Assembly (NCBI RefSeq): GCF_022842145.1
Contig: NZ_JALHQD010000010.1
Coordinates: forward strand, 83,943 to 147,942
Direction of reading: 5' to 3'
DNA from: Tabrizicola sp.
Lineage (GTDB): Bacteria; Pseudomonadota; Alphaproteobacteria; Rhodobacterales; Rhodobacteraceae
Length of the DNA: 64,000 bases
Positions 1 to 64,000 of this stretch are shown here, one piece after another. The stretch's first letter is position 1; each line of letters begins with the position of its first letter. A program made the position numbers and the translations under genes. Under the pieces are notes generated by a model. The model worked only from the letters and a program-made list of their open reading frames with translations. It did not search any database and was not told the DNA's origin.

Positions 1-1247
1 ACGGCGGTGGTCCCGGATTCGATGGTACGGCTGTCCGTGCCCGCCCCGGCGGTGGTCGCGTTGTTCGGCCCGGTCAGCACTGGCTTGGTGGTGTCGGCGA
101 CCGTCAGGGTAAACGCCATCGTCGAGAAGTTGCCCGAGGCGTCGGTGCCGATGACGTTGACCACATAGGTCCCGACGACGCCGGGGGCCTTCAGGGTCAG
201 CACCCCGCCGCTGGTGATGTCGAAGAGGCCAGCGTTGGTGCCCGACAGGCTCCAGGAGCTAATCGGCTCGTTGGCGGTGAAGGTGGTGACGGCGGTGGTC
301 CCGGATTCGATGGTGCGGCTGTCCGTACCGGCTCCGGCGGTGGTCGCGTTGTTCGGCCCGGTCAGCACTGGCTTGGTGGTGTCGGCGACCGTCAGGGTAA
401 ACGCCATGACCGAGAAGTTGCCCGAGGCGTCGGTGCCGGTGACGTTGACCACATAGGTCCCCACGACGCCGGGGGCCTGCAGGGTCAGGACCCCGCCGCT
501 GGTGATGTTGAAGAGCGCCGCATCGGTGCCCGACAGGCTCCAGGAGCTAATCGGCTCGTTGGAGGTGAAGGTGGTGACGGCGGAGGTCCCGGATTCGATG
601 GTACGGCTGTCCGTGCCCGCCCCGGCGGTGGTCGCGTTGTTCGGCCCGGTCAGCACCGGCTTGGTGGTGTCGGTGACCGTCAGGGTGAAGGCCATCGTCG
701 AGAAGTTGCCCGAGGCGTCGGTGCCGGTGACGTTGACCACATAGGTCCCCACGACGCCGGGGGCCTGCAGGGTCAGCACCCCGCCGCTGGTGATGTTGAA
801 GAGCGCAGCATCGGTGCCCGACAGGCTCCAGGAGCTAATCGGCTCGTTGGCGGTGAAGGTGGTGACGGCGGTGGTCCCGGATTCGATGGTGCGGCTGTCC
901 GTACCTGCTCCGGCAGTGGTCGCGTTGTTCGGCCCGGTCAGGACCGGCTTGGTGGTGTCGGTGACCGTCAGGGTGAAGGCCATCGTCGAGAAGTTGCCCG
1001 AGGCGTCGGTGCCGATGACGTTGACCACATAGGTCCCCACGACGCCGGGGGCCTGCAGGGTCAGCACCCCGCCGCTGGTGATGTTGAAGAGCGCCGCATC
1101 GGTGCCCGACAGGCTCCAGGAGCTAATCGGCTCGTTGGCGGTGAAGGTGGTGACGGCGGTGGTCCCGGATTCGATGGTGCGGCTGTCCGTACCGGCTCCG
1201 GCGGTGGTCGAGCTGTTCGGCCCGGTCAGCACTGGCTTGGTGGTGTC
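1..1247 (-). repeat. Tandem 288-bp coding repeats (about 4.3 copies visible)
   Basis: A 288-bp unit recurs in register at about 214, 502, 790 and 1078, with a truncated copy at 1-213. Copies differ by only a handful of substitutions, for example GAC/GCC variants around the GTDAALFNI versus GTNAGLFDI segment. Each unit encodes one 96-residue Ig-like domain, so the period is an exact multiple of three. The array continues past the left edge, so the total copy number is unknown. Near-identity at the DNA level points to recent unequal recombination or gene conversion. Confidence 0.92.
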
Positions 1248-2060
1248 GGCGTTATAAACAACCGTGACCGTATTTGTCAGTATCGTATTTGCCCCGCCAA
1301 ACTGGACGGTGGCTTGATATGTCACGGTTGCAGCAGCACTGTTGGTGACAGTAAAGACCGCGGTTCCGTTGGCGCCCGTCGTCGCCGAAGCGGGGGTGAT
1401 TGAACCGTTTGCGCTGGGGGTTCCTGCAAGCAAGACAGTCGCATTGGCAATCGTTGTTCCATCCGCAAGCTTTGCAACCACGGTGACCGATGCGTTGGCC
1501 GCCGTCTGAACCGACGCCGTCGTCCCTCCGTTCACCTGAATTGTGGAAGTCCCCGGGTCGGCCGTAGAGGCAGTGAGGTAGGCGTTGAGCAGGCTGAGGA
1601 TCTGGTTAGCGCTGCCCGATGCGGAGTAGGTCGCACTGTAGGTTCCGGTCAGAACGAGCAGATAGGATTGTCCAGTCGTCGTTGCGGTAAACACGACAGC
1701 CTCGGCGACCGAACCACCCCCCGGGTGACGTGATACCAGAGTGCCGGCCAGCGTCGTTGGAACACCAGCTACGGTGTATCTGAGCGTGCCGGCTGTATTC
1801 GTGAAGTTCCGACCGGTCGCCCCGTCGTTGAAGTTCACACTGCCAGCATCGGCGGTCAAGGTTCCGTTGGCGGTAAAGGTCTGTCCGCTGACGGTCCCCG
1901 TGTAGGCCCGATTGAATGTGAGATCCGCCGCCGCGGTTGGCTGAACGAAGCACACCATCATGCCCAGAAGCAGGATGAGCCATGCAAGGACCGAAATCCG
2001 CGCCTTATCCGCCCGCGCATTCCGCTGCAGATGGGTCCCGACGTAAGAATACAATTGCAT
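1..2060 (-). CDS. Secreted Ig-like repeat protein (partial, C-terminus beyond window edge)
   Basis: The frame is open from the ATG at 2058-2060 to the window edge, giving about 686 visible residues. Residues 1-45 look like an extended signal peptide with a hydrophobic core (LAWLILLLGMMVCFV) ending PTAAA before DLTF. Residues 46 to about 165 are beta-rich and Thr/Gly-rich. Residues about 166-270 resemble a bacterial Ig-like group 1 (invasin/intimin, Big-1) domain. From about residue 271 a 96-residue unit repeats at least four times, beginning DTTKPVLTGPN and containing SSWSLSGT and GVVGTYVVNV; this resembles Ig or cadherin-like adhesin domains. The likely location is the cell surface or outside the cell, by analogy with repeat adhesins. 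The export route (autotransporter, type I or sortase-like anchor) would be encoded in the missing C-terminus. The gene is transcribed away from the neighbouring catabolic operon and looks unrelated to it. Confidence 0.8.
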   Translation of the reverse strand, partial: MQLYSYVGTHLQRNARADKARISVLAWLILLLGMMVCFVQPTAAADLTFNRAYTGTVSGQTFTANGTLTADAGSVNFNDGATGRNFTNTAGTLRYTVAGVPTTLAGTLVSRHPGGGSVAEAVVFTATTTGQSYLLVLTGTYSATYSASGSANQILSLLNAYLTASTADPGTSTIQVNGGTTASVQTAANASVTVVAKLADGTTIANATVLLAGTPSANGSITPASATTGANGTAVFTVTNSAAATVTYQATVQFGGANTILTNTVTVVYNADTTKPVLTGPNSSTTAGAGTDSRTIESGTTAVTTFTANEPISSWSLSGTDAALFNITSGGVLTLQAPGVVGTYVVNVIGTDASGNFSTMAFTLTVTDTTKPVLTGPNNATTAGAGTDSRTIESGTTAVTTFTANEPISSWSLSGTDAALFNITSGGVLTLQAPGVVGTYVVNVTGTDASGNFSTMAFTLTVTDTTKPVLTGPNNATTAGAGTDSRTIESGTSAVTTFTSNEPISSWSLSGTDAALFNITSGGVLTLQAPGVVGTYVVNVTGTDASGNFSVMAFTLTVADTTKPVLTGPNNATTAGAGTDSRTIESGTTAVTTFTANEPISSWSLSGTNAGLFDITSGGVLTLKAPGVVGTYVVNVIGTDASGNFSTMAFTLTVADTTKPVLTGPNNATTAGAGTDSRTIESGTTA

Positions 2061-2512
2061 TTTAGCTCACCCCAATTTCATCCCTGTTGAAAGGCGAGCG
2101 CGAGCAACAACGCAATATGCGCAAAAGGGGGCTGGGCTATCTCTTGGTCATTCGCTTCCCGCGCCCCGTCTTGAGGTCCTGGAACAGGTGTTGTCCGCGC
2201 CGAACGACCGCAAAGGACAGGGCAATGCGCTGTAGCTTCCGCATCCCCCGTTCGACTTCAGGGGGCAGCGACAGTCAATTTCACAGGGGCATCCAAGCGC
2301 AAGTCGTGTGATCCTCAGTCAGACGAATCATTTTCAAAGACTTGCAGAATCAGGACCTTGGCGCGCCGGTGGCTTTGCGGAAGTCAGGGAATTCGCTTTC
2401 CGGAAGCCACCTCTTGCGAGCCATCGCGCTGGAAGCCAGCTTCTGGGGTGGCTTCGGCGGCTGCGGCGACGATGAATGCGAACCTCACCTTGTGATCAAG
2501 TTCGGGCACTCA
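2061..2512. other. Intergenic region with overlapping inverted repeats
   Basis: No convincing gene is seen in these 452 bases. The left part is upstream of the repeat-protein gene, where GGTGAG lies about 8 bases before its ATG. The right part is downstream of the ABC exporter operon. An 8-base word GGTGGCTT occurs at 2368-2375 and 2447-2454, with its complement AAGCCACC between them at 2404-2411. The middle copy can therefore pair with either side. A small perfect hairpin GAAGC-CA-GCTTC lies at 2432-2443. These may end the leftward 21-gene transcript, but no T-run follows. Confidence 0.45.
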
Positions 2513-4372
2513 TCAGACCGGCCCATCATCAAACGAAGCATGATTGGCCTTGAAGAGCCTTGCGTAGATGCCGCCTTGGGCGATCAGTTCCGAATGGCTA
2601 CCCTGTTCAACGATCCGCCCCGCGCTGAGGATCAGGATCCGGTCCGCGTTCCGCACCGTGGCCAGACGGTGCGCGATGATCAGGCCGGTCCGGCCCCGCA
2701 GCAGGATTGCCAACGCGGTCTGGATCTGCTTTTCGGTCTGGCTGTCGATGCTGGAGGTCGCCTCGTCCAGCACAAGGATTGGCGCATCGGCGACCAGCGC
2801 GCGGGCGAAGCTGATCAGCTGGCGCTGGCCCATCGAGAGGTTCGCGCCGCGTTCGTTCAGTTCCGTTTGGTAGCCATCGGGCAGGCGCTGGATCAGGTCA
2901 TGCGCGCCAACGGTGCGGGCGGCCTGCATCACATCGGAGTCGGTGGCGGTAATCTTGTTGTAGCGGATATTCTCCATCACGTTGCCGGTGAAAAGGAACG
3001 GTTCCTGCAAGACCATCGCGATCTGCGCACCAAGTGAGCTTTGGGAAAGCTGGCGTACGTCATGCCCACCGACCAGAACCACCCCTTCCGAGACATCATA
3101 GAAGCGGTGGATCAGCGACATGATGCTGGATTTGCCTGACCCGGTCGGACCGACAAGGGCCACCGTCTCACCGGGAGCGACGGTGAAATTGACGCCGCGC
3201 AGGACCGGCTGGCCAGGGACGTAGGAAAACTGCACATCGCGGAATTCAACGGCTGCGGGCATGCCGGGCGGCAAGTCAACCGCATCGGGCGCGTCCTTGA
3301 TGCCGACGGGCACGTCCAGCACCTCGGTCAGGCGCTGGCCCGAGGCCATGGCGCGCTGCATGACGGAATACTGCATGGTGAGGGAGCGGACCGGATCAAA
3401 GAAGCGCTGGATGAAGAACAGGAAGGCGACCATCACGCCCACGTCCATGCTGCGGTTCAGCACCATCTGGCCGCCGATGACGACCACAACCGCCATCGCA
3501 AGGCCGGTCAACGCATCGACGATAGGCACAAGCACTTGGGCGTAGCGTGCCGCGACCAGATGGGTGCGCAGGTTGGCGGTGGCCTTGTCCTCGAACAGTT
3601 GCATGTTGACGGTCTGGCGGGTCATGCCTTGCACCGTCCGCACGCCGTGGATGCCTTCGGCCAAGGCCCCGGCCGTGACCGAGTTCGTGTCATGTGCCGC
3701 GATGAAGGCGGCGCGGGCGCGCGGCAGCCAGACGATGCGAACCAGAAAGAGGACAGGCAGGATCGACAGCGTCAAAAGGCCCAGTTGCCAGTCCAGCCAC
3801 AGCATGCAGCCGACAATGCCGAACAAAAGCACCAGATCGCCTACCGAAATGACCGAAGTTTCCAGAAACTCTTGCATCGAGTTCACGTCACCTTGCAGGC
3901 GTGACATCAGGCGGCCGACCTCGGTCTTGTCCATGAAGCTTTGCGATACGCGCTGCAGGTGGGCGAACATCGCCTCACGAATGTCGAAGAGAACGTTCTC
4001 GGCGACGCGGCCGACCATCCTTTCCTGAACAAAGCTGGACAGGAAGTTGACAAGGATCGCCACGGCAAAGGCCAGCACGGACCAGATAAGGGCGCTGCGC
4101 CCATCGGGGGCCAGCAAGCCTTCGTCAATCGCGGTGCGGATGATGATCGGGATCGACAGTTGCGACAGCGTGAAGACCAGGACCGAGATGACCGAAATCA
4201 CCAGTTCCCGCCGGTAGGGGCGCACGAAAACCCAGATGCGGCGCATGACATTCGTGTCGAAGACGCGGCCGAACATCTCTTCCTTGATGCGGTGCGATCC
4301 GACGACAGCACGCGGCGGGCGGCGGCCGTCTTCCCGCACCTCGTTGCGCTCCATCTCGGTCTCGCCGCTCAT
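2513..4372 (-). CDS. ABC exporter half-transporter (consensus Walker B, degenerate signature)
   Basis: This 619-residue membrane-domain plus ATPase fusion has the usual length of type IV (MsbA/Mdl-like) exporters. Residues about 40-330 hold six predicted membrane segments and the rest is the nucleotide-binding domain. Visible motifs are Walker A GPTGSGKSS, Walker B with catalytic Glu in LVLDEATSS, and switch His in IIAHRL. The ABC signature reads LSMGQRQ instead of LSGGQ, with Met at residue 514 (codon 2831-2833). The ATG overlaps the stop of the upstream exporter gene by 4 bases, so the two are translationally coupled and almost certainly form a heterodimer. It is the last gene of the long leftward train. 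The substrate is unknown; it could export a drug, a lipid or an intermediate of the adjoining catabolic pathway. Confidence 0.88.
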   Translation of the reverse strand: MSGETEMERNEVREDGRRPPRAVVGSHRIKEEMFGRVFDTNVMRRIWVFVRPYRRELVISVISVLVFTLSQLSIPIIIRTAIDEGLLAPDGRSALIWSVLAFAVAILVNFLSSFVQERMVGRVAENVLFDIREAMFAHLQRVSQSFMDKTEVGRLMSRLQGDVNSMQEFLETSVISVGDLVLLFGIVGCMLWLDWQLGLLTLSILPVLFLVRIVWLPRARAAFIAAHDTNSVTAGALAEGIHGVRTVQGMTRQTVNMQLFEDKATANLRTHLVAARYAQVLVPIVDALTGLAMAVVVVIGGQMVLNRSMDVGVMVAFLFFIQRFFDPVRSLTMQYSVMQRAMASGQRLTEVLDVPVGIKDAPDAVDLPPGMPAAVEFRDVQFSYVPGQPVLRGVNFTVAPGETVALVGPTGSGKSSIMSLIHRFYDVSEGVVLVGGHDVRQLSQSSLGAQIAMVLQEPFLFTGNVMENIRYNKITATDSDVMQAARTVGAHDLIQRLPDGYQTELNERGANLSMGQRQLISFARALVADAPILVLDEATSSIDSQTEKQIQTALAILLRGRTGLIIAHRLATVRNADRILILSAGRIVEQGSHSELIAQGGIYARLFKANHASFDDGPV

Positions 4373-6222
4373 GGCCGATCTCCGAAGGATTGGTGCTGCA
4401 GGTCATAAAGCGCGCGGTAGCGGCCATTCAGCGCGAGAAGCTCGGCATGGGTCCCCTGTTCGGCGATGGTGCCGCAGTCCAGCACAAGGATGCGGTCGGC
4501 ATGCATGAGCGTGTTCAGACGATGCGCGATCAGGATGGTCACGCGACTTGCGGCCTTGGCGCGGATGGCGGCGAAAATGCGCTCTTCGGTGCGGGCATCG
4601 ATGGCTGCGGTGCTGTCGTCAAAGATCAGCACGGCGGGGTCGAGGATCAGGCTGCGCGCGATCGACATGCGCTGGCGTTGCCCGCCCGACAGCGAGGCGC
4701 CACGCTCTCCCACAACCGTGCTATAGCGTTCTGGCAGAGCGTTGATGTAGTCGTGCAGCTGTGCATCGCTGCTGGAGGTTTCGATCCCGGCCTCGGGTGC
4801 CCATGGGTCGCCATAGGCGATGTTGTTTTCCATCGTGGTGGTGAACATGAACACGTCTTGCGTCACCACCGCGACCGCCTTGCGCACCGAGGGCAACGTA
4901 ACTTCGCGGATGTCCTGGCCGTCAAGGGTGATGGACCCGCCGGTCACATCGTAGAACCGCGGGATCAACTGGGCGACGGTGGTTTTGCCACTGCCCTGTT
5001 CGCCGATGATCCCGATCACCTCACCCCGCTGGGCGGTGAAGGAAATGTCACGCAGCACCAGGTGATCGGGGGCCGAGGGGTAGGCAAAGCTGACGCGGTC
5101 AAGCCGCAGGGTGCCTTCGGTCAGGGTCAGAGCTTGGGCATCGGGGGCGGTCGACACGGCTGGCTGCAGGTCCAGAAGTGCAAAGATGCGCGCGCCGCAG
5201 GTTGAGGTGCGAGCGACCGAGTTGACCAGCATCCCCAGCTGGCGGACGGGCATCTGCAGGATCATCATGAAGGTCAGGAAGGCAGTCAGGGTGCCCACGG
5301 TCATGTTGCCCGCCTGCACCTTGAAGCCCCCGACCAGCAGGACCAGCCCCATCGCGACAAAAAACGACAACGTCATCGCCGAGGTGCTGCGCACCCGCAG
5401 CTCCACCCGCTCATGCGCGAGGTCCAGCGCCCGTTCCGAAGCGGAGCGGAACTTGGCCAGTTCATGGTCTTGCGCGGAGAAGGCCCGCACGACTCGGATG
5501 CCAGCAAGGTTCTCTTCCATCACGCGGGTCAGGACGGACAGGCGTTCTTGCAGGTCAAGCCAGGTCTGGCGCAGCTCCAGCTGTGAGGTCGAGGACCGCC
5601 AGCCGACATAGGGCACGAAGCTGAGCGCCAAAAGCCCGAGCACCGGGTCGATGGCAATCAGCCACCAGCCGCCGAAGCCGATCAGAACAACCAGCAGCAA
5701 CAGGCGCACCACCCCAGTGGCGAAGAACATCCGCGCGCCTTCAAGGTCAAGGAGGCCAAGGGTGATCAGGTCGCCGGAATGCATCCGGTCATGGAAGCCG
5801 AAGCTGAGGTGCTGGATCTTGTCGTAATAGGCCAACCGCAGCCGCAGGCCAGTATGGTGGCCAACCGCCTCGCTGAAGTAGTTCTGAAAGGTAGCAAACA
5901 GGCCGCGCAGGGTTGACACCGTCAGGACCAGCAGCGACGTGACCAGAAGCGCGCGGGTTGCGACCTCGTCACCGCCTGTCGCCACGACCTGGGTCTGGTC
6001 CACCGCGCGGCCCAGAAGCTGCGGGATGATCAGTTGCAGCACGGCCGCGAACAGAGTGGAGACCAGCGCGAAGGCCATCTGCCAGGGCGTTTCCATCCCG
6101 ATGCGCAGGACGCGCCACATCGTGCGCAATCCCTTCGACGGGCTGACGGTATCGGTCAGGCCAAGCACCTCGACCGGGCGCGAGGCCGGGTGCGCGGTGT
6201 GCTGCGCCTTGGCTTCAGGCAT
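4369..6222 (-). CDS. ABC exporter half-transporter (degenerate Walker B, consensus signature)
   Basis: This 617-residue exporter has six membrane segments and a C-terminal ATPase domain. Walker A is GEQGSGKTT and the signature is the standard LSGGQRQ. After Walker B the catalytic Glu is replaced by Asp (LIFDDSTAA, residues 535-536, codons 4615-4620). With its partner's LSMGQ signature this makes one degenerate and one consensus ATP site, the arrangement known from heterodimeric exporters such as TM287/288, BmrCD and LmrCD. I chose the ATG at 6220-6222 (MPEAKAQ) because the frame upstream is only an overlap with the SDR gene. The start overlaps the SDR stop by 8 bases. A longer start at 6411 is possible but unlikely. 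Confidence 0.87.
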   Translation of the reverse strand: MPEAKAQHTAHPASRPVEVLGLTDTVSPSKGLRTMWRVLRIGMETPWQMAFALVSTLFAAVLQLIIPQLLGRAVDQTQVVATGGDEVATRALLVTSLLVLTVSTLRGLFATFQNYFSEAVGHHTGLRLRLAYYDKIQHLSFGFHDRMHSGDLITLGLLDLEGARMFFATGVVRLLLLVVLIGFGGWWLIAIDPVLGLLALSFVPYVGWRSSTSQLELRQTWLDLQERLSVLTRVMEENLAGIRVVRAFSAQDHELAKFRSASERALDLAHERVELRVRSTSAMTLSFFVAMGLVLLVGGFKVQAGNMTVGTLTAFLTFMMILQMPVRQLGMLVNSVARTSTCGARIFALLDLQPAVSTAPDAQALTLTEGTLRLDRVSFAYPSAPDHLVLRDISFTAQRGEVIGIIGEQGSGKTTVAQLIPRFYDVTGGSITLDGQDIREVTLPSVRKAVAVVTQDVFMFTTTMENNIAYGDPWAPEAGIETSSSDAQLHDYINALPERYSTVVGERGASLSGGQRQRMSIARSLILDPAVLIFDDSTAAIDARTEERIFAAIRAKAASRVTILIAHRLNTLMHADRILVLDCGTIAEQGTHAELLALNGRYRALYDLQHQSFGDRP

Positions 6223-6964
6223 GGCCACCGTCCACAGACAGCACCTGACCGGTGATCCAGCTGGCGTCCGGCCCGGCCAAAAAGGCCACGGCGCCTGCAA
6301 TGTCTTCAGGCTGACCCAGCCTGCGGGTGTGGGTGCCGGCAAGGATGGCTGCCTGCCCGTCAGGGCCGTAGCTGTCCCATTGGGCGCGGCTGGCAGGGTT
6401 GGACAGGACAAAGCCGGGGGCGACGGAATTCACGGTGATGCCGAACGGGCCCAGTTCCAGCGCCAGTTGGCGGGTCAGGCCGACGAGCGCGTGTTTGGCG
6501 GCGGCATAGGCCTGGATGCCGGTCAGACTGGCGCGCAGGCCCGCGCCCGAACTGATGGTGACCAGACGCCCCTGCCCCGCCACTTTCATCGCCGGGCCGA
6601 AGGCCTGGGCCAGATGGAACGCGCTGTCGACGTTGGCGGCGAAGATCGCCTGCCAGTCGTCTTCGGGCACGTCTTCGACCGGGCGGCGGACCTGGTCCCG
6701 CACGCCACCTGCCGCACTGACCACGATAAGGGGCGGGGCGTCCGCCAGCCGGTCGGCCAGCGCACGGACATCGGCGATATGGCCAAGGTCGGCAGCTATT
6801 CCCGGCAAGCCAAGCACTGCGCAGGCGGCATCGAAGGCGGTGCCAGGCAGGTCGGTTACCGTGACGCGCGCGCCCTGATCGGCCAAGCGTCGGGCGATGG
6901 CCGCGCCGATGCCGCCGACCACGCCCGTCACCAGGGCGGGCGTCCCGTCAAGGGTCAGGCCCAT
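6215..6964 (-). CDS. SDR-family NAD(P)-dependent oxidoreductase
   Basis: A 249-residue classical short-chain dehydrogenase/reductase. The N-terminal cofactor motif TGVVGGIG fits TGxxxGIG. The catalytic Ser lies in ISSGAGL and the YxxxK pair is YAAAK. The C-terminus ends with the typical SVDGG. It probably oxidises a hydroxyl or reduces a ketone of a pathway intermediate with NAD(P)(H) in the cytosol. The ATG at 6962-6964 is preferred because it places the Rossmann motif at the usual distance from the N-terminus; it overlaps the creatininase-family gene by 10 bases. An upstream in-frame start exists but would run 78 bases into that gene. The substrate is not deducible. Confidence 0.88.
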   Translation of the reverse strand: MGLTLDGTPALVTGVVGGIGAAIARRLADQGARVTVTDLPGTAFDAACAVLGLPGIAADLGHIADVRALADRLADAPPLIVVSAAGGVRDQVRRPVEDVPEDDWQAIFAANVDSAFHLAQAFGPAMKVAGQGRLVTISSGAGLRASLTGIQAYAAAKHALVGLTRQLALELGPFGITVNSVAPGFVLSNPASRAQWDSYGPDGQAAILAGTHTRRLGQPEDIAGAVAFLAGPDASWITGQVLSVDGGHA

Positions 6965-7653
6965 GGCCCCTCCAGCGCGGCGCGGGTTTCTTCCACCCCG
7001 ATATGCCAGAGGGCATCCGTCACCGAGTCCGGCTTTTGCCAAGCCCCGCCAAAGTTGCCGTCGCCCAGCATGGCGCGGGCAGCGGCGGGCGGGCTGGCGC
7101 GCAGCAGGTCAAAATCGGCCATCGGCTTGTCGCCCGCCGGGGCCGGAGCATGTGGAAGCCGGGTCCAGGGGAAGTTTTCCATCCAGCTGGCATGACTGCC
7201 GCCGCCGTTTTCCTGCACGAAGGCCCAGGTCCGCGGCGCGCGCCACCAGTTGTGGAACTTGATCGAGGTGTCACCCCAATCCGCCATCAGCTCTTGCGCC
7301 AGAGCGTCGACAGGTGCGTTGCCGCCGTGGCCGTTCACGATCAGGATCTGGCGAAACCCTGCCCGGCGGATCGAGGCGAGGGTATCGCGCATCACCGCCA
7401 GAAGGGTTTCCACCCGCAGCGTCACCGTACCTGGGTAGGCGACGAAGTAGGGCGCAAGGCCAAATGGCATCACTGGCCAGACTGGGACGCCCAGGGGTTC
7501 AGCCGCATCGAGCGCCACCTTTTCGGCCAGGATCATGTCAACACACAGAGACAGCTGCGCATGCTGTTCGACTGACCCGATGGGCAGCACCGCCCGCGGA
7601 GCACGCTGGGCTGCGGCCGCCACATCGGCCCAGTTCATTTCAGCAAGTTTCAT
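6955..7653 (-). CDS. Creatininase-family amidohydrolase
   Basis: A 232-residue protein of the creatinine amidohydrolase family, metal-dependent enzymes that open cyclic amides such as creatinine or act on related formamides. Visible are the N-terminal metal motif IGSVEQHAQLSLCVD (Glu29, His31, Asp39), YPGT in the middle, NGHGGN, and a late SHASWMEN segment matching the family's His/Glu-rich loop. The usual motif has one more residue between His and Asp (EQHGPHLPLxTD), so this metal loop is one residue short. It is coupled by 4-base overlap to the M14 peptidase gene upstream. True creatinine activity is unproven; the family also includes mycofactocin and riboflavin-related members. The locus favours a ring-opening amidase role. 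Confidence 0.85.
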   Translation of the reverse strand: MKLAEMNWADVAAAAQRAPRAVLPIGSVEQHAQLSLCVDMILAEKVALDAAEPLGVPVWPVMPFGLAPYFVAYPGTVTLRVETLLAVMRDTLASIRRAGFRQILIVNGHGGNAPVDALAQELMADWGDTSIKFHNWWRAPRTWAFVQENGGGSHASWMENFPWTRLPHAPAPAGDKPMADFDLLRASPPAAARAMLGDGNFGGAWQKPDSVTDALWHIGVEETRAALEGPWA

Positions 7654-9299
7654 AACATCGTCTCAAACCGGTGGGTGCCGCCCTTTTCAGAGCGGGCGGT
7701 GACAGTGACGCGTCCGGTTCCGCGCACCAACCATTCGACCTTGCGGGCCACGGGCGCCCATTGCTGTCCCCAGTTGGAGTATTCATAGTTGCGTTCGTTG
7801 CGGCCCGCCAGATGGCCCAGATCGGCAGTCGTCGGGTTCATCACCACCTCGGCCCCTTCGATGGTCACGGTCACCGGGCGGGCAACCTTGTTCTTGACGG
7901 CGACGTCCGAAAGGTTCGTGGGCAGATAGCCGTGGTTGGCGACGATGGCGGTCACTTTGTGGAGGTCGCCGCCCAGCGGTGTCACCGTAACGCTGTCGAC
8001 CTGCACGCGGGGTGCGGCTGCGGCGTGGCGCAGGTTGAACAGTGTGTTGTCGTGGCAGACCTTTTCCAACAGCTTTCCGGGCGGGTTGCGATAGCTCCAG
8101 ATATAGACCATTCCACCGACCTCGACCGGCCCAAGCTGCGGGTGGTCGAAGGCTTGCCAGTCGCGGAAGCCGTGGTCGCCGACATTGGCGAGGACCCAGT
8201 TGAAAAGCTTGCGCTGCACGTCCGCATCCCGGGGGCGTAGGTTGTAGTAGCCCTTCTTCTCGACCCCGGCGGCGATCTCGATGTCCCATAGCTCGGTCGA
8301 AAAGCAGATGATGCCCATCTCTTCATAGACCCAGTCCTTGAGCGAGCCGTGGCGGACCTTGGACTTGTCGGGCGTGAAGTCCTCATAGGTGGAGATCACG
8401 GGATAGCCGGTCAGCCGGGTGCCGACCTCGCCCAAGGCCTTGTAAAGACCCAGGTCGCGCGGGCTCATTTCGGCATCCATCGCCATCATCGAAGGGCGCA
8501 GGATGATGCCGCCGTGGGTGTGATAGGCGCACATGCCGCAGATGTTGGGATGGTCCAGGATCAGCCGCGCCATGCCCATCGTCTCGGGTTCCGAGAGCGG
8601 GTATTCGCCCGCGCCGTATTCCTGCGGCGACCAGTTGATCGGGAAGTTGCGGTTCATGTTGCCGTCGGCCTGCGGCAGGATCTTCACGTCGGCGCCGTTG
8701 TAGTCGGGGATCAGGCCCTCAGGGTAGATGCGGTAGTATTCGCCACCCTCTTCGCCCGGTTCGCGCTGGATCATCAGGCGCGGCTCGGCGGGGTCTTTAT
8801 TCCATTCGCCCTTGGGGTCGGGGACGCGCATGTTGACGATGTAGCCGTCGCCGTCGATGTCCTGCGCTTGCAGCCCTTCAAGCCGGTCCTCGCCGGGCAG
8901 GCAGCGCCCGTTGCCGCACCAGGGGTGATAGGGCGCCTTCAGCGCGTATTCCGCCCCATCGGGATTGATGCGGGGGATGATGTAGAAGACCTGACCATCG
9001 ACCAGCCGCGTGACCTCAGGGTCAGTGCCGTAGCGGGTGAGAAGGTAGTGGATCGCATAAAGCGCGGTGGCAGAAGTCGCGTGTTCCTCGGCATGGATCT
9101 GGGCATCGATGTAGAAGCCCGGCTTCTCCAAAGCGGGGCCGGTCTCGGGGTTGGTAATCTGCATGAACCACACGTCGCGCCCGCGATGGGTTCGGCCGAT
9201 AGAGGTCAGCGTTGCCAAGTGCGGATAGGCGGCTGCCAGCGCCTGCAGATGCCCAGTCATCGCGTCATAGTCGTGGTAGGTGTCGAACCGGATGTCCAT
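7650..9299 (-). CDS. Zinc carboxypeptidase-like M14 family peptidase
   Basis: A 549-residue M14 protein without a signal peptide, so probably cytosolic. Zinc ligands are seen as HAEE (His69, Glu72) and a late His in YHTHGG (260/262). The substrate carboxylate-binding MNRNF (Asn216-Arg217) and a candidate catalytic Glu336 in FSTELW are also present. The catalytic domain fills roughly residues 1-390 and a beta-rich C-terminal domain follows. The family removes C-terminal residues or cleaves amide side chains. The start codon shares one base with the M20 stop and the stop overlaps the creatininase-family start by 4 bases. In context it probably trims or deamidates an imported peptide-like compound. 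Confidence 0.87.
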   Translation of the reverse strand: MDIRFDTYHDYDAMTGHLQALAAAYPHLATLTSIGRTHRGRDVWFMQITNPETGPALEKPGFYIDAQIHAEEHATSATALYAIHYLLTRYGTDPEVTRLVDGQVFYIIPRINPDGAEYALKAPYHPWCGNGRCLPGEDRLEGLQAQDIDGDGYIVNMRVPDPKGEWNKDPAEPRLMIQREPGEEGGEYYRIYPEGLIPDYNGADVKILPQADGNMNRNFPINWSPQEYGAGEYPLSEPETMGMARLILDHPNICGMCAYHTHGGIILRPSMMAMDAEMSPRDLGLYKALGEVGTRLTGYPVISTYEDFTPDKSKVRHGSLKDWVYEEMGIICFSTELWDIEIAAGVEKKGYYNLRPRDADVQRKLFNWVLANVGDHGFRDWQAFDHPQLGPVEVGGMVYIWSYRNPPGKLLEKVCHDNTLFNLRHAAAAPRVQVDSVTVTPLGGDLHKVTAIVANHGYLPTNLSDVAVKNKVARPVTVTIEGAEVVMNPTTADLGHLAGRNERNYEYSNWGQQWAPVARKVEWLVRGTGRVTVTARSEKGGTHRFETML

Positions 9300-10672
9300 T
9301 ACAGGGTCTCTCCACTGCGGCCGAAGTGTTCCATGATCGCGGCGGCATACTTGATGCCCTTGATATACTTGTCGATGTGGATGTTCTCATCCGGCGCATG
9401 CAGGTTGGCACCGGGGTTTGCAAAGCCGGTCAGCACGCAAGGAATCCAGACATGGCGCAGGATTGCGCCTTCGGCGGAGACTCCGTTGACGATGGGCAAT
9501 TCGCCATAGACCTCAGTCGCGGCGGCGATGATGGCCTGGCTGATGTCTTCCTTGACGCTGATCTTGTAGGGCGGTTCGGCCCCGTCGAAGGCCTTGACTT
9601 CGATATGGCCGAAACCATGCTTGACGAGATGCGCCTTAAGGCGGCGGATCGCGGCGTCGGGCTGGATATTGGGGATCAGGCGGAAATCAAGGCGGGCGCG
9701 CGCCTCGTTCGGGACGATGGTCTTGGTGCCGGGGCCGGTATAGCCCGCGATCAGGCCCTGTATGTTGGCGGTGGGTTCATAGCTGCGGGCGCGCAGAGCG
9801 TCGATGCCGTCGCGGCCCATTGCGAATTGATCAATGCCCCATTCTTCTTTCATCGCCGCCAGATCGACGCGTCCCGCCTTGTCGGCCAGTTGCGCCTCAT
9901 CATCGGGGCCAAGTTGCCAGAGGCCTTCGTACCAATCGTCGATCAGGATGCGGCGGTTTTCGTCCATGATGCTGTTCAGCGCACGGATCAGGTCCCAGAC
10001 TGGAGCAGGTACCAGCGGGAAGTTGAGCGAGTGGATGTCCTTGTTGGCCCCCCGCGCGATCAGTTCGACGAAAAGCACGGACTTCAGGCCCAGCGATACG
10101 TCCGGCACTTCGGTACCCGTCTCGATAGAGCCATCAAGGCAGTGCATCCCGTCAGCAGCCAAGAGATCCTTGTTCTGCTCGGCCCAGGCGGCAAGATTGG
10201 GCGAGCCGATCTCTTCCTCGCCCTCGATCAGGAATTTAAGGTTGGCGGGCACTTCCCCGCGCACCTGCATGAACGCCTTCGCGGCCTTGGTGAAGGCCAA
10301 GACGCCGGACTTGTTGTCGGTGGCGCCGCGCCCGTAAAGGACCCCGTCCACCACCGCGCCTGACCAGGGGCCGCCATGCGTCCAGGCGTCGATCGGCTCG
10401 GGCGGCTGCACGTCGTAGTGGGCGTAGCACAGGATGGTCTTGGCTTTCGTCTTCGCCTCCAGATGGCCAAAGACCACGGGTGGGCCCTCCGCCAGTTCGT
10501 GGAAATCGGCGGGCAGGCCGTCACGGCGCATCATGTCGCGGATCAGTGTGGCGCCTTCGCGCAGGCCGACGTTCTGGGCGCTGATCGAAGGTTGCTGCAC
10601 GAAGGTTTGCAGATCACGGATGCATTCATCGGCGTTCGCGTCGATCCAGTCGTAGATGGCTTGCATGGTCAT
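9299..10672 (-). CDS. M20-family metallopeptidase / dipeptidase
   Basis: A 457-residue M20/M25/M40-type dipeptidase or deacylase with a two-metal site. Seen are the first metal motif YAHYDVQP, the bridging Asp in RGATDNKSG, and the catalytic and metal Glu residues in EGEEEIGS. A lid or dimerisation domain follows at about 200-320. There is no signal sequence, so it is cytosolic. Such enzymes cleave dipeptides or N-acyl amino acids. The ATG overlaps the SDR stop (ATGA), and the TAA shares a base with the M14 ATG. Together with M14, M24 and M32 members it gives this locus a strong amide-bond-hydrolysing signature. Confidence 0.9.
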   Translation of the reverse strand: MTMQAIYDWIDANADECIRDLQTFVQQPSISAQNVGLREGATLIRDMMRRDGLPADFHELAEGPPVVFGHLEAKTKAKTILCYAHYDVQPPEPIDAWTHGGPWSGAVVDGVLYGRGATDNKSGVLAFTKAAKAFMQVRGEVPANLKFLIEGEEEIGSPNLAAWAEQNKDLLAADGMHCLDGSIETGTEVPDVSLGLKSVLFVELIARGANKDIHSLNFPLVPAPVWDLIRALNSIMDENRRILIDDWYEGLWQLGPDDEAQLADKAGRVDLAAMKEEWGIDQFAMGRDGIDALRARSYEPTANIQGLIAGYTGPGTKTIVPNEARARLDFRLIPNIQPDAAIRRLKAHLVKHGFGHIEVKAFDGAEPPYKISVKEDISQAIIAAATEVYGELPIVNGVSAEGAILRHVWIPCVLTGFANPGANLHAPDENIHIDKYIKGIKYAAAIMEHFGRSGETL

Positions 10673-11376
10673 GTGTCGGCTCCTGTGGACAAGGCCCAGG
10701 CGTCCAGCCGCTGACCTGACAGCTGCATGGGACGCTTCTGTGCCAGATGGGCGAAGGCGGGGGCGAGGCGGATCGGGTCAACCCAGCGGGCGCGCTGTTC
10801 GGGGCCGTAGGTCGTCTCACTCATCGGGGTGTGCATCAGCATGCCCGGGGTGATGGTGTAGGAGGCGATGCCGTGGGCCGCGCCTTCCATGGCAAGGCAT
10901 TTGGAGAAGCCTTCCAGCGCGTGCTTGGCGGCGCAGTAGGCGGTCTCGTTCACGAAGCCCTCGATGCCAGAGCGGGAGGAAACAAAGATCAAAGTGCCCC
11001 CCCGCGCCTTCATTTGCGTCCAGACGGCTTGCGTCAGCTGAAAGGCTGCCTGGATGCCGACGTTCATCGTGGCCTGGAAGATGGCGAGGCTGGTATCCTC
11101 GACGGCCTCCACCCGCAGGATGGCGGCGTTGTGGATCAGGGTGTCGACGGCAGCGGGCAGTTGGGCGATGGCGGCGGCGGTGGCGGCGGCGTCCGACAGG
11201 TCCACCGTCAGCGCAGTCGAGCCGGGGCATTGGGCTTGCGTTTCGGCCAAAGCGTCCGCGTCGCGATCCATCAGGAACAACCGCGCGCCTTGCGCCGACA
11301 GATGGCGGGCAATGGCAGCGCCGAGGCCCTGGGCCGCGCCCGTGACGACGATGGTCTGCGAGGAAAGCGGTGTCAC
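10669..11376 (-). CDS. SDR-family oxidoreductase
   Basis: A 235-residue short-chain dehydrogenase. The cofactor motif VTGAAQGLG is near the N-terminus, NAAIL matches the NNAG-like strand, the catalytic Ser is in VSSRSG, and YxxxK is YCAAK. The GTG start overlaps the preceding Gfo/Idh stop by 4 bases (GTGA). It lies in the middle of the catabolic train beside a Gfo/Idh dehydrogenase, so both may act on sugar- or hydroxyacid-like intermediates. The C-terminal ERARWVDP-type segment does not identify a substrate. Confidence 0.85.
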   Translation of the reverse strand: MTPLSSQTIVVTGAAQGLGAAIARHLSAQGARLFLMDRDADALAETQAQCPGSTALTVDLSDAAATAAAIAQLPAAVDTLIHNAAILRVEAVEDTSLAIFQATMNVGIQAAFQLTQAVWTQMKARGGTLIFVSSRSGIEGFVNETAYCAAKHALEGFSKCLAMEGAAHGIASYTITPGMLMHTPMSETTYGPEQRARWVDPIRLAPAFAHLAQKRPMQLSGQRLDAWALSTGADT

Positions 11377-12434
11377 GGCTGAACCCAGCGCCGTTCCGTG
11401 CCAGACTGGCGAACCGCGTCCAGTACCTTCTGGTTTGCCAACCCGTCCCGGAACGTGGCCCCCCGCGCCAGCGGACGGCCCTCGGCGATTGCCGCGGCCA
11501 ACTCGCGCATGACAGCGACGACTGAGACGTTCCAGATGCCTGCATTCAGCCCCGGCAGTGCAGCGTTGGGGTCTGGCTGCGTGATCTCTTCAAATCCTTG
11601 CCCTGCCTTGGCGAACCAAAGTTTTTCATCGGCATTGTCGAGGGTGATGGTCCCCTTTGATCCGAAGATCTGCGTCTGGTTGCCCATGTTCTGCGCCGCG
11701 ACACCGGACATGAAGACCTGCGCAAGGGCGCCGCTTGCCATTTCAAGCCCCATCCATGCCAGATCGTCGGCGGTCGCTGTCCATGGCGTTCCGGTGGCCT
11801 TGTCGACGCGGTCGGGGATCAGGGTCGGCGCGGCGCCGGTGACCCATGCCACCTCACCCAGCCACCAGCGCAGCATGTCCACCTGATGGCTGCCATTGGC
11901 ACCAAGGCGACCGCCGCCCTGATCGGCCAGCGACCACCAGTCGCCCTTGGGCCGGCTGGAAGGGTTGGCCCAGGAATTGCCGATGTTCGCGATGTTGACG
12001 TGGCGGATCTGGCCCAAGTCGCCCTCGGCGATCATCCGCGCGATATGGGCGCGGTTCGGGTTGAAGCGCAGCTCGTGGTCGATCATGTGGATGCGGCCCG
12101 CAGCCTCGGCGGCGTGGAGCATCTGCGCGGCCTCAGTCGCATTCATCGCGGTGGGCTTTTCGCAAAGGACATGCGCCCCTGCGGCCAGCGCGCCCAGAGT
12201 TTGGGCTGCGTGCAGGTTGGTCGGGGTGGCGATGCACACAAGGTCGAAGGCGTGATCGGCCAGCATGGCCTGCCAGTCGTCATAGGCATGAGGCACTCCA
12301 AACGCATCCGCCGCCGACCGGGCACTTTCCATCCGGCCCGAGGCGATGGCCACCACCTCGGCCCGCGGCACGTGGGCCAGTGCTGGCAGGTAGGCCGCGC
12401 GGGCGAAACTGGCCCCGATAATTCCGACTTTCAT
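11373..12434 (-). CDS. Gfo/Idh/MocA-family dehydrogenase
   Basis: A 353-residue NAD(P)-dependent dehydrogenase of the Gfo/Idh/MocA fold. The N-terminal Rossmann motif is GIIGASFARAAYL, the conserved lysine lies in CEKPTAMN, and the C-terminal alpha/beta domain begins around FNPNRAHIARM. Members oxidise sugars, inositols or hydroxy compounds, and some cleave or deaminate them. It sits between an ABC permease gene (3-base gap) and an SDR gene (4-base overlap). A second Gfo/Idh gene lies at 15980-17056, so two successive or stereo-complementary oxidations are plausible. Confidence 0.87.
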   Translation of the reverse strand: MKVGIIGASFARAAYLPALAHVPRAEVVAIASGRMESARSAADAFGVPHAYDDWQAMLADHAFDLVCIATPTNLHAAQTLGALAAGAHVLCEKPTAMNATEAAQMLHAAEAAGRIHMIDHELRFNPNRAHIARMIAEGDLGQIRHVNIANIGNSWANPSSRPKGDWWSLADQGGGRLGANGSHQVDMLRWWLGEVAWVTGAAPTLIPDRVDKATGTPWTATADDLAWMGLEMASGALAQVFMSGVAAQNMGNQTQIFGSKGTITLDNADEKLWFAKAGQGFEEITQPDPNAALPGLNAGIWNVSVVAVMRELAAAIAEGRPLARGATFRDGLANQKVLDAVRQSGTERRWVQP

Positions 12435-12437
12435 GAT

Positions 12438-13358
12438 CTATCCCCGTTCCTTGAGGCGAGGGTCAAGCAGGTCACGCAACCAGTCGCCGATGATGTTGAA
12501 GCTGAGCACGGTGACCACGATCGCCATGCCGGGAAAGACCGCCAGCCACCACTTGTTGGCGATCAGCTGGTCACGGCTTTGGGCCAGCATGCTGCCCCAG
12601 GTGGGCGTCTCGGGCGGGACACCAAGGCCAAGGAAGGAAAGCGACGCTTCGGCCAGGATGACGCTTGCCACGTTGAAAGAGGCAATGACGGTCAGCGGTG
12701 CCACGATGTTCGGCAGGATGGTCCGGAACATGATCGAGGTTGTGCTGTCGCCCATGGCACGGGCGGCCTCTACAAACTCTTTTTCGCGCAGGGAAAGGGT
12801 CTGGGCGCGCACGATGCGGGCATAGGTGACCCATTGGCCGATCCCGAGGACCAGGATCAGGTTCACCAGCCCCGGGCCAAGAACGACCAGAAACATGATC
12901 GCCAGAAGGATAAAGGGAAAGGCCAGCTGAATGTCGCCAAGGCGCATGATGACGTCGTCGATCCAGCCCCCGAAATAGCCCGAAACCAGGCCGGCAATAG
13001 TGCCAAGGGTTCCGCCCACGAGGATCGCCGAAATGCCGACCATGAGCGATACCCGCGCGCCGTAAAGGAGCCGGGACAGCACGTCGCGGCCAAGTGCGTC
13101 CGAGCCCATGACGAAGGTGGCGCCGTTCGGGCCGGGGGCCATAGGGCCGGCCAGCCGCATCATGATGTTCTGGCGGTTCGGGTCCAGGGGCGAAAGCCAC
13201 GGGCCGAAGATGGCGACAACGACGACGACAAACAGGATCGCCAGCGCCAGCAGGGGCCATTTCGCAGCCACCATGCTGCGCCCGGCACGGCGCAGTTCTC
13301 GGCTGAAGTTCGATCCGGTGACGGGCGCGATGGCGAAAGCATCGGGAAGATTGGTCAT
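12438..13358 (-). CDS. ABC transporter permease, Dpp/OppC type
   Basis: A 306-residue inner-membrane permease with the OppC/DppC layout: a cytosolic N-terminus, a first membrane segment at about 35-55 (LLALAILFVVVVVAIFG), a long periplasmic loop, then five more segments. The GSDALGRDVLSRLLYG segment typical of the family and the ATPase-contacting EAA loop (EAARAMGDS) are visible. It pairs with the DppB-type permease 12 bases upstream, the binding protein at 14430-15980 and the ATPases at 34480-36455. Substrates of this class include peptides, opines, glutathione and nickel chelates. Confidence 0.92.
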   Translation of the reverse strand: MTNLPDAFAIAPVTGSNFSRELRRAGRSMVAAKWPLLALAILFVVVVVAIFGPWLSPLDPNRQNIMMRLAGPMAPGPNGATFVMGSDALGRDVLSRLLYGARVSLMVGISAILVGGTLGTIAGLVSGYFGGWIDDVIMRLGDIQLAFPFILLAIMFLVVLGPGLVNLILVLGIGQWVTYARIVRAQTLSLREKEFVEAARAMGDSTTSIMFRTILPNIVAPLTVIASFNVASVILAEASLSFLGLGVPPETPTWGSMLAQSRDQLIANKWWLAVFPGMAIVVTVLSFNIIGDWLRDLLDPRLKERG

Positions 13359-13370
13359 CTGGCGCGCCCC

Positions 13371-14345
13371 TCAGAGTTTCACGCGCGGGTCGATCCGCGC
13401 ATAGATCAAGTCGACGATCAGGTTGAGGGCGATGAAGATCACCGACAGCACGATGACCGAGGCCTGGACCACGGGAATGTCTTTCTGGTTGATCGCGTTG
13501 AACACCAGACGGCCGATCCCAGGCCAGGAAAACACCGTTTCGATCACCACAACGCCGCCAAGAAGGAAGCCAAACTCAAGCCCAACCATCGTGACAACAG
13601 GCAGCCAGGCGTTGCGCAGGGCGTGGTTGATCACCACGGCCCGCTCACTGATCCCCTTTGACCGGGCGGTTCGGACGTAATCCTGGCCCAGCACCTCAAG
13701 CATTGAGGACCGAACGAGCCGGGCATTACGGGACAGCGAGTAGAAGCCGACCGCAACGCCCGGCAAGACCATGTAGTAGATCGAGCTGGGGATGTTGGTC
13801 AGCGCGGTCATGAAGTCGCCCTGCAAAAGCGGCATGATCAGTGGGACATGCCCCGAGATCGGGAACCAGTTGAGATACAGGCCAAAGAACAGGATCATCA
13901 TGATCCCAAGCCAAAAGTTCGGGATCGACTGACCGAACATCGCCAGCGTCATGATACCCCCATCCACGGGCGTGCCACGGTAAAGCGCGGCAAAGACACC
14001 GAAGGGGATGGCCAGGCCGATGGCGAAGATCATTGAAAAGACGGTAAGCTCGATCGTGGCGGGCAAGGCGCCCAGCACGATGTCCATTGCGGGCTGGCGG
14101 TAGCTGAGAGAATTGCCAAAGTCGCCCTGCAGGATATTGCCTAGGTAGGTCAGATACTGGATGTGCAGCGGTTGGTCGAAACCAAGCGCCTTGCGGATCA
14201 TTTCGATTTCCTCTGGCGTCGCGCGCTCGCTGACGAACAGGAAGGTCGGATCGCCGCCAATCTGAAGGGCGACGAAACTGATCAGGGTCACCCCTATAAT
14301 GACGATGACGCTTTGAAGCAGCCTTCGGATGATGAACGTCCACAT
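13371..14345 (-). CDS. ABC transporter permease, Dpp/OppB type
   Basis: A 324-residue permease of the OppB/DppB type. It begins directly with a membrane segment (FIIRRLLQSVIVIIG), carries the conserved DYVRTARSKGISE ATPase-coupling loop, and has the family end LIYARIDPRVKL. It follows the binding-protein gene after an 84-base gap that holds a strong hairpin, so it is probably expressed at a lower level than the binding protein. It forms the translocation pore with the DppC-type partner. Confidence 0.93.
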   Translation of the reverse strand: MWTFIIRRLLQSVIVIIGVTLISFVALQIGGDPTFLFVSERATPEEIEMIRKALGFDQPLHIQYLTYLGNILQGDFGNSLSYRQPAMDIVLGALPATIELTVFSMIFAIGLAIPFGVFAALYRGTPVDGGIMTLAMFGQSIPNFWLGIMMILFFGLYLNWFPISGHVPLIMPLLQGDFMTALTNIPSSIYYMVLPGVAVGFYSLSRNARLVRSSMLEVLGQDYVRTARSKGISERAVVINHALRNAWLPVVTMVGLEFGFLLGGVVVIETVFSWPGIGRLVFNAINQKDIPVVQASVIVLSVIFIALNLIVDLIYARIDPRVKL

Positions 14346-14386
14346 GGTACCGGGGGCCTTTCCAAGCAGGGATCGCAGGGTGTGCG

Positions 14387-14418
14387 GGCACGCGGGGCCG
14401 AAGATGCCCCCGCGTGCC
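14387..14418 (-). terminator. Intercistronic hairpin after the peptide-binding protein gene
   Basis: GGCACGCGGGG (14387-14397) and CCCCGCGTGCC (14408-14418) form a perfect 11-bp stem with a 10-base loop, 11 bases downstream of the binding-protein stop and before the permease genes. There is no following T-run, so it more likely blocks 3'-exonucleases or partly attenuates transcription than fully terminates. Confidence 0.75.
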
Positions 14419-14429
14419 GCAGAGTCGCG

Positions 14430-15980
14430 TCAGTTCAGAGTTGCTGAGAAGAGGTAGACCTTCTCATCCGGACGCGCGGTCCAGTTCAGACGCTTGGAGA
14501 CACCGTAGAAGTCAGGCTGGAAGTACATGTGCAGCCAGGGGCCGTCGTCGTAGAACACCTGCAGCATCTCATCGATGATGACGCGGGTTTCTTCCGGCGA
14601 CTTCGAGGCAGCAATGTCAGTCCAGCGATCGAACCAGCGCGGATCGTTCCAGTGGGTGTAGTTCGTCCCGCTGTCCACTTTCGCAAGGTCGGTCATGTCG
14701 TAAAGCGGCGACCACAGACCCCCGCCGGAGCCGAGGAAGAACAGCGGGCCGACATTGCGTTCGCGGATCAGAGGCACATAGACCGAGCCCCATTCCATGA
14801 TGTCGGTTTCGACCTTCAGGCCAACATCCGACAGATACTGCGCCACGGCCAGAACGACGTTTTCATCGTTCAGATACCGTCCGCGGCCCGCCTGGAAGCG
14901 GATCGTGAAGCGCGTGCCATCCGCCTGACGCGGCCAGCCGGCAGCATCCAGCAGTTCTTCGGCCTTGGCCGGATCGTAGGGATACGGCGTCAGCGACTTA
15001 TTGGCGTTGGGCGGGTTCACGATGCCCGTCGCCCGCTCACATGGGAAGTTCAGCAGCTGTGCGCAGATCGCCGGCACGTCGACCGCATATTGCAGCGCGC
15101 GGCGCACATCGGGGTTCTGGATCGCATCGCCGCCCGGCATGGCAGCGAATTCCGGCGACAGGTTGAAGCCGACATACATGCGCCGGGTCCCCTGGATCGA
15201 CTGCACCGCCGCCGTGTCGGACCCATTGATCGCGTCGATCTGGTCGGGGGCCACGTTGGTGATGATGTCGACATTGCCTGCCATCAGTTCGGCGGACCGG
15301 GTCGATGCTTCAGGAATGATCCGGTAAAGGATGTTCTGGAAGGTGCCGGGTTCCGACATCTTGCTGAGGCGAACCTCAGACCCGGGTGTCCAGCTTTCCA
15401 GCTTGTACGAGCCCGACCCGATCGGAGAGGTCGCAGCCTGTTCAAGCGTCATCTTCTCGTAGCTGTCTTTGCAGTGAACATAGACCTCGGCCAACAAGCC
15501 GAAGGCGATCTGGTTCGGGGCGCCGATGTTGATCTGCACTTCAGTATCACTGAGCGCGACAGCATCGACGAACCCGACCGATGAGAACACGAAGCCGGGT
15601 GTGTTGCCGGTGAATGCATTCGCCGGGTCCTTGGCGCGGTTGAAGCTATAGGCAACATCTTCTGCCGTCAGCGCTTCGCCATCGTGGCAGGTGCGACCGG
15701 CCTCGATGGTATAGGTATAGGCCAGCCCGTCTTCCGAGATGGACAGGTTCGTCGCAAGATCGGGGACCACCGATCCATCGGCTTCGATCGACTGCAGCGT
15801 GTCGAAGATGTGCCGAACCACGTTGGCGTTGTCGCGGCTGGAAACGGCAGCCGGTTCAAACGTGGTGATGTCCGCACTAAGACCGACAACAAGCGTGTCA
15901 TCGGAGACTTGCGCAAAAGCCGTGCCCGCAAGCAGCATGCCTGCGGTAGATGCCATTAAGAGATGTCTTGTCTTGGGCAT
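14430..15980 (-). CDS. ABC transporter substrate-binding protein, SBP family 5
   Basis: A 516-residue periplasmic binding protein of the dipeptide/oligopeptide/opine cluster. Residues 1-22 form a signal peptide ending GTAFA. The family 5 segments SEDGLAYTYTI and LTAEDVAYSFNRAKDP are clear, and Cys residues at CHDG may form a disulfide. A good ribosome site (AGAGGA, 7 bases away) precedes the ATG, which shares one base with the upstream stop. It should capture the pathway substrate in the periplasm. Family members bind peptides but also opines, sugars or metal chelates, so a peptide ligand is not assured. Confidence 0.92.
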   Translation of the reverse strand: MPKTRHLLMASTAGMLLAGTAFAQVSDDTLVVGLSADITTFEPAAVSSRDNANVVRHIFDTLQSIEADGSVVPDLATNLSISEDGLAYTYTIEAGRTCHDGEALTAEDVAYSFNRAKDPANAFTGNTPGFVFSSVGFVDAVALSDTEVQINIGAPNQIAFGLLAEVYVHCKDSYEKMTLEQAATSPIGSGSYKLESWTPGSEVRLSKMSEPGTFQNILYRIIPEASTRSAELMAGNVDIITNVAPDQIDAINGSDTAAVQSIQGTRRMYVGFNLSPEFAAMPGGDAIQNPDVRRALQYAVDVPAICAQLLNFPCERATGIVNPPNANKSLTPYPYDPAKAEELLDAAGWPRQADGTRFTIRFQAGRGRYLNDENVVLAVAQYLSDVGLKVETDIMEWGSVYVPLIRERNVGPLFFLGSGGGLWSPLYDMTDLAKVDSGTNYTHWNDPRWFDRWTDIAASKSPEETRVIIDEMLQVFYDDGPWLHMYFQPDFYGVSKRLNWTARPDEKVYLFSATLN

Positions 15981-17056
15981 TAGGACGTCCTCTTTACTGT
16001 TGGAGTTGGTGGGGAGGTTCGGCTGACTGGCCCCGCCAGGTCATTCAGTTCAGCCGGATTGATGTTTTTGCCTTGAGAGGAAGAGGCGATGCAGGCCTCG
16101 ACCATGCGGAGCGATTTCAGGTGGTCCGCGCCGGAACAGTGCAGGGGCGCGGCGTCGATCAGGTGGGCCAGAAAGTCGGCCAGAAGGGCTGCGGCGTCGT
16201 CGCGCCACATTTCGGTGGGCGGCAGGTCGACCGGGGTGAAGCTGCGGTCATCGCGCCGGGCATAGGAAAGGGCGCCAAACATCTCGGCTTGGACAGCGAC
16301 GCCTTTGGCGCAATCGGTGCGCCAATTGAAGCCAAGGTGATCGTGGTTGCCAGCCCAGGTGCCCTGATAGGTCACTTCGATCCCGCCGCCGAAGCTGATC
16401 AAAGCAGAGACGTTTGCGTCGCCCGCATACATAGACCAAGGCGGGTTCCAGGTCCGAGCGGAGATGGATACGGGCTCGCAGCCATAGACGTGGCGCATCA
16501 GGTCGAAATGGTGGATCGACTGCTCCCACAGCATCGGCTGGGCCATGTCGAGAGGGTAGCGGTTCAGGTGCGGCAAGCGGCCGTCACGCCAGCGTTCATA
16601 GGTGAAGCGGCCGAAGGCGGGTGCGCCAAGAAGATCATCGCGGAAGAGGTCGACCAGCGCACGCGTCACGGCGAGATAGCGAAAGTTGAGGCCGACCATG
16701 AGCGGCACGTCGGCAAGTTCGGCGCTGGCCACGTGCGCGCTGGCAGCACCAAGGCTATCTGCCAGTGGCTTTTCCGCCAGAATGGCCAGCCGAGCCGAGC
16801 ACGCGGCAGCAATCTGGGCGTGGCGGTTCGCGGGCGGGGTGATCAGGATGACGGCATCGGCTTCGACCTGCGACGCGACCTCAGCCAGCGTCGTGCCACC
16901 GATGCAGGCAGGGTGCGCCTCAAGCCCCGCCGCAAGCCGGGCGGGGTTGGTGTCGACCAGACCGACGATGCGGGCCCGCGGGTTCTCGCCAATCACACGC
17001 CGCCAGATGGCGCTTCGCGCGCCAAGCCCCATAAGGATGAGGCGGACCTGCGTCAT
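15980..17056 (-). CDS. Gfo/Idh/MocA-family dehydrogenase
   Basis: A 358-residue protein with a Rossmann domain (LMGLGARSAIW), the conserved lysine in AEKPLADS, and the second-domain signature around VGLNFRYLAVTR. It is probably an NAD(P)-dependent dehydrogenase acting on a cyclic polyol, sugar or hydroxy-acid intermediate. It overlaps the epimerase gene by 4 bases, and its TAA shares a base with the binding-protein ATG. Its GASFARAA-type nucleotide loop differs clearly from the second Gfo/Idh gene at 11373-12434, so the two are not a recent duplication. Confidence 0.83.
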   Translation of the reverse strand: MTQVRLILMGLGARSAIWRRVIGENPRARIVGLVDTNPARLAAGLEAHPACIGGTTLAEVASQVEADAVILITPPANRHAQIAAACSARLAILAEKPLADSLGAASAHVASAELADVPLMVGLNFRYLAVTRALVDLFRDDLLGAPAFGRFTYERWRDGRLPHLNRYPLDMAQPMLWEQSIHHFDLMRHVYGCEPVSISARTWNPPWSMYAGDANVSALISFGGGIEVTYQGTWAGNHDHLGFNWRTDCAKGVAVQAEMFGALSYARRDDRSFTPVDLPPTEMWRDDAAALLADFLAHLIDAAPLHCSGADHLKSLRMVEACIASSSQGKNINPAELNDLAGPVSRTSPPTPTVKRTS

Positions 17057-17961
17057 ACCGCCGCCTCGGCCTGGGCAAGGCGGGCGATACCGTCGGCAAC
17101 TGGCGTCCAGGCAAACCCTTCAAGGGAAGGCACGGACGAAGGGAGCATCGGGGGCTTCGCGCCTTGCTCTGGCACCTTGCGCTGGGTCGCCGCGGGATAA
17201 TGGCGCCGGATCTGGGCCACGACCTCGCTGTCGCGGGGCGGGTTAGCGGCGCACAAGTGGATGGGTTGCGCGCGACCGGGTCCGGACAAAAGCCGGTCGA
17301 TGGCGGGACCAAGATCAGGCGCGAAGGTCCAGTCGCGGCGGGGATCGGTGGCGTCGTACTGCAGGGTTTCGCCATTGCGGGCAGCGTCGATCCAGCCTTG
17401 CATGAGCGAGACTTTCATCCGGCTGGCCCGCGCAGCCTCGCCCGGGCCATAGAGGTAGCCCAACCGGAGAATAAATGTCTGGCAGATGTCGCCCAAGGCA
17501 CCCGGCACCAGCGCCTCACCCGCGCGTTTGGCAGCGCTGTATGGCCCCTGGGCAGTTGGGGTGCAGGTGTCGGTCAGGTCTGGCGCGCCATCGGTGGCAG
17601 CAAAGACGCCCGAAGACGAGAGATAGACAAAGGCCCGGGGGCGGATTGTGCCAGCATGGGTGAGCATGGTCAGCAGCGGTCGTGTGTTGGCGGCGACATG
17701 CTGTGCCGACGTCAACCCCAACGCGGCGGAGCTCGTTGTCAGCGCGGCACCATGGATCACGATCTCTGCCGGCGGCAGAGCGACCCCGTCCGCCGCAAGA
17801 TCGGCGGCCACCAGGTCGCAACCGGCCAGCCTCTGCTTTGCCGCCGCATCGAAGGTGAGGTCAAGCGCGCAGACCCTGTATCCCATGGCCGCAAGACCAG
17901 CCGCGATATGTCCCGCGACGAAGCCCCCTGCCCCAGAGATCAGGACCCGCGCGCCGGTCAC
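17053..17961 (-). CDS. NAD-dependent epimerase/dehydratase family protein
   Basis: A 302-residue extended-SDR protein. The cofactor motif is SGAGGFVAGHIA, the Ser is in YLSSSGVF, and the YxxxK pair is YSAAK. It may epimerise or oxidise a sugar-like or hydroxyamino intermediate using bound NAD. It begins with GTG overlapping the GntR stop (GTGA) and ends in a 4-base overlap with the Gfo/Idh gene, so it is translated as part of the coupled train. The substrate is unknown. Confidence 0.82.
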   Translation of the reverse strand: MTGARVLISGAGGFVAGHIAAGLAAMGYRVCALDLTFDAAAKQRLAGCDLVAADLAADGVALPPAEIVIHGAALTTSSAALGLTSAQHVAANTRPLLTMLTHAGTIRPRAFVYLSSSGVFAATDGAPDLTDTCTPTAQGPYSAAKRAGEALVPGALGDICQTFILRLGYLYGPGEAARASRMKVSLMQGWIDAARNGETLQYDATDPRRDWTFAPDLGPAIDRLLSGPGRAQPIHLCAANPPRDSEVVAQIRRHYPAATQRKVPEQGAKPPMLPSSVPSLEGFAWTPVADGIARLAQAEAAV

Positions 17962-18656
17962 AGGTTCATCTCGGCTATGCTTGCAGGGTCAAGATCGGCG
18001 ATGCTGCGGGTGTGTTCCGAGATCAGGCTGACGGCCTTGTCGACATCCCCGTCTTCCAGCGCGTGTACGATGGGCGGGTGGTTGGCCGCGATCTCGGCGA
18101 GGTTGGGCTGGGCCACGTTCCGCAAGGCCATGATCTGGTGGATGCGGAAATAGAGACTGTTCCAAGACGCCAGCAGCAGATCGTGGTCAGACAGACGGAT
18201 CAGGGTGCGGTGGAACGCTTCGTCAGCCGCGGTCAGCGCCTCGCGGTCATTGTTGCGGGCGGCGGTGGCCATGGCACGGCAGTGGATCCACAGAGGTTCC
18301 ACCGGCTTGTTCATCTCCAGGATGCGGCGGACGGCCATCACTTCGAACACTTCGCGCAGGCTGTAGGTTTCTTCGATCTCGCGCGCGGTCAGGGGTTTCA
18401 CCCGCTTGCCTTTGTAGGCGACAGTTTCGACCAGCCCGTCATTTTCCAGGATCTGGATCGCCTCGCGGATCGGGGCGCGGCTGACGTTCATCTGTTCGGC
18501 CAAGGCGGTTTCCACCAGCACCGAGCCAGGGCGCAACTTGCCCGAGACGATGGTCCGCCGCAGCATGTCGGCGATCTGCATGCGCAGGGGCATCTGTTCA
18601 ATCGGGGTGAGTGTTGACAGCACAGAATCCAGCTGGTCGGGAAGTTGATCGGTCAC
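17958..18656 (-). CDS. GntR-family transcriptional regulator (FadR/FCD subfamily)
   Basis: A 232-residue regulator. The N-terminal winged helix (residues about 15-85) includes LAEQMNVSRAPIREAIQ and LEND GLV-type spacing. A C-terminal all-helical FCD effector domain follows, with metal-ligand-type His/Asp positions typical of sensors for small organic acids. The GTG at 18654-18656 is preferred: it forms a GTGA overlap with the aldolase stop and has GGAGG nine bases upstream. A GTG at 18677 would lie inside the aldolase gene and lacks this. Being embedded in the train, it probably regulates the locus from the palindromes at 25199-25231, in response to a substrate or intermediate. Confidence 0.88.
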   Translation of the reverse strand: MTDQLPDQLDSVLSTLTPIEQMPLRMQIADMLRRTIVSGKLRPGSVLVETALAEQMNVSRAPIREAIQILENDGLVETVAYKGKRVKPLTAREIEETYSLREVFEVMAVRRILEMNKPVEPLWIHCRAMATAARNNDREALTAADEAFHRTLIRLSDHDLLLASWNSLYFRIHQIMALRNVAQPNLAEIAANHPPIVHALEDGDVDKAVSLISEHTRSIADLDPASIAEMNL

Positions 18657-19555
18657 GGGGTGTTTCCTCCAAAACACAAGGCACAGGCACGCAGGATGGC
18701 CGCGTCATGCGATGCATCAAGGCGCATCAGCGGCGGACGGGTGATCGCGTAGTCGGGGTCAGACAGGCGGCGGGCGACCGTCGCCTTGATTGCGGGGATA
18801 AGCGGCACCTGTTCAAAAAGGGCGCGGATGACGCCGACAGCTTCCAGCCGGGCAGCCTCATCAGGCGTGCCGAGCGCGCGGATCAGGGCCATGATGCCCG
18901 CCACGTTGACGTTGGCGCTGGCGCTGATGCAGCCCGCGCCGCCAGCAGCGACGTTGCGCACCAGAAGCGATTCCGACGCGGAATAGGTCTCTATCTCGGG
19001 GAAGGCGGCGATCACTGCGGCTGTATTGTCCCAGTTGCCGGAGCTGTCCTTCAGGCCGGCCACGATGCCGGGGAATTCGGTGGTCAGCCGGCCGATCAGG
19101 TCAAGCGTGATGCCGACGCCGGTCATTTGCGGGATATGGTATAGATAAAGGCGCAGGCTGTCAGACCCCACAGCCTCGATCAGGCGGGCGTAGCTGGCGA
19201 AAAGTCCATCGGGAGACACGGGTTTGTAAAAGAACGGCGGCAGGGTCAGCGTGCCGCGCACGCCATGGGCCAGCGCATGACGGGTCAGCGCGATGCTGTC
19301 GGGCAAGGCCGAGCAGCCGGTGCCGGGGATCAGGCGGGTGGCCGGGATACCTGCGTCCACAAGCGCATCAAGGGCGGACATGCGTTCAGCCACGCTCATC
19401 GACGTGGCTTCAGACGTGGTGCCGAAGGGGGCCAGGCCATCGGCACCGTCCTCCAGCAGCAGCTTGCAATGCGCGACAAAGCGGGCGGTATCGACGCTGA
19501 GGTCGGCCTTGAACGGCGTGATGGCGGGCACGAAAAGGCGGGTCTGGTGGATCAT
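18653..19555 (-). CDS. DapA-family class I aldolase/lyase
   Basis: A 300-residue TIM-barrel Schiff-base enzyme of the dihydrodipicolinate synthase / N-acetylneuraminate lyase family. The GTTSE pyruvate-carboxylate motif is at 45-49, the catalytic Tyr is 139 (YHIPQ), and the Schiff-base Lys is 169 in GLKDSSG. All catalytic residues are intact. It could cleave a 2-oxo intermediate to pyruvate plus an aldehyde, or act as a dehydratase. Catabolic context argues against a lysine-biosynthetic role. It overlaps its neighbours on both sides by 4 bases. Confidence 0.87.
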   Translation of the reverse strand: MIHQTRLFVPAITPFKADLSVDTARFVAHCKLLLEDGADGLAPFGTTSEATSMSVAERMSALDALVDAGIPATRLIPGTGCSALPDSIALTRHALAHGVRGTLTLPPFFYKPVSPDGLFASYARLIEAVGSDSLRLYLYHIPQMTGVGITLDLIGRLTTEFPGIVAGLKDSSGNWDNTAAVIAAFPEIETYSASESLLVRNVAAGGAGCISASANVNVAGIMALIRALGTPDEAARLEAVGVIRALFEQVPLIPAIKATVARRLSDPDYAITRPPLMRLDASHDAAILRACALCFGGNTP

Positions 19556-20052
19556 GGTGCAAGCTCTTGTGCCCTGAGGCCGGTCAGTGTGAGGGGGGGG
19601 ATCGTGACTATCACATCGTCGTCGGGCGCGCCGCGCTGCATCATCACCGCGAAGTGGCCGTCGCGGTCGAGGACCGTGATCGGTGCATGCCAGACGCCCG
19701 GTCGATAGACGACGCCCAGTGTGCCCGGCAGCAGCATGGACAGCGCGCCTGCGGGGTCAGGCCTGCCGTCTGCGTCCGCGGGCATGACCGTCACCAGATA
19801 GCGGCTGACGTCCAGTGGCAGGAAAATCTGCGCGGCGTGCGGGTGGCGTTCCATCCGATCCAGCGCAAGAGGCAACGCACTGACTGCGACGGTGTTCAGA
19901 TGGCACTGCAGGTCAAGCGCCGCAGTCGGCTTGAGCCAATGGCCGAACTGCCGCCGACCGCCGGGGCCGTCGGGCGGCGCAAGGATATCGCCGAACGGTC
20001 TGAATGCATCCGCGTCCGGCGTTCCTGTCGTGATCTGGTGCCCAAGGGTCAT
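19552..20052 (-). CDS. allA: Ureidoglycolate lyase family protein
   Basis: A 166-residue cupin-like protein matching AllA, which splits ureidoglycolate to glyoxylate and urea at the end of allantoin degradation. Characteristic segments are ERHPHAAQIFLPL, SRYLVTVMP and YRPGVWHAPI. The length is the family norm. It overlaps the PuuE-type gene by 4 bases, pairing two ureide enzymes. No allantoicase, urate oxidase or urease is visible in the window, so it may act on another ureido-acid rather than in complete purine breakdown. The symbol rests on family resemblance. Confidence 0.8.
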   Translation of the reverse strand: MTLGHQITTGTPDADAFRPFGDILAPPDGPGGRRQFGHWLKPTAALDLQCHLNTVAVSALPLALDRMERHPHAAQIFLPLDVSRYLVTVMPADADGRPDPAGALSMLLPGTLGVVYRPGVWHAPITVLDRDGHFAVMMQRGAPDDDVIVTIPPLTLTGLRAQELAP

Positions 20053-20975
20053 CCCGCACCCACCCCGTCAGGCTGATACGGCACCTGAGCCCGCCAGTGC
20101 GCCGCAAGGTCTGCCCTGCGGCACACCCACACATCATCGCGCCCCGCGATATGGTCAAGGAAGGCCATCAGGCCCACGACCCTGCCGGGATGGCCGAGGA
20201 CGCGGGTGTGCATGCCAACCGACATCATCCGGGGATGCAGGTGCGCCTCGGACGCCAGAATGTCGAAGCTGTCGATCAGGATTTCCCCGAAGGCCCGACC
20301 AGTGACCAGTGTCCCGCCGACCAGCTTGGCGTCATTGGTGGCCAGGGAATAGGGGACCACCAGATGACCCTTACCCGCGACGGTTTGCCAATATGGCAGC
20401 TCATCGTTGTAGGCATCGCTGTCGTAGGAAAAGCCGCCATGTTCGACCACCAGCCGGCGGGTGGCGGGGCTTGGCCCGTACCGGCAGTACCAGCCTTCGG
20501 CCGGCCGCCCCAATGTCTTGAGGATCGAGGCATGCGCGCGCGCGATGTGGTCACGCTCGGTCGCCTCGTCCAGCAGGTAATGCTCGATCCAACGCCAGCC
20601 GTGGCAGACGATATCCCAGTCGGTCGAAGCAATCGCCGCGGCCGCATCGGGGGCGCGTTCCAGCGCCAAGGCCGAAGCGAAGACGGTCAGAGGCAGGCCA
20701 CGGTCCTGAAACAGCCGGTAAAGCCGCCAGAACCCGACGCGCGTGCCGAATTCGAACATGCTTTCCGCTGCAAGATCGCGCAGGCCGGGCGGCACGCGCG
20801 CCTGGGCCACTTCGGTCAGGGCGGCGTCGGATTTCCCGTCACCGTCACTGAAGGAGTATTCCGACCCCTCTTCATAGTTCAGCACGAAGTTTACCGCGAC
20901 ACGGGCCCCGTTTGGCCAGCGTACATCAGGTGCGTGGTTGCCATAGCCAATAAGGGGGCGAGCGGTGTCCGGCAT
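20049..20975 (-). CDS. puuE: PuuE-type allantoinase / polysaccharide deacetylase family protein
   Basis: A 308-residue protein of the polysaccharide-deacetylase fold, most like the metal-independent allantoinase PuuE. Seen are GYGNHAPDVRWPNGARVAV, NYEEGSEYSFSDGDG, CHGWRWIEH and GWYCRYGPSPATRRL. The family opens the hydantoin ring of allantoin to allantoate, in the cytosol. The ATG at 20975 shares one base with the upstream stop (TGATG). With ureidoglycolate lyase next door and a second cyclic-amidohydrolase at 33104-34483, it suggests that a cyclic ureide or imide is handled. Activity on chitin-like substrates is less likely given the PuuE-specific motifs and lack of a signal peptide. Confidence 0.82.
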   Translation of the reverse strand: MPDTARPLIGYGNHAPDVRWPNGARVAVNFVLNYEEGSEYSFSDGDGKSDAALTEVAQARVPPGLRDLAAESMFEFGTRVGFWRLYRLFQDRGLPLTVFASALALERAPDAAAAIASTDWDIVCHGWRWIEHYLLDEATERDHIARAHASILKTLGRPAEGWYCRYGPSPATRRLVVEHGGFSYDSDAYNDELPYWQTVAGKGHLVVPYSLATNDAKLVGGTLVTGRAFGEILIDSFDILASEAHLHPRMMSVGMHTRVLGHPGRVVGLMAFLDHIAGRDDVWVCRRADLAAHWRAQVPYQPDGVGAG

Positions 20976-21961
20976 CAATCACGCGTCCCCGACACCTTGC
21001 AGAAGAAGCAGCACCAGTCGCCGGTCTGCACGTTGGGCAGAGCCCGCAGGCCAAAGAACATGCCGTCAGCCGGGGCGACAAGCTGGGCGAGGGTATCGCC
21101 GAAGATGTTGACGATGCGGGCAATTGGATCGCCCTTTTCCATCATCGTCAGAAACTCCACCCCGTCAGCCGGCAGGAAGATGCCAGAGGCGGGGGCAAGC
21201 AGGGCCTCTTGTTCGCCAATGTAGCGGGGGTGGGGGTATTCGGCCGTGCCGGGATACATCTTGTAGTGTCGCAAAATGTTAAGGATCGAGTCCGCAAGTT
21301 CACGCCCGACACGAGCAAATTCCTTGGGCGAAGTGGCGGACCGGCCGCCAAGTTCGACCGTGATGCCGACCTTGCCCAGCTCTTTCATATGGGCCATCGG
21401 GCTGCCTTTCGGCAGGAAGTTCGACATGATGCAGCCCCAGCCGGGGCCCATCGCGGTCGCCAGTTCCACTGAGGCGGGGGATTCGTCGACGAAGATCGCC
21501 TTGGCCAGATAGCTGTGCGCGCCGCCCGAATGGATCGATATCTCGAAATCCGCGACCGGACCCATTGCGGCAGCATGCGCGGCGGCGATGCGGTCGGACA
21601 GATAGCCCTTGGGATTGCCGGGATAGATCCGATTCATGTCATAGCTGAAGGTGTCCAACGGATTGCCCCGCTGGGCGGCCTCGAACGCGGGGACGTTCAC
21701 CACCGGGACCATCACCAGACGGCCTTTCAGCTGCGCGGGGTCCACTTCGGCCAGCGCAATCTGGCAGGCGAGCGGGCCTTCCGGTTCATCGCCGTGTATC
21801 GCGCCATTGACCCAGAAGCAGGGGCCGTCCATCGCCCCATTGACGATGACGACCGGGATTTCGACCGGCGTGCCTCCGGCCAGATGGGTGACAGGAATGA
21901 CGCCACGGGCTATGCTGCCCGGTGCGGCCGAGGCGGTGCCGATGGTCAGGGTTTGCGCCAT
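20975..21961 (-). CDS. Succinylglutamate desuccinylase / aspartoacylase family deacylase
   Basis: A 328-residue zinc deacylase-like protein. Zinc ligands His56 and Glu59 are in AIHGDEPEGP, a DMNRIYPG segment matches the substrate-binding Asn-Arg pair, and the third His is in ISIHSGG. A C-terminal beta domain (ASGIFLPADGVEFL) follows, as in DoeB-like and AspA-like members. It should remove an acyl group from an N-acyl amino acid. The ATG at 21959-21961 lies 1 base after the VOC stop; upstream in-frame codons belong to the overlap. DoeB homologues act in ectoine breakdown, but no full ectoine gene set is present. Confidence 0.85.
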   Translation of the reverse strand: MAQTLTIGTASAAPGSIARGVIPVTHLAGGTPVEIPVVIVNGAMDGPCFWVNGAIHGDEPEGPLACQIALAEVDPAQLKGRLVMVPVVNVPAFEAAQRGNPLDTFSYDMNRIYPGNPKGYLSDRIAAAHAAAMGPVADFEISIHSGGAHSYLAKAIFVDESPASVELATAMGPGWGCIMSNFLPKGSPMAHMKELGKVGITVELGGRSATSPKEFARVGRELADSILNILRHYKMYPGTAEYPHPRYIGEQEALLAPASGIFLPADGVEFLTMMEKGDPIARIVNIFGDTLAQLVAPADGMFFGLRALPNVQTGDWCCFFCKVSGTRD

Positions 21962-21962
21962 T

Positions 21963-22439
21963 TCAGACCCCCTTGACCTGATACTGCTGAAGCTGTTCGG
22001 GCGTGTAGACCTGCATGAATTCGATCTCGATGCCGCCGGCGTCATTGTCCAAGAAGGCGACCCAGCCTTCAGGGTGCGGGTGCGAGCCGTATTTCTGGCA
22101 GGCCTGGCAGATGCGTAGCTTGGCGCCCTTTTCCTGTGCGTGGGCGAGCGCCATGTCGATATTTGTCACCTCATAGCAGATGTGGTGCAGGCCTTCCGAG
22201 CCGCGCTCGTCGATCCACTTGGCAAAGCGGCCCTGCGGATCGAGCGACTGGCACAGCTGGTATTCGATGCCGCCCAGATTGAAGAGGGCCACCTTGTTCT
22301 TTGACTTGGGGAACACGGTGATCTCAGTATCGGCAGGCACATCCAGAAAGCGCGCGTAGGTGGCCAGCGCGGCCTCGGCGTCGCGGACGCCAAAGGCCAT
22401 GTGCTTGATGCCAATCACGTTGGGGTTGTCGGTTTTCAT
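21963..22439 (-). CDS. VOC-family protein (glyoxalase / methylmalonyl-CoA epimerase-like)
   Basis: A 158-residue vicinal-oxygen-chelate protein with two beta-alpha-beta-beta-beta repeats. Metal-ligand-type residues are His13 (IKHMAFGV) and the His pair in GLHHICYEV, with a final Glu in GIEIEFMQ. The spacing resembles methylmalonyl-CoA epimerase or lactoylglutathione-lyase relatives. It lies 11 bases after the aminotransferase gene. It may isomerise or epimerise an alpha-carbon, or open a ring; the reaction is not deducible. Confidence 0.82.
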   Translation of the reverse strand: MKTDNPNVIGIKHMAFGVRDAEAALATYARFLDVPADTEITVFPKSKNKVALFNLGGIEYQLCQSLDPQGRFAKWIDERGSEGLHHICYEVTNIDMALAHAQEKGAKLRICQACQKYGSHPHPEGWVAFLDNDAGGIEIEFMQVYTPEQLQQYQVKGV

Positions 22440-22450
22440 CGGGATCTCCT

Positions 22451-23632
22451 TCAGGCGGCTTCAGCGCGGATGGCCGCGACCACGGTTTTCATGCGGGTGA
22501 TCGCTTCGCGGATCCGTTCGACGGGTTGGGTCAGTGACATGCGGACGAAGTCATCGGTGTAGTCGCCGTAAATGCCGCCGGGGTACATCAGCACCTGGCC
22601 TTCGCGCAGCAGACGCTCGCAGAAGGCGGTGGCGCCGATCCCGGTAGAGGCGACGTTGGCGTAGACGTAGAAAGCGCCCTGCGGCTCGGCGTAGGGGATG
22701 CCCATTTCGGTCAGTCCGGCGCAAAGGGCGATGCGGCGCGCGTCGTAGATCTGGCGCATCTCCTCTACGCAGTCCTGCGGGCCGGTGAGTGCTGCGATGG
22801 CCGCGTGCTGGCTGGCCGCGGCGGTTGAGATGGCGAAGGCGTGGTTGATCTCGGCCAGCGCGGGGATCAGGTCGGGCGGTCCGGCGAAGTAGCCGATGCG
22901 CCAGCCGGTCATCGCATAGGCCTTGCTGAGACCTGACAAGGTGATCGTACGTTCGAACATGCCGGGCAGGCTTGCGACCGGCTGCACGGTGTTGTTGCCG
23001 TAGGTAAGGCGGGCATAGATCTCGTCGGAGATGACGATCAGGTCATGCTTTCGCGCCACCTCGGCGATGCGGCGCACTTCGGACGGCGGGGTGACGGTGC
23101 CGGTCGGGTTCGACGGGTTGATGAGAACAAGGATCTTTGAGCGGGGCGTGATGTGCGCCTCGACCATCTCGGCGGTCAGGGTGAAATTCGTCTCCATCGT
23201 CATGCGGATGTGGACGGTTTCGGCGCCCGCCATCTCGGCGGCCTGATGGTAGGGGTTGTACCCCGGACAGGGCACGAGGATCTCGTCGCCGGGGTTCAGA
23301 AGCGCTAGCGCGATGATGAACATCGCATGTTGCCCGCCGGGAGTGACGACGATGTTTTCGGGGGCGTAGGTCGCCCCACCATAAGCTGAGATGTTGGCCG
23401 CAATCGCCTGGCGCAGCGCGGGCAGGCCCAGGGGGTGGGTGTAGTGCGTGGCACCGTTGCCCAGCGCGTCCTGGCCCGCCTTGATGATATGCGCCGGCGT
23501 ATCAAGGTCAGGATCGCCCCGCCCCAGTTTGATGACGTCCGCCAAGCCCTCGGCGATGTCCGTCATGCGGGTGATGAGGTGGGCATCCTTAAGCTTCACC
23601 CGGTCGGCAAGGCGCGTGGTCGCGTTCATCAT
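22451..23632 (-). CDS. Class I/II pyridoxal-phosphate aminotransferase
   Basis: A 393-residue fold-type I aminotransferase. Visible are LGRGDPD near residue 37, NPSNPTG around 172-178, SDEIYARL with Asp203 and Tyr206, and the PLP lysine 237 in SGLSKAYAMTGWR. It likely transfers an amino group from an amino-acid intermediate to a 2-oxo acid. ATG 23632 shares a base with the M32 stop (TGATG). It aligns without gaps through the PLP lysine with the aminotransferase at 30511-31689 (Lys237 in both), so the two are diverged paralogues on opposite arms of the locus. Confidence 0.9.
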   Translation of the reverse strand: MMNATTRLADRVKLKDAHLITRMTDIAEGLADVIKLGRGDPDLDTPAHIIKAGQDALGNGATHYTHPLGLPALRQAIAANISAYGGATYAPENIVVTPGGQHAMFIIALALLNPGDEILVPCPGYNPYHQAAEMAGAETVHIRMTMETNFTLTAEMVEAHITPRSKILVLINPSNPTGTVTPPSEVRRIAEVARKHDLIVISDEIYARLTYGNNTVQPVASLPGMFERTITLSGLSKAYAMTGWRIGYFAGPPDLIPALAEINHAFAISTAAASQHAAIAALTGPQDCVEEMRQIYDARRIALCAGLTEMGIPYAEPQGAFYVYANVASTGIGATAFCERLLREGQVLMYPGGIYGDYTDDFVRMSLTQPVERIREAITRMKTVVAAIRAEAA

Positions 23633-25152
23633 CAAACCCCGTAGACTTCAGAATATTTCTGCGTCAGGTGCGCCACATAGGGGGCGGGATCCAGCGTGCG
23701 GCCAGTGGCGCGGACCAGAAGTTCATCGCGCGTGTAGCGGCGACCGTGGCGGTGGACATGTTCGGTCATCCATTCGCGGACTGGGGTGTAGTCCGCACGC
23801 GCCAGACCGTCGGCCACTGCGGCATCCTCACGCGCCTTGGCGAACAGCTGGCCTGCCATGACGTTGCCGATGGTGTAGTTGCAGAAGGTGCCGATCTGGC
23901 CTGACGACCAGTGCACATCCTGCAGCACTCCAAGCCGGTTGTTGGGCACATCAAGATCAAGGTACTCCTTGATCTTGGCATTCCACGCCTCGGGCAGGTC
24001 CTTCACAGAAAGCGATCCGTCCACAAGGGCGGCTTCGATATCGACGCGGAGCATGATGTGGAAATCATAGGTCAACTCATCCGCCTCCACCCGGATGAAG
24101 CCGGGCTTGACGCGGTTCACGCCCCGCCAGAAGGCAGTCGCATCGACGTCGGCAAGCTGCTCGGGGAAGGCTGCCTTGGCTTCGGCGAAGTTCAGCTCCC
24201 AGAACTCTCGTGAGCGGCCGACCTGGTTTTCAAACAGGCGCGACTGGCTTTCATGCGCACCGAAGCTGACGCCGCTGACCGCGTAGAAGCCGATAAGGTC
24301 GGTTGCCAGCGGCGTGCGGACAAAGGCGGGATCGGCGAATTGTTCGTAAAGCCCGTGGCCCGCCTCGTGCAGGGTGCCGAACAGGCTGCCGGGCATCCAG
24401 TCTTCGACGATACGGGTGGTGATGCGCACGTCATTGCGGGTGAACGACACCTCGAACGGGTGAACGGTCAGGTCCAACCGCCCACGATGCAGGTCGTAGC
24501 CCAGCTTTCGCGCCATCGAGATGCCAAAGGCCAGTTGCTGCTGGGCGGGATAGTTGCGCTGCAGAAAGTCGATGCGCGGTGTGTCCGCCCCTTGCACCTT
24601 GCGAAGCAGCGGCAGAAGCCCCTCACGCAGCGTGGCGAAAAGGGTTTTCAGCGTGGCCATCGTCTCGCCAGGTTCGAACCGATACATCAGCGCATCATAG
24701 GGGTGCGCATCATAGCCGATGTGTTCCGCCATCTCGCGGTTCAGAGCGACGGTTTCTTCCAGCAGCGGCGTGAAGGCGGCGAAATCGTCGTTCTTGCGCG
24801 CCTCGGCCCAGATGTCATGACCAAGACCACCCAATTCAGTCCGCTTGCGGATCAGGTCGGACGGGATGCGCAGATGATAGTCGATGGCGTCGCGGGTCTG
24901 GGCGCAGATCGTGCGTTCGACGCTACCATCTGGGGTTGAGGAAACCTCACCCTCGGCCTTGTCGAGCAGGCTGCGGGTTTCGTCCGATACCAGCACGTCA
25001 CGCGCCAGTCCCATAAGGGTAGCCATCTGCTTGGCACGCGTCACAGCACCACCGGGTGGCATCATGGTGTTGGCATCCCATGACAAGATGGACTTGGCGT
25101 TCAGCAGGTCGTTCACCTGCCCCATCCGTTCAAGAAATGCTGCATATCCCAT
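23632..25152 (-). CDS. M32-family carboxypeptidase (Taq type)
   Basis: A 506-residue metallocarboxypeptidase of family M32, the length typical of thermostable carboxypeptidase 1. The zinc-binding HEAGH is at residues 262-266, followed by GLYEQ. Supporting segments are SWDANTMMPPGG at the N-terminus and VEADELTYDFHI before the C-terminus. It is a cytosolic enzyme releasing C-terminal amino acids with broad specificity. It is the first gene of the leftward train, with its ATG 169 bases from the first gene of the rightward train. Confidence 0.93.
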   Translation of the reverse strand: MGYAAFLERMGQVNDLLNAKSILSWDANTMMPPGGAVTRAKQMATLMGLARDVLVSDETRSLLDKAEGEVSSTPDGSVERTICAQTRDAIDYHLRIPSDLIRKRTELGGLGHDIWAEARKNDDFAAFTPLLEETVALNREMAEHIGYDAHPYDALMYRFEPGETMATLKTLFATLREGLLPLLRKVQGADTPRIDFLQRNYPAQQQLAFGISMARKLGYDLHRGRLDLTVHPFEVSFTRNDVRITTRIVEDWMPGSLFGTLHEAGHGLYEQFADPAFVRTPLATDLIGFYAVSGVSFGAHESQSRLFENQVGRSREFWELNFAEAKAAFPEQLADVDATAFWRGVNRVKPGFIRVEADELTYDFHIMLRVDIEAALVDGSLSVKDLPEAWNAKIKEYLDLDVPNNRLGVLQDVHWSSGQIGTFCNYTIGNVMAGQLFAKAREDAAVADGLARADYTPVREWMTEHVHRHGRRYTRDELLVRATGRTLDPAPYVAHLTQKYSEVYGV

Positions 25153-25198
25153 GACTTAGGCATCTTCCTTTCGGTCACAGCCGACTCAGCGGTGCGCT

Positions 25199-25210
25199 GC
25201 AGTCGACTGC
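25199..25210. promoter_or_regulatory. Palindromic operator candidate 1
   Basis: GCAGTCGACTGC is a perfect 12-bp palindrome. Its centre is 22 bp from the centre of palindrome 2, about two helical turns, so regulator dimers on both sites would lie on one DNA face. Confidence 0.5.
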
Positions 25211-25221
25211 TAAATTGTATG

Positions 25222-25231
25222 TTGTCGACAA
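25222..25231. promoter_or_regulatory. Palindromic operator candidate 2 (GntR/FCD-like)
   Basis: TTGTCGACAA is a perfect 10-bp palindrome in an AT-rich stretch. It fits the TTGTnnACAA shape reported for several FCD-type GntR regulators, and such a regulator is encoded in the leftward train (17958-18656). Confidence 0.55.
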
Positions 25232-25321
25232 TCGACAAAGAAACTATCGTATGAGTCGAACGGGATTGTCAAGGCGACTTTGGCCGACGCCCCGCCACCT
25301 GAACGACCGGCCGGGGGTGCC

Positions 25322-26188
25322 ATGCAAGACACGCTGCGATGGAATACGGACAGCCTGGTAGAAATGGCCGTGACCGGCCAGATCAGTCAGCCGACGATGC
25401 GGCCGAACGGCTATGTGCACTATCCTGATGGTAAGGGCACTGTGCTGCCTGGCATGTCGGGCATCGCTTACAATGCGCGTGTGGGCGACCGCGCCTTTGG
25501 CTGGGCGGGCGATCATGTGGAACCGGGTGTCTCGATCTCGAACGGGACGGAAATGCAGGATTTCGCGCTGCACTACCTGACCTGCATCGGCAATGAGGCG
25601 ACGGTGATGTCGGGTCTGGCGCGGGGTGCCAAGGGCATCGTGACCGGTGAACACGCCCGCCTTCTGGTGGATTTCGCGCCCGAGGTGCTGGAAGACCTGA
25701 TGATCGGCGACACGGTCCAGATCCGGGCTGTGGGGCGCGGCATCGCGCTTTCTGATTGGCCGAATATCGAGTTCAAAAAGACCTCCCCACTTTTGGCGCA
25801 GGGCTATGGCTTGCGTGTCGAGAATGGCCAGCTGATCTGCCCGGTGGCGATGGAATTGCCCGCCCGCATCATGGGATCGGGGGCGGAACTGAATGCGGAA
25901 TACGTCGATCAGGACCTGATGTCGGGCGACCGCGCGCTGATGGCTGACCTTGGCATCGATCAGATGCGGCTGGGCGACCTCATCGCGATCCGCAATGTCG
26001 ATCATCGCTTTGGCCGCAGTTACAGCACCGATCGGGTCGCCATCTGCCTTTGTATCCACGGCGACAGTGTGATGACCGGGCACGGCCCGGGAATCCTGAC
26101 GCTGATGACCGGGCCTGCTGATGAGCTTGGGTTCGAGATCAGCCGCGGCGCGAATATCGCGACATTCTGCAAGATGGGGGCATCGTGA
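25322..26188 (+). CDS. DUF4438-like protein, copy 1
   Basis: A 288-residue protein that I match from memory to the DUF4438 family (about 290 residues, function unknown). No signal peptide or membrane segment is seen. Segments shared with copy 2 are AYNARVGDRAFGWAGDHVEP, CIGNEATVMSG and a C-terminal GHGPGILTLMTGPA followed by ANIA. Repeated G-D-x-V/A turns such as MIGDTVQIRAVGRGIAL suggest small beta-barrel folds. ATG 25322 is preferred over an upstream TTG because of the nearby GGGGG ribosome site. It is the first gene of the rightward train, so it is likely central to the pathway; the reaction is unknown. Confidence 0.7.
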   Translation: MQDTLRWNTDSLVEMAVTGQISQPTMRPNGYVHYPDGKGTVLPGMSGIAYNARVGDRAFGWAGDHVEPGVSISNGTEMQDFALHYLTCIGNEATVMSGLARGAKGIVTGEHARLLVDFAPEVLEDLMIGDTVQIRAVGRGIALSDWPNIEFKKTSPLLAQGYGLRVENGQLICPVAMELPARIMGSGAELNAEYVDQDLMSGDRALMADLGIDQMRLGDLIAIRNVDHRFGRSYSTDRVAICLCIHGDSVMTGHGPGILTLMTGPADELGFEISRGANIATFCKMGAS

Positions 26189-27060
26189 TGCTGAAGACAA
26201 ACCAGGCCGATCTCGTGGCCGTTTCAGTGGCCGGGGCCATTGCCCATCCGGGGTTCGCGGGCCTGCCGGCGGAACCTTACCGCCTGGCCGCTAACGGCAC
26301 GCCATTCCTGCTGCCAACCTACGGCGGGATCGTCTACAACGTCTCGGTCGGCGACAGCGCCTTTGGCTGGGCTGCGGATTGTATCCATCCCGGCATCAGC
26401 ATCCGTCAGGCGGATGATCTGAAGAACCGCGGCCTGAATGTGTTCGCCTGCATCGGCAACCGCGCAAAGGTGATGACTGGGCAGGCGCAAGGCACCGTCG
26501 GCGTGGTTACCGGCAAATCGGGCCGGTTCTCAGAACAGGTGATCATCCATATCCCCAAGGCCGCCCGTGAACGAATGGCGGTTGGCGATCAGATCATCAT
26601 CCGCTCCGAAGGCATCGGCATGGCGCTGCCTGACCACCCCGAGATTGTGCTGAAAGGCATCGCACCGAACCTGCTGGCAGCCTTGTCACTGCGCGAGGCG
26701 GGCGCTCTGGAGATCGGCGTCGTGGCGCGCATTCCGGCGCATCTGGCGGGCGCGGGCCTCGGTCTGACCTCGGAAGGGGGGAGCCTGCACATGCAATCGA
26801 CCGACCGCGCCGAACTGGCCCGCCTGGGACTGGACGGGCTGCGGCTGGGCGACCTTGTGGCGCTGGAAGACACCGACAGCCGCTACAACCACGGCTACCT
26901 GCGGGGTGCCATGTCGATCGGCGTGGTTTGCGCTACCGACGGGCCGCGCGCGGGATACGGCCCCGGGATCGCGGTGCTGATGACCGCCCCCGCAGGTCAG
27001 CTTGGTGCCTTCATAGACGGCTCAGCCAATATCGCCGACCTTCTAGGGTTGGAGCCGTGA
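26188..27060 (+). CDS. DUF4438-like protein, copy 2
   Basis: A 290-residue paralogue of the preceding protein. Corresponding segments are VYNVSVGDSAFGWAADCIHP, CIGNRAKVMTG, VGDQIIIRSEGIGMALPDHP and GYGPGIAVLMTAPAGQLG. Its ATG shares one base with the stop of copy 1, so the pair is made in equal amounts and could form a heteromer. The two have clearly diverged, so this is an old duplication kept for a reason. The function is unknown. Confidence 0.7.
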   Translation: MLKTNQADLVAVSVAGAIAHPGFAGLPAEPYRLAANGTPFLLPTYGGIVYNVSVGDSAFGWAADCIHPGISIRQADDLKNRGLNVFACIGNRAKVMTGQAQGTVGVVTGKSGRFSEQVIIHIPKAARERMAVGDQIIIRSEGIGMALPDHPEIVLKGIAPNLLAALSLREAGALEIGVVARIPAHLAGAGLGLTSEGGSLHMQSTDRAELARLGLDGLRLGDLVALEDTDSRYNHGYLRGAMSIGVVCATDGPRAGYGPGIAVLMTAPAGQLGAFIDGSANIADLLGLEP

Positions 27061-27062
27061 CC

Positions 27063-28139
27063 ATGATTGCCATGACCAACGTCACGCGCGACAGTCTGGC
27101 CGCCTTCATGGAGGAAGGCTTTCGCGTGCTGGGACTGTCCGAACCCGACGCCCGGACCTTTGCCGAAGCACTGATCTTTTCCGAACTGCGCTTTCACCCT
27201 GGGCATGGTCAGGGAGTGAAACGCCTGCGACGCTACCACGAGCGCATCAGCCAGAGACTCGTCGACCCCGCCGCGCGGTGGGAAGTGGTCAAGGAAAGCC
27301 CTGCCCTCGCGCTGGTCGATGCGCACAACGGCATCGGCACGGTTGCTGCAGCACGGGCAATGACGCTGGCCATCCAGAAGGCCAAGGTCTGCGGCATCGG
27401 GCAGGTGGTGGTGCGCAATTCCACCCACTACGGATCAAGCGCGGTGCATGCCTGTCAGGCGGCTGAAGCCGGCTGCATCGGGATCAGCTTCACCAACGCA
27501 GGGCCGGAAATGGCCCCCTGGGGTGCGCGCGAAGGGGCGGTCGGCACCAACCCCTGGGGCATCGCGGCCCCCACCGATCAGGGCTTTCCCGCCGTGATGG
27601 ACATTGCCCTGACGACTGCGGGCAAAGGCATGATGCAGTGGCATGCGCGCGAGGGCAAAGCGATGCCGCTGGATTGGGCGCTGACGCCGGATGGCCATGA
27701 AACCGATGATCCGAACGCTGCGATGGCCGGCGCGCTTCTGGGGATCGGTACTTACAAGGGCTACGGGTTGGCCTTCATGACCGATGTGCTGACCGGGGTG
27801 ATCGGCGGCGGCGGTTTTGGTCTGAAACCCTATTCCGACCCGGCAAAACTGGACGTCAGCCACACCCTGACCGCCATCGACATCGAATGGTTCCAGCCGC
27901 TGGCGGAGTTCGAGGAGCGGATGGGAGAGTTTGCCCGCATGATCCGGTCCCGCGCGCTGCGGCCGGGGTTCAAAGAAGTCCTTCTGCCGGGAGAGCAGGA
28001 AGCCCGCCGCGCGGCCCGCAAATCTCGCGACGGCGTGCCGCTGGACAACGAGGTTCTGGCCGATCTGCACGCGCTGGCCGAGGAAATCGGGATCAACCGA
28101 CAGATCGTCGCCACCGGTCCTTATGAGGGGGTGCTGTGA
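27063..28139 (+). CDS. LDH2/MDH2-family dehydrogenase (AllD/YbiC-like)
   Basis: A 358-residue NAD(P)-dependent 2-hydroxyacid dehydrogenase of the malate/L-sulfolactate/ureidoglycolate dehydrogenase superfamily. Typical segments are HGQGVKRLRRY, VRNSTHYGSSAVHA with the catalytic His, and APWGAREGAVGTNPWGIA. A late TYKGYGLAFMTDVLTG is also present. It oxidises a 2-hydroxyacid to a 2-oxoacid. In a locus with an AllA homologue, an AllD-like role on ureidoglycolate is attractive but unproven. ATG 27063 lies 2 bases after the DUF4438-like stop; a second ATG at 27072 is possible. Confidence 0.88.
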   Translation: MIAMTNVTRDSLAAFMEEGFRVLGLSEPDARTFAEALIFSELRFHPGHGQGVKRLRRYHERISQRLVDPAARWEVVKESPALALVDAHNGIGTVAAARAMTLAIQKAKVCGIGQVVVRNSTHYGSSAVHACQAAEAGCIGISFTNAGPEMAPWGAREGAVGTNPWGIAAPTDQGFPAVMDIALTTAGKGMMQWHAREGKAMPLDWALTPDGHETDDPNAAMAGALLGIGTYKGYGLAFMTDVLTGVIGGGGFGLKPYSDPAKLDVSHTLTAIDIEWFQPLAEFEERMGEFARMIRSRALRPGFKEVLLPGEQEARRAARKSRDGVPLDNEVLADLHALAEEIGINRQIVATGPYEGVL

Positions 28140-29284
28140 CCCCCCTGCCCGCCTCATTTCACGCGATGCTGAGGGATCGGCTGCGAGCACGGGCTTCAGC
28201 CGCAGGGCTGGATGGGCTCTTGCTCTTGGCTCCGGGCAACGTGGCCTATGCTTCGGGTTGGCTGTTCTCGGTGAACGAACGGCCGATGGGCCTGTGGGTG
28301 CCCGTTGAGGGCGAGGCGATATTGTTCGTGCCACATCTGGAGTTGGAGAACGCCCTTGGCGTCGCGGGCGTGCAAGTCAGCACCTATGAGGAATTTCCCG
28401 GCCTCATCCCCCCTGCCCTGTGGATGATCGCTCAGACGGGCGCGCGCCGTCTGGCGGTAGATGCGCTGGACGCAAGGTATCTTTCGGCAGCGCAGGGCAT
28501 GGTGGCGAGGCTTGACCTGACCGACCATTGCCTGCCCGAACGCACCATCAAGCACGCGCCCGAACTCGCATTGATCCGCGAGGCCGCGCGGTTTGCCGAT
28601 TTGGTGCTGGAGCGTCTGCTGGCGCAAGCAGGCGATATGATTGCCCAAGGCGCGACCGAACTGGACCTGATGGCAGATTGCACGGGCCATGCCCGCCGGG
28701 CTTTGTCGGCAACGCACGGTCAGACCTTTGCGGGTACCAAGATGGGCATTACCGCGTCAGTCCACTCCGGGCCTCGGGGGGCTTTGCCGCATGGCACGGT
28801 GCTGGCGCGCGTGCCGCAGAAGGGCGAGCCAATCATCGCGGGCATCGGGTGCAGCCTTGGCGGCTATCACGCCGAAAGCGGCGTCACGCTTGTGTATGGC
28901 GACCCGACAGCGGACCAGCGCCGCGTGATGCAGGCGATGGCAGATGCAAACGCCGCCACCATCCAGGCCCTTGCCCAGCGCCAGACCTGCACGAGCGTCA
29001 ACGACGCCGCCCTTGCGCCGATCCGCGCGGCGGGGTTCGGGGACACGATCCGCCACCGGATCGGCCACGGGATGGGTGTCGAGGGGCACGAAGCCCCGTG
29101 GCTCTCGCCCGGCGACGACACTCCCACAGGCCCCGGCATGGTCTTTTCCTGCGAGCCAGGCATCTACCGCCCCGGCCATGATGGCTGGCGCTGCATCGAG
29201 ACGCTGATCGTGACCGATACCGGCGTCGAGACGCCAAGCCGATTTCAATCCACCCATCCCTTCGACGCCCGCGTCATATCATAG
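28136..29284 (+). CDS. M24-family (creatinase/prolidase-fold) hydrolase with altered metal site
   Basis: A 382-residue pita-bread-fold protein: an N-terminal creatinase-like domain (1-150), then the M24 domain. Of the five usual metal ligands, His311 (IGHGMG), Glu340 (SCEPGIY) and Glu355 (CIETLIV) are kept. The first Asp is replaced by Gly236 and the second by Glu247 (GIGCSLGGYHAESGV). This recalls metal-independent members such as creatinase rather than aminopeptidase P. It may hydrolyse a guanidino, amidino or cyclic-amidine bond instead of a peptide; ectoine hydrolase DoeA is another relative. The GTG start overlaps the LDH2 stop by 4 bases. Confidence 0.85.
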   Translation: MTPLPASFHAMLRDRLRARASAAGLDGLLLLAPGNVAYASGWLFSVNERPMGLWVPVEGEAILFVPHLELENALGVAGVQVSTYEEFPGLIPPALWMIAQTGARRLAVDALDARYLSAAQGMVARLDLTDHCLPERTIKHAPELALIREAARFADLVLERLLAQAGDMIAQGATELDLMADCTGHARRALSATHGQTFAGTKMGITASVHSGPRGALPHGTVLARVPQKGEPIIAGIGCSLGGYHAESGVTLVYGDPTADQRRVMQAMADANAATIQALAQRQTCTSVNDAALAPIRAAGFGDTIRHRIGHGMGVEGHEAPWLSPGDDTPTGPGMVFSCEPGIYRPGHDGWRCIETLIVTDTGVETPSRFQSTHPFDARVIS

Positions 29285-29293
29285 GAGCCGCCG

Positions 29294-30514
29294 ATGCCCG
29301 AACCCGCCGCCTGGCGCTATCAGAAGATCACGAAGCCGATGTTCGATCTGGCTGCCCCGCACACGATCCTTGCGGGCCGGGTGATCCCCATTGTGGGCGA
29401 CATCATCGAGGATGGCTTTGTCGAGATGAAGGACGGCAAGATCGCCGCCATCGGCCCCCGCGTCCAGATGCCCGCAGGCCCGGTGATCGAGACGGGCGGC
29501 ACGTTGATGCCCGGCATGATCAACAGCCACGCGCACCTGAACTGGGACGGTATCCATGATCTGGCGCGCCAGTCGATGGACGACCCCAAGCCGATTTCCG
29601 CCTTCAAGGCGGCGGGCAACATGCTGAAATCCTTGCGTGCAGGGATCACGATGGTCCGCGACCTCGGGTTCCACGATATGAACCTCTATTCCAAGCAGGC
29701 GGTGGCACAGGGCATCTTTCCCGGCCCACGTCTGAAGGTCTGCGGCGCGGCGATCATCCAGACCGGCGGGCATACCTACTGGGTCTGCCGCGAAGCCTCC
29801 GGCCCAGACGAGATGCGCCGTGCGGTGCGCGAGCAGGTCAAAGGCGGGGCCGACCTCATCAAAATCATGGCCTGCCACGACACGCTGGAATTCACCGACG
29901 AAGAACTTGCCGCCGTGATCGACGAGGCGCACCGCAACCGCCTGCCGGTGACGGCGCACGCCACCTACGACGCCTGCATCCGCCGCGTGGCGGAGTTCGG
30001 GGTTGACTGCATCGAGCATGGCGGCTCGATGTCGGACGAGACGATCCAGGTCCTGCTGGACCGCAAGCTGCCCGTCGTGACCACCTTCGCTCCCCTTGTG
30101 CAGCAAAGCCAGCCCGAAATCGCCCGCCGCTTCGGTATCCCCGAATGGAAGATCGAAGAGCGGATCAAGGCGGTCGCCGACCCCAGCCGATACGCAGGCC
30201 TGAAGAAGGCCGCAGAACGTGGCGTGCCCATTGTCTTCGGCACTGATGCGGGCAGCCCTGCTGTAGAGCATGACGTGATCGCGCCGGAACTGGCGCATAT
30301 GGTCAAGGTCGGCGTCTGCCGCGACAACATGGACGCCCTAGCCTCCATCACCATCCGGGCGGCCAAGGTGTCCGCCATGGACCACCTGATCGGCTCGCTT
30401 GAGGTCGGCAAGGCCGCCGACGTGATCGTGGTTGACGGCAACCCCGACCAAGACCTTTTCGCTCTGGAGCGCATCAAGATGACCTTTATCGACGGCAAGA
30501 GGATGCACGGATGA
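29294..30514 (+). CDS. Amidohydrolase-superfamily metal-dependent hydrolase
   Basis: A 406-residue amidohydrolase with binuclear-site features: His79 and His81 (SHAH), a probable carboxylated Lys in LIKIMAC, His in TAHATYD and IEHGG, and Asp in GTDAGSP. The flanking beta-sandwich has the typical GTLMPGMI and AADVIVVDGNP segments. It resembles the imidazolonepropionase / Xaa-Pro or Xaa-Arg dipeptidase branch. It probably hydrolyses an amide or cyclic amide in the cytosol. A good ribosome site (AGGAG) lies 9 bases after the M24 stop. Confidence 0.88.
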   Translation: MPEPAAWRYQKITKPMFDLAAPHTILAGRVIPIVGDIIEDGFVEMKDGKIAAIGPRVQMPAGPVIETGGTLMPGMINSHAHLNWDGIHDLARQSMDDPKPISAFKAAGNMLKSLRAGITMVRDLGFHDMNLYSKQAVAQGIFPGPRLKVCGAAIIQTGGHTYWVCREASGPDEMRRAVREQVKGGADLIKIMACHDTLEFTDEELAAVIDEAHRNRLPVTAHATYDACIRRVAEFGVDCIEHGGSMSDETIQVLLDRKLPVVTTFAPLVQQSQPEIARRFGIPEWKIEERIKAVADPSRYAGLKKAAERGVPIVFGTDAGSPAVEHDVIAPELAHMVKVGVCRDNMDALASITIRAAKVSAMDHLIGSLEVGKAADVIVVDGNPDQDLFALERIKMTFIDGKRMHG

Positions 30515-31689
30515 GCCAATTCGCCAAGCACATCGCACCCCGGATCGTGGAAGAGGATGGGTCATTCCGCACCAAGATGCTGGGCATCGCGGCCAGCCGA
30601 AGCGACGTGATCGCCCTTGGCCGTGGCGATCCGGATTTCCACACACCTACACATATCGTGGAAGCGGCCAAGGCGGCACTTGACGCAAATGCGCATCACT
30701 ACACCGGGCCGACCGGCCTGCCACAGCTGCGCGCGGCCATCTCGGCTGACCTCAGGGTCAGCTATGGATTGGACTACACCGCGGATGAGATCGTGGTTAC
30801 GGCCGGGGTGCAGGAGAGCATCATGCTGTGCATGTTGGCACTCTGCGCCCCAGGCGAGGAGGTGCTGATCACCTCGCCCCGCTTCACCACCTATGACACC
30901 GCCGTACACCTGTGCGGCGGGGTGCCGGTTCCGGTGCCCACCCATGAGAAGGACGACTTCGCCCTGGACGTGGCCGAGATCGAGGCGCGCATCACGCCGC
31001 GCACGCGGATGTTCGTGCTTGTGTCGCCCAACAACCCTACGGGGGCCGTGACGCCGCCCGACGTGATCCGCAAGATCGCCGACCTGGCGGTCAAACACGA
31101 CATCCTGATCATCGCGGACGAGATCTACGCCAAGATGATCTACGCGCCGAACGAGCATCTCAGCATCGCCACCCTACCCGGCATGAAAGAACGCACGATC
31201 ACGCTGAACGGGTTTTCCAAGACATACGCAATGACGGGCTGGCGCGTGGGCTACCTCGCCGCGCCTCTGGACTTCGTGGAAAAGGTGACCGAACCACGCC
31301 ACACGCTCTCAATCAACACCTGCACCGTCAGCCAGCATGCAGCCCTTGCCGCGCTGACCGGCCCGCAGGAACCGCTCCAGGCGATGCTTGCCGATTATGC
31401 TGCGCGACGGGACTGGCTAATGCCCGCCCTGACCGCCGCCGGGTTCACCTACGGCCATCCTGGCGGGGCGTTCTACATCTACACGAACATCTCCTCCACC
31501 GGGATGCCAGCGCCGGAGTTCTGCGAGCGGTTGCTCCGGGAAACGGGGGTGATGCTGTTCCCAGGCACGATGTTCGGCGACGACAGCACCGACTACATCC
31601 GCATCAGCTATCTACAGCCCCTGCCGATGATCCAGGAGGCGATGCGCCGCATCACAGCCTTCGCGCAAAGCGTGCGGGTCGCGGCATGA
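30511..31689 (+). CDS. Class I/II pyridoxal-phosphate aminotransferase
   Basis: A 392-residue aminotransferase, paralogous to that at 22451-23632. It has LGRGDPD at about 37, SPNNPTGAV, ADEIYAKM and the PLP lysine 237 in NGFSKTYAMTGWR. The near-colinear alignment with its paralogue suggests related substrates, perhaps the two enantiomers or two successive amino acids released from the imported compound. It overlaps the preceding and following genes by 4 bases each. Confidence 0.9.
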   Translation: MSQFAKHIAPRIVEEDGSFRTKMLGIAASRSDVIALGRGDPDFHTPTHIVEAAKAALDANAHHYTGPTGLPQLRAAISADLRVSYGLDYTADEIVVTAGVQESIMLCMLALCAPGEEVLITSPRFTTYDTAVHLCGGVPVPVPTHEKDDFALDVAEIEARITPRTRMFVLVSPNNPTGAVTPPDVIRKIADLAVKHDILIIADEIYAKMIYAPNEHLSIATLPGMKERTITLNGFSKTYAMTGWRVGYLAAPLDFVEKVTEPRHTLSINTCTVSQHAALAALTGPQEPLQAMLADYAARRDWLMPALTAAGFTYGHPGGAFYIYTNISSTGMPAPEFCERLLRETGVMLFPGTMFGDDSTDYIRISYLQPLPMIQEAMRRITAFAQSVRVAA

Positions 31690-33107
31690 GCGCTGACCCC
31701 GCCAAAAAGTTCGTCGGTTGCCAGATCAGCCCGATCAGCTTTGTCGACGAGGGCGTGGAAAGCGTTCTTGATACGTTACAGACCCGCGCGGGCGTCAATG
31801 TGCTGATGTTGGGTACGGTGTCATGGCTTGGGCTGAAATCCGGGCGTTCCATCAGCCATGTGCTGGACGGCTGGCCGGATCATGGCGTGCCGGAGCCCTA
31901 CCAGATGCGGGGTGGCGCCTACTTCGACCCGGACCCGCGCTACTACCGTGACACCTTCATGGCCGACTACCGGTCACGCGACCCCGAATTCGAAGGCAAG
32001 GACATCCTCAAGATGGTCATCCCCGCCGCTCATGCGCGGGGGATGAAGGTCTATGTCGAACTGATGGAGCCGTTCTTCAAATATGCCGGCCACGGCTCGG
32101 CGGCTGCGGTCGACATTCCGACCCTGCCGCAAGCGATGGAGGTAGACATCTTCGGCCGCCTTGGGGGCGAGCCATCAACATCGCACCCCGGCTATCGCGG
32201 CTGGATCCATTCGATGATCGAAGATCAGGTGCGCAACCACGACATTGACGGGTTCATGTGGTGCAACGAGCGTAACTCTCCCCTCGACACGCTGATCCAG
32301 GGCGGCTGTCCCGGCGACTTTTCCGCCCCCTCGCGGCGCGAGGCCGAAGAACGTGGCGTAAACGCCGAAAGCTGCCGCCAGGCGCTGCTGCGACTGTACG
32401 ACTTTTGCCAAGAAGCGGCCGCGGGCAAGACTTTTGTCGACGGATCGCTCGTCACCTTCCTGCGGGTTCTGATGGACAATCCCGAAGCATTGGTGTGGGA
32501 GAAGTTCTGGTTAGAGCGGAACAAGGACCTCGACCGCGAGCTTTACGGTTTGGTCAAATGGTGCAAGCCGCAACTGCCTTTTGGCCTTAACGTCTGGAAC
32601 CGCAATCATTTCAACCTGATCCGCCGTGCGCAATGGCCCTGGGCCGAACAGACCCGCTACGCCGACTTCGTCAAGCCGATCACCTATCAGCATCAGGCAG
32701 GTGAAGTCTGGGCCAAGGAATTGTCGTTCTTTCGCAAGACCATCCTGCGCGACTTCACCGGAGATGAGGCGACGCGTGGCCTGTTCCGCATCCTTGGCCT
32801 GAACGAAGCCCCGTTCGACCAACTCGTTGGCGCGGGTATGGACCCCGACACCTACGTGTTCGGTCAGTGCCAGGATGCGGTGCGGGGCGTTGACGGCAAG
32901 GCCAGCGTCTACATGGGCATCGGCGTCGACGCCCCGCGTTCCCGCCCCGATACCGCCAAAATGACGCGCGACATCGCCTACCGGTCGGTCCATGCAACCT
33001 ATCGGGCGGGCGGTCACGGCGTGGTGCTCGCGCCGAACTACACGTCGATGCGGCTGGATCATCTGGACGGGGTGGGCGAGGCGCTCGGCGAACTGGGGCT
33101 GAAATGA
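31686..33107 (+). CDS. Unrecognised protein, possible glycoside-hydrolase-like TIM barrel
   Basis: A 473-residue cytosolic protein (no signal peptide) that I cannot assign to a named family. The order of segments suggests a (beta/alpha)8 barrel: VNVLMLGTVSWLGL, AHARGMKVYVELMEPFF, DIDGFMWCNERNSPL, LPFGLNVWNRNHFN, DFVKPITYQHQAGEVW and HGVVLAPNYTSM. NER and nearby Asp/Glu residues at strand ends are reminiscent of retaining glycosidase-like or GHL families. Trp, Tyr and His are plentiful. It is translationally coupled to the aminotransferase and to the dihydroorotase-like gene. If it is a glycosidase, the imported compound could be a glycoconjugate, which would also explain the epimerase and Gfo/Idh genes. 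Confidence 0.55.
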   Translation: MSADPAKKFVGCQISPISFVDEGVESVLDTLQTRAGVNVLMLGTVSWLGLKSGRSISHVLDGWPDHGVPEPYQMRGGAYFDPDPRYYRDTFMADYRSRDPEFEGKDILKMVIPAAHARGMKVYVELMEPFFKYAGHGSAAAVDIPTLPQAMEVDIFGRLGGEPSTSHPGYRGWIHSMIEDQVRNHDIDGFMWCNERNSPLDTLIQGGCPGDFSAPSRREAEERGVNAESCRQALLRLYDFCQEAAAGKTFVDGSLVTFLRVLMDNPEALVWEKFWLERNKDLDRELYGLVKWCKPQLPFGLNVWNRNHFNLIRRAQWPWAEQTRYADFVKPITYQHQAGEVWAKELSFFRKTILRDFTGDEATRGLFRILGLNEAPFDQLVGAGMDPDTYVFGQCQDAVRGVDGKASVYMGIGVDAPRSRPDTAKMTRDIAYRSVHATYRAGGHGVVLAPNYTSMRLDHLDGVGEALGELGLK

Positions 33108-34483
33108 GCTTCGACACACTGATACACGGGGGCATGCTGATGACCCCGGACGGCTTTCGGCCCGGGCAACTTGGGCTGTCGGCAGGTCGGATCGCGGCCA
33201 TTCTGGCGCCGGGCGACACGGCTGAGGCCGGCCAGGTGATTGACGCGACCGGGCTACAAGTCCTGCCCGGATTGATCGACATACACTGTCATATCCGCTC
33301 GCCCGCCTACCCCAACCGCGGTTCGGTCGAAAGTGAGACGGCGGCTTGTGCAGCCGGCGGGATCACCAGCGTGTTCGAGATGCCGATCACCGATCCCTGC
33401 TGCAACACGCCCGATCAGGTCGCGATGCGGCGCGCGCATTTCGCCCCGCGCGCACATGTCGATTTTGGCCTTTATGCCGCCCCGCTGACACTGACCGAGG
33501 CCGCAGTGGACGCGCTGGCGGACACCGGGATCATCGGCTTCAAGATCTTCACGACCCCTTCGCCAGAGGGCAGAGAACGGGAGTTCGCGGGCCTCGCCTG
33601 GCCCGACCCAGCGGACCAACTGCAGGCGCTGCGGCTGATCGCGCGCACCGGGCTTCCGGTCGTCGTGCACGCCGAGAATGCCGATCTTCTGGCCCGTGCG
33701 GCGCATGACGTGGAGGGCGACGATCCCGCGGACGCGCGCATTCACAACCGCGCCCGCCCACCAATGGCTGAAGCGGTGGCAGTGGCGATGCTTCTGACGA
33801 TGAACATGGAAGCCCAGGCGCGGCTGCACATCGCGCACGTCACCTCGGCCGCGACCGTTGAGGTGCTGCGTCGCTTCGCCGGCACCAGCGACTTCACCGC
33901 CGAAACCTGCCCGCACTACTTGCTGTTTACCGAAACCGACGTCGCCCGCGTTGGAGTGGCCGCCAAGATCAACCCGCCGATCCGGCACGCGGCGGACCGC
34001 GCGGCGCTTTGGCAGGCAATTGCAGATGGCGTTCTGGCGCATGTGACGACAGATCACGCGGCCTTTGCGCCAGCTGAAAAGGCCGCCCATACGGGCAATT
34101 TCCTGACCGCACCGCCCGGCCACCCCGGGCTTGAAACCATGCTGCCCGCCATGCTGGATGCCGTTCATGCAGGCAAGATCAGCCTGCAGCGGGCGGTATC
34201 GGTTCTTTCGACCAACGCTGCGGCACGCTTCGGCCTTCCCGACCGAGGCAGGCTTTCCAAGGGCTGCAAGGCAGATGTCGTTCTTGTTGATCTGGCAGCA
34301 AAGACGCAGATTACCAAAACCACTCTGCTGACCGCCGCCCGCAACCTTGCAGCGCTTACTGAGGGAGCGGTGTTTCACGGTGCCCTGCGTCGCACCCTCT
34401 TGGCTGGCGAAACCATCTGGCACGACGGCCTGACCGGCACAGCTGGCCAAGGCCGCTTCATAACTCCGAAAGGGCTGGCATGA
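33104..34483 (+). CDS. Dihydroorotase/allantoinase/hydantoinase-family amidohydrolase
   Basis: A 459-residue cyclic-amide hydrolase. Metal ligands are His61 and His63 (DIHCHIR), the carboxylated Lys147 (IGFKIFTT), His in VVHAEN and IAHVTS, and Asp in VTTDHAAF. The end of the domain has the usual [16 protein letters not shown]. The family opens hydantoins, allantoin, dihydropyrimidines and dihydroorotate. It is a second, unrelated ring-opening enzyme besides the PuuE-type protein. Which ring it opens is not readable; pyrimidine biosynthesis is unlikely given the operon. Confidence 0.9.
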
Positions 34484-35496
34484 CCGATCCTGTACAACCG
34501 CTGCTGGAGGTTCGTGACCTACAAACCACTTTCCGTCTGGGGGGCACGTCGCGCATCAGGGCTGTTGATGGCGTAAGCTTTTCGGTGGCCCCGGGCGAGA
34601 CCTTGGCCATCGTCGGGGAAAGCGGCTCTGGCAAGTCCGTCACCAGCCTGTCGATCATGCGCCTTCTGACCAAGGGCGTGGGCGAGATCACGCGCGGCGA
34701 GATCCTGCTGCGTGGCCGTGATCTGACCAAGCTGTCAGAACGCGAGATGCGCGCCGTGCGTGGCAAGGAAATCGGCATGATTTTCCAAGAGCCGATGACC
34801 AGCCTGAACCCAGTGCATACGCTTGGTGCCCAGATCTCGGAAGTCGTCATGCGCCATGAGGGGTTGTCGACCGCCAAGGCCCATGCCCGCGCCATCGACA
34901 TGCTGGCCCTTGTCGGGATTCCGGAACCGAAGAAACGCGCGGACAATTACCCGCATCAGATGTCGGGCGGCATGCGTCAGCGCGCGATGATCGCCATGGC
35001 CTTGGCCTGCCAGCCCCGGCTGTTGATCGCCGATGAGCCGACAACCGCGCTCGACGTGACGATCCAGGCACAAATTCTTGAGCTGATGAAGGATCTGCAG
35101 GCGCAGCTTGGAATGGCGATCATCTTCATCACGCATGATCTTGGAGTAGTTGCGGAAATGGCTGACCGGGTGGTGGTGATGTACGCAAGCCAGGTTGTGG
35201 AATCCGCATCCGTCGTAGACATTTTTGAACGCCCGCGCATGCCCTACACCGCGGGCCTTCTGAAATCGATCCCGCGGCTGGGGTCAGCTGGCCAACATCG
35301 TCGGCTGGACACCATTCCCGGCCAGGTGCCAATGCTGGCGCGCCTGCCATCGGGCTGCCGGTTTCGCCCGCGCTGCGCCTATGCGGTGCCCGCCTGCGCG
35401 CTGACCGAGCCCAGCTTGACCCGGGATACATCGGGCCGCGAGGTGCGATGCCTGCGGGCCGACGAACTGACACTCTCCGAAGGAATTCCGGCATGA
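34480..35496 (+). CDS. Peptide-type ABC transporter ATPase, Opp/DppD type
   Basis: A 338-residue ATPase with Walker [12 protein letters not shown], signature [11 protein letters not shown], Walker [13 protein letters not shown] and switch region [12 protein letters not shown]. The C-terminal oligopeptide-transporter extension ([15 protein letters not shown]) carries Cys residues that bind an iron-sulfur cluster in DppD homologues. It works with the DppF-type ATPase and the permeases at 12438-14345. It is placed 20 kb from them on the opposite arm. Confidence 0.93.
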
Positions 35497-36455
35497 CCGC
35501 GCTTCTTGCCGTCAAGAATCTTAAGAAATACTTCCCCATAAAGGGTGGCGTGCTGAATCGCGTGGTCAACAACGTGAAGGCCGTCGATGGCATCAGCTTT
35601 GACGTGATGAAGGGTGAGGTCGTGGGTCTGGTCGGCGAAAGCGGGTCAGGCAAGACCACCGTCGGGCGCACCTTGCTTCGGCTGGAGGAGGCAACCGATG
35701 GGGCGGTGCTGTTCGACGGCACCGACATCATGGAGATCGGCAAGGACGAAATGCGCGCCTATCGCAAGCGAATGCAGATCATCTTCCAGGACCCCTATGC
35801 CAGTCTGAACCCCCGCGAAAAGATCCGGACGGTGATCGGCCATGCGTTGGCCCTTCACAAGATCGGAACGTCCGCCGACCGCGAGGACCGCATCGTTGGC
35901 CTGCTGGAGCAGGTGGGCCTTTCGGCGGATTATCTTGACCGCTTTCCGCATGAATTCTCAGGCGGGCAACGACAACGGATCGGGATTGCGCGGGCTTTGG
36001 CCGTCAACCCCGACTTCGTGGTTGCCGATGAGCCGGTCTCGGCGCTTGACGTGTCCATTCAGGCGCAGGTCATAAATCTGCTGGACGACCTGCGATCCGA
36101 ATTCAACCTGACAATGCTGTTCATTGCCCATGACCTGGCCGTGGTGGAACATATCTGCGACCGAGTGATCGTGATGTATCTTGGGCGCATCATGGAAATT
36201 GCGCCGGCCACGGCCTTGTACAACAGCCCGGCGCATCCCTACACAAGGGCACTGTTGTCGGCGGTTCCAATCCCCAGACCAGGACACAAACGCAACCGGG
36301 TGCTTCTGACCGGCGACATCCCCAGCCCAATAAACCCTCCGTCAGGCTGTGTTTTTCGCACGCGCTGCCCCCAAGCGGTTGCAGAGTGCGCAATGGTCGT
36401 CCCCGATCTGAGGGAAGTTGCACCAGGACAGTTCAGCGCCTGCATCATGAACTGA
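35493..36455 (+). CDS. Peptide-type ABC transporter ATPase, Opp/DppF type
   Basis: A 320-residue ATPase starting at ATG 35493 (ATGA overlap with the DppD-type gene). Seen are [13 protein letters not shown] typical of the F subunit, Walker [12 protein letters not shown], signature [11 protein letters not shown], Walker [13 protein letters not shown] and the C-terminal [15 protein letters not shown] extension. It is the last gene of the rightward train and completes the importer. Confidence 0.94.
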
Positions 36456-36524
36456 TCGGTGTCTGAAGATACGGTTCTGCTCATCCGGCCAAGGCCGCTT
36501 CATCCGATGCCCCGCGACATCCAT

Positions 36525-36551
36525 AGTGTCCACTATCGATTGGTGGACACT
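36525..36551. repeat. 9-bp inverted repeat
   Basis: AGTGTCCAC (36525-36533) and GTGGACACT (36543-36551) are perfectly complementary across a 9-base spacer. It lies 70 bases after the DppF-type stop. It could be a terminator stem, but no T-run follows, or a binding site for a dimeric regulator. Confidence 0.5.
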
Positions 36552-36570
36552 CTCCTGCACTGCGGGAGAG
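36550..36570 (+). terminator. Possible terminator hairpin after the rightward train
   Basis: CTCTCC (36550-36555) pairs with GGAGAG (36565-36570), with further pairing possible towards the loop. It directly abuts the preceding inverted repeat. There is no poly-T tail, so the call is weak. Confidence 0.35.
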
Positions 36571-36784
36571 TGGTCAGACCGGACGAGCATGGACGCCCCT
36601 CGGAAGCGGGATATTGTGCACAGTCGAGCATGTGATCGGGTACAGTCCTGTGTCGGACTGCCTAAGCCTCGGTAAGTCGAGCTTCATTGGTCTGTAGCTG
36701 ATTGCCCATGCAGGAAGACGACAAAGCCTTGGCGGCACATATTCGCCGATAAACGGCGGCTTCCCTGAAAGCCATGTTTGCTGC

Positions 36785-36815
36785 TTGACCTTGCCAGCGT
36801 TGGAAGGCGCACAGT
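36785..36815 (+). promoter_or_regulatory. MerR/CueR-like promoter of the copper ATPase gene
   Basis: A TTGACC -35 element (36785-36790) is followed by an imperfect dyad, CCTTgCCA (36789-36796) against TGGAAGG (36801-36807), and a weak -10-like CACAGT at 36810-36815. The spacing of 19 bases is the over-long spacing typical of MerR-family activation by copper or silver. The ATG is 45 bases further on. No cueR-like gene is in the window. Confidence 0.55.
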
Positions 36816-36854
36816 CAAGGTCCGTTTTCGACCGCGCAGCAAAAGGAGACCGCC

Positions 36855-39221
36855 ATGTCTACCGCTGATCCGCACGCAGGCCACGTCCACCCTGACGCAC
36901 GCAAGCCCGATGATCACGGGTCCCCCGGACCGGGTCCGAAGGCGGTCGATCCTGTCTGCGGCATGACGGTGTCCGTCCTTCCCGACACACGGACCGAACG
37001 CTTCGGCGGCGACGATTTCCATTTCTGTTCGGATAAATGCCAGACAAGGTTCCGGGCCGATCCCTGGTTTTACGCCTCGGGGCGCGCCGCTGGGCGGAAG
37101 ATGACCGGGGCGGCCAAAGTTCAGTACACCTGCCCGATGCATCCCGAGATCATCCGCGATGCGCCGGGGAGCTGCCCGATCTGCGGGATGGCACTGGAGC
37201 CGATGCTGCCCTCTGATGAGCCCAGCCATGAGTTGACCGACTTCACCCGCCGGATGTGGATTTCCGCGGCGGTCGCGGTTCCGCTGGTCGTGCTGACGAT
37301 GGGCGAACTGGTGGCTCTGCCGGTACGGGACTGGATCGGACATCAGACAGCCAGCTATCTGGAGTTTGCGCTGGCGACCCCGATCATTCTCTGGGCGGCC
37401 TTGCCGTTTTTCAGGCGCGGATGGGACTCGCTGGTGAACCGGTCGCCAAACATGTGGACCTTGATCAGCCTCGGTGTGGCGGCCGCGTATCTCTATTCAT
37501 TGGTTGCGACCTTCCTGCCCGGCGTGTTCCCCGAGGTTTACCGGATGGGTCACGGTGTCGGCACCTATTACGAGGCCGCCGTGGTGATCGTGGCCCTGGT
37601 CTTTGTGGGTCAGGTGCTGGAGTTGCGGGCGCGCGAACGCACCGGGGACGCAATCCGCGCCCTTCTGGACCTGGCGCCGAAGACCGCGCGACGCATCCTG
37701 CCCGACGGGACGGAATATGATGCACCACTGGAAAACATCATGGCGGGCGATCGGCTGCGCCTCCGTCCGGGCGATGCTGTTCCGGTCGACGGAACGGTGG
37801 TCGAGGGCCGCTCGTCTTTGGACGAAAGCATGCTGACCGGTGAATCCATGCCGGTCGAAAAGGGGCCGGGCGATGCGGTGACCGGGGCCACGATCAACAA
37901 GAACGGCTCGCTGGTGATCGAGGCGGGGAAGGTCGGCGCGGATACGGTGCTCGCGCAGATCGTGGCCATGGTGTCAAACGCGCGGCGATCCCGCGCGCCC
38001 ATTCAGGGGTTGGCGGACCGGGTCTCGGCGGTGTTCGTGCCGACGGTGGTTGCCATTGCCGTCATCGCCTTCGGCGTCTGGCTGACCTACGGCCCGGAAC
38101 CCGCGCTGGTCTTTGCCATCGCGTCGGCAGTATCGGTCCTGATCATCGCATGCCCCTGCGCGCTTGGGCTGGCGACGCCGATTTCCATCACCACGGCGGC
38201 AGGGCGCGGGGCGCAGGCCGGAGTTCTGATCAAGGACGCCGAGGCGCTGGAACGCATGGCGTCGGTGGATACGCTGATCGTCGACAAGACCGGCACGCTG
38301 ACCATGGGCAAACCTCGACTGACCGACACGATGACCCTTTCAGACTTACCCCAGCTTGACCTGCTGTCCTATGCCGCCGCGCTGGAGCGCGGCTCGGAAC
38401 ACCCGCTGGCCGAGGCCATCGTCGAGGGTTCCGAGCCGCTGGGCGCCGCGCGTCAGAACGTCACGGACTTTGCAGCCGTCACGGGCAAAGGTGTGCGTGG
38501 CAAGGTCGCAAACCGGGCGGTGGCGCTTGGCAATGCCGCGATGATGCGGGAGATGGGGCTGGACACCACGGCGGCAGAGGACAAGGCCGACACTCTCCGC
38601 GCCGAAGGTAAAACCGCGATGTTCATCGCAGTTGATGGGGCGCTGGTCGGCATCGTGGCGGTAGCAGACCCGATCAAGGAAACCACCGCGCAAGCGATCA
38701 GGGAACTTCACGCTCAGGGCCTGCGCGTCATCATGGCGACAGGCGACAACGAACGCACTGCGCAGGCCGTGGCGGGAAAACTGGGGATCGACGAGGTACG
38801 CGCCGGAATTCTGCCCGAGGCCAAGAAGGACCTGATCGACCAGTTGCGCCGGGCGGGCCACAAGATCGCCATGGCGGGCGATGGGGTGAACGATGCACCG
38901 GCCCTGGCCGCCGCCGATGTCGGGATCGCCATGGGCACGGGCGCGGATGTCGCGGTGGAAAGTGCCGGCATCACGCTTCTCGGTGGGGACCTGATGGGGA
39001 TCGTGCGGGCGCGCAAACTGGCCCGCGCCACCCTGCGCAACATCAAGCAGAACCTGTTCTTCGCTTTTGCATACAACGCGCTTGGCGTTCCGATCGCGGC
39101 AGGGCTGCTTTACCCCGCCACCGGGATGTTGCTGTCGCCGATGATAGCTGCGGCGGCGATGAGCCTGTCTTCCGTTTCGGTGATCACCAATGCGTTGCGG
39201 CTGCGGCGGGTCGAATTGTGA
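36855..39221 (+). CDS. Copper-type P1B ATPase with YHS and heavy-metal-binding domains
   Basis: A 788-residue metal-exporting P-type ATPase. The His-rich N-terminus (1-25) precedes a YHS domain (VDPVCGMTV, 31-39) and a CxMHP heavy-metal-binding domain (YTCPMHPEI to [10 protein letters not shown], 91-116). The standard HMA domain with GMTCxxC is absent. Membrane metal site Cys433-Pro-Cys435, actuator TGES, phosphorylated Asp477 in DKTGT, SEHPLA and GDGVND are intact. This domain set is common in copper/silver ATPases of the CopA/SilP kind; it exports monovalent copper at the inner membrane with ATP. The ribosome site AAAGGAG is well placed. It stands alone between two catabolic regions. Confidence 0.93.
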
Positions 39222-39299
39222 AAGGCAAGCCGAATGGCAAAGGACTTTGGGCCATGCCCTCCCGACGCGAAAAGCTAAATTCGGACGCCCGCCTGCCGC

Positions 39300-40328
39300 T
39301 CAGATGCTTTCGGGAGTGTAGATGTCGAACAGGAATGTGACCCGATGGGCCCCGCCTTCGCGCCCGGTGGACTTGGTCTTCACGAGGGTGGAAATCGTTT
39401 CACTGGCAAAGCGCTCCATCGGGTGTGAGATCAGCATGGACAGCGTGCCGTCGATCAGAGCGGCTCGGGTCGCATCGAAGAGTTCGTAGCCGACCGCGAC
39501 AAAATCCGCGCGTCTTGGAAGGGCACGCAGGGCGGCGATTGCGCCAGTGACGCCACCGCCCGAGATGAAAAGACCGCACAGGTCCGGATGGTCGGTCAGA
39601 AGCTTCTCGACATGTTCCCGCGCCACGACGGCAGATTCGTAGGTCGGCAGCGGCTCCAGCAGCGTGAAGTCCGTGTTGTGTTCGCGGAAATATGACCGAA
39701 ACCCGCTTTCGTTCATCTCCTGGTTCCGCAAGCGGTGACTGCCCACCAAAATTCCAATCTTGCCGGGCGTGCGGACCATCCGGTTGAACGCCCAGGCCGC
39801 GGTGCGCCCGACCTTCCAGTTGTCCAGCCCGACGAAGCTGACATTGCCCTTGGCCGACAGCGGGCCGATCAATGACGTGACCGGCACGCCCCGCTCCAGC
39901 ACCGTGTCGATCGCATCGGCCACGAAATGATGCTGTGGGGCCACAATGGCCATCGACTCGCAGCGCTCGCCCAGCGAGACGATGTGGGCTGCGACCTTCT
40001 CGGGCGTGAGGTCTTCCAGAAATTCGAGGATCAGTTCGATGCGGCCGCCCTGCCAGTTTTCGGCCGCGTCCGCTATGGCCTCGCCTAGGATGCGATAGAA
40101 GGTCCTCTCCTTCCGCTGCAACAGCACGCCCAGGCGATGCGTGGTCTGCGTGGAGCGCACGGCATGCTCGATGGTGCGAAGTCCGTAAAAGCCGATCTGC
40201 TCTGCGGCCGACAGCACACGCGCCAGGGTTGGGGGGCGGACGGAATCGGGGTCGTTCAAGGCCCGGTTCACCGTTGAGATGGAAACGCCCGCCGCTTCTG
40301 CAAGGTCGGGAATAGTCGGTCGTTTCAC
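39300..40328 (-). CDS. LacI-family transcriptional regulator 1
   Basis: A 342-residue regulator. The N-terminal LacI helix-turn-helix is TIPDLAEAAGVSISTVNRAL, followed by the hinge and a periplasmic-binding-protein-like sensor domain with VGLDNWKVGRTAAW. It starts with GTG 40326-40328. It is divergent from the CUT2 transporter operon and probably represses it until a sugar ligand binds. It is closely similar in the sensor domain to the LacI regulator at 48688-49713 (shared GLDNWxVGRTAAW and NESGFRSY), so the two likely sense related ligands. Confidence 0.9.
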   Translation of the reverse strand: MKRPTIPDLAEAAGVSISTVNRALNDPDSVRPPTLARVLSAAEQIGFYGLRTIEHAVRSTQTTHRLGVLLQRKERTFYRILGEAIADAAENWQGGRIELILEFLEDLTPEKVAAHIVSLGERCESMAIVAPQHHFVADAIDTVLERGVPVTSLIGPLSAKGNVSFVGLDNWKVGRTAAWAFNRMVRTPGKIGILVGSHRLRNQEMNESGFRSYFREHNTDFTLLEPLPTYESAVVAREHVEKLLTDHPDLCGLFISGGGVTGAIAALRALPRRADFVAVGYELFDATRAALIDGTLSMLISHPMERFASETISTLVKTKSTGREGGAHRVTFLFDIYTPESI

Positions 40329-40653
40329 TTCAAATTTCCCCGTCCCTGAGTCGCGAACCTCTCAATTCCATCCATCCGGCTAAAGCCATGACATCATTTG
40401 GAATGAAATTCCGATGCATAATAGATCGCCGTTGATTTCAAACATGTCAACGCTGCATGAGAAAAGAGTTGTTCGCGTTCACCTAGAAATCTGCCGACAA
40501 CACTGGGGGAGGCCCAAAGCACGATTGTCAGACCGTATCCACCGCCGTGGCGGGGGGCCTGTCGGTTTGTGCCGCGGCAGATCCAGGGGGCCAACAGGCT
40601 CGATCCAAGTCGGGCCGCGGGTTTGCGGCCGTATCAAAACGGGAGGAAAGACA
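40329..40653. promoter_or_regulatory. Divergent promoter region, LacI 1 / CUT2 operon
   Basis: This 325-base gap should hold both promoters. Candidate operators are CGTTGA (40430-40435) with TCAACG (40447-40452) across an 11-base spacer, and GGAAT-gaa-ATTCC at 40400-40412. A strong ribosome site GGGAGG is at 40641-40646 before ATG 40654. No small gene is seen. Confidence 0.55.
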
Positions 40654-41613
40654 ATGACGTTCACCAAGACCCTCGCTGCAGGGATGACGGCGGCGCTGAT
40701 GGCGTCTGGTGCCTACGCACAAGACATCGCCGTGATCGTGGGCTCGGCCCAGGACGGCTTCTGGAACATGGTCAAGAAGGGCGTCGACGACGCAACCCTG
40801 ATGGTCGAAGCCAATGGCGGCACCGTCAACTTCATGCAGACCCCGAACTACGACAACTTCGGTCCCGACCTGGCCGCCCTGATCGAGCAGGCTGTGGCTC
40901 AGGGTGCCGAAGGCATCGCGATCCCGAACTGGCTGCCGGAGTCGGAAACCCCGGCGCTGAAGGCGGCACGTGATGCGGGCGTGGTAATCATGTCCTTCAA
41001 CGCGGGACAGGAGCATATGGGCGAGTATGACGCGCTGAACTACTTCGGTTCGGACGAATACATCGCCGGCGTCGAGGGCGGGAAATACCTGGCATTCAAG
41101 GGTGCCAAGAAGATCCTCTGCCACATCCAGAACCCCGGTGCCGTGAACCTGGAAACCCGCTGCAAGGGCGTGGAAGATGGCGCCAAGGAAGCCGGTGCCG
41201 CGACCTACATCCTGCGCGTTCCGGCGAACCTTGATCAGGACATGGTTGGCACCTCGGAAGCGATCAAGTCTGAGCTGATCGCCGATCCGTCGATCGACGC
41301 CGTGATCACCTTGGCCGCCTGGGCCTCGGACGCCGCTGCAAGCGCGATCGATCAGCAGGGCGCCACCGGCAAGATCCAGCTTGGCACCTTCGACATGTCG
41401 GCCGCCGTGCTGGAGCGCATCGCCGCTGGCACCCAGACCTTCGCCATCGACCAGCAGCCCTACCTGCAGGGCTTCCTGTCGACCTCGATGCTGTTTGCCA
41501 ACCTGAAGTTCGGCACCGCCATCGCGACGAAGCCCGTGCTGACCGGCCCGGCCATCGTGGACGCGACCAACGTTGCCGCCGCCGTCGAAGGCGTGAAGCT
41601 CGGCGCACGCTGA
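40654..41613 (+). CDS. CUT2-family sugar ABC transporter substrate-binding protein
   Basis: A 319-residue periplasmic binding protein of the ribose/xylose/fructose cluster (type I fold). The signal peptide ends at about residue 22 (ASGAYA). Typical segments are VIVGSAQDGFWNMVKKGV, EGIAIPNWLPE, YFGSDEYIAG and AIDQQPYLQGF. ATG 40654 follows a good ribosome site 7 bases away; upstream frame codons are not needed. It delivers a sugar or polyol to the permease encoded next. Confidence 0.9.
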   Translation: MTFTKTLAAGMTAALMASGAYAQDIAVIVGSAQDGFWNMVKKGVDDATLMVEANGGTVNFMQTPNYDNFGPDLAALIEQAVAQGAEGIAIPNWLPESETPALKAARDAGVVIMSFNAGQEHMGEYDALNYFGSDEYIAGVEGGKYLAFKGAKKILCHIQNPGAVNLETRCKGVEDGAKEAGAATYILRVPANLDQDMVGTSEAIKSELIADPSIDAVITLAAWASDAAASAIDQQGATGKIQLGTFDMSAAVLERIAAGTQTFAIDQQPYLQGFLSTSMLFANLKFGTAIATKPVLTGPAIVDATNVAAAVEGVKLGAR

Positions 41614-41629
41614 GCGCAGACCTGACCCC

Positions 41630-41655
41630 GGACCCGGCCAGAGATGGCCGGGTCC
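41630..41655 (+). terminator. Intercistronic hairpin after the CUT2 binding-protein gene
   Basis: GGACCCGGCCA (41630-41640) and TGGCCGGGTCC (41645-41655) form a perfect 11-bp stem closed by a GAGA tetraloop, 16 bases after the stop codon and 52 bases before the permease gene. There is no T-run, so RNA stabilisation or partial attenuation is more likely than full termination. Confidence 0.78.
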
Positions 41656-41707
41656 AAGCCGGTCCGACCCGGGCCTGGCAGACGGCCGCAGCGGAGGAGA
41701 ACGCCGA

Positions 41708-42763
41708 ATGACCGACACGACCACAAACAACCGCACCGAGATCAGGCCCGCCGGCCCCGATGCCTCGGCAGGGTTCTCGTTGAAGAGCTTCTTTCGCAGC
41801 CCGGCGGCTGGGGCCTTCATGGGCTTTGTCGCGGTCTTCGTGTTGTTCTCGATCTTCGGCTACAGCCGCAATTTCTTGTCCGTCCCGGGCATGACCACCT
41901 GGATGAACTTCGCCTCGATCATCGGAATGATCGCCATTCCGGTCGGCTTCCTGATGATCGCGGGCGAACTGGACATCTCGACCGGGGCCGTGGTTCCAGC
42001 CTCGACCATGACCGTCGCCATCGTGTCGCAGCACTACGAGATGCCGGTGATGGTGGGTATCGCGGCAGCACTGGCCATCGGCGCGCTGATCGGCTTCGTC
42101 AACGGGTTCATCGTCACCCGCACGCGCGTTCCGTCCTTCATCGTGACGCTGGCCACGCTTTTTGCCGTCGCGGGGCTGACGCTTTACCTGTCGATCTTCT
42201 TCATCAACAACACCAACTCTTTCTACAACGCGCCGGACTGGGCCAAGTCGCTGTTCGGCGGCAAGGTCTGGGGCTTTAACTCCTCGGTCTTCTGGTGGCT
42301 GGGGATGATCGCAGGCTTCATCTTCTTCCTGCACTACTCGCCCAAAGGCAGCTGGGTCTTCGCCCTGGGCGGCGATCAGGAAAGCGCGCGGAACGCCGGT
42401 ATCCCGGTCAACGGGTTGAAGATCTGGCTCTTTGTCCTCTGCTCGACCTCGGCCGCCTTTGCGGGAGTATTGCAGGTCATCACCTTCAGCTCGGCCACCT
42501 CGCAGGCAAACTTCGGGCTGATCTTCAACACCATCATCTCGGTCGTCGTGGGGGGCGTCCTGCTGACAGGGGGCTTCGGCACGGTGATGGGCATCGTCTT
42601 CGGCGTGCTGACCCTCTCCATCGTGACCCAGGCGATCGGCTTTACCAACATCGACCGGAACCTGTCGTTCCTTATCATCGGAGTGATGCTGCTGATTGCC
42701 GTCCTGATGAACGACACCTTCCGCCAGCTTGCGACCAGCTGGTCCACCGCGAAGAAGAAGTGA
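41708..42763 (+). CDS. CUT2-family sugar ABC transporter permease
   Basis: A 351-residue permease with about ten hydrophobic segments, of the RbsC/XylH/FrcC type. Family marks are [39 protein letters not shown] and [23 protein letters not shown] ribosome site precedes the ATG. It forms the membrane channel with the single-domain ATPase that follows after 10 bases. Confidence 0.92.
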
Positions 42764-42773
42764 GGAGAGCGAT

Positions 42774-43598
42774 ATGTCCGACGCAAAACCCGTTCTCGAA
42801 CTGCGCAATGTCGACAAAAGCTTCGGCCCCATCGAGGTGCTGAACGACATCAGCCTCAAGGTCGGCGCGGGCGAGGTCCTGTGCCTGCTGGGCGACAATG
42901 GTGCCGGGAAATCGACGCTGATCAAGCTGATGTCCGGCGTTCACCAGCCGACGCGGGGCGATATCCTGATGGATGGCGCACCGATCACCTTTGCCAGTCC
43001 CCGCGACGCACAAGAGCGTGGGATCGCGACCGTCCACCAGTTTGGCGGGACCTATCCGCTCATGTCCGTAGGTCGCAACTTCTTCATGGGCTCCGAGCCG
43101 ACCAAGGGCTTCGGTCCGTTCAAGGTCTTCGACCGCAAGCGCGCCAACAGCATCGCGGTCGCCGAGGTGCAGAAGATGGGCATCACCCGCATCACCGACG
43201 GCGACCGTCTGGTCGGCGGCCTGTCGGGCGGTGAGCGGCAGTCGCTGGCCATTGCCCGAGCGGTCTATTTTGGTGCGCGCGTCCTGATCCTGGACGAGCC
43301 GACGGCAGCCCTTGGCGTCAAGCAGGCGGCCCACGTTCTGCGGATCGTGAACCAGGCAAAGCGGCGCGGCCTTGCCGTGATCTTCATCACCCACCAGGTG
43401 ATGCACGCAATGGCAGTGGGCGACCACTTTGCCGTCCTGATCCGCGGGGCCGTCGCCTCGGATTTCCGCAAGGGCGAGAAGACCCGCGAGCAGATTGCCG
43501 ACCTGATGGCGGGCGGAGAGTCCATGGTCGAGCTCGAAGCGAACATCGACGGCTACATGGAAACCCACGGCGGCCACCCGCCGCCGCCCGCCCACTGA
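42774..43598 (+). CDS. CUT2-family sugar ABC transporter ATPase (single domain)
   Basis: A 274-residue ATPase with Walker [12 protein letters not shown], signature [11 protein letters not shown], Walker [13 protein letters not shown] and switch His in FITHQ. Most CUT2 ATPases (RbsA, XylG) carry two ATPase domains in about 500 residues; this is half that size, like FrcA of the rhizobial fructose system, and the order binding protein-permease-ATPase also matches frcBCA. ATG 42774 is placed by the AGGAGAG ribosome site. The C-terminus is His/Pro-rich. Confidence 0.92.
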
Positions 43599-43664
43599 CG
43601 GACCCGAAGTTTGGAATGGAAAGCCGGTCAGCCGCGCGCTGCCCGCAAGAAGGAGTGTTGTCCC

Positions 43665-44687
43665 ATGACGCGACTGGCGATCATCGGAGCGGGTCTGATG
43701 GGCGAAGACCACGCAAGCATCGTCGCCAGGGACCTTCCGGGTGCAAGCCTGCAGGTCGTCTGCGACATGGACCTGGCGCGTGCCAAAGCGGTGGCTTCGA
43801 CCTATGGCGCGGCTGACGTCTCGGACAGCCCGGAAAGCGTGATCGCCCGCGCCGATGTGGATGCGGTCATCGTGGCCTCGCCGGATTTCACCCATGCGCC
43901 CCTGTCCAAGGCCTGCATCGCCGCCGGAAAGCCGGTGCTGTGCGAAAAGCCGCTGTCGCAGTCATCCGAGGACTGCCTTGGTGTCCTGAAGGCCGAGCAG
44001 GCCGCGGGCCGACAGTTCGTGATGCTGGGCTTTATGCGCCGCTACGACCAGGCCTACATCGAGATGCGCGCGGCCTTGGCCAACGGCACGCTGGGCCGCG
44101 CCCTGATGATGCACAACTTCCACCGCAACGTGGAAACCCCCGCCGCCGATTTCACCGGCGCCATGGCGATCACCAACTCGGCCCCGCATGAGTTCGACAT
44201 CGTCCGGCACGTCCTGGGGTCCGAGTTTACCTCGGTCACCGCGATGCAGCCGCGTCGGTCGGATGACCGGGTGGCCCCGGTGGTCATGGTGCTGGAAACC
44301 CGCGACGGCCAACTGGTGACGATCGAGGTCAACAACAACGCGGCCTACGGCTATGACGTCCGGGCGGAACTGGTGGGCGAAGCGGGATCGGTGGCGATGA
44401 ACCAGGTCGCCTATACCCGGACCGACCGGAAGCTTGCCTCCTCTACCCGCTACGACGCCGACTGGCGCGGCCGGTATCACGAGGCCTATGTCCGCCAGAA
44501 CCGCGATTTCCTGCGCTTTGTGGAAACCGGAACCTTCCCTGCCATCGCGTCAAGCAGCTGGGATGGCTATGCCGCCGCCGTGGTGGCCGAGGCTGGCGCA
44601 CATGCACTGGCAACGGGTCAGCGACAGACAATCAGCATGATGGAAAGACCCGCATTCTATGCGGGAGTGAAGGGAGAAGCGGCATGA
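43665..44687 (+). CDS. Gfo/Idh/MocA-family dehydrogenase
   Basis: A 340-residue NAD(P)-dependent dehydrogenase. Rossmann motif AIIGAGLMGEDHAS, conserved CEKPLSQS with the catalytic-region Lys, and MRRYDQAYIEMR opening the second domain. It has the look of inositol dehydrogenase-like enzymes. ATG 43665 is supported by AAGGAG upstream. It is coupled by 4 bases to the sugar-isomerase-like gene, so it probably oxidises the imported sugar or polyol. Confidence 0.88.
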   Translation: MTRLAIIGAGLMGEDHASIVARDLPGASLQVVCDMDLARAKAVASTYGAADVSDSPESVIARADVDAVIVASPDFTHAPLSKACIAAGKPVLCEKPLSQSSEDCLGVLKAEQAAGRQFVMLGFMRRYDQAYIEMRAALANGTLGRALMMHNFHRNVETPAADFTGAMAITNSAPHEFDIVRHVLGSEFTSVTAMQPRRSDDRVAPVVMVLETRDGQLVTIEVNNNAAYGYDVRAELVGEAGSVAMNQVAYTRTDRKLASSTRYDADWRGRYHEAYVRQNRDFLRFVETGTFPAIASSSWDGYAAAVVAEAGAHALATGQRQTISMMERPAFYAGVKGEAA

Positions 44688-45643
44688 AACTCGGCTTTGT
44701 TTCGGACAGCCTTGGCGGGCTGCCGTTCGGAGAGGTCCTGAACCATGCCCAGCGGATGGGCGTCAGCGGGATCGAGGTGAACACCTGTGGTTGGTCCACC
44801 TCGCCGCATTTCGACCTGAAGGGGATGCTCGGAAACGCGGGGAACCAGCAGGCCTTCAAGCAGCAGTTCACCGACCGCGGGCTGGAGATCATCAGCCTGA
44901 ACGCCAACGGGAACCCCCTGCATCCGACCGACCCCACCCAGGCCGAGGGGCTTAGGAACACCATCCGCGTCGCGGGCGAGATGGGGATCAAGACCGTCTG
45001 CACCATGTCGGGCCTTCCCGCGGGCAACGCCACCGATACGATGCCGAACTGGGTCGTCTCGTCTTGGCCGCCCGAGACGCAGGCGATCCTGTGCTACCAG
45101 TGGGAGGCGAAGCTGCTTCCCTTCTGGTCCGAGATCACCGCGCTGGCCAGATCCTGCGGCGTCGAACGCATCGCGCTGGAGCTTCATGGCAACCAGTGCG
45201 TCTACAACGTACCGTCCCTGCTGAAGCTTCGCGCGGCTGTGGGCCCGACCGTGGGCGCGAACCTTGACCCTTCGCATCTTTTCTGGATGGGCGCCGACCC
45301 GCTTCTGGCCGCAGAAGCCTTGGGCGATGCGATCTACCACGTCCACGCCAAGGACACCTTCCTGAACGCGCCGAAGCAGGCCACCACGAGCCTGCTGGAA
45401 AACGGCAACCTCATGGACATCGCGGCGCGCAGCTGGTCCTACATCACCCTCGGCTTTGGCCACGGCGAGGAATGGTGGCGGCAGTTCTGCTACCGGCTGA
45501 AGATGGCCGGTTATGACGGCTGGCTTTCCATCGAGCATGAGGATGTCCTCCTCAATTCGCTTGAAGGGTTGGAGAAATCTGTTGCCCTTCTGCAGGGCGT
45601 GATGCCCAAGGCAGCTGCCGACTTCAAACTGCAGGATATCTGA
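44684..45643 (+). CDS. Xylose-isomerase-like TIM-barrel sugar isomerase/epimerase
   Basis: A 319-residue AP-endonuclease-2/xylose-isomerase-like barrel. Characteristic strand ends are VSGIEVNTCGW, IALELHGNQCVYN, GANLDPSHLFWMG, IYHVHAKDTF and WLSIEHEDV, which provide the usual Glu, Asp, His and Glu metal ligands. It should isomerise or epimerise a keto-sugar, or dehydrate an inosose, after the Gfo/Idh oxidation. IolE-like activity is possible but not distinguishable here. Confidence 0.85.
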   Translation: MKLGFVSDSLGGLPFGEVLNHAQRMGVSGIEVNTCGWSTSPHFDLKGMLGNAGNQQAFKQQFTDRGLEIISLNANGNPLHPTDPTQAEGLRNTIRVAGEMGIKTVCTMSGLPAGNATDTMPNWVVSSWPPETQAILCYQWEAKLLPFWSEITALARSCGVERIALELHGNQCVYNVPSLLKLRAAVGPTVGANLDPSHLFWMGADPLLAAEALGDAIYHVHAKDTFLNAPKQATTSLLENGNLMDIAARSWSYITLGFGHGEEWWRQFCYRLKMAGYDGWLSIEHEDVLLNSLEGLEKSVALLQGVMPKAAADFKLQDI

Positions 45644-45644
45644 C

Positions 45645-46418
45645 ATGGCCTTCCAACTTGCCGCTTGCGCCGAGATGCTCTGGCGCGACAAACCCATCCA
45701 TTGGCGCGCGGCCCGGCTGCACGAAATGGGCTTCGGCGTCGGCCTGTGGAATTGGCCGGAGTGGGATCTGGACGCGCTGGAAAAGACCGGTGCGACCTTT
45801 ACCATCATGAACGGCTATATGCAGGGCCGCCTGGCCGATGCCGAAGGGGCCGAGATGCTGCTCGCCTCGGCGAAGCAAACGGCGCAGGTCGGCAAGCGTC
45901 TGGGCGTGCACCGCCTGAACCTGCACGGCACCGGGCTGGGCGACCAGGGCCTGCCGATCCAGCAGTTGGCCCATGTCGCACCCGGCATGTGGCTGCGAGC
46001 CAGGGACACTTTGCACCGGATCTGCGATCTGGCGGAGGAGGAAGGCGTCACCTTCACGCTGGAGAACCTGAACCTGCGCGAACATCCCGGTTGCCCGTTC
46101 AACTCGACCGCCGACGTGCTGTCCTTGGTGGCTGCCGTCGACCGGCCAGAGCTGCGGATCAACCTCGACCTCTACCACACCCAGATCGGCGAGGGCGACG
46201 TGATCCGCCACGCCCAGGCCTGCCTGCCCTGGATCGGCGAGGTCCAGGTCGCCGACAACCCCGGCCGTTTCGAGCCCGGCACCGGTGAGATGAACTGGCC
46301 GGTGATCGCCCGCGCGCTCCACGACATGGGCTATGATGGCCCGGTCGGGATGGAAGCCTTTGCCAAGGGCAAGCCGGAGGACGCACTCGACGCCTTCCGC
46401 GCAGCCTTCACCCTTTGA
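45645..46418 (+). CDS. Hydroxypyruvate-isomerase-like TIM-barrel protein
   Basis: A 257-residue member of the hydroxypyruvate isomerase / xylose-isomerase-like group, matching the usual 255-260 residues. Metal-ligand-type segments are FTLENLNLREHPG, RINLDLYHTQIGEGD, GEVQVADNPGRFEPGTGE and GMEAFAKG. It starts one base after the previous stop. It probably works on a ketose or keto-acid in the same pathway. Confidence 0.87.
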   Translation: MAFQLAACAEMLWRDKPIHWRAARLHEMGFGVGLWNWPEWDLDALEKTGATFTIMNGYMQGRLADAEGAEMLLASAKQTAQVGKRLGVHRLNLHGTGLGDQGLPIQQLAHVAPGMWLRARDTLHRICDLAEEEGVTFTLENLNLREHPGCPFNSTADVLSLVAAVDRPELRINLDLYHTQIGEGDVIRHAQACLPWIGEVQVADNPGRFEPGTGEMNWPVIARALHDMGYDGPVGMEAFAKGKPEDALDAFRAAFTL

Positions 46419-46434
46419 TGAAACGGAAAAACCC

Positions 46435-47436
46435 ATGCTGAACGTCGGACTTCTTGGCGCAGGCCGCATCGCGGGCGTCCACGCCACCGCCATCACCACC
46501 AACCCCGGCAGCCGTCTGGCTGCGGTCTCGGACTTCATCCCCGAGAATGCACAGAAGCTAGCCGCGACATACGGCTCCACCGCGCGCACGACGGACGAGA
46601 TCATCGCCGACCCCACCATCGACGCCGTGCTGATCGCCACCTCGACCGACACCCATTCCGACCTGATCGAGCGCGCCACGGCGGCCGGAAAGGCCGTCCT
46701 TTGCGAAAAGCCGGTGGACCTGTCGCTAGCCCGCGCCCAAGCCTGCCAGAAAGCGGTGGCCAGGAACGGCAAGCCGGTGATGATCGGCTTCAACCGCCGT
46801 TTCGACCCGAACTTCGCCGCGCTGAAAGCCGCCGCCGACAAGGGCGAAATCGGCAAGACCGAGCTTCTGTCGATCACCTCGTTCGACCCGGCCCCGCCGC
46901 CGGTGGCCTACATCAAGGTGTCGGGCGGGATCTTCCGGGACATGATGATCCACGACTTCGACATGGCGAACTTCCTGATGGGGGCGCCGCCGGTCAGCGT
47001 CTCGGCAGCGGCCTCGTCCATCGTCGATCCGGCCATCGGCGAAGCAGGGGACTACGATACCGCCGTCGTGACCCTGACCTATGCCGACGGTCGCATCGCG
47101 GTCATCAAGAACTCGCGCCGCGCCGTCTATGGCTATGACCAGCGGGTCGAGATGCTGGGGTCCGAGGGTCTTCTTCAGGCGCAGAACATGTTGGAATCGA
47201 CCGTGGTCAAGTCCACCACGGCGGGCGTCACCGCCGCCAAGCCGACCTACTTCTTCCTGGAACGCTACATGCCGTCTTATGCGGCCGAATGGGCGGCCTT
47301 CGTCGATGCCGTGAGCACGGGCAAGCCTCTTCCTGTGACGCTCTCCGATGGTGTTGCGGCCTTGGCGATGGCCGAAGCCGCGACCCTGTCAGCCAAGAGC
47401 GGCAAGCCAGTCCTCCTCGCCGACGTCGCCGCCTGA
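46435..47436 (+). CDS. Gfo/Idh/MocA-family dehydrogenase (inositol 2-dehydrogenase-like)
   Basis: A 333-residue dehydrogenase closely resembling IolG-type inositol 2-dehydrogenases: GLLGAGRIAGVHATAI, CEKPVDLSLARA, GFNRRFDPNF, and IHDFDMANFLMG with the catalytic Asp/His region. YGYDQRVEMLGSEG near residue 235 is also typical. ATG 46435 is chosen because the frame upstream overlaps the isomerase gene. IolG symbols are withheld because scyllo-inositol and sugar dehydrogenases share these motifs. Confidence 0.88.
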   Translation: MLNVGLLGAGRIAGVHATAITTNPGSRLAAVSDFIPENAQKLAATYGSTARTTDEIIADPTIDAVLIATSTDTHSDLIERATAAGKAVLCEKPVDLSLARAQACQKAVARNGKPVMIGFNRRFDPNFAALKAAADKGEIGKTELLSITSFDPAPPPVAYIKVSGGIFRDMMIHDFDMANFLMGAPPVSVSAAASSIVDPAIGEAGDYDTAVVTLTYADGRIAVIKNSRRAVYGYDQRVEMLGSEGLLQAQNMLESTVVKSTTAGVTAAKPTYFFLERYMPSYAAEWAAFVDAVSTGKPLPVTLSDGVAALAMAEAATLSAKSGKPVLLADVAA

Positions 47437-47448
47437 TCCCATCACCCC

Positions 47449-47505
47449 GCCAGACAACTCATCCCGTCTGGCACTGCGGCGGCCCGTTTGCCCACGGGCC
47501 GCCGC
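47449..47505 (+). terminator. Tandem hairpins ending the sugar cassette
   Basis: GCCAGAC (47449-47455) pairs with GTCTGGC (47466-47472). Immediately after, GCGGCGGCCCGT (47476-47487) pairs perfectly with ACGGGCCGCCGC (47494-47505) across a 6-base loop, followed by TTCTATT. They lie between convergent genes and probably terminate transcription from the left, perhaps from both sides. Confidence 0.75.
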
Positions 47506-47524
47506 TTCTATTCCGCTACACCGA

Positions 47525-48544
47525 TCAGGCCTTCGGCGCACCGGCCGCACTATTGAGGCGCGCCTTCTTCTTCGCATAGCGAAGCTGCATCCGCTCCTCG
47601 GCCTCCTTGGACCCATCGTGCCAGGTGCCCGCAAGCCGGTCGAATGGCACCAGCCCGTCGGCGTAGTTCACCTCGAAATGCTTGTGGTGCAGGTAGTGCG
47701 CATAGGCGTGCGAGTCGATTGCACTGTCCTTCCCCGTCTCGATCTTGTCGAACCCGATGTGCCCGACGACCGCGCCCGTGCCGGTAACCTGAAGGTGATA
47801 CATCACCAGAAGCGGATGCGAGGGCAGGACAAGGTGGATCAGCACGTCCGACCAGTACAGCAGATGCTCCACCGGGTGCATCGACAGCGACGACCAGGGC
47901 GAGGGGTTGACCGAGTTGTGGTGCACCGAATGCACCCATTTGTAGAGCGGCCCCTGGTGGATCAGCCAATGGATGCAGAAGAAGTGCGCCTCATGGATCA
48001 GCGGAACCAGAAGGCCAAGAGCGATCAAAGCCAGCGGGTTGTCCCCGAAGACCGCCCAGGGTCCCCAGCCGATGGCCCAGAGATGGAGCATGATCACCTC
48101 GTAGGCCGTCCAGATCGGCACGCCGGTTCCAAAGGTGCGGATGATGCCGTCGATGTTCTGGCTGCCGAACAGGAAGACGTCGGACTTGCGATCCGAGGGG
48201 AACAGCCCGTTGAACTTGAACCGGTTGCCCTGAGCGCGATTGATGTAAAGCCGCAGTTCCAGCACGCCATAGATCACGAAGACCAGAAGCGCGTTGCGCA
48301 AAAGAATCCAGGCCATCCAGCGCCAGTCCAGCACTGCGAGGGTTTCCTTCGCGGGCGTGGCGTAGAACCAGAAGACCGCGCCCAAGGCGAAGAAAAGCGC
48401 GTTCCACGGCAGGAAGTAGTGCGGCAACCAGGACAGGAACTTCAGGGGCCGGGGCGGCCAGACGAAGACCGGCGCGGGTTCCAGCGGGTCGTTGGGCGTG
48501 TAATCCCCGCGCTTGTTCTTCCGTCCGAACTGCAGGTCGTCCAT
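47525..48544 (-). CDS. Sterol desaturase / fatty acid hydroxylase family membrane protein
   Basis: A 339-residue integral membrane di-iron enzyme. Several hydrophobic segments lie between about 40 and 240. The histidine boxes are HEAHFFCIH, HSVHH and HAYAHYLHHKHFE. Such enzymes hydroxylate or desaturate lipids, sterols or carotenoids using oxygen. A GGAGG ribosome site lies 5 bases before the ATG. It is divergent from LacI regulator 2 across a 143-base gap with a clear operator, so it may be controlled by that regulator despite no obvious metabolic link to sugars. Confidence 0.9.
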   Translation of the reverse strand: MDDLQFGRKNKRGDYTPNDPLEPAPVFVWPPRPLKFLSWLPHYFLPWNALFFALGAVFWFYATPAKETLAVLDWRWMAWILLRNALLVFVIYGVLELRLYINRAQGNRFKFNGLFPSDRKSDVFLFGSQNIDGIIRTFGTGVPIWTAYEVIMLHLWAIGWGPWAVFGDNPLALIALGLLVPLIHEAHFFCIHWLIHQGPLYKWVHSVHHNSVNPSPWSSLSMHPVEHLLYWSDVLIHLVLPSHPLLVMYHLQVTGTGAVVGHIGFDKIETGKDSAIDSHAYAHYLHHKHFEVNYADGLVPFDRLAGTWHDGSKEAEERMQLRYAKKKARLNSAAGAPKA

Positions 48545-48579
48545 TCGATCCTCCGCTGATGCACGTTCAGTTGCTCCAA

Positions 48580-48597
48580 TAGCGTTGACAAACGCTA
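48580..48597. promoter_or_regulatory. LacI-type operator candidate with embedded TTGACA
   Basis: TAGCGTT (48580-48586) and AACGCTA (48591-48597) form a perfect 7-bp inverted repeat with a 4-base centre, the size and symmetry of LacI-family sites. The centre includes TTGACA (48585-48590), a -35-like hexamer, so binding would be expected to block transcription. No good -10 at 16-18 bases was found. Confidence 0.6.
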
Positions 48598-48687
48598 CGG
48601 TATATTCCCTTCATTCCGAAAGCTGTGTTTTCCCTCATTTCCCTCATCCTTTCTGATGTCGGATTGAGGGGTTTGCCTTGGGACAGG

Positions 48688-49713
48688 ATGATGGCGCGCA
48701 GACCCACGATACAGGACCTTTCTGCCCGCGCCGGTGTCAGCGTCTCGACCATCGACCGCATCCTGAACGGACGGGACAAGGTCCGGCACGGAACCGCCGC
48801 CCGCGTGCTTGCTGCGGCCGAGGACATGGGCTTCTACGCCCTGCCCGCGTTGCGCCAAAGGCTCCAGCCCGCCCACCCAAGGGTGAAGCTGGGTTTCCTG
48901 CTTCAACAGTCCGATCGCGGATTCTATCGCAGTATCGCCGAGGCTCTGCGCACCGCTGCAGCCTCCGTTGACCCACCGGTCGAACTTCTGATCGAGCATC
49001 TGCAGGACCTCTCTCCCGATGCCGTCGCGGCTCAGATCCTGCAACTCGGCGCGCAGGTCCAGGCCCTTGCTGTCGTATCGGCCGAACATCCGCGCATCTC
49101 GGCCGCCATCGAAGAACTGGCTGCAAAAGGGGTGCCGACCTATGGCCTGATCTCTGACCTATCGGCCGCCTGCAGCACCGGCTACATCGGCCTGGACAAC
49201 TGGCGCGTCGGACGCACAGCCGCCTGGGCCGTGACCGGCATGTCCCGCCGCCCCGGTCGGCTGGCGATCATTCTGGGCAATCACCGCTACCGCTGCCAGG
49301 ATCTGAACGAATCCGGCTTCCGCTCCTATTGCCGCGAACACGCCCCGGACTTCACGGTCCTCGAACCCGTCCAGACCTTCGAGGACAACAGCATTGCCCG
49401 CGAAGTGACCGAACAGCTCCTCCGCCGCGAACCAGATCTTGTCGGTCTCTATGTGGGCGGCGGGGGCATGCCGGGCGTGCTCGAAGCGCTTCGGCAATCA
49501 GGCAGGGCCGGGACCATTGTTACGGTGGGGAACGACATGACCGAGCATACGCGCTTGGGACTGATCGACCGCGTCCTCACGATGATCGTTGCCCATCCGG
49601 TGCAACATCTGGCCGCGGAAGCGATCGCTCAGATGCAAGGCGACGCGGCGGTGGCTGCAGCGCCTCGAAAACGGGTTCTCGGTTTCGAGATCTTCGGGCC
49701 GGAGAACGTTTAG
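48688..49713 (+). CDS. LacI-family transcriptional regulator 2
   Basis: A 341-residue LacI-family regulator with helix-turn-helix TIQDLSARAGVSVSTIDRIL and a sensor domain sharing IGLDNWRVGRTAAW and LNESGFRSY with regulator 1. It starts at ATG 48688 (a second ATG follows at once). It probably binds the palindrome at 48580-48597 and controls itself and the divergent membrane enzyme, and possibly the cassette to its left. Ligand unknown; a sugar or polyol is likely. Confidence 0.9.
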   Translation: MMARRPTIQDLSARAGVSVSTIDRILNGRDKVRHGTAARVLAAAEDMGFYALPALRQRLQPAHPRVKLGFLLQQSDRGFYRSIAEALRTAAASVDPPVELLIEHLQDLSPDAVAAQILQLGAQVQALAVVSAEHPRISAAIEELAAKGVPTYGLISDLSAACSTGYIGLDNWRVGRTAAWAVTGMSRRPGRLAIILGNHRYRCQDLNESGFRSYCREHAPDFTVLEPVQTFEDNSIAREVTEQLLRREPDLVGLYVGGGGMPGVLEALRQSGRAGTIVTVGNDMTEHTRLGLIDRVLTMIVAHPVQHLAAEAIAQMQGDAAVAAAPRKRVLGFEIFGPENV

Positions 49714-49803
49714 AAAGCGTCGGCGCCATGCTTTGCAACAACCCGTTGCCTGCCGATCGATTGTCTAGACTGTCCGCTATGGGCCGATATCTCCTTTGGG
49801 TGT

Positions 49804-50850
49804 TCAGCCCCGCTTGCTACTGGTTTTCGTCTGCTTGTTCCCGCGAGGCCCGGTCTGGACAGGGGTGTTGGACCGATTTTCGTCCACAAGTTTGCGCCAG
49901 CGCGCAAGACGCTCCGGATCAAGCCGCCCGGCCGCAACTGCTGCCTGGACCGCGCAGCCCGGTTCATGGTCATGAGTGCAGTCCCTGAAACGGCATTCAG
50001 GTGCAAGCTCGGTGATTTCGGCGAACACCTGGTCCAGCCCGACTGAAAGGTCGCTGGCATGCAGCGTCCGGATGCCGGGCGTGTCGATCACCCAGCCGCC
50101 TCCGGCAATGCGATGCAGCGAGCGGGATGTGGTGGTGTGGCGGCCCTTTCCGTCGGCTTCGCGAATGCTGCCGGTCAGCTGCGCCTCGTCCGGCGCTTTC
50201 TCACAAAGCGTATTCAGCAGTGAGGACTTCCCCACGCCAGACGAGCCTACAAGGGCGACCGTTTGTCCGACCGCGCACCAAGGCGCCAGCGCCGCGGCCG
50301 CTTCTGGCGCCGTTGCGTCCAGGGTGACGACCTCCAGGCCGCGCTGCAGTCCTGACACCTGATCCTGCCAGGGTCCGGTGTCTGCCACCTGGTCAGCCTT
50401 GGTCAGGATGATCACGGGCGTTGTCCCGGACTCGTTCGCAAGGGCCAGATATCGCTCGAGCCTTGCAACGTTCAGGTCATCATTACAGGACGAGACGATG
50501 AAGAGCGTGTCGACGTTCGCCGCGATAAGTTGCGGAGCCCCCCCGCCTTCGGTCCGCCTTTGCAGCGTGGTCTTTCGCTCCAGTCGTCGCACAGGGGTCC
50601 GGGTGTCAAGCTCTACCAGAAGCCAGTCCCCCACCGCGTAGTCCGCCGTATTGGCCTGGCTGGGAAGGTTCAGCTTCACCGGACCGGACTGCGATTCCGC
50701 TGTCACTCGGGCGCGGTGAACGGTCGCCACACGCATGCGTGCAAGGTGTGCTTCCGCTTGCCCGAGTTGATCGTTGAAAAACGCTGACCACCCGAGTGCA
50801 GCCAACGACAAAGGTTCCTGATCTGATGTGTGGGTCACGGTGATCTGCAT
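49804..50850 (-). CDS. rsgA: Ribosome small subunit-dependent GTPase A
   Basis: A 348-residue circularly permuted GTPase that helps mature the 30S ribosomal subunit. An OB-fold N-terminal domain (to about 110) precedes the GTPase with motif order G4 (ILTKADQV), G1 (GSSGVGKSSL), G2-like TTTSR and G3 (DTPGIR). A C-terminal zinc knuckle CRFRDCTHDHEPGC and basic tail follow. Start ATG 50850 gives the family length; the frame extends much further upstream but that part has no family character. No strong ribosome site is seen. It is convergent with LacI 2. Confidence 0.92.
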   Translation of the reverse strand: MQITVTHTSDQEPLSLAALGWSAFFNDQLGQAEAHLARMRVATVHRARVTAESQSGPVKLNLPSQANTADYAVGDWLLVELDTRTPVRRLERKTTLQRRTEGGGAPQLIAANVDTLFIVSSCNDDLNVARLERYLALANESGTTPVIILTKADQVADTGPWQDQVSGLQRGLEVVTLDATAPEAAAALAPWCAVGQTVALVGSSGVGKSSLLNTLCEKAPDEAQLTGSIREADGKGRHTTTSRSLHRIAGGGWVIDTPGIRTLHASDLSVGLDQVFAEITELAPECRFRDCTHDHEPGCAVQAAVAAGRLDPERLARWRKLVDENRSNTPVQTGPRGNKQTKTSSKRG

Positions 50851-51164
50851 GAGCGGGATCCAAGGCTGTTGCAAGGCTTGCTTTGAAGGGGGCACGCAAC
50901 TGATGTTGGCCATCGCCCATATATAGAAAGCACCGCCCGCTGCGCAAAACACAACGGCAGAGTTCGAGAAGAGGTTTTGCTCAACACAAACGTCCTGTTG
51001 GGGCCGACCGATGCGTACCGGTCGGGTACTTAACAGGTCGATCCCCTCCGACAGGCACAGCGGATCTTCAATGTCGACGCCGAGGTACTTCAAGCGCACG
51101 GCGGCGTGGTCGCACCCGGGCAGCTTGCTGTCGCCAGCCGGATGCAAAGGTTATCCTTCAAACG
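50851..51164. other. Intergenic region upstream of rsgA
   Basis: No gene or clear motif is seen in these 314 bases. They separate rsgA from the end of the next leftward ABC operon, so the rsgA promoter should lie here. Confidence 0.5.
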
Positions 51165-52226
51165 CTATGCTGGAAGCAAAATCACATCGCTTGCTGCAAA
51201 GCTGATTTCAGCCGTGCTCCCGAGGGGCGGCGGTGGCTGGTCCGGACGGTTGAATGTATCCAGCGCGACCACCGTTCCCGCAACGCGCGCCCGGACGCGG
51301 ATCACCGAACCGAGGAAGTGGACCGCTTCAATCGTGGCAGGTAGCACAACCTCGCAGCTAACGGCCCGGCCGAGGCGGATCGCTTCAGGTCGTAGCGCCA
51401 GGTTGACCGTCTCTCCATTGCGCGCCTCGATCGCGCCCGTTGCAAGGGCGATCCTTTGACCTGCGACGGTAATGAGCCCACGCTCGGCATCCTCCACCAT
51501 TGCGGTAAACATGTTCAATGTGCCGACAAATCCGGCAACGAACCGCGTCCGCGGGTTGTTGTAGATCTCGAAAGGTGCACCGGCCTGCTCGGCTATCCCA
51601 CCGTTCATCACGACGATGCGGTCGGAAATCGACATCGCCTCTTCCTGGTCATGCGTCACGAAGATTGTGGTGATCCCCAATTCGCGCTGGATCTCGCGGA
51701 TCTCGTTCCGCAGCGAGACCCGCACCTTTGCGTCGAGCGCCGAGAGAGGCTCATCCAGCAACAGGACGCGGGGCTGGGGAGCCAAGGCGCGTGCCAGGGC
51801 CACGCGCTGCTGTTGGCCCCCCGACAGCTGGAAGGGGAACCGGCTGGCAAGGTCTGGCAGTCCGATCAACTGCAGCATCTCGATCACGCGAGCCTCGCGT
51901 TCGGCCCTTGGCACCCCCTTGACCTTCAAGCCGAAGGCAACGTTGTCGGCTACAGTCATGTTGGGAAACAGGGCATAGGCCTGGAACATCATGCCGATGG
52001 CGCGCTGGTTCGTGCGCTGGTCCGTGACATCTTGACCATCGATCCGGATCGAGCCCGAGGTCGGTGTCTCGAACCCTGCGACCATCCGCAGGACGGTCGT
52101 CTTGCCGCAGCCGGAAGGGCCAAGAAGGGAAACGAACTCGCCCTTGTCGACGCCCAGACTGAAATCCTTGACGACACGATTGGTGCCGAAGACCTTTTCA
52201 AGGTTGGTCAAATCAAGAAAGGCCAT
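51165..52226 (-). CDS. ABC transporter ATPase, Pot/Fbp type
   Basis: A 353-residue ATPase with Walker A GPSGCGKTTVL, signature LSGGQQQRVAL, Walker B VLLLDEPLSALD, switch His in FVTHDQEEAM, and a C-terminal TOBE domain (about 275-350). This is the PotA/FbpC/AfuC type. Start ATG 52226 shares a base with the permease stop. It powers the four-gene importer encoded upstream. Confidence 0.92.
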   Translation of the reverse strand: MAFLDLTNLEKVFGTNRVVKDFSLGVDKGEFVSLLGPSGCGKTTVLRMVAGFETPTSGSIRIDGQDVTDQRTNQRAIGMMFQAYALFPNMTVADNVAFGLKVKGVPRAEREARVIEMLQLIGLPDLASRFPFQLSGGQQQRVALARALAPQPRVLLLDEPLSALDAKVRVSLRNEIREIQRELGITTIFVTHDQEEAMSISDRIVVMNGGIAEQAGAPFEIYNNPRTRFVAGFVGTLNMFTAMVEDAERGLITVAGQRIALATGAIEARNGETVNLALRPEAIRLGRAVSCEVVLPATIEAVHFLGSVIRVRARVAGTVVALDTFNRPDQPPPPLGSTAEISFAASDVILLPA

Positions 52227-53008
52227 CAGACCTTTGCCCTTTCGTGTTTGGAGAACCGGGTCACAAGCTGGATAAGGCCCATGCAACCCCAAGTGATTGC
52301 GAAGGCGATCACGGCCAGAGCGGGCGGTTCATAGGCGCGATTCGCCCCGAGAAGTTGCATGAACGGACCGAACGCCGGACGGTTCAGCAGCGCTGCCATG
52401 GTGAATTCACCAATCACGATCGCAAGCGTAAGAAACGCCCCGGAGAGCACTGCGACCAGCACATTCGGCAGGATGATCCTCGCCAGGATCGTGATCCACC
52501 CCGCCCCCAGGCTTTGCGCCGCTTCGGTCAGGGTGGCGACATCAATGGTCCGCAGACCCGTGTCCACAGCCCGGTACATGTAGGGCAATGCCAGCGTAGC
52601 ATAGCCCATGGTCAACAGAAAATCTGTGCCCAACGCCGAGCCAGTCAGTGGCAGGACGGACGAGGTGTTGTAAAGCCGGATATACCCAAAGACGATCACG
52701 ATGGCCGGGATCACGAGCGGCAACAGGGTGATGAACTCGATGACCGGACGCGCTTGCGGAAGCTTCAGCCGTACCCAATAGGCGGTAGGCACTACAAGGA
52801 GGACGCCGAAGACGATGGTCGCCCCGGCCAGGATCAGCGAATAGCTGAAGGTGTCCCAGAACCGCTGGTCCTCGAACACCCGGCGATAAGCGTCGAAGGA
52901 ATATTCGCCGCGCCGCATCTTCAAGCTGAACTCGGTCATGCCGACCAGCGGCAAGACAAAGAACAGCACGCCCAGCAGAAACGCTGTCCAGGCAAAAAAG
53001 CGGGTCAT
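52226..53008 (-). CDS. ABC transporter permease, PotC type
   Basis: A 260-residue permease with about six membrane segments and the coupling loop EAAQSLGAGWITILARIILP. I chose ATG 53008 because it forms a 4-base overlap with the previous stop; a GTG three codons upstream is possible. It is the second half of the membrane channel. Confidence 0.9.
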   Translation of the reverse strand: MTRFFAWTAFLLGVLFFVLPLVGMTEFSLKMRRGEYSFDAYRRVFEDQRFWDTFSYSLILAGATIVFGVLLVVPTAYWVRLKLPQARPVIEFITLLPLVIPAIVIVFGYIRLYNTSSVLPLTGSALGTDFLLTMGYATLALPYMYRAVDTGLRTIDVATLTEAAQSLGAGWITILARIILPNVLVAVLSGAFLTLAIVIGEFTMAALLNRPAFGPFMQLLGANRAYEPPALAVIAFAITWGCMGLIQLVTRFSKHERAKV

Positions 53009-53883
53009 TTCAGCCACCTTTCCGACCGGGTGCGGAGGACGATGTAGGTCACGTTGGCCAGACCGGTGATGACGATCATCCCGAAGGCAAGGGCGTACCC
53101 GAGGTTCGGGTTGCCCAGCACATCCCCACGGATCTGCGCGAAAAGCTTGATCGGGACGATATTCAGCTGCGGCCCGGTCAGGGCAAAGGCGGTGGCAACG
53201 GCACCGAACGAGTTGGCAAAGAGCAGCGCGAAGGTCCCGAGTATCGAGGGGAACAGGATCGGCAGGGCCACCATCCGCCAGTATTGTGCACCGGTCGCCC
53301 CCAAGACTTCAGCTGCTTCGCGCCATTCGCGCTTCAAGCCGTCAAGCGCTGGGATAATGATCAGGATCATCAGCGGAATCTGGAAAAAGAGATAGGTGAC
53401 CACCAGTCCCCAGAAGCTGAGAAGGTTGAACCCCATGGCACGCAGGTTGATCCCGAACTCGGTCTTGAGCCACAGCGTCACCAGCCCGGCCGGGCCAAGC
53501 GTCGCAATGAAGGCAAAGGCAAGCGGAACGCCGGCAAAGTTGGATGCGACACCGGAGAAAGTAAGAAGTGGACTGCGCACGCGCTTGGGAAGGCCGCCAA
53601 AGACCACGGCTGAAGCCATGGCAAAGCCTGCCGCACATCCCAGAAGCGCCGTGATCAAAGACAGCTTGATCGAGGTCCAGTAGGCACTGCGGATCGAGTC
53701 GGTATTCAGATCGATCAGGTTTTGCAGCGTGAAACCGCCCTCGGGCGACTGAAACGCACCGATCACGATCTTCATCGTCGGCATAATCAGGAAAAGCATC
53801 GCAAACGCCACGAAGGGCAAGATGCCCAGCCATTCGACCGGCAAGCGCCGTTTGGGCGGGCGGCGCAATTGTGCTTCGGACAT
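53005..53883 (-). CDS. ABC transporter permease, PotB type
   Basis: A 292-residue permease with a basic cytosolic N-terminus (RRPPKRRLP) and six membrane segments. Coupling loop EAAEVLGATGAQYWRMVALP is visible. ATG 53883 is preferred over an upstream in-frame codon that would run into the hairpin after the binding-protein gene. It pairs with the PotC-type permease. Confidence 0.9.
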   Translation of the reverse strand: MSEAQLRRPPKRRLPVEWLGILPFVAFAMLFLIMPTMKIVIGAFQSPEGGFTLQNLIDLNTDSIRSAYWTSIKLSLITALLGCAAGFAMASAVVFGGLPKRVRSPLLTFSGVASNFAGVPLAFAFIATLGPAGLVTLWLKTEFGINLRAMGFNLLSFWGLVVTYLFFQIPLMILIIIPALDGLKREWREAAEVLGATGAQYWRMVALPILFPSILGTFALLFANSFGAVATAFALTGPQLNIVPIKLFAQIRGDVLGNPNLGYALAFGMIVITGLANVTYIVLRTRSERWLK

Positions 53884-53935
53884 GGGCCCCTCGTCTGTCG
53901 GACTCCCAAGGCGTCTGGCGGCCTCGGTGAGAATC

Positions 53936-53961
53936 CCCTCCCCGGAGCAAGCCGGGGAGGG
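53936..53961 (-). terminator. Intercistronic hairpin after the Pot/Fbp-type binding-protein gene
   Basis: CCCTCCCCGG (53936-53945) and CCGGGGAGGG (53952-53961) form a perfect 10-bp stem with a 6-base loop, 16 bases downstream of the binding-protein stop. The permeases follow, so read-through must be allowed. Confidence 0.75.
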
Positions 53962-53977
53962 CAAGTGTCAGGTCAGA

Positions 53978-55081
53978 TCACTCGACGTTGGCGCCGACGG
54001 TCGTGTCCCAGCCCGCAGTGACTGCGGCCTTGTTTGCGTCCACCTCTTCCAGGGTCGGGAAATAGGCGGCCTCATACGACGCGGCCGGTGGCAGAGCATC
54101 TAGAAGATCTTGCGGGATCTTGCCTGCGGCCACCATCGCGTTGAACCGCGCGGGGTGGCAGTAGCCCTTCAGCCAGCCAAGCTGTCCCTCATCGCTATAG
54201 AGATATTCCATCCACAGTTTGGCGGCATTCGGCTGCGGTGCATAAGCACTGATAGCTTGCACATAGACCCCAGCCAGAACGCCTGACTTTGGGACCACGA
54301 CTTCGACTGGCGGGTTTCCGGCCAGCGTGTCACGTGCAGCAAGAGCATTGTAGTCCCACATGACGACGATGGGCGTGGTGCCCTGAGCAAGCGTTCCGGC
54401 CTTACCGATGACCGGGACGAAGTTTCCTGCATCGTTCAGCTGCTTAAAGAACTCCAGTCCCGCTTGGCCCGCTGCTTCGCCAGGAGCGGCGCCAGTCGAC
54501 ATCCCCGCCGCCAGAACAGCAAGGATTGCCTGGTTCGACGCACGGGGGTCACCGGCCAACGCGACCTGTCCGGCATACTCCGGCTTCAAAAGATCGGCCC
54601 AATCCTGCGGGACGTTTTCCACCAGGTCCTTGTTCACGAGGAAGGACATCACGCCGTAGTAATCGGCATACCAGTGGCCGTCGGCATCCTTGATATTCTC
54701 GGGAATCTCGTCCCAGGTTGCGACCTTGTACGCCTGCGTCAGGCCTTCAGCCTTGGCTTGCGGACCAAAGGCCAGACCCACGTCGATCACGTCAGGCGCC
54801 TGTGGACCCTTGTTGTCCTTGTTCGCCTTGATCGCCTCTATCTCGTCGGCAGAGCCGGCGTCAGGGTTCAACTCATTGACGCTGATCTCGGGGTACTTTG
54901 CTTTGAAGCCTGCGATCACGTCGCCGTAGCCACACCAGTCATGCGGCAGGGCAATGGTGCTGAGCATCCCCTCGGCCTTGGCGGCAGCCTCGACTTCGGC
55001 GAGTGACTGGGCGGTAGCGGTCGTCGCAGCCAGCAATGCTACCAGGCTGGCGGTGCGTCCAAGCGCAGTTCTGATTGTCAT
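53978..55081 (-). CDS. ABC transporter substrate-binding protein, Pot/Fbp-like
   Basis: A 367-residue periplasmic binding protein. The signal peptide ends near residue 24 (AATTATA). The mature part begins LAEVEAAAKAEG and contains WADLLKPEYAGQVAL and YLYSDEGQLGWLKGYCHP. These are typical of extracellular solute-binding proteins for polyamines, iron(III) or phosphonates. ATG 55081 follows AGGAGG at 8 bases. The ligand is undetermined: the iron-ligand Tyr-Tyr pair is not evident, and the polyamine-site Trp/Asp set cannot be confirmed by eye. Confidence 0.88.
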   Translation of the reverse strand: MTIRTALGRTASLVALLAATTATAQSLAEVEAAAKAEGMLSTIALPHDWCGYGDVIAGFKAKYPEISVNELNPDAGSADEIEAIKANKDNKGPQAPDVIDVGLAFGPQAKAEGLTQAYKVATWDEIPENIKDADGHWYADYYGVMSFLVNKDLVENVPQDWADLLKPEYAGQVALAGDPRASNQAILAVLAAGMSTGAAPGEAAGQAGLEFFKQLNDAGNFVPVIGKAGTLAQGTTPIVVMWDYNALAARDTLAGNPPVEVVVPKSGVLAGVYVQAISAYAPQPNAAKLWMEYLYSDEGQLGWLKGYCHPARFNAMVAAGKIPQDLLDALPPAASYEAAYFPTLEEVDANKAAVTAGWDTTVGANVE

Positions 55082-55258
55082 GTTGGTATCCTCCTTTGTT
55101 GACCGGCCTCGTGTAACCTTGGCGCGAGACAAGTTGCGACATCTTGCGCTCGGTCGTGCCGTTTGCTTGTCCAACCTTGTTAGGGTGGAGTTCGCTTGAT
55201 TTCCAGTCCTATCACCGTCGGGGCAAGGAATGCCCATGGTGGCCTATCAAACCAGTAC

Positions 55259-55527
55259 TCATGCGTCCGTCGACCTTCTGCCCGATGCAGTGGCTGTGTC
55301 TTGTGTCGTCCGGGCAAGCGGCAAGGATGTCGGGGGCTGCCTTGGCATCATGCGTATGATGTCTGATCGGATCTTCCCGGCCAGCGCCAGCAGCCGATCC
55401 GGATCTTTCCCAAGATGGGCCGCAATCTTGATGGACAGCGCCTCGGGGGCGGTGGAAAGATCTCCCGCTCGCTCTTGGATGAGGCGGGCCAGGGCCGCGG
55501 AGGGTAATGGCGCGGGCTTCTAGAGCA
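55259..55527 (-). pseudogene. XRE-family regulator fragment
   Basis: A frame without a usable start encodes LIQERAGDLSTAPEALSI followed by AAHLGKDPDRLLALAGKI. This closely fits the C-terminal end of XRE helix-turn-helix regulators, where helix 4-5 reads like AEALGxDPDELLALAG. The helix-turn-helix itself is missing, and a stop codon lies upstream. It reads leftwards to TGA at 55259-55261. Confidence 0.5.
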
Positions 55528-55562
55528 GGAGGACCAAATTTCGCACGCGTAATACACTGTGC

Positions 55563-55930
55563 ACAAGGACGCGCGTCAAACCTCCGGGGGTGCAAGACAA
55601 ACTCCTCGCCCTGGAAGGCCGCATTGCAGCAATCAATGCGGAACTTGCCGGCCCTGCCCCAACGCCGGTGCGTTAACCCGGACCTGTCGGAGTTCTACTG
55701 GCGCAAGGTCACGGAGCTTGCCATCACGCCTGCGGATCCTGCGGCTGCCTCGCCCCCGCGAGAGGTGGTGCGAAGCCTGATCGAGAAGGTCTCCGGGCGA
55801 TGGAAGGAGGGCCAGGCGGTCATCGTGTTCGACGGCGCGCTGAGGGCGTTGCTTGAGCTGGCCCAGAATGCAAAAAGCCCCGCGTTGACGGGGCGTGTAG
55901 GTATCGAGTTTAGTTCGCTTGAGGTGGTTG
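55563..55930 (+). pseudogene. Serine site-specific recombinase C-terminal remnant, frameshifted
   Basis: One frame reads TRVKPPGVQDKLLALEGRI and AAINAELAGPAPTPVR, then stops at TAA 55674-55676. The next frame continues directly with NPDLSEFYWRKVTELA, REVVRSLIEKVSGRW and LLELAQNAKSP. Together they match the coiled-coil and C-terminal tail of large serine recombinases, with a single frameshift at about 55671-55676. The catalytic and zinc domains are gone, so it is inactive. Confidence 0.6.
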
Positions 55931-56247
55931 CGGGGACAGGATTTGCGCAAGAGCCTACGATTTGTATCGCCGCATGATCCTCATGAACGATCTAGCCTTA
56001 GGACGCCCACGGCCCAAAGCGGACGGTCAGCGCGAAAAGCGTTTACGCGCAACTGGGATCATCCACCTTTGTGCGCAAGACGATGTATGAGCCCTTCGAG
56101 CACCTTGCTTCAGCCCGTTTTCTTTTCTCCAGTGCCCGACTGGATCGCGTTGGCAAACAGGTCACCGGGCTTTGGCGCGCCAGGCTTCTTGCCTGTCTTT
56201 GTCTTTTTCACTTCTCGGTTGCTGGGACTTTTACCTTTGGGCGGGGC

Positions 56248-56415
56248 TTAGTCCTTTCGCCCTGTTCGGGCTGTCCGAGGAAATATGCCCGCCTTGTTCA
56301 GGCGGGGTAGCAAGCGGGGGATATCCCAAAACTCGAAGCCGTGGTCGTCGATGCTGAACTTGTCAGTGTCGACAATCCACATCCAAAGCGCGATGCCAGC
56401 TGCATCGACAGCGCC
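56248..56415 (-). pseudogene. Unrecognised coding-like fragment
   Basis: A 55-codon leftward stretch bounded by TAG and TAA reads AAGIALWMWIVDTDKFSI then DHGFEFWDIPRLLPRLNKAG. It has a protein-like composition rich in Trp, Phe and Ile, but no start codon and no family that I recognise. It is probably a remnant of a longer gene. Confidence 0.3.
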
Positions 56416-57109
56416 CTACTATACCCTCAAGTGGCGCCTGGAAGGAGCGCGTTGCTCGGGAAGATCTCCGCGGTGGACCGCGTTGACTGTTAGATCCGAA
56501 TGTCAACGAGTGATGTCCAACTTAGTTTGTGACTTTTGCCGTGCTGGCTCTGCATTTGGGTTTGCTTTGCTGAGACATGGAAATGCCGCTCGCTGTCTAC
56601 AGGACATGGGCCTGTGAGCCGTGAAGAACCGTATTCGGATCAGGGAGCAAGCCATTGCCGCGCCAGTCATCCGCCCTATCAAAGCGTGCGCGGCGATGGT
56701 TTGACCCCAAATGCACCGCATTGATGGCAAGAACCGTGCAGTGCAAAACAGCAAAGCAGTGGGATCGGGCGTCTTGCTGTAGCCCAGAGAAGTGGTGATC
56801 GCCGTGCCGGGAGCGGGCATCGTGCCGTAAGCGGATTGCGAGGTCTCCGGTACCCGCCTCCATTCCTTCTGATGGCTTAACGAAAGCTAGCGTCCGAGGG
56901 TTTCAGCCAGGGTGTCAGGTTTCAGCTTCGACCCCGTTCTGGTCACTGCCTCTTCTCCCGCTCCCGGACGCGGCCGCATTTCGTGGCAGGCATCGCCGCC
57001 CCAGTCGGTCTTTCAGCGGGTTAACCAAGTCCGCCGCTGATGTGAACAATTCCCAGCCAGCGACTGTGGTCTTAGCCAGGCCTCAGCTTCGGGGCCGCGA
57101 CAGGATGCG

Positions 57110-59869
57110 TCATTCCCGCGCCGACAGTGACAGCAGACCGTCGAACAGCGCGCTCGCAACGGGGTCGGCGTCAGGGGCCGCTGCGTTCAGCCGAAAGGTG
57201 GTCGCAACCAGTTTCCCCCGACCAAGACGCTTTTCGATGATGAAGGCTCCGGGCTTGTGGACCCATCCCACAACGACACCGGCATGGACGCGGCCCTGGA
57301 ACTCCCACGGCCGGAAGCCGGTCATCAGTTGATGCGGCACGACCCCGGTGAATGACAGGTCGAACATCGGCCCGCCCGGCAGGTGCGAGAACACCCCGTC
57401 CCGGCGCAGCCAACTGAAGTTGCCGACCCAGTCGCCACGCCAGATGCTGCGGTGGCGGTCGACCAGCTGGTAGCCGGGGAAGGTGAAGTAGGCACCGGAC
57501 CGAAACCCGCCCTGTCCGTCCTCGATCTGCATCGACATCGGCCCGTCGCGCGGCGACAGGTCGTCGCGCAGCCGGCCCGAGGCCTTGGCGACCAGTTGCA
57601 GGATCCGTGCCCCGGCGTGGATCTCCTCGACCCGCGCGGCGTCGAGTGAATGGGTGACGAAAACCTGCGCCTCCTTCGCGCCGGTGACGGTATGGCCCAA
57701 GGCAACAAGCCGTTCGGCCAGCGCATCGTCATCGGTGGCGACGCAAACCGGCGCGACCTCGCGCCGAGCATGGACGGATACGCTTTCGTCGTTCTGCGCC
57801 AGCACCCTGCCGTCAGGGGCGGTCAGCGTGAAGCTTGCCGTGACCATCGCCGAAGCCGCCCCTGCCTCGGTTGCCCCGGTCACCGGCGCGGCCGCGACGG
57901 CCATCGGCCCGGTCGCGGCCACCTTGACGGACCCGGAGTCCTTGCCGAACGCCCAATTCAGCACCGTCCCCTCCGGCAGGCTGGCCCCGCCGGTCGCGAC
58001 GCGCACATCGAACATCACCGCCTCGCCGGCCCGCGCGGCATGGCGCGCGAGCCCGGGAGAGATGACGATATCGGCGTTGGCCTTGGGCATCGCGGACGCA
58101 AAGATGCGGGGGTTCCGCGCCATGTCGAGAAGGCCATTGCCCTCCCAATGCACGTCGGTGAATTCGGTGATGACATAGCCCGCGATGGTCGGGTGGCGTC
58201 GCATCGCTTCGATCTCGTGCTTCAGGTTCATCCACTGGTGCCACTGCACCTGATCGATGAAGCCGGTGAAGCTGCCGAAGACCTGCCCGAGACCCAATTC
58301 GCGGAAGCGCGCCTCGATCCCCTGCGGCAGGGCCACGCCATCAGCCCAGGTTGCGCCATAGGCCATCCACCACGGGTCCTGCCCGTCCTTGCGCAACAGG
58401 TCGGGCTGCGGCAGGCCCCAGACGCCGAACTCGGACAGGATCAGCGGCTCCTGGCCGGTCCGGGTGATCCCCTCGCCGGTGCCGAAGGTCCAGTCGGCGC
58501 CGGCAGCGAACTCTTCGTTCAGCGCATCCCATTCCTCGCGCCGGTCGGTGGCGGTCCGGTAGTAGTGGTAATCGTTGAGGTCGGTCTTCACATGCCAGTT
58601 CGGGAAACAGGCCGAGTTGTCGACGACCAGCCGCAGCGGATCTTCGGCCTTGAGCCAGTCCACCATGTCCGACAGCCACTGCCGCTGGTCGGCCACCTCG
58701 CGCAGGCGGGTGCCCCAGTCTTCGTTGATTAGCGTCCAGATGATGATCGAGGGGTGGTTGCGGTCACGCGCGAGGATGCCCTCCATCGTCGTTCGCAACC
58801 GCGCGGCCGAAGCGGGAGTGAACGTCTCGATGTTCGGGATTTCGGTCCAGATCAAGAGGCCCAGCCGGTCCGCGACCTCATAGTAGCGCGGGTCGGGAAC
58901 CTTGATGTGGCAGCGCAGGCAGTTCAGCCCCATCGCCTTGGCCTTGCGGGCCTGATCTTCCAAAAGCTCCAGCGACGGCGGCGCACCGAAACCGTCCGGG
59001 TAGTAGTCCTGGTCCAGCGCCCCGCGCAGATACAGCGGCTGGCCGTTCAGCCAGATGCTGCCGTCCCGCGTCTCGATCTTGCGGAAGCCGAAGGTCTCGC
59101 TGAATTCATCCTCGTCCCCGCCCGCCAGCGACAGGATGGCGCGCAGAGTGTAAAGCGCGGGCGTGTCGGGCGACCAGGGCTGGATGTCGGCCAGCGTCAG
59201 ATGATGGCGCAGCCGCGCAGCTTCGACCGACAGCGTCGCCGCATGGGCCAGCTTGCCAAAAGGGTCGGTGATTTCCAGCCTGACGCTGCCCCGGAAGGCC
59301 GCCGACAGCGAAAGGTCGATGTCCAGCCGCCCATCGGGCCAGTGCGGGTCCAGCCGCAGGCTTTGGATATGGATGCGGGCGCGGGCTTCCAGCCAGACGG
59401 ACTGCCAGATGCCAGCCTGCGGGCCATACCAGCTTTGCTTGCCATGCGGGATCTCGGCGAAGTCGCTGCCGTCCCGATGATGGCCGTCGGGAAGGTCGCA
59501 CTGAACCTCCAGCCGGTTCGAGGCGCGGATCAGGTCGGCAGGGATCACCACGTCGAAGGGCAGATAGCCGCCCTCGTGGCGGGCGATTTCCTGCCCGTCC
59601 AGCCGGACCACGGCGCTGTCGCTGACCGCACCGAAACAGATCGCAACTTCGCGCCCCTGCCAGGCGGCGGGAATAGCGATGTCGCGGGCATAGGTTGCTT
59701 GGCCGAACGCCACGGCCAATTCGGGAAACTGCGCCTGCCAGTGGCCCGGAACCCGGACCTTGTGCCAATCCGTCTGGCTTTCGTGTTGGAACTCCCAGAT
59801 GCCATCGAGGGAAAGCTTGGTCCGAAGCGGGGTCCGGGCAAGCAGCGAAAGCGGGGAGTTCGGCGTCAT
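57110..59869 (-). CDS. Glycoside hydrolase family 2 enzyme (beta-galactosidase-like)
   Basis: A 919-residue GH2 protein. Domains in order: jelly-roll sugar-binding (about 15-165, LSLDGIWEFQ and KQSWYGPQAGIW), Ig-like sandwich (about 165-265), TIM-barrel catalytic domain (about 265-600), and a C-terminal beta-rich part. The acid/base is Glu383 in TLINEDWG and the likely nucleophile Glu480 in LILSEFGVWG. No signal peptide is seen, so it works in the cytosol on imported saccharides. Beta-galactosidase, beta-glucuronidase and beta-mannosidase share these motifs, so the sugar is uncertain. It is the last gene of a CUT1 sugar transporter operon, 147 bases after the binding-protein gene. Confidence 0.9.
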   Translation of the reverse strand: MTPNSPLSLLARTPLRTKLSLDGIWEFQHESQTDWHKVRVPGHWQAQFPELAVAFGQATYARDIAIPAAWQGREVAICFGAVSDSAVVRLDGQEIARHEGGYLPFDVVIPADLIRASNRLEVQCDLPDGHHRDGSDFAEIPHGKQSWYGPQAGIWQSVWLEARARIHIQSLRLDPHWPDGRLDIDLSLSAAFRGSVRLEITDPFGKLAHAATLSVEAARLRHHLTLADIQPWSPDTPALYTLRAILSLAGGDEDEFSETFGFRKIETRDGSIWLNGQPLYLRGALDQDYYPDGFGAPPSLELLEDQARKAKAMGLNCLRCHIKVPDPRYYEVADRLGLLIWTEIPNIETFTPASAARLRTTMEGILARDRNHPSIIIWTLINEDWGTRLREVADQRQWLSDMVDWLKAEDPLRLVVDNSACFPNWHVKTDLNDYHYYRTATDRREEWDALNEEFAAGADWTFGTGEGITRTGQEPLILSEFGVWGLPQPDLLRKDGQDPWWMAYGATWADGVALPQGIEARFRELGLGQVFGSFTGFIDQVQWHQWMNLKHEIEAMRRHPTIAGYVITEFTDVHWEGNGLLDMARNPRIFASAMPKANADIVISPGLARHAARAGEAVMFDVRVATGGASLPEGTVLNWAFGKDSGSVKVAATGPMAVAAAPVTGATEAGAASAMVTASFTLTAPDGRVLAQNDESVSVHARREVAPVCVATDDDALAERLVALGHTVTGAKEAQVFVTHSLDAARVEEIHAGARILQLVAKASGRLRDDLSPRDGPMSMQIEDGQGGFRSGAYFTFPGYQLVDRHRSIWRGDWVGNFSWLRRDGVFSHLPGGPMFDLSFTGVVPHQLMTGFRPWEFQGRVHAGVVVGWVHKPGAFIIEKRLGRGKLVATTFRLNAAAPDADPVASALFDGLLSLSARE

Positions 59870-59978
59870 GGTAGGTCCTTGCGGGTGGGTCTTTCAGGGA
59901 ATGGCTGGGTGGTCCGGGGCCCGCCGCACTGCGCAAGCGGGAGGAAACCGTCGTCAGGAAAAGGCAGGCCCCGGAAGT

Positions 59979-60011
59979 CTTGCCTGGGCGCGGGCTTGGC
60001 GTCCAGGCAAG
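59979..60011 (-). terminator. Intercistronic hairpin after the CUT1 binding-protein gene
   Basis: CTTGCCTGG (59979-59987) and CCAGGCAAG (60003-60011) form a perfect 9-bp stem with a 15-base loop, 5 bases after the binding-protein stop. A further pair, TCCGGGGC (59913-59920) with GCCCCGGA (59968-59975), could form a larger adjoining stem. Confidence 0.68.
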
Positions 60012-60016
60012 GGGTC

Positions 60017-61339
60017 TTAGCGGTTGCGGCGCAGGATCTGGTCGACAGACTCCTGCATCGCGGCCAGCGCGTCCGCTGGTTCGGTCCCGGTCAGCCACAT
60101 CGCGTTCAAGTCGGTGGTCATCGCCGAGAAGATCCCGCGCTGGTTCTGCACGACCGGCAGCGCCGTCGCATTCTCCGCCGTGGCTGCAAAGTCGCTGCGG
60201 TGAGGGAGCGCCGCGAACTCAGGGCTGGCGATGACCGACTGGCGGACCGACAGGTGGCCGGTGCGCGCCCACTGGAAGTTGTTGTCGTTCAGGAACTTGA
60301 TGAACGCCAGCGCGGCTTCGGTCTCTTCGGGGGTGCGGCCTTCATCTTTCGGCATCACCCACATGTGGCTGTCTGCCCAGACTTTCGGCGCGCCGAAGAT
60401 GCCCGGAACGTTGGCCACCGCGTAGTTCTTCAGCACGGCCTTGCCGCTTTTCGCCTGGCTGTCGTAGTTGTCGACGCCCCAGGTGCCGTTGATCAGGATG
60501 CCCGCTTCGCCGTTCAGGAACGCCTGCTCGGCCCCCGGATAGTCCAGCGCGGTGTTCGCCAGACCCTCGTCGTAGATCGCCTTGATCAGCGCGGCGGCCT
60601 TTTCACCCTCGGGCGTGGCGATCGAGGCTTCCTTGCCGTCAGCCGACAGCACGTCGACGCCCTGCTGCCACATGAAGCTCTCCCACAGGCGCACCATCAT
60701 CCCTTCGGACGACTGCGATTCCGTGGCGATGTAGAACTTGCCGGTCTTTTCCTTGAACTCCTTGCCCATCGAGATCAGCTCTTCGGGCGAGGTCGGCAGC
60801 TTGATCGATCCGTCCTCGTTCACGAACCCGGCCTGCGCCATCAGGTCCACATTGACGTGGAACAGAAGGGCATGCAGGTCGTAGGGCAGCGCATACAGCG
60901 TGTCGTTCGTGGTCGCGTTCTTCAGCGCGGCGGGAACGAAGTCGGCGGTGTCGATGCCCACCTTGGCAAAGCCGTCGGCCAGCGGAACCAGAAGGTCGCG
61001 GTCCGAGAAGTTCGGCAGCACGGACGAGTGCATGACGGCGACGTCCGGGATGTTGCCGGTGGAATAGGTCGCAGTCAGCTGGTCGTAATAGGCACCCCAG
61101 TCCACCGTCTGGGTCACGACCTTGGCGCCGATGGTGTTCTCGGCGTTGAACTGGTTCGCCAGCGCTGTGATGATCCCGCATTCGCCATTGGCCTCCGCGG
61201 CCTTCATGACGGTGCCATAATCGGTCTGGCAATCGCCGAAGAAGCGGAAGAAGCTGATCTCGACCGCCGAGGCCGTTCCGGCAACGCCGGTCAGCGCGGT
61301 GGCCAGCGCAAGGCGCGCCAGAAGTTTCGAATGGTGCAT
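60017..61339 (-). CDS. CUT1-family sugar ABC transporter substrate-binding protein
   Basis: A 440-residue solute-binding protein family 1 member. The signal peptide ends near GTASA. Family segments include VAVMHSSVLPNF, FLNGEAGILINGTWGVDNY and ALAFIKFLNDN; Cys residues early in the mature chain (GDCQTD and NGECG) may pair. Two ATGs are adjacent; the second (61339) is preferred because AGGAGG is only 2 bases from the first and 5 from the second. It should bind an oligosaccharide later split by the GH2 enzyme. Confidence 0.9.
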   Translation of the reverse strand: MHHSKLLARLALATALTGVAGTASAVEISFFRFFGDCQTDYGTVMKAAEANGECGIITALANQFNAENTIGAKVVTQTVDWGAYYDQLTATYSTGNIPDVAVMHSSVLPNFSDRDLLVPLADGFAKVGIDTADFVPAALKNATTNDTLYALPYDLHALLFHVNVDLMAQAGFVNEDGSIKLPTSPEELISMGKEFKEKTGKFYIATESQSSEGMMVRLWESFMWQQGVDVLSADGKEASIATPEGEKAAALIKAIYDEGLANTALDYPGAEQAFLNGEAGILINGTWGVDNYDSQAKSGKAVLKNYAVANVPGIFGAPKVWADSHMWVMPKDEGRTPEETEAALAFIKFLNDNNFQWARTGHLSVRQSVIASPEFAALPHRSDFAATAENATALPVVQNQRGIFSAMTTDLNAMWLTGTEPADALAAMQESVDQILRRNR

Positions 61340-61374
61340 CATATCCTCCTATGGATGCCTAGTCATGGTTGTGT

Positions 61375-62220
61375 TCACTTGCCCGCGCCCATGGCGACGC
61401 CCGCCACGATGAAGCGCTGGAAGATCAGGAACAGGATCACGATGGGCAGGCTGGCAAAGACGGCCGATGCCATCACCGACCCCAGTCCCTCCGAAAAGGC
61501 GAAGTTGCCCTGGATCGAAGCCAAGCCCACGGTCACGGTGAACATCTCGGCCTTGGTGGCTGACACCAGCGGCCACAAGAAATCGTTCCACGCGAAGATG
61601 AAGGTAAAGAGGCCCAGCGTTGTGAGGGCAGGCACCGACAGCGGCAGCATGATCCGCCAGAAGATGGTGAAGTACGAGGCATGGTCCAGTTCCGCCGCCT
61701 CCTCCAGCTCACGCGGGACGGCGCGGAAGAACTGGGTCATCAGGAACACCCCGATGGGCACCGCGACGCGCGGAGCGACCAGGGCGGCGTGGGTATTGTG
61801 CATCCCCCAGTCGGCGAACATGGTGAAGAGCGGGATGAAGACAGCCTGTTCCGGCACCATCAACCCGGCAATCATGATTAGGAACAGCGTGCGCTTGAAG
61901 GGAAAATCCAGCCGGGCAAAGGCGTAGCCGGCCAACGAAGACACTATCAAGACCAGCGCCGTCATGCTGACCGCGACGATGAAGCTGTGCATCAGCCAGC
62001 GCGGCACTGTGGCCAGCTTCACCAGGTTGAAATAGTTGTCGATGGTGAAGGGCCAGGGGATGAACCCTGCCGTCGACCGCATCAGCTCGACGTTCGGCTT
62101 CAGCGACATGGTGACGACCCACACCACCGGGATCATCCAGAGGATCGCGAAGGCCACGGTCAGCCCCAGAAGAATAATGTCGGTCGTCCGGGCCGAGCCA
62201 GTGCGGCGGGCGGTGCTCAT
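61375..62220 (-). CDS. CUT1-family sugar ABC transporter permease, MalG type
   Basis: A 281-residue permease with six membrane segments, the first at about 15-35. Coupling loop [22 protein letters not shown] and the typical FTFIFAWNDFLWPLV are seen. It overlaps the MalF-type gene by 4 bases and is followed after 35 bases by the binding-protein gene. Confidence 0.93.
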   Translation of the reverse strand: MSTARRTGSARTTDIILLGLTVAFAILWMIPVVWVVTMSLKPNVELMRSTAGFIPWPFTIDNYFNLVKLATVPRWLMHSFIVAVSMTALVLIVSSLAGYAFARLDFPFKRTLFLIMIAGLMVPEQAVFIPLFTMFADWGMHNTHAALVAPRVAVPIGVFLMTQFFRAVPRELEEAAELDHASYFTIFWRIMLPLSVPALTTLGLFTFIFAWNDFLWPLVSATKAEMFTVTVGLASIQGNFAFSEGLGSVMASAVFASLPIVILFLIFQRFIVAGVAMGAGK

Positions 62221-63100
62221 GCGTCGTCCCCCTTGCGGCCCAGCCAGAGCTGCAGCATCGAGAACCCGAACATCAGCAGGAACAGCGCCATCGCCATCGC
62301 CGAGGCATAGCCGACCTGCCAGTCGCGAAAGCCGGTGTCATAGATGTATTGCACCAGCGTGCGGGTGCGGTTGGCCGGGCCGCCTTGCGTCATCAGTTGC
62401 GCCTGCCCGAAGATCTGGAACTGGCCGATGATCTGCAGCACGACGACCAGCAGCAGCGTGTGCCGGATCGAGGGCAGCGTGATCCGGCGCAGCACCGACC
62501 AGCGCGAGGCATGGTCAAGCTCGGCGGCCTCGTAAAGCTCTTGCGGGACCTGACCCAGGGCGGCCAGAAAGAGCGCCATCGGCAGTCCGACCCCCCACCA
62601 CAGCGTCGCGAGTGCGATCGAGGGCATGGCAAGCAGCGGATGGGCGAGGAAGTTCACCGGCTTGATCCCCAGCGCATTCCAGAGCGGAACAAGCAGTCCC
62701 TGATCGGCGGACAGGACCATCGACCAGACCAGTGTGACGACCGTGACGGAGAACACCGAGGACATGAAGAACACCGACCGCAGGATCGCCTTCAGCCGTC
62801 CGGTGCCATGCACTGCCAAGGCCAGCATCAGCGCCAGCAGCGTCATCGTCGGCACGGTCATCGCGACGAACAGCAGGGTGTTGCGGATCGTCCGCCAGAA
62901 CAGCTTGTCGGTCCAGAGGTCCTGATAGTTCAGGAATCCGATGTATTCGCGGTAACCCCCGGCCAGTTCCCAGTCGTGCAGGCTGATCCAGAACCCCTTG
63001 AACAGCGGGTAGACGAGAAACACCGCATAGATGGCGAAGAAGGGCGCGAGGAACAGGAATGCCGTTCCCGGCGCGCGCCGCCCGGGCGAGCCGCCGCCGC

Positions 63101-63104
<4 letters not shown>
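62217..63104 (-). CDS. CUT1-family sugar ABC transporter permease, MalF/UgpA type
   Basis: A 295-residue permease. The first membrane segment is at about 12-32 ([19 protein letters not shown]), and the coupling loop is [21 protein letters not shown]. It starts in a 4-base overlap with the ATPase stop. With the MalG-type partner it makes the sugar channel. Confidence 0.93.

Positions 63105-64000
<896 letters not shown>

Follow-up and report, generated by a model that had tools for sequence, protein, structure and literature searches.

A 31-gene divergent locus of Tabrizicola sp. with a split Dpp-type importer and an operator-like site that recurs in relatives

In the window, the whole 64,000-nucleotide stretch of Tabrizicola sp. 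DNA that was analyzed, 31 genes form a divergent locus that is probably a single catabolic regulon, and this regulon is undescribed in the literature searched. The original prediction of a single system for uptake and step-by-step degradation was well supported by a neighborhood conserved across phyla, an importer split between the two arms and a common operator-like site. In our best reading, the substrate is amide-linked, probably carries a sugar and is built on a core resembling a cyclic amidine or a ureide.

Gene organization, importer and operator-like site

All 31 predicted open reading frames (ORFs) were present, 21 leftward (minus strand) and 10 rightward (plus strand), leaving a divergent gap of 169 bases (25153-25321). 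Tight coupling was also confirmed, with an overlap or a gap of at most 12 bases at 28 of the 29 within-arm junctions and a sole exception of 84 bases. With the likeliest starts, the junctions ranged from -25 to +12 bases outside this gap (14346-14429, minus strand), and 18 of the 29 were 4-base overlaps. Three starts were picked downstream of that of the longest ORF (ABC exporter half 2, 6222; AstE-like protein, 21961; DppF, 35493), and an alternative GntR start may shorten the 25-base GntR/DHDPS overlap. The 84-base gap, which lies between the binding-protein and permease genes, had been described as a hairpin; a strong GC-rich stem was present, but the stretch as a whole folded only modestly better than its shuffles (z -1.68), 14 of 200 being equally good. 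Promoter and terminator scans gave hits at shuffle level, and neither an Rfam scan at the gathering threshold nor a tRNA scan gave matches. One promoter-like site of note, TTGACA-18-GATAGT, was seen in the divergent gap.

The family assignments were borne out: the locus encodes an importer, an ABC exporter of two genes, numerous hydrolases, a pair of aminotransferases and a protein of the aldolase family, and six proteins were of oxidoreductase type (SDR1, SDR2, an extended SDR, Gfo1, Gfo2 and Ldh_2). The present analysis adds a 473-residue protein (31686-33107), a DUF4438 pair, an altered M24 site and an operator-like palindrome.

One Dpp-type importer was divided between the arms. The left arm carries the family-5 solute-binding protein (14430-15980; PF00496, 212 bits), with YliB and AppA as its nearest solved chains, and the permeases DppB (13371-14345) and DppC (12438-13358); the right arm carries the ATPases DppD (34480-35496) and DppF (35493-36455). 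Domain matches were those of a family-5 (Dpp/Opp) importer, namely SBP_bac_5, two BPD_transp_1 permeases and two ATPases with oligo_HPY. The left-arm regulator (17958-18677) combined a GntR helix-turn-helix with an FCD domain, and D152, H156, H200 and H222, which we take to be the FCD metal ligands, were kept in 8/8 distinct homologs.

The palindrome TTGTCGACAAT (25222-25232) in the divergent gap was the one perfect 11-mer in the whole 4.33-Mb genome, and the reversed control gave 0. Its core TGTCGACA was found in 16 of the 23 divergent gaps of relatives (15 of 22 distinct), against a mononucleotide-shuffle mean of 0.05. In four split loci, the core also preceded detached DppB/DppD and GntR units (L042-L044) or M32/M14 and DUF4438a (L039), and in Chloroflexota it preceded GntR (L080) and DUF4438a/GntR (L082). 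The 8-base core was absent from 7 of the 23 gaps, five of which (Aureimonas, Rhizobiaceae) carried TGTATACA instead; a search reaching 250 bases from the cluster genes found it in none of the compact Gemmatimonadota-type loci, and most Chloroflexota loci lacked it as well. Extra copies of the 11-mer in G385 (C1:95590) and G386 (C4:1570319) lay inside ORFs that by eye are PLP-enzyme-like and histidine-kinase-like, and are probably due to chance. Regulator, importer and operator architecture are the same in GntR/FCD-controlled Dpp/Opp catabolic operons; the locus differs from these in its 31-gene size and enzyme combination, of which the literature searched holds no description.

Recurrence in other genomes

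A search of other genomes recovered most of the gene set in Pseudorhodobacter (G385), Palleronia (G389) and a Chloroflexota genome (G393; 31-69% identity). When matches of 45% identity or higher covering 70% of the protein were counted within 59-80 kb around each locus, 29 of the 31 genes recurred in G385, 27 in G389, 26 in G390, 22 in G392 and 15 in G393. The corresponding counts for 21 neighboring control genes (window positions 36.9-64 kb) were 0, 0, 0, 1 and 0 (G385, G389, G390, G392 and G393), rising to 4/21 in G392 at an identity of at least 30%. The divergent M32/DUF4438a start was kept in 23 of 80 loci, and these 23 gaps served as the both-arm measure; the AT1 locus count (37) is inflated because the two aminotransferases, AT1 and AT2, cross-match at 46%.

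Gene content varied between loci, and a single linear pathway with all 31 genes is therefore not established. A linked M20 ortholog (69-88% identity) occurred in 5 of the 12 genomes searched. Compact loci held, within the stretch examined, only the importer, P0001 (the 473-residue protein), the amidohydrolase, an aminotransferase and Gfo2, and in Anaerolineae-type loci P0001 was only 36-38% identical, with many neighbors at 50-74%. Plasmid records yielded no close homologs: none for DUF4438a, two distant relatives of P0001, and 339 records for the amidohydrolase, all below 60%. Polysaccharide-deacetylase counts over 13 genomes were of little help. The cluster seems to move horizontally. By record titles, its holders include lake and sea metagenome-assembled genomes (MAGs), and other holder genera are typically soil- and plant-associated. 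This recurrence in several phyla and habitats points to a common environmental substrate.

Enzyme complement and candidate substrates

The predicted ureide substrate was supported in part. Relatives of four allantoin-pathway families were present: an AllB/dihydroorotase-group cyclic amidohydrolase with its metal ligands kept (33104-34483), a PuuE-family paralog (20049-20978), a divergent AllA-family ureidoglycolate lyase (19552-20052) and an AllD-like Ldh_2-family dehydrogenase of 2-hydroxyacid/ureidoglycolate type (27057-28139). However, all scored below the cut-offs for allantoin enzymes (AllB-like, 287.6 vs 357.85 bits; PuuE-like, 352.4 vs 424.6 bits; AllA-like, 72 vs 160 bits for the best ureidoglycolate lyase model), and canonical PuuE and AllA genes lie elsewhere (C3:125-128 kb). 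Given this second pair, we rejected the idea that the locus serves as the host's allantoin pathway; peptidase, GH-like and Gfo genes are foreign to allantoin catabolism. The AllA-like protein scored 68.3 bits on Pfam, compared with 176.9 for the other copy, and its E68, R69, H70, Q75, W121 and H122 were invariant in 5/5 distinct relatives.

The M24-fold protein (28136-29284) carried G236 and E247 at the two metal-binding Asp positions in 28/28 distinct homologs, with Glu (7), Asp (10) or Asn (11) at the E355 position. On these missing ligands, an ordinary prolidase was rejected; the protein could be a non-catalytic subunit. DoeA and creatinase are likewise metal-free M24 proteins. Ectoine degradation (DoeA, DoeB, aminotransferase) further shares aminotransferases and an AstE/AspA (DoeB-like) deacylase (20975-21961) with the locus, but its importer is Ehu rather than Dpp-type, and the equivalog scores were low (DoeA, 45 vs a cut-off of 613 bits; DoeB, 102.5 vs 402.7). 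Creatinine-creatine degradation shares, besides the M24 fold without metal ligands, a creatininase-family hydrolase (6955-7653; PF02633, 139 bits), which scored 69.7 bits against an equivalog cut-off of 235.

The leading guess at a specific substrate, though a weak and unlikely one, is peptide-bound arginine glycation adducts (hydroimidazolones, carboxyalkyl arginines). The hydroimidazolone ring resembles creatinine, by structural analogy to creatinine and creatine. Here, peptidases would free the adducts and creatininase-/hydantoinase-like enzymes would open their creatinine-like ring; cleavage of the guanidine, as by creatinase, would fall to the metal-free M24 protein, and sugar dehydrogenases with the DHDPS-family enzyme would process the sugar-derived side chains. 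Consistent with this are the creatininase-family gene, the M24 protein without two metal ligands, the peptide-type importer with M14, M20 and M32 peptidase genes, and an amidohydrolase of the Xaa-Pro/Arg carboxypeptidase-ochratoxinase group (29294-30514; metal ligands kept) whose nearest solved relatives include an arginine carboxypeptidase. However, none of the five larger regions contained the creatininase gene, and of 80 loci, the majority of which end short of that position, one carried it at 45% identity or above (a 64% relative occurs in Chloroflexota L074). The M24 protein also scored higher against prolidases (116 bits) than against creatinase (49.6) or DoeA (38), the role of the GH-like protein is left unexplained, and the literature search found nothing on this reading.

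The peptidase-type members comprise M14 (7650-9299), M20 peptidase/amidase (9299-10672) and M32 (23632-25152; 551 bits) proteins, the last with HEXXH kept in the window protein and 26/26 distinct homologs. These broad-specificity families, together with DppABCDF and the variable gene content, would fit a general peptide-uptake operon with unrelated enzymes travelling together, a reading that we consider improbable in view of the recurrence across phyla, with overlapping genes and a common operator-like site; moreover, neither a GH-like nor a metal-free M24 protein is a general peptide enzyme.

P0001 (31686-33107) is a 473-residue protein that by eye has no N-terminal signal; it had no Pfam or NCBIfam match, and its best PDB sequence match had an E of 0.18. 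Folding from the single sequence gave a pLDDT of 35, and a 62-row alignment was needed for a model of pLDDT 94, a GH-like TIM barrel that matched Cwp19 (Z 26.1, rmsd 3.1 over 310 residues) and PgaB (Z 25.3). E195, after strand 4, was invariant in the 62 sequences. By its modeled fold, P0001 is glycoside-hydrolase-like, with a putative activity. Cwp19 is described as a lytic transglycosylase (PMC6016235), and this resemblance would suit a pathway that degrades sugar-carrying peptides, for instance muropeptides or hydroxyproline-rich glycopeptides. A distant P0001 relative in Granulicella, with GH127, proline-racemase-family, DHDPS and aminopeptidase P genes as neighbors, points the same way, but it is only 31% identical; two of the prolidase metal ligands are missing from the M24 protein, and no amino-sugar or hydroxyproline catabolic set was found among the 31 proteins, making this reading highly unlikely.

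The suggestion that the substrate is possibly glycosylated gained support from the GH-like fold of P0001 and from two sugar-type Gfo/Idh/MocA dehydrogenases, Gfo1 (11373-12434) and Gfo2 (15980-17056). Gfo1 matched levoglucosan dehydrogenase and DgpA, as in 3-keto-glycoside pathways, far under the levoglucosan dehydrogenase cut-off (132 vs 650). The partner lyases of 3-keto-glycoside dehydrogenases have an AP_endonuc_2-type domain, and no match to it was found among the 31 proteins. The remaining oxidoreductases are SDR1 (6215-6964), SDR2 (10669-11376) and an extended SDR of NAD-dependent epimerase type (17053-17961). Cyclitol-type Gfo and creatininase/IolN relatives, the GH-like protein and the lake and sea MAGs among the holders (titles) would also accord with the breakdown of mycosporine-like amino acids, in which amino acids are taken off the imine-linked cyclohexenone ring, the GH-like enzyme removes sugar and the ring is opened after Gfo oxidation; we give this very little credence, since it leaves AllB, PuuE, AllA, M14 and M32 unexplained and no such cluster was found in the literature searched.

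Among the other members, the DHDPS-family aldolase/hydro-lyase (18653-19555) kept K169 in 3/3 homologs, and the methylmalonyl-CoA-epimerase-like VOC protein (21963-22439) conserved H13, H86 and both Glu of GIEIEF (32 hits). DUF4438 a (25322-26188; TM1086 family) and DUF4438 b (26185-27060) were 37.5% identical. DUF4438 appeared in no paper found; by title, papers with TM1086 concern unrelated topics, apart from one on crystallization. Literature searches on the gene combination gave no match to the cluster.

The ABC exporter genes (2513-4372, ABC_membrane and ABC_tran; 4369-6222) adjoin the cluster in G385 and G389, the first of them also lying within L042, and the best NCBIfam match of both class I aminotransferases (AT1, 22451-23635; AT2, 30511-31689) was GntC, a cyclodehydratase, below cut-off; that the locus makes and exports a natural product derived from a peptide is nevertheless the least probable explanation, as most versions carry importer genes and no synthetase, ligase or precursor family appeared among the matches of the 31 proteins.

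Proposed mechanism and significance

The preferred reading, a regulon that breaks down an amide-linked, probably sugar-bearing compound, builds on the computed gene set, its linkage, the split importer, the common operator-like site, the altered M24 site and the GH-like fold; from these we infer a catabolic direction, binding of the regulator to the site, every substrate and the following order of steps. The GntR/FCD regulator would bind TTGTCGACAAT in the 169-bp gap and govern both arms until released, probably by a carboxylate intermediate. The family-5 binding protein with DppBC and DppDF would import the small amide-linked molecule. Within the cytosol, a portion resembling a sugar or polyol may be processed by the GH-like barrel, both Gfo/Idh dehydrogenases and the SDRs, amino acids would be released by the amidohydrolase and the M20, M14 and M32 peptidases, and the AllB-, PuuE-, AllA-, creatininase- and AstE-like proteins, with the metal-free M24 protein, would open and strip the cyclic amidine- or ureide-like core; the peptidase families may act on different compounds. 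Carbon would then enter central metabolism through the aminotransferases, the DHDPS-family lyase and the Ldh_2 dehydrogenase, and the ABC exporter may expel a toxic intermediate.

A bolder version, which we put forward only tentatively, is a complete undescribed pathway that mineralizes dissolved organic nitrogen of a widespread but neglected class, such as arginine peptides that are glycated and ring-modified. Alphaproteobacteria, Gemmatimonadota and Acidobacteriota would share it by horizontal transfer, Chloroflexota would have a related form, and its enzymes would include a glycosidase of a new family, a hydrolase with a prolidase fold but no metal, and an enzyme formed by the DUF4438 pair. 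The cluster holds families for which no function was found (DUF4438 and the P0001 family), and its binding protein and single-site operator offer direct handles on the compound. This could put a name to one turnover route within the now-uncharacterized part of dissolved organic nitrogen.

Divergent architecture and gene content

The ORFs, strands and spacing of the cluster (2513-36455) agreed with the original prediction: 21 genes run leftward and 10 rightward from a 169-bp gap (25153-25321). Of the 29 junctions within the arms, 28 overlap or leave at most 12 bases, 18 of them as 4-base overlaps. The remaining junction is an 84-base gap that separates the binding-protein gene from the permease genes; it contains a strong stem, although the whole stretch folded only modestly better than shuffles.

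Pfam and NCBIfam matches on the left arm (− strand) comprised, from the gap outward, M32, aminotransferase 1, VOC, AstE/AspA, PuuE-like, AllA-like, DHDPS-family, GntR/FCD (17958-18677), extended SDR, Gfo/Idh/MocA dehydrogenase Gfo2 (15980-17056), family-5 binding protein, DppB, DppC, Gfo1 (11373-12434), SDR2, M20, M14, creatininase, SDR1 and two ABC exporter halves. The right arm (+ strand) carried DUF4438 a (25322-26188), DUF4438 b (26185-27060), Ldh_2, M24 (28136-29284), amidohydrolase, aminotransferase 2, P0001 (31686-33107; 473 aa, no family), AllB-like, DppD and DppF. Because the binding protein and permeases lie on the left arm and both ATPases on the right, a single importer needs both arms.

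Outside the cluster, a 288-bp tandem repeat (1-1251; 4.3 copies, 95% matches) includes three units that each carry an 80-aa ORF and is perhaps part of a repeat protein extending beyond the window. Between 39300 and 63982, next to the cluster, lie genes for a LacI-type regulator and several solute-binding proteins, along with one of the GH2 family. A heavy-metal P-type ATPase with E1-E2 ATPase, HMBD and YHS domains (36855-39221) flanks the cluster; its best Pseudorhodobacter match is on contig C23 and the cluster there is on C26, hence the association with this neighbour is not a fixed one.

Recurrence in other genomes

Genome contigs were scanned using P0001 aligned to five of its relatives as the query, and the best 80 of 197 relatives were kept with up to 10 kb per side. 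The divergent M32/DUF4438 a start was retained in 23 of these 80 loci. A compact version (importer, P0001, amidohydrolase, aminotransferase and Gfo2) occurred chiefly among Gemmatimonadota and gammaproteobacterial MAGs; the version in Chloroflexota showed a different gene order. In a search of 12 genomes from which these loci came, a close M20 orthologue (69-88%) was present in 5, every time near the locus, with an in-frame stop in G390. The search for the gene set elsewhere, called for by the original prediction, recovered 15-29 of the 31 genes near the locus in these five genomes, which were picked for holding the M20 gene and are thus the most complete cases (45% or more across at least 70% of the protein's length: Pseudorhodobacter G385, 29; Palleronia G389, 27; G390, 26; G392, 22; Chloroflexota G393, 15). 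As a control, 21 genes from 36.9-64 kb of the window gave 1/21 in G392 and 0/21 in the other four at 45% or more, and 4/21 and 0 at 30% or more.

P0001 was detected in 4/385 genomes of the class and 11/394 of the family (the window's own counted in both), and DUF4438 in 1/385 of the class, the window's own; the unit is therefore accessory. P0001 is absent from the one other same-genus genome of the family sample. In the P0001 tree, the window fell in a well supported group of 15 rows drawn from Alphaproteobacteria, Gemmatimonadota and Acidobacteriota, with Palleronia and its relatives placed outside it. This suggests, without proving, horizontal transfer; many rows are MAGs, whose bins can be wrong.

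In ten Chloroflexota loci (L074, L076, L077, L079, L080, L082-L086), P0001 is 36-38% identical to that of the window and many neighbours 50-74%, which would fit replacement or faster evolution of P0001. Two contigs of one MAG (L016 and L017) carry the same cluster part, with P0001 88% identical to the window's in both, by duplication or mixed strains.

An operator-like site in the divergent gap

The divergent gap contains the palindrome TTGTCGACAAT (25222-25232). Its 8-base core was present in 16 of 23 relatives' divergent gaps (15 of 22 distinct gaps); in mononucleotide shuffles the count averaged 0.05 and never exceeded 1, a comparison that yields no probability because the gaps are related by kinship. 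Five of the seven gaps without the core carried TGTATACA. Across all 80 loci (1.32 Mb), 48 cores were counted. Of these, 28 fall in non-coding gaps no more than 250 bases from the start of a cluster gene, 10 inside genes that match the window set, and the other 10 elsewhere. Four loci have the unit split up, and there the site accompanied the pieces: L042, L043 and L044 have it ahead of both DppB/DppD and GntR, and L039 has it ahead of both M32/M14 and DUF4438 a. In Chloroflexota it preceded GntR (L080) or lay in the DUF4438 a/GntR gap (L082). Among the 80 loci, neither the compact ones nor most of those from Chloroflexota showed the core near cluster genes.

The 11-mer occurred once in the window's 4.33-Mb genome, the reversed control not at all. 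It was present in four of five genomes scanned. Pseudorhodobacter has three sites, and one of these precedes a second binding-protein gene adjoining the cluster; one further copy in G385 and one in G386 lay inside unrelated ORFs. Beside a second operator copy that adjoins the cluster in G385, a RidA enamine-deaminase-like ORF was noted by eye (L143, 886-1365). The GntR protein retained D152, H156, H200 and H222 in 8/8 distinct homologues, and we infer that it binds the TTGTCGACAAT site.

Enzymes, substrate and direction

Comparison of the M24 protein with a solved prolidase revealed lost metal ligands: Gly236 and Glu247 replace two Asp in 28/28 distinct homologues (31 hits). E355, another ligand position, is variably Glu, Asp or Asn. 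Creatinase and ectoine hydrolase are metal-free members of this fold; the M24 protein may instead be a non-catalytic subunit. Metal ligands are kept in the AllB-like, amidohydrolase and M32 proteins. The PuuE- and AllA-like proteins are paralogues, as canonical copies lie at 125-128 kb of contig C3 in the same genome. The two DUF4438 proteins share 37.5% identity and have invariant Trp, Asp, Arg and Cys positions in common with their homologues.

The direction of the cluster is most likely catabolic, since most versions come with importer genes and none of the 31 proteins matched a biosynthetic assembly family. The enzyme families point to chemistry of three kinds, namely amide hydrolysis, ring opening of a cyclic amidine- or ureide-like group, and the oxidation or hydrolysis of a moiety resembling a sugar or polyol. 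The most specific guess at the substrate, peptide-bound arginine glycation adducts, is a weak one; the creatininase-family protein, the M24 fold without metal ligands, the hydantoinase and arginine-carboxypeptidase relatives and the peptide importer would fit it, but creatininase is absent from the larger regions of the five genomes above and P0001 is left unexplained. Mycosporines, muropeptides or hydroxyproline glycopeptides are possible substrates, each explaining fewer genes.

The P0001 model (pLDDT 94, 62 sequences) has a GH-like fold, which alone is no proof of activity. In a second look at the Foldseek matches, the best was Cwp19 (Z 26.1, rmsd 3.1, 310 residues, 16% identity), described as a lytic transglycosylase (PMC6016235), followed by PgaB (Z 25.3), a fucosidase (Z 24.5) and GH42 and GH164 enzymes (Z ~22). 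E195, after strand 4, was invariant in the 62 sequences.

A Granulicella island on pACIX901 (L011, 3381-18579) groups a P0001 relative with GH127, M1 peptidase and aminopeptidase P genes and with catabolic genes of hydroxyproline type, and looks like a locus for hydroxyproline-rich glycoproteins. On a Parabacteroides distasonis plasmid (L012, 6917-17370), two P0001 relatives in tandem are accompanied by a TonB receptor, SusD, glycerate kinase and an SLC13 permease. Neighbours of distant P0001 relatives vary, from the hydroxyproline-type genes of L011 and glycosidases with SusC/D in L012 to malate synthase (L089) or 2-hydroxyacid dehydrogenase (L091), so the P0001 family may serve several glycosylated substrates. 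No description of the cluster was found in the literature searched; its parts belong mostly to known families, and as a whole it is probably a catabolic regulon.
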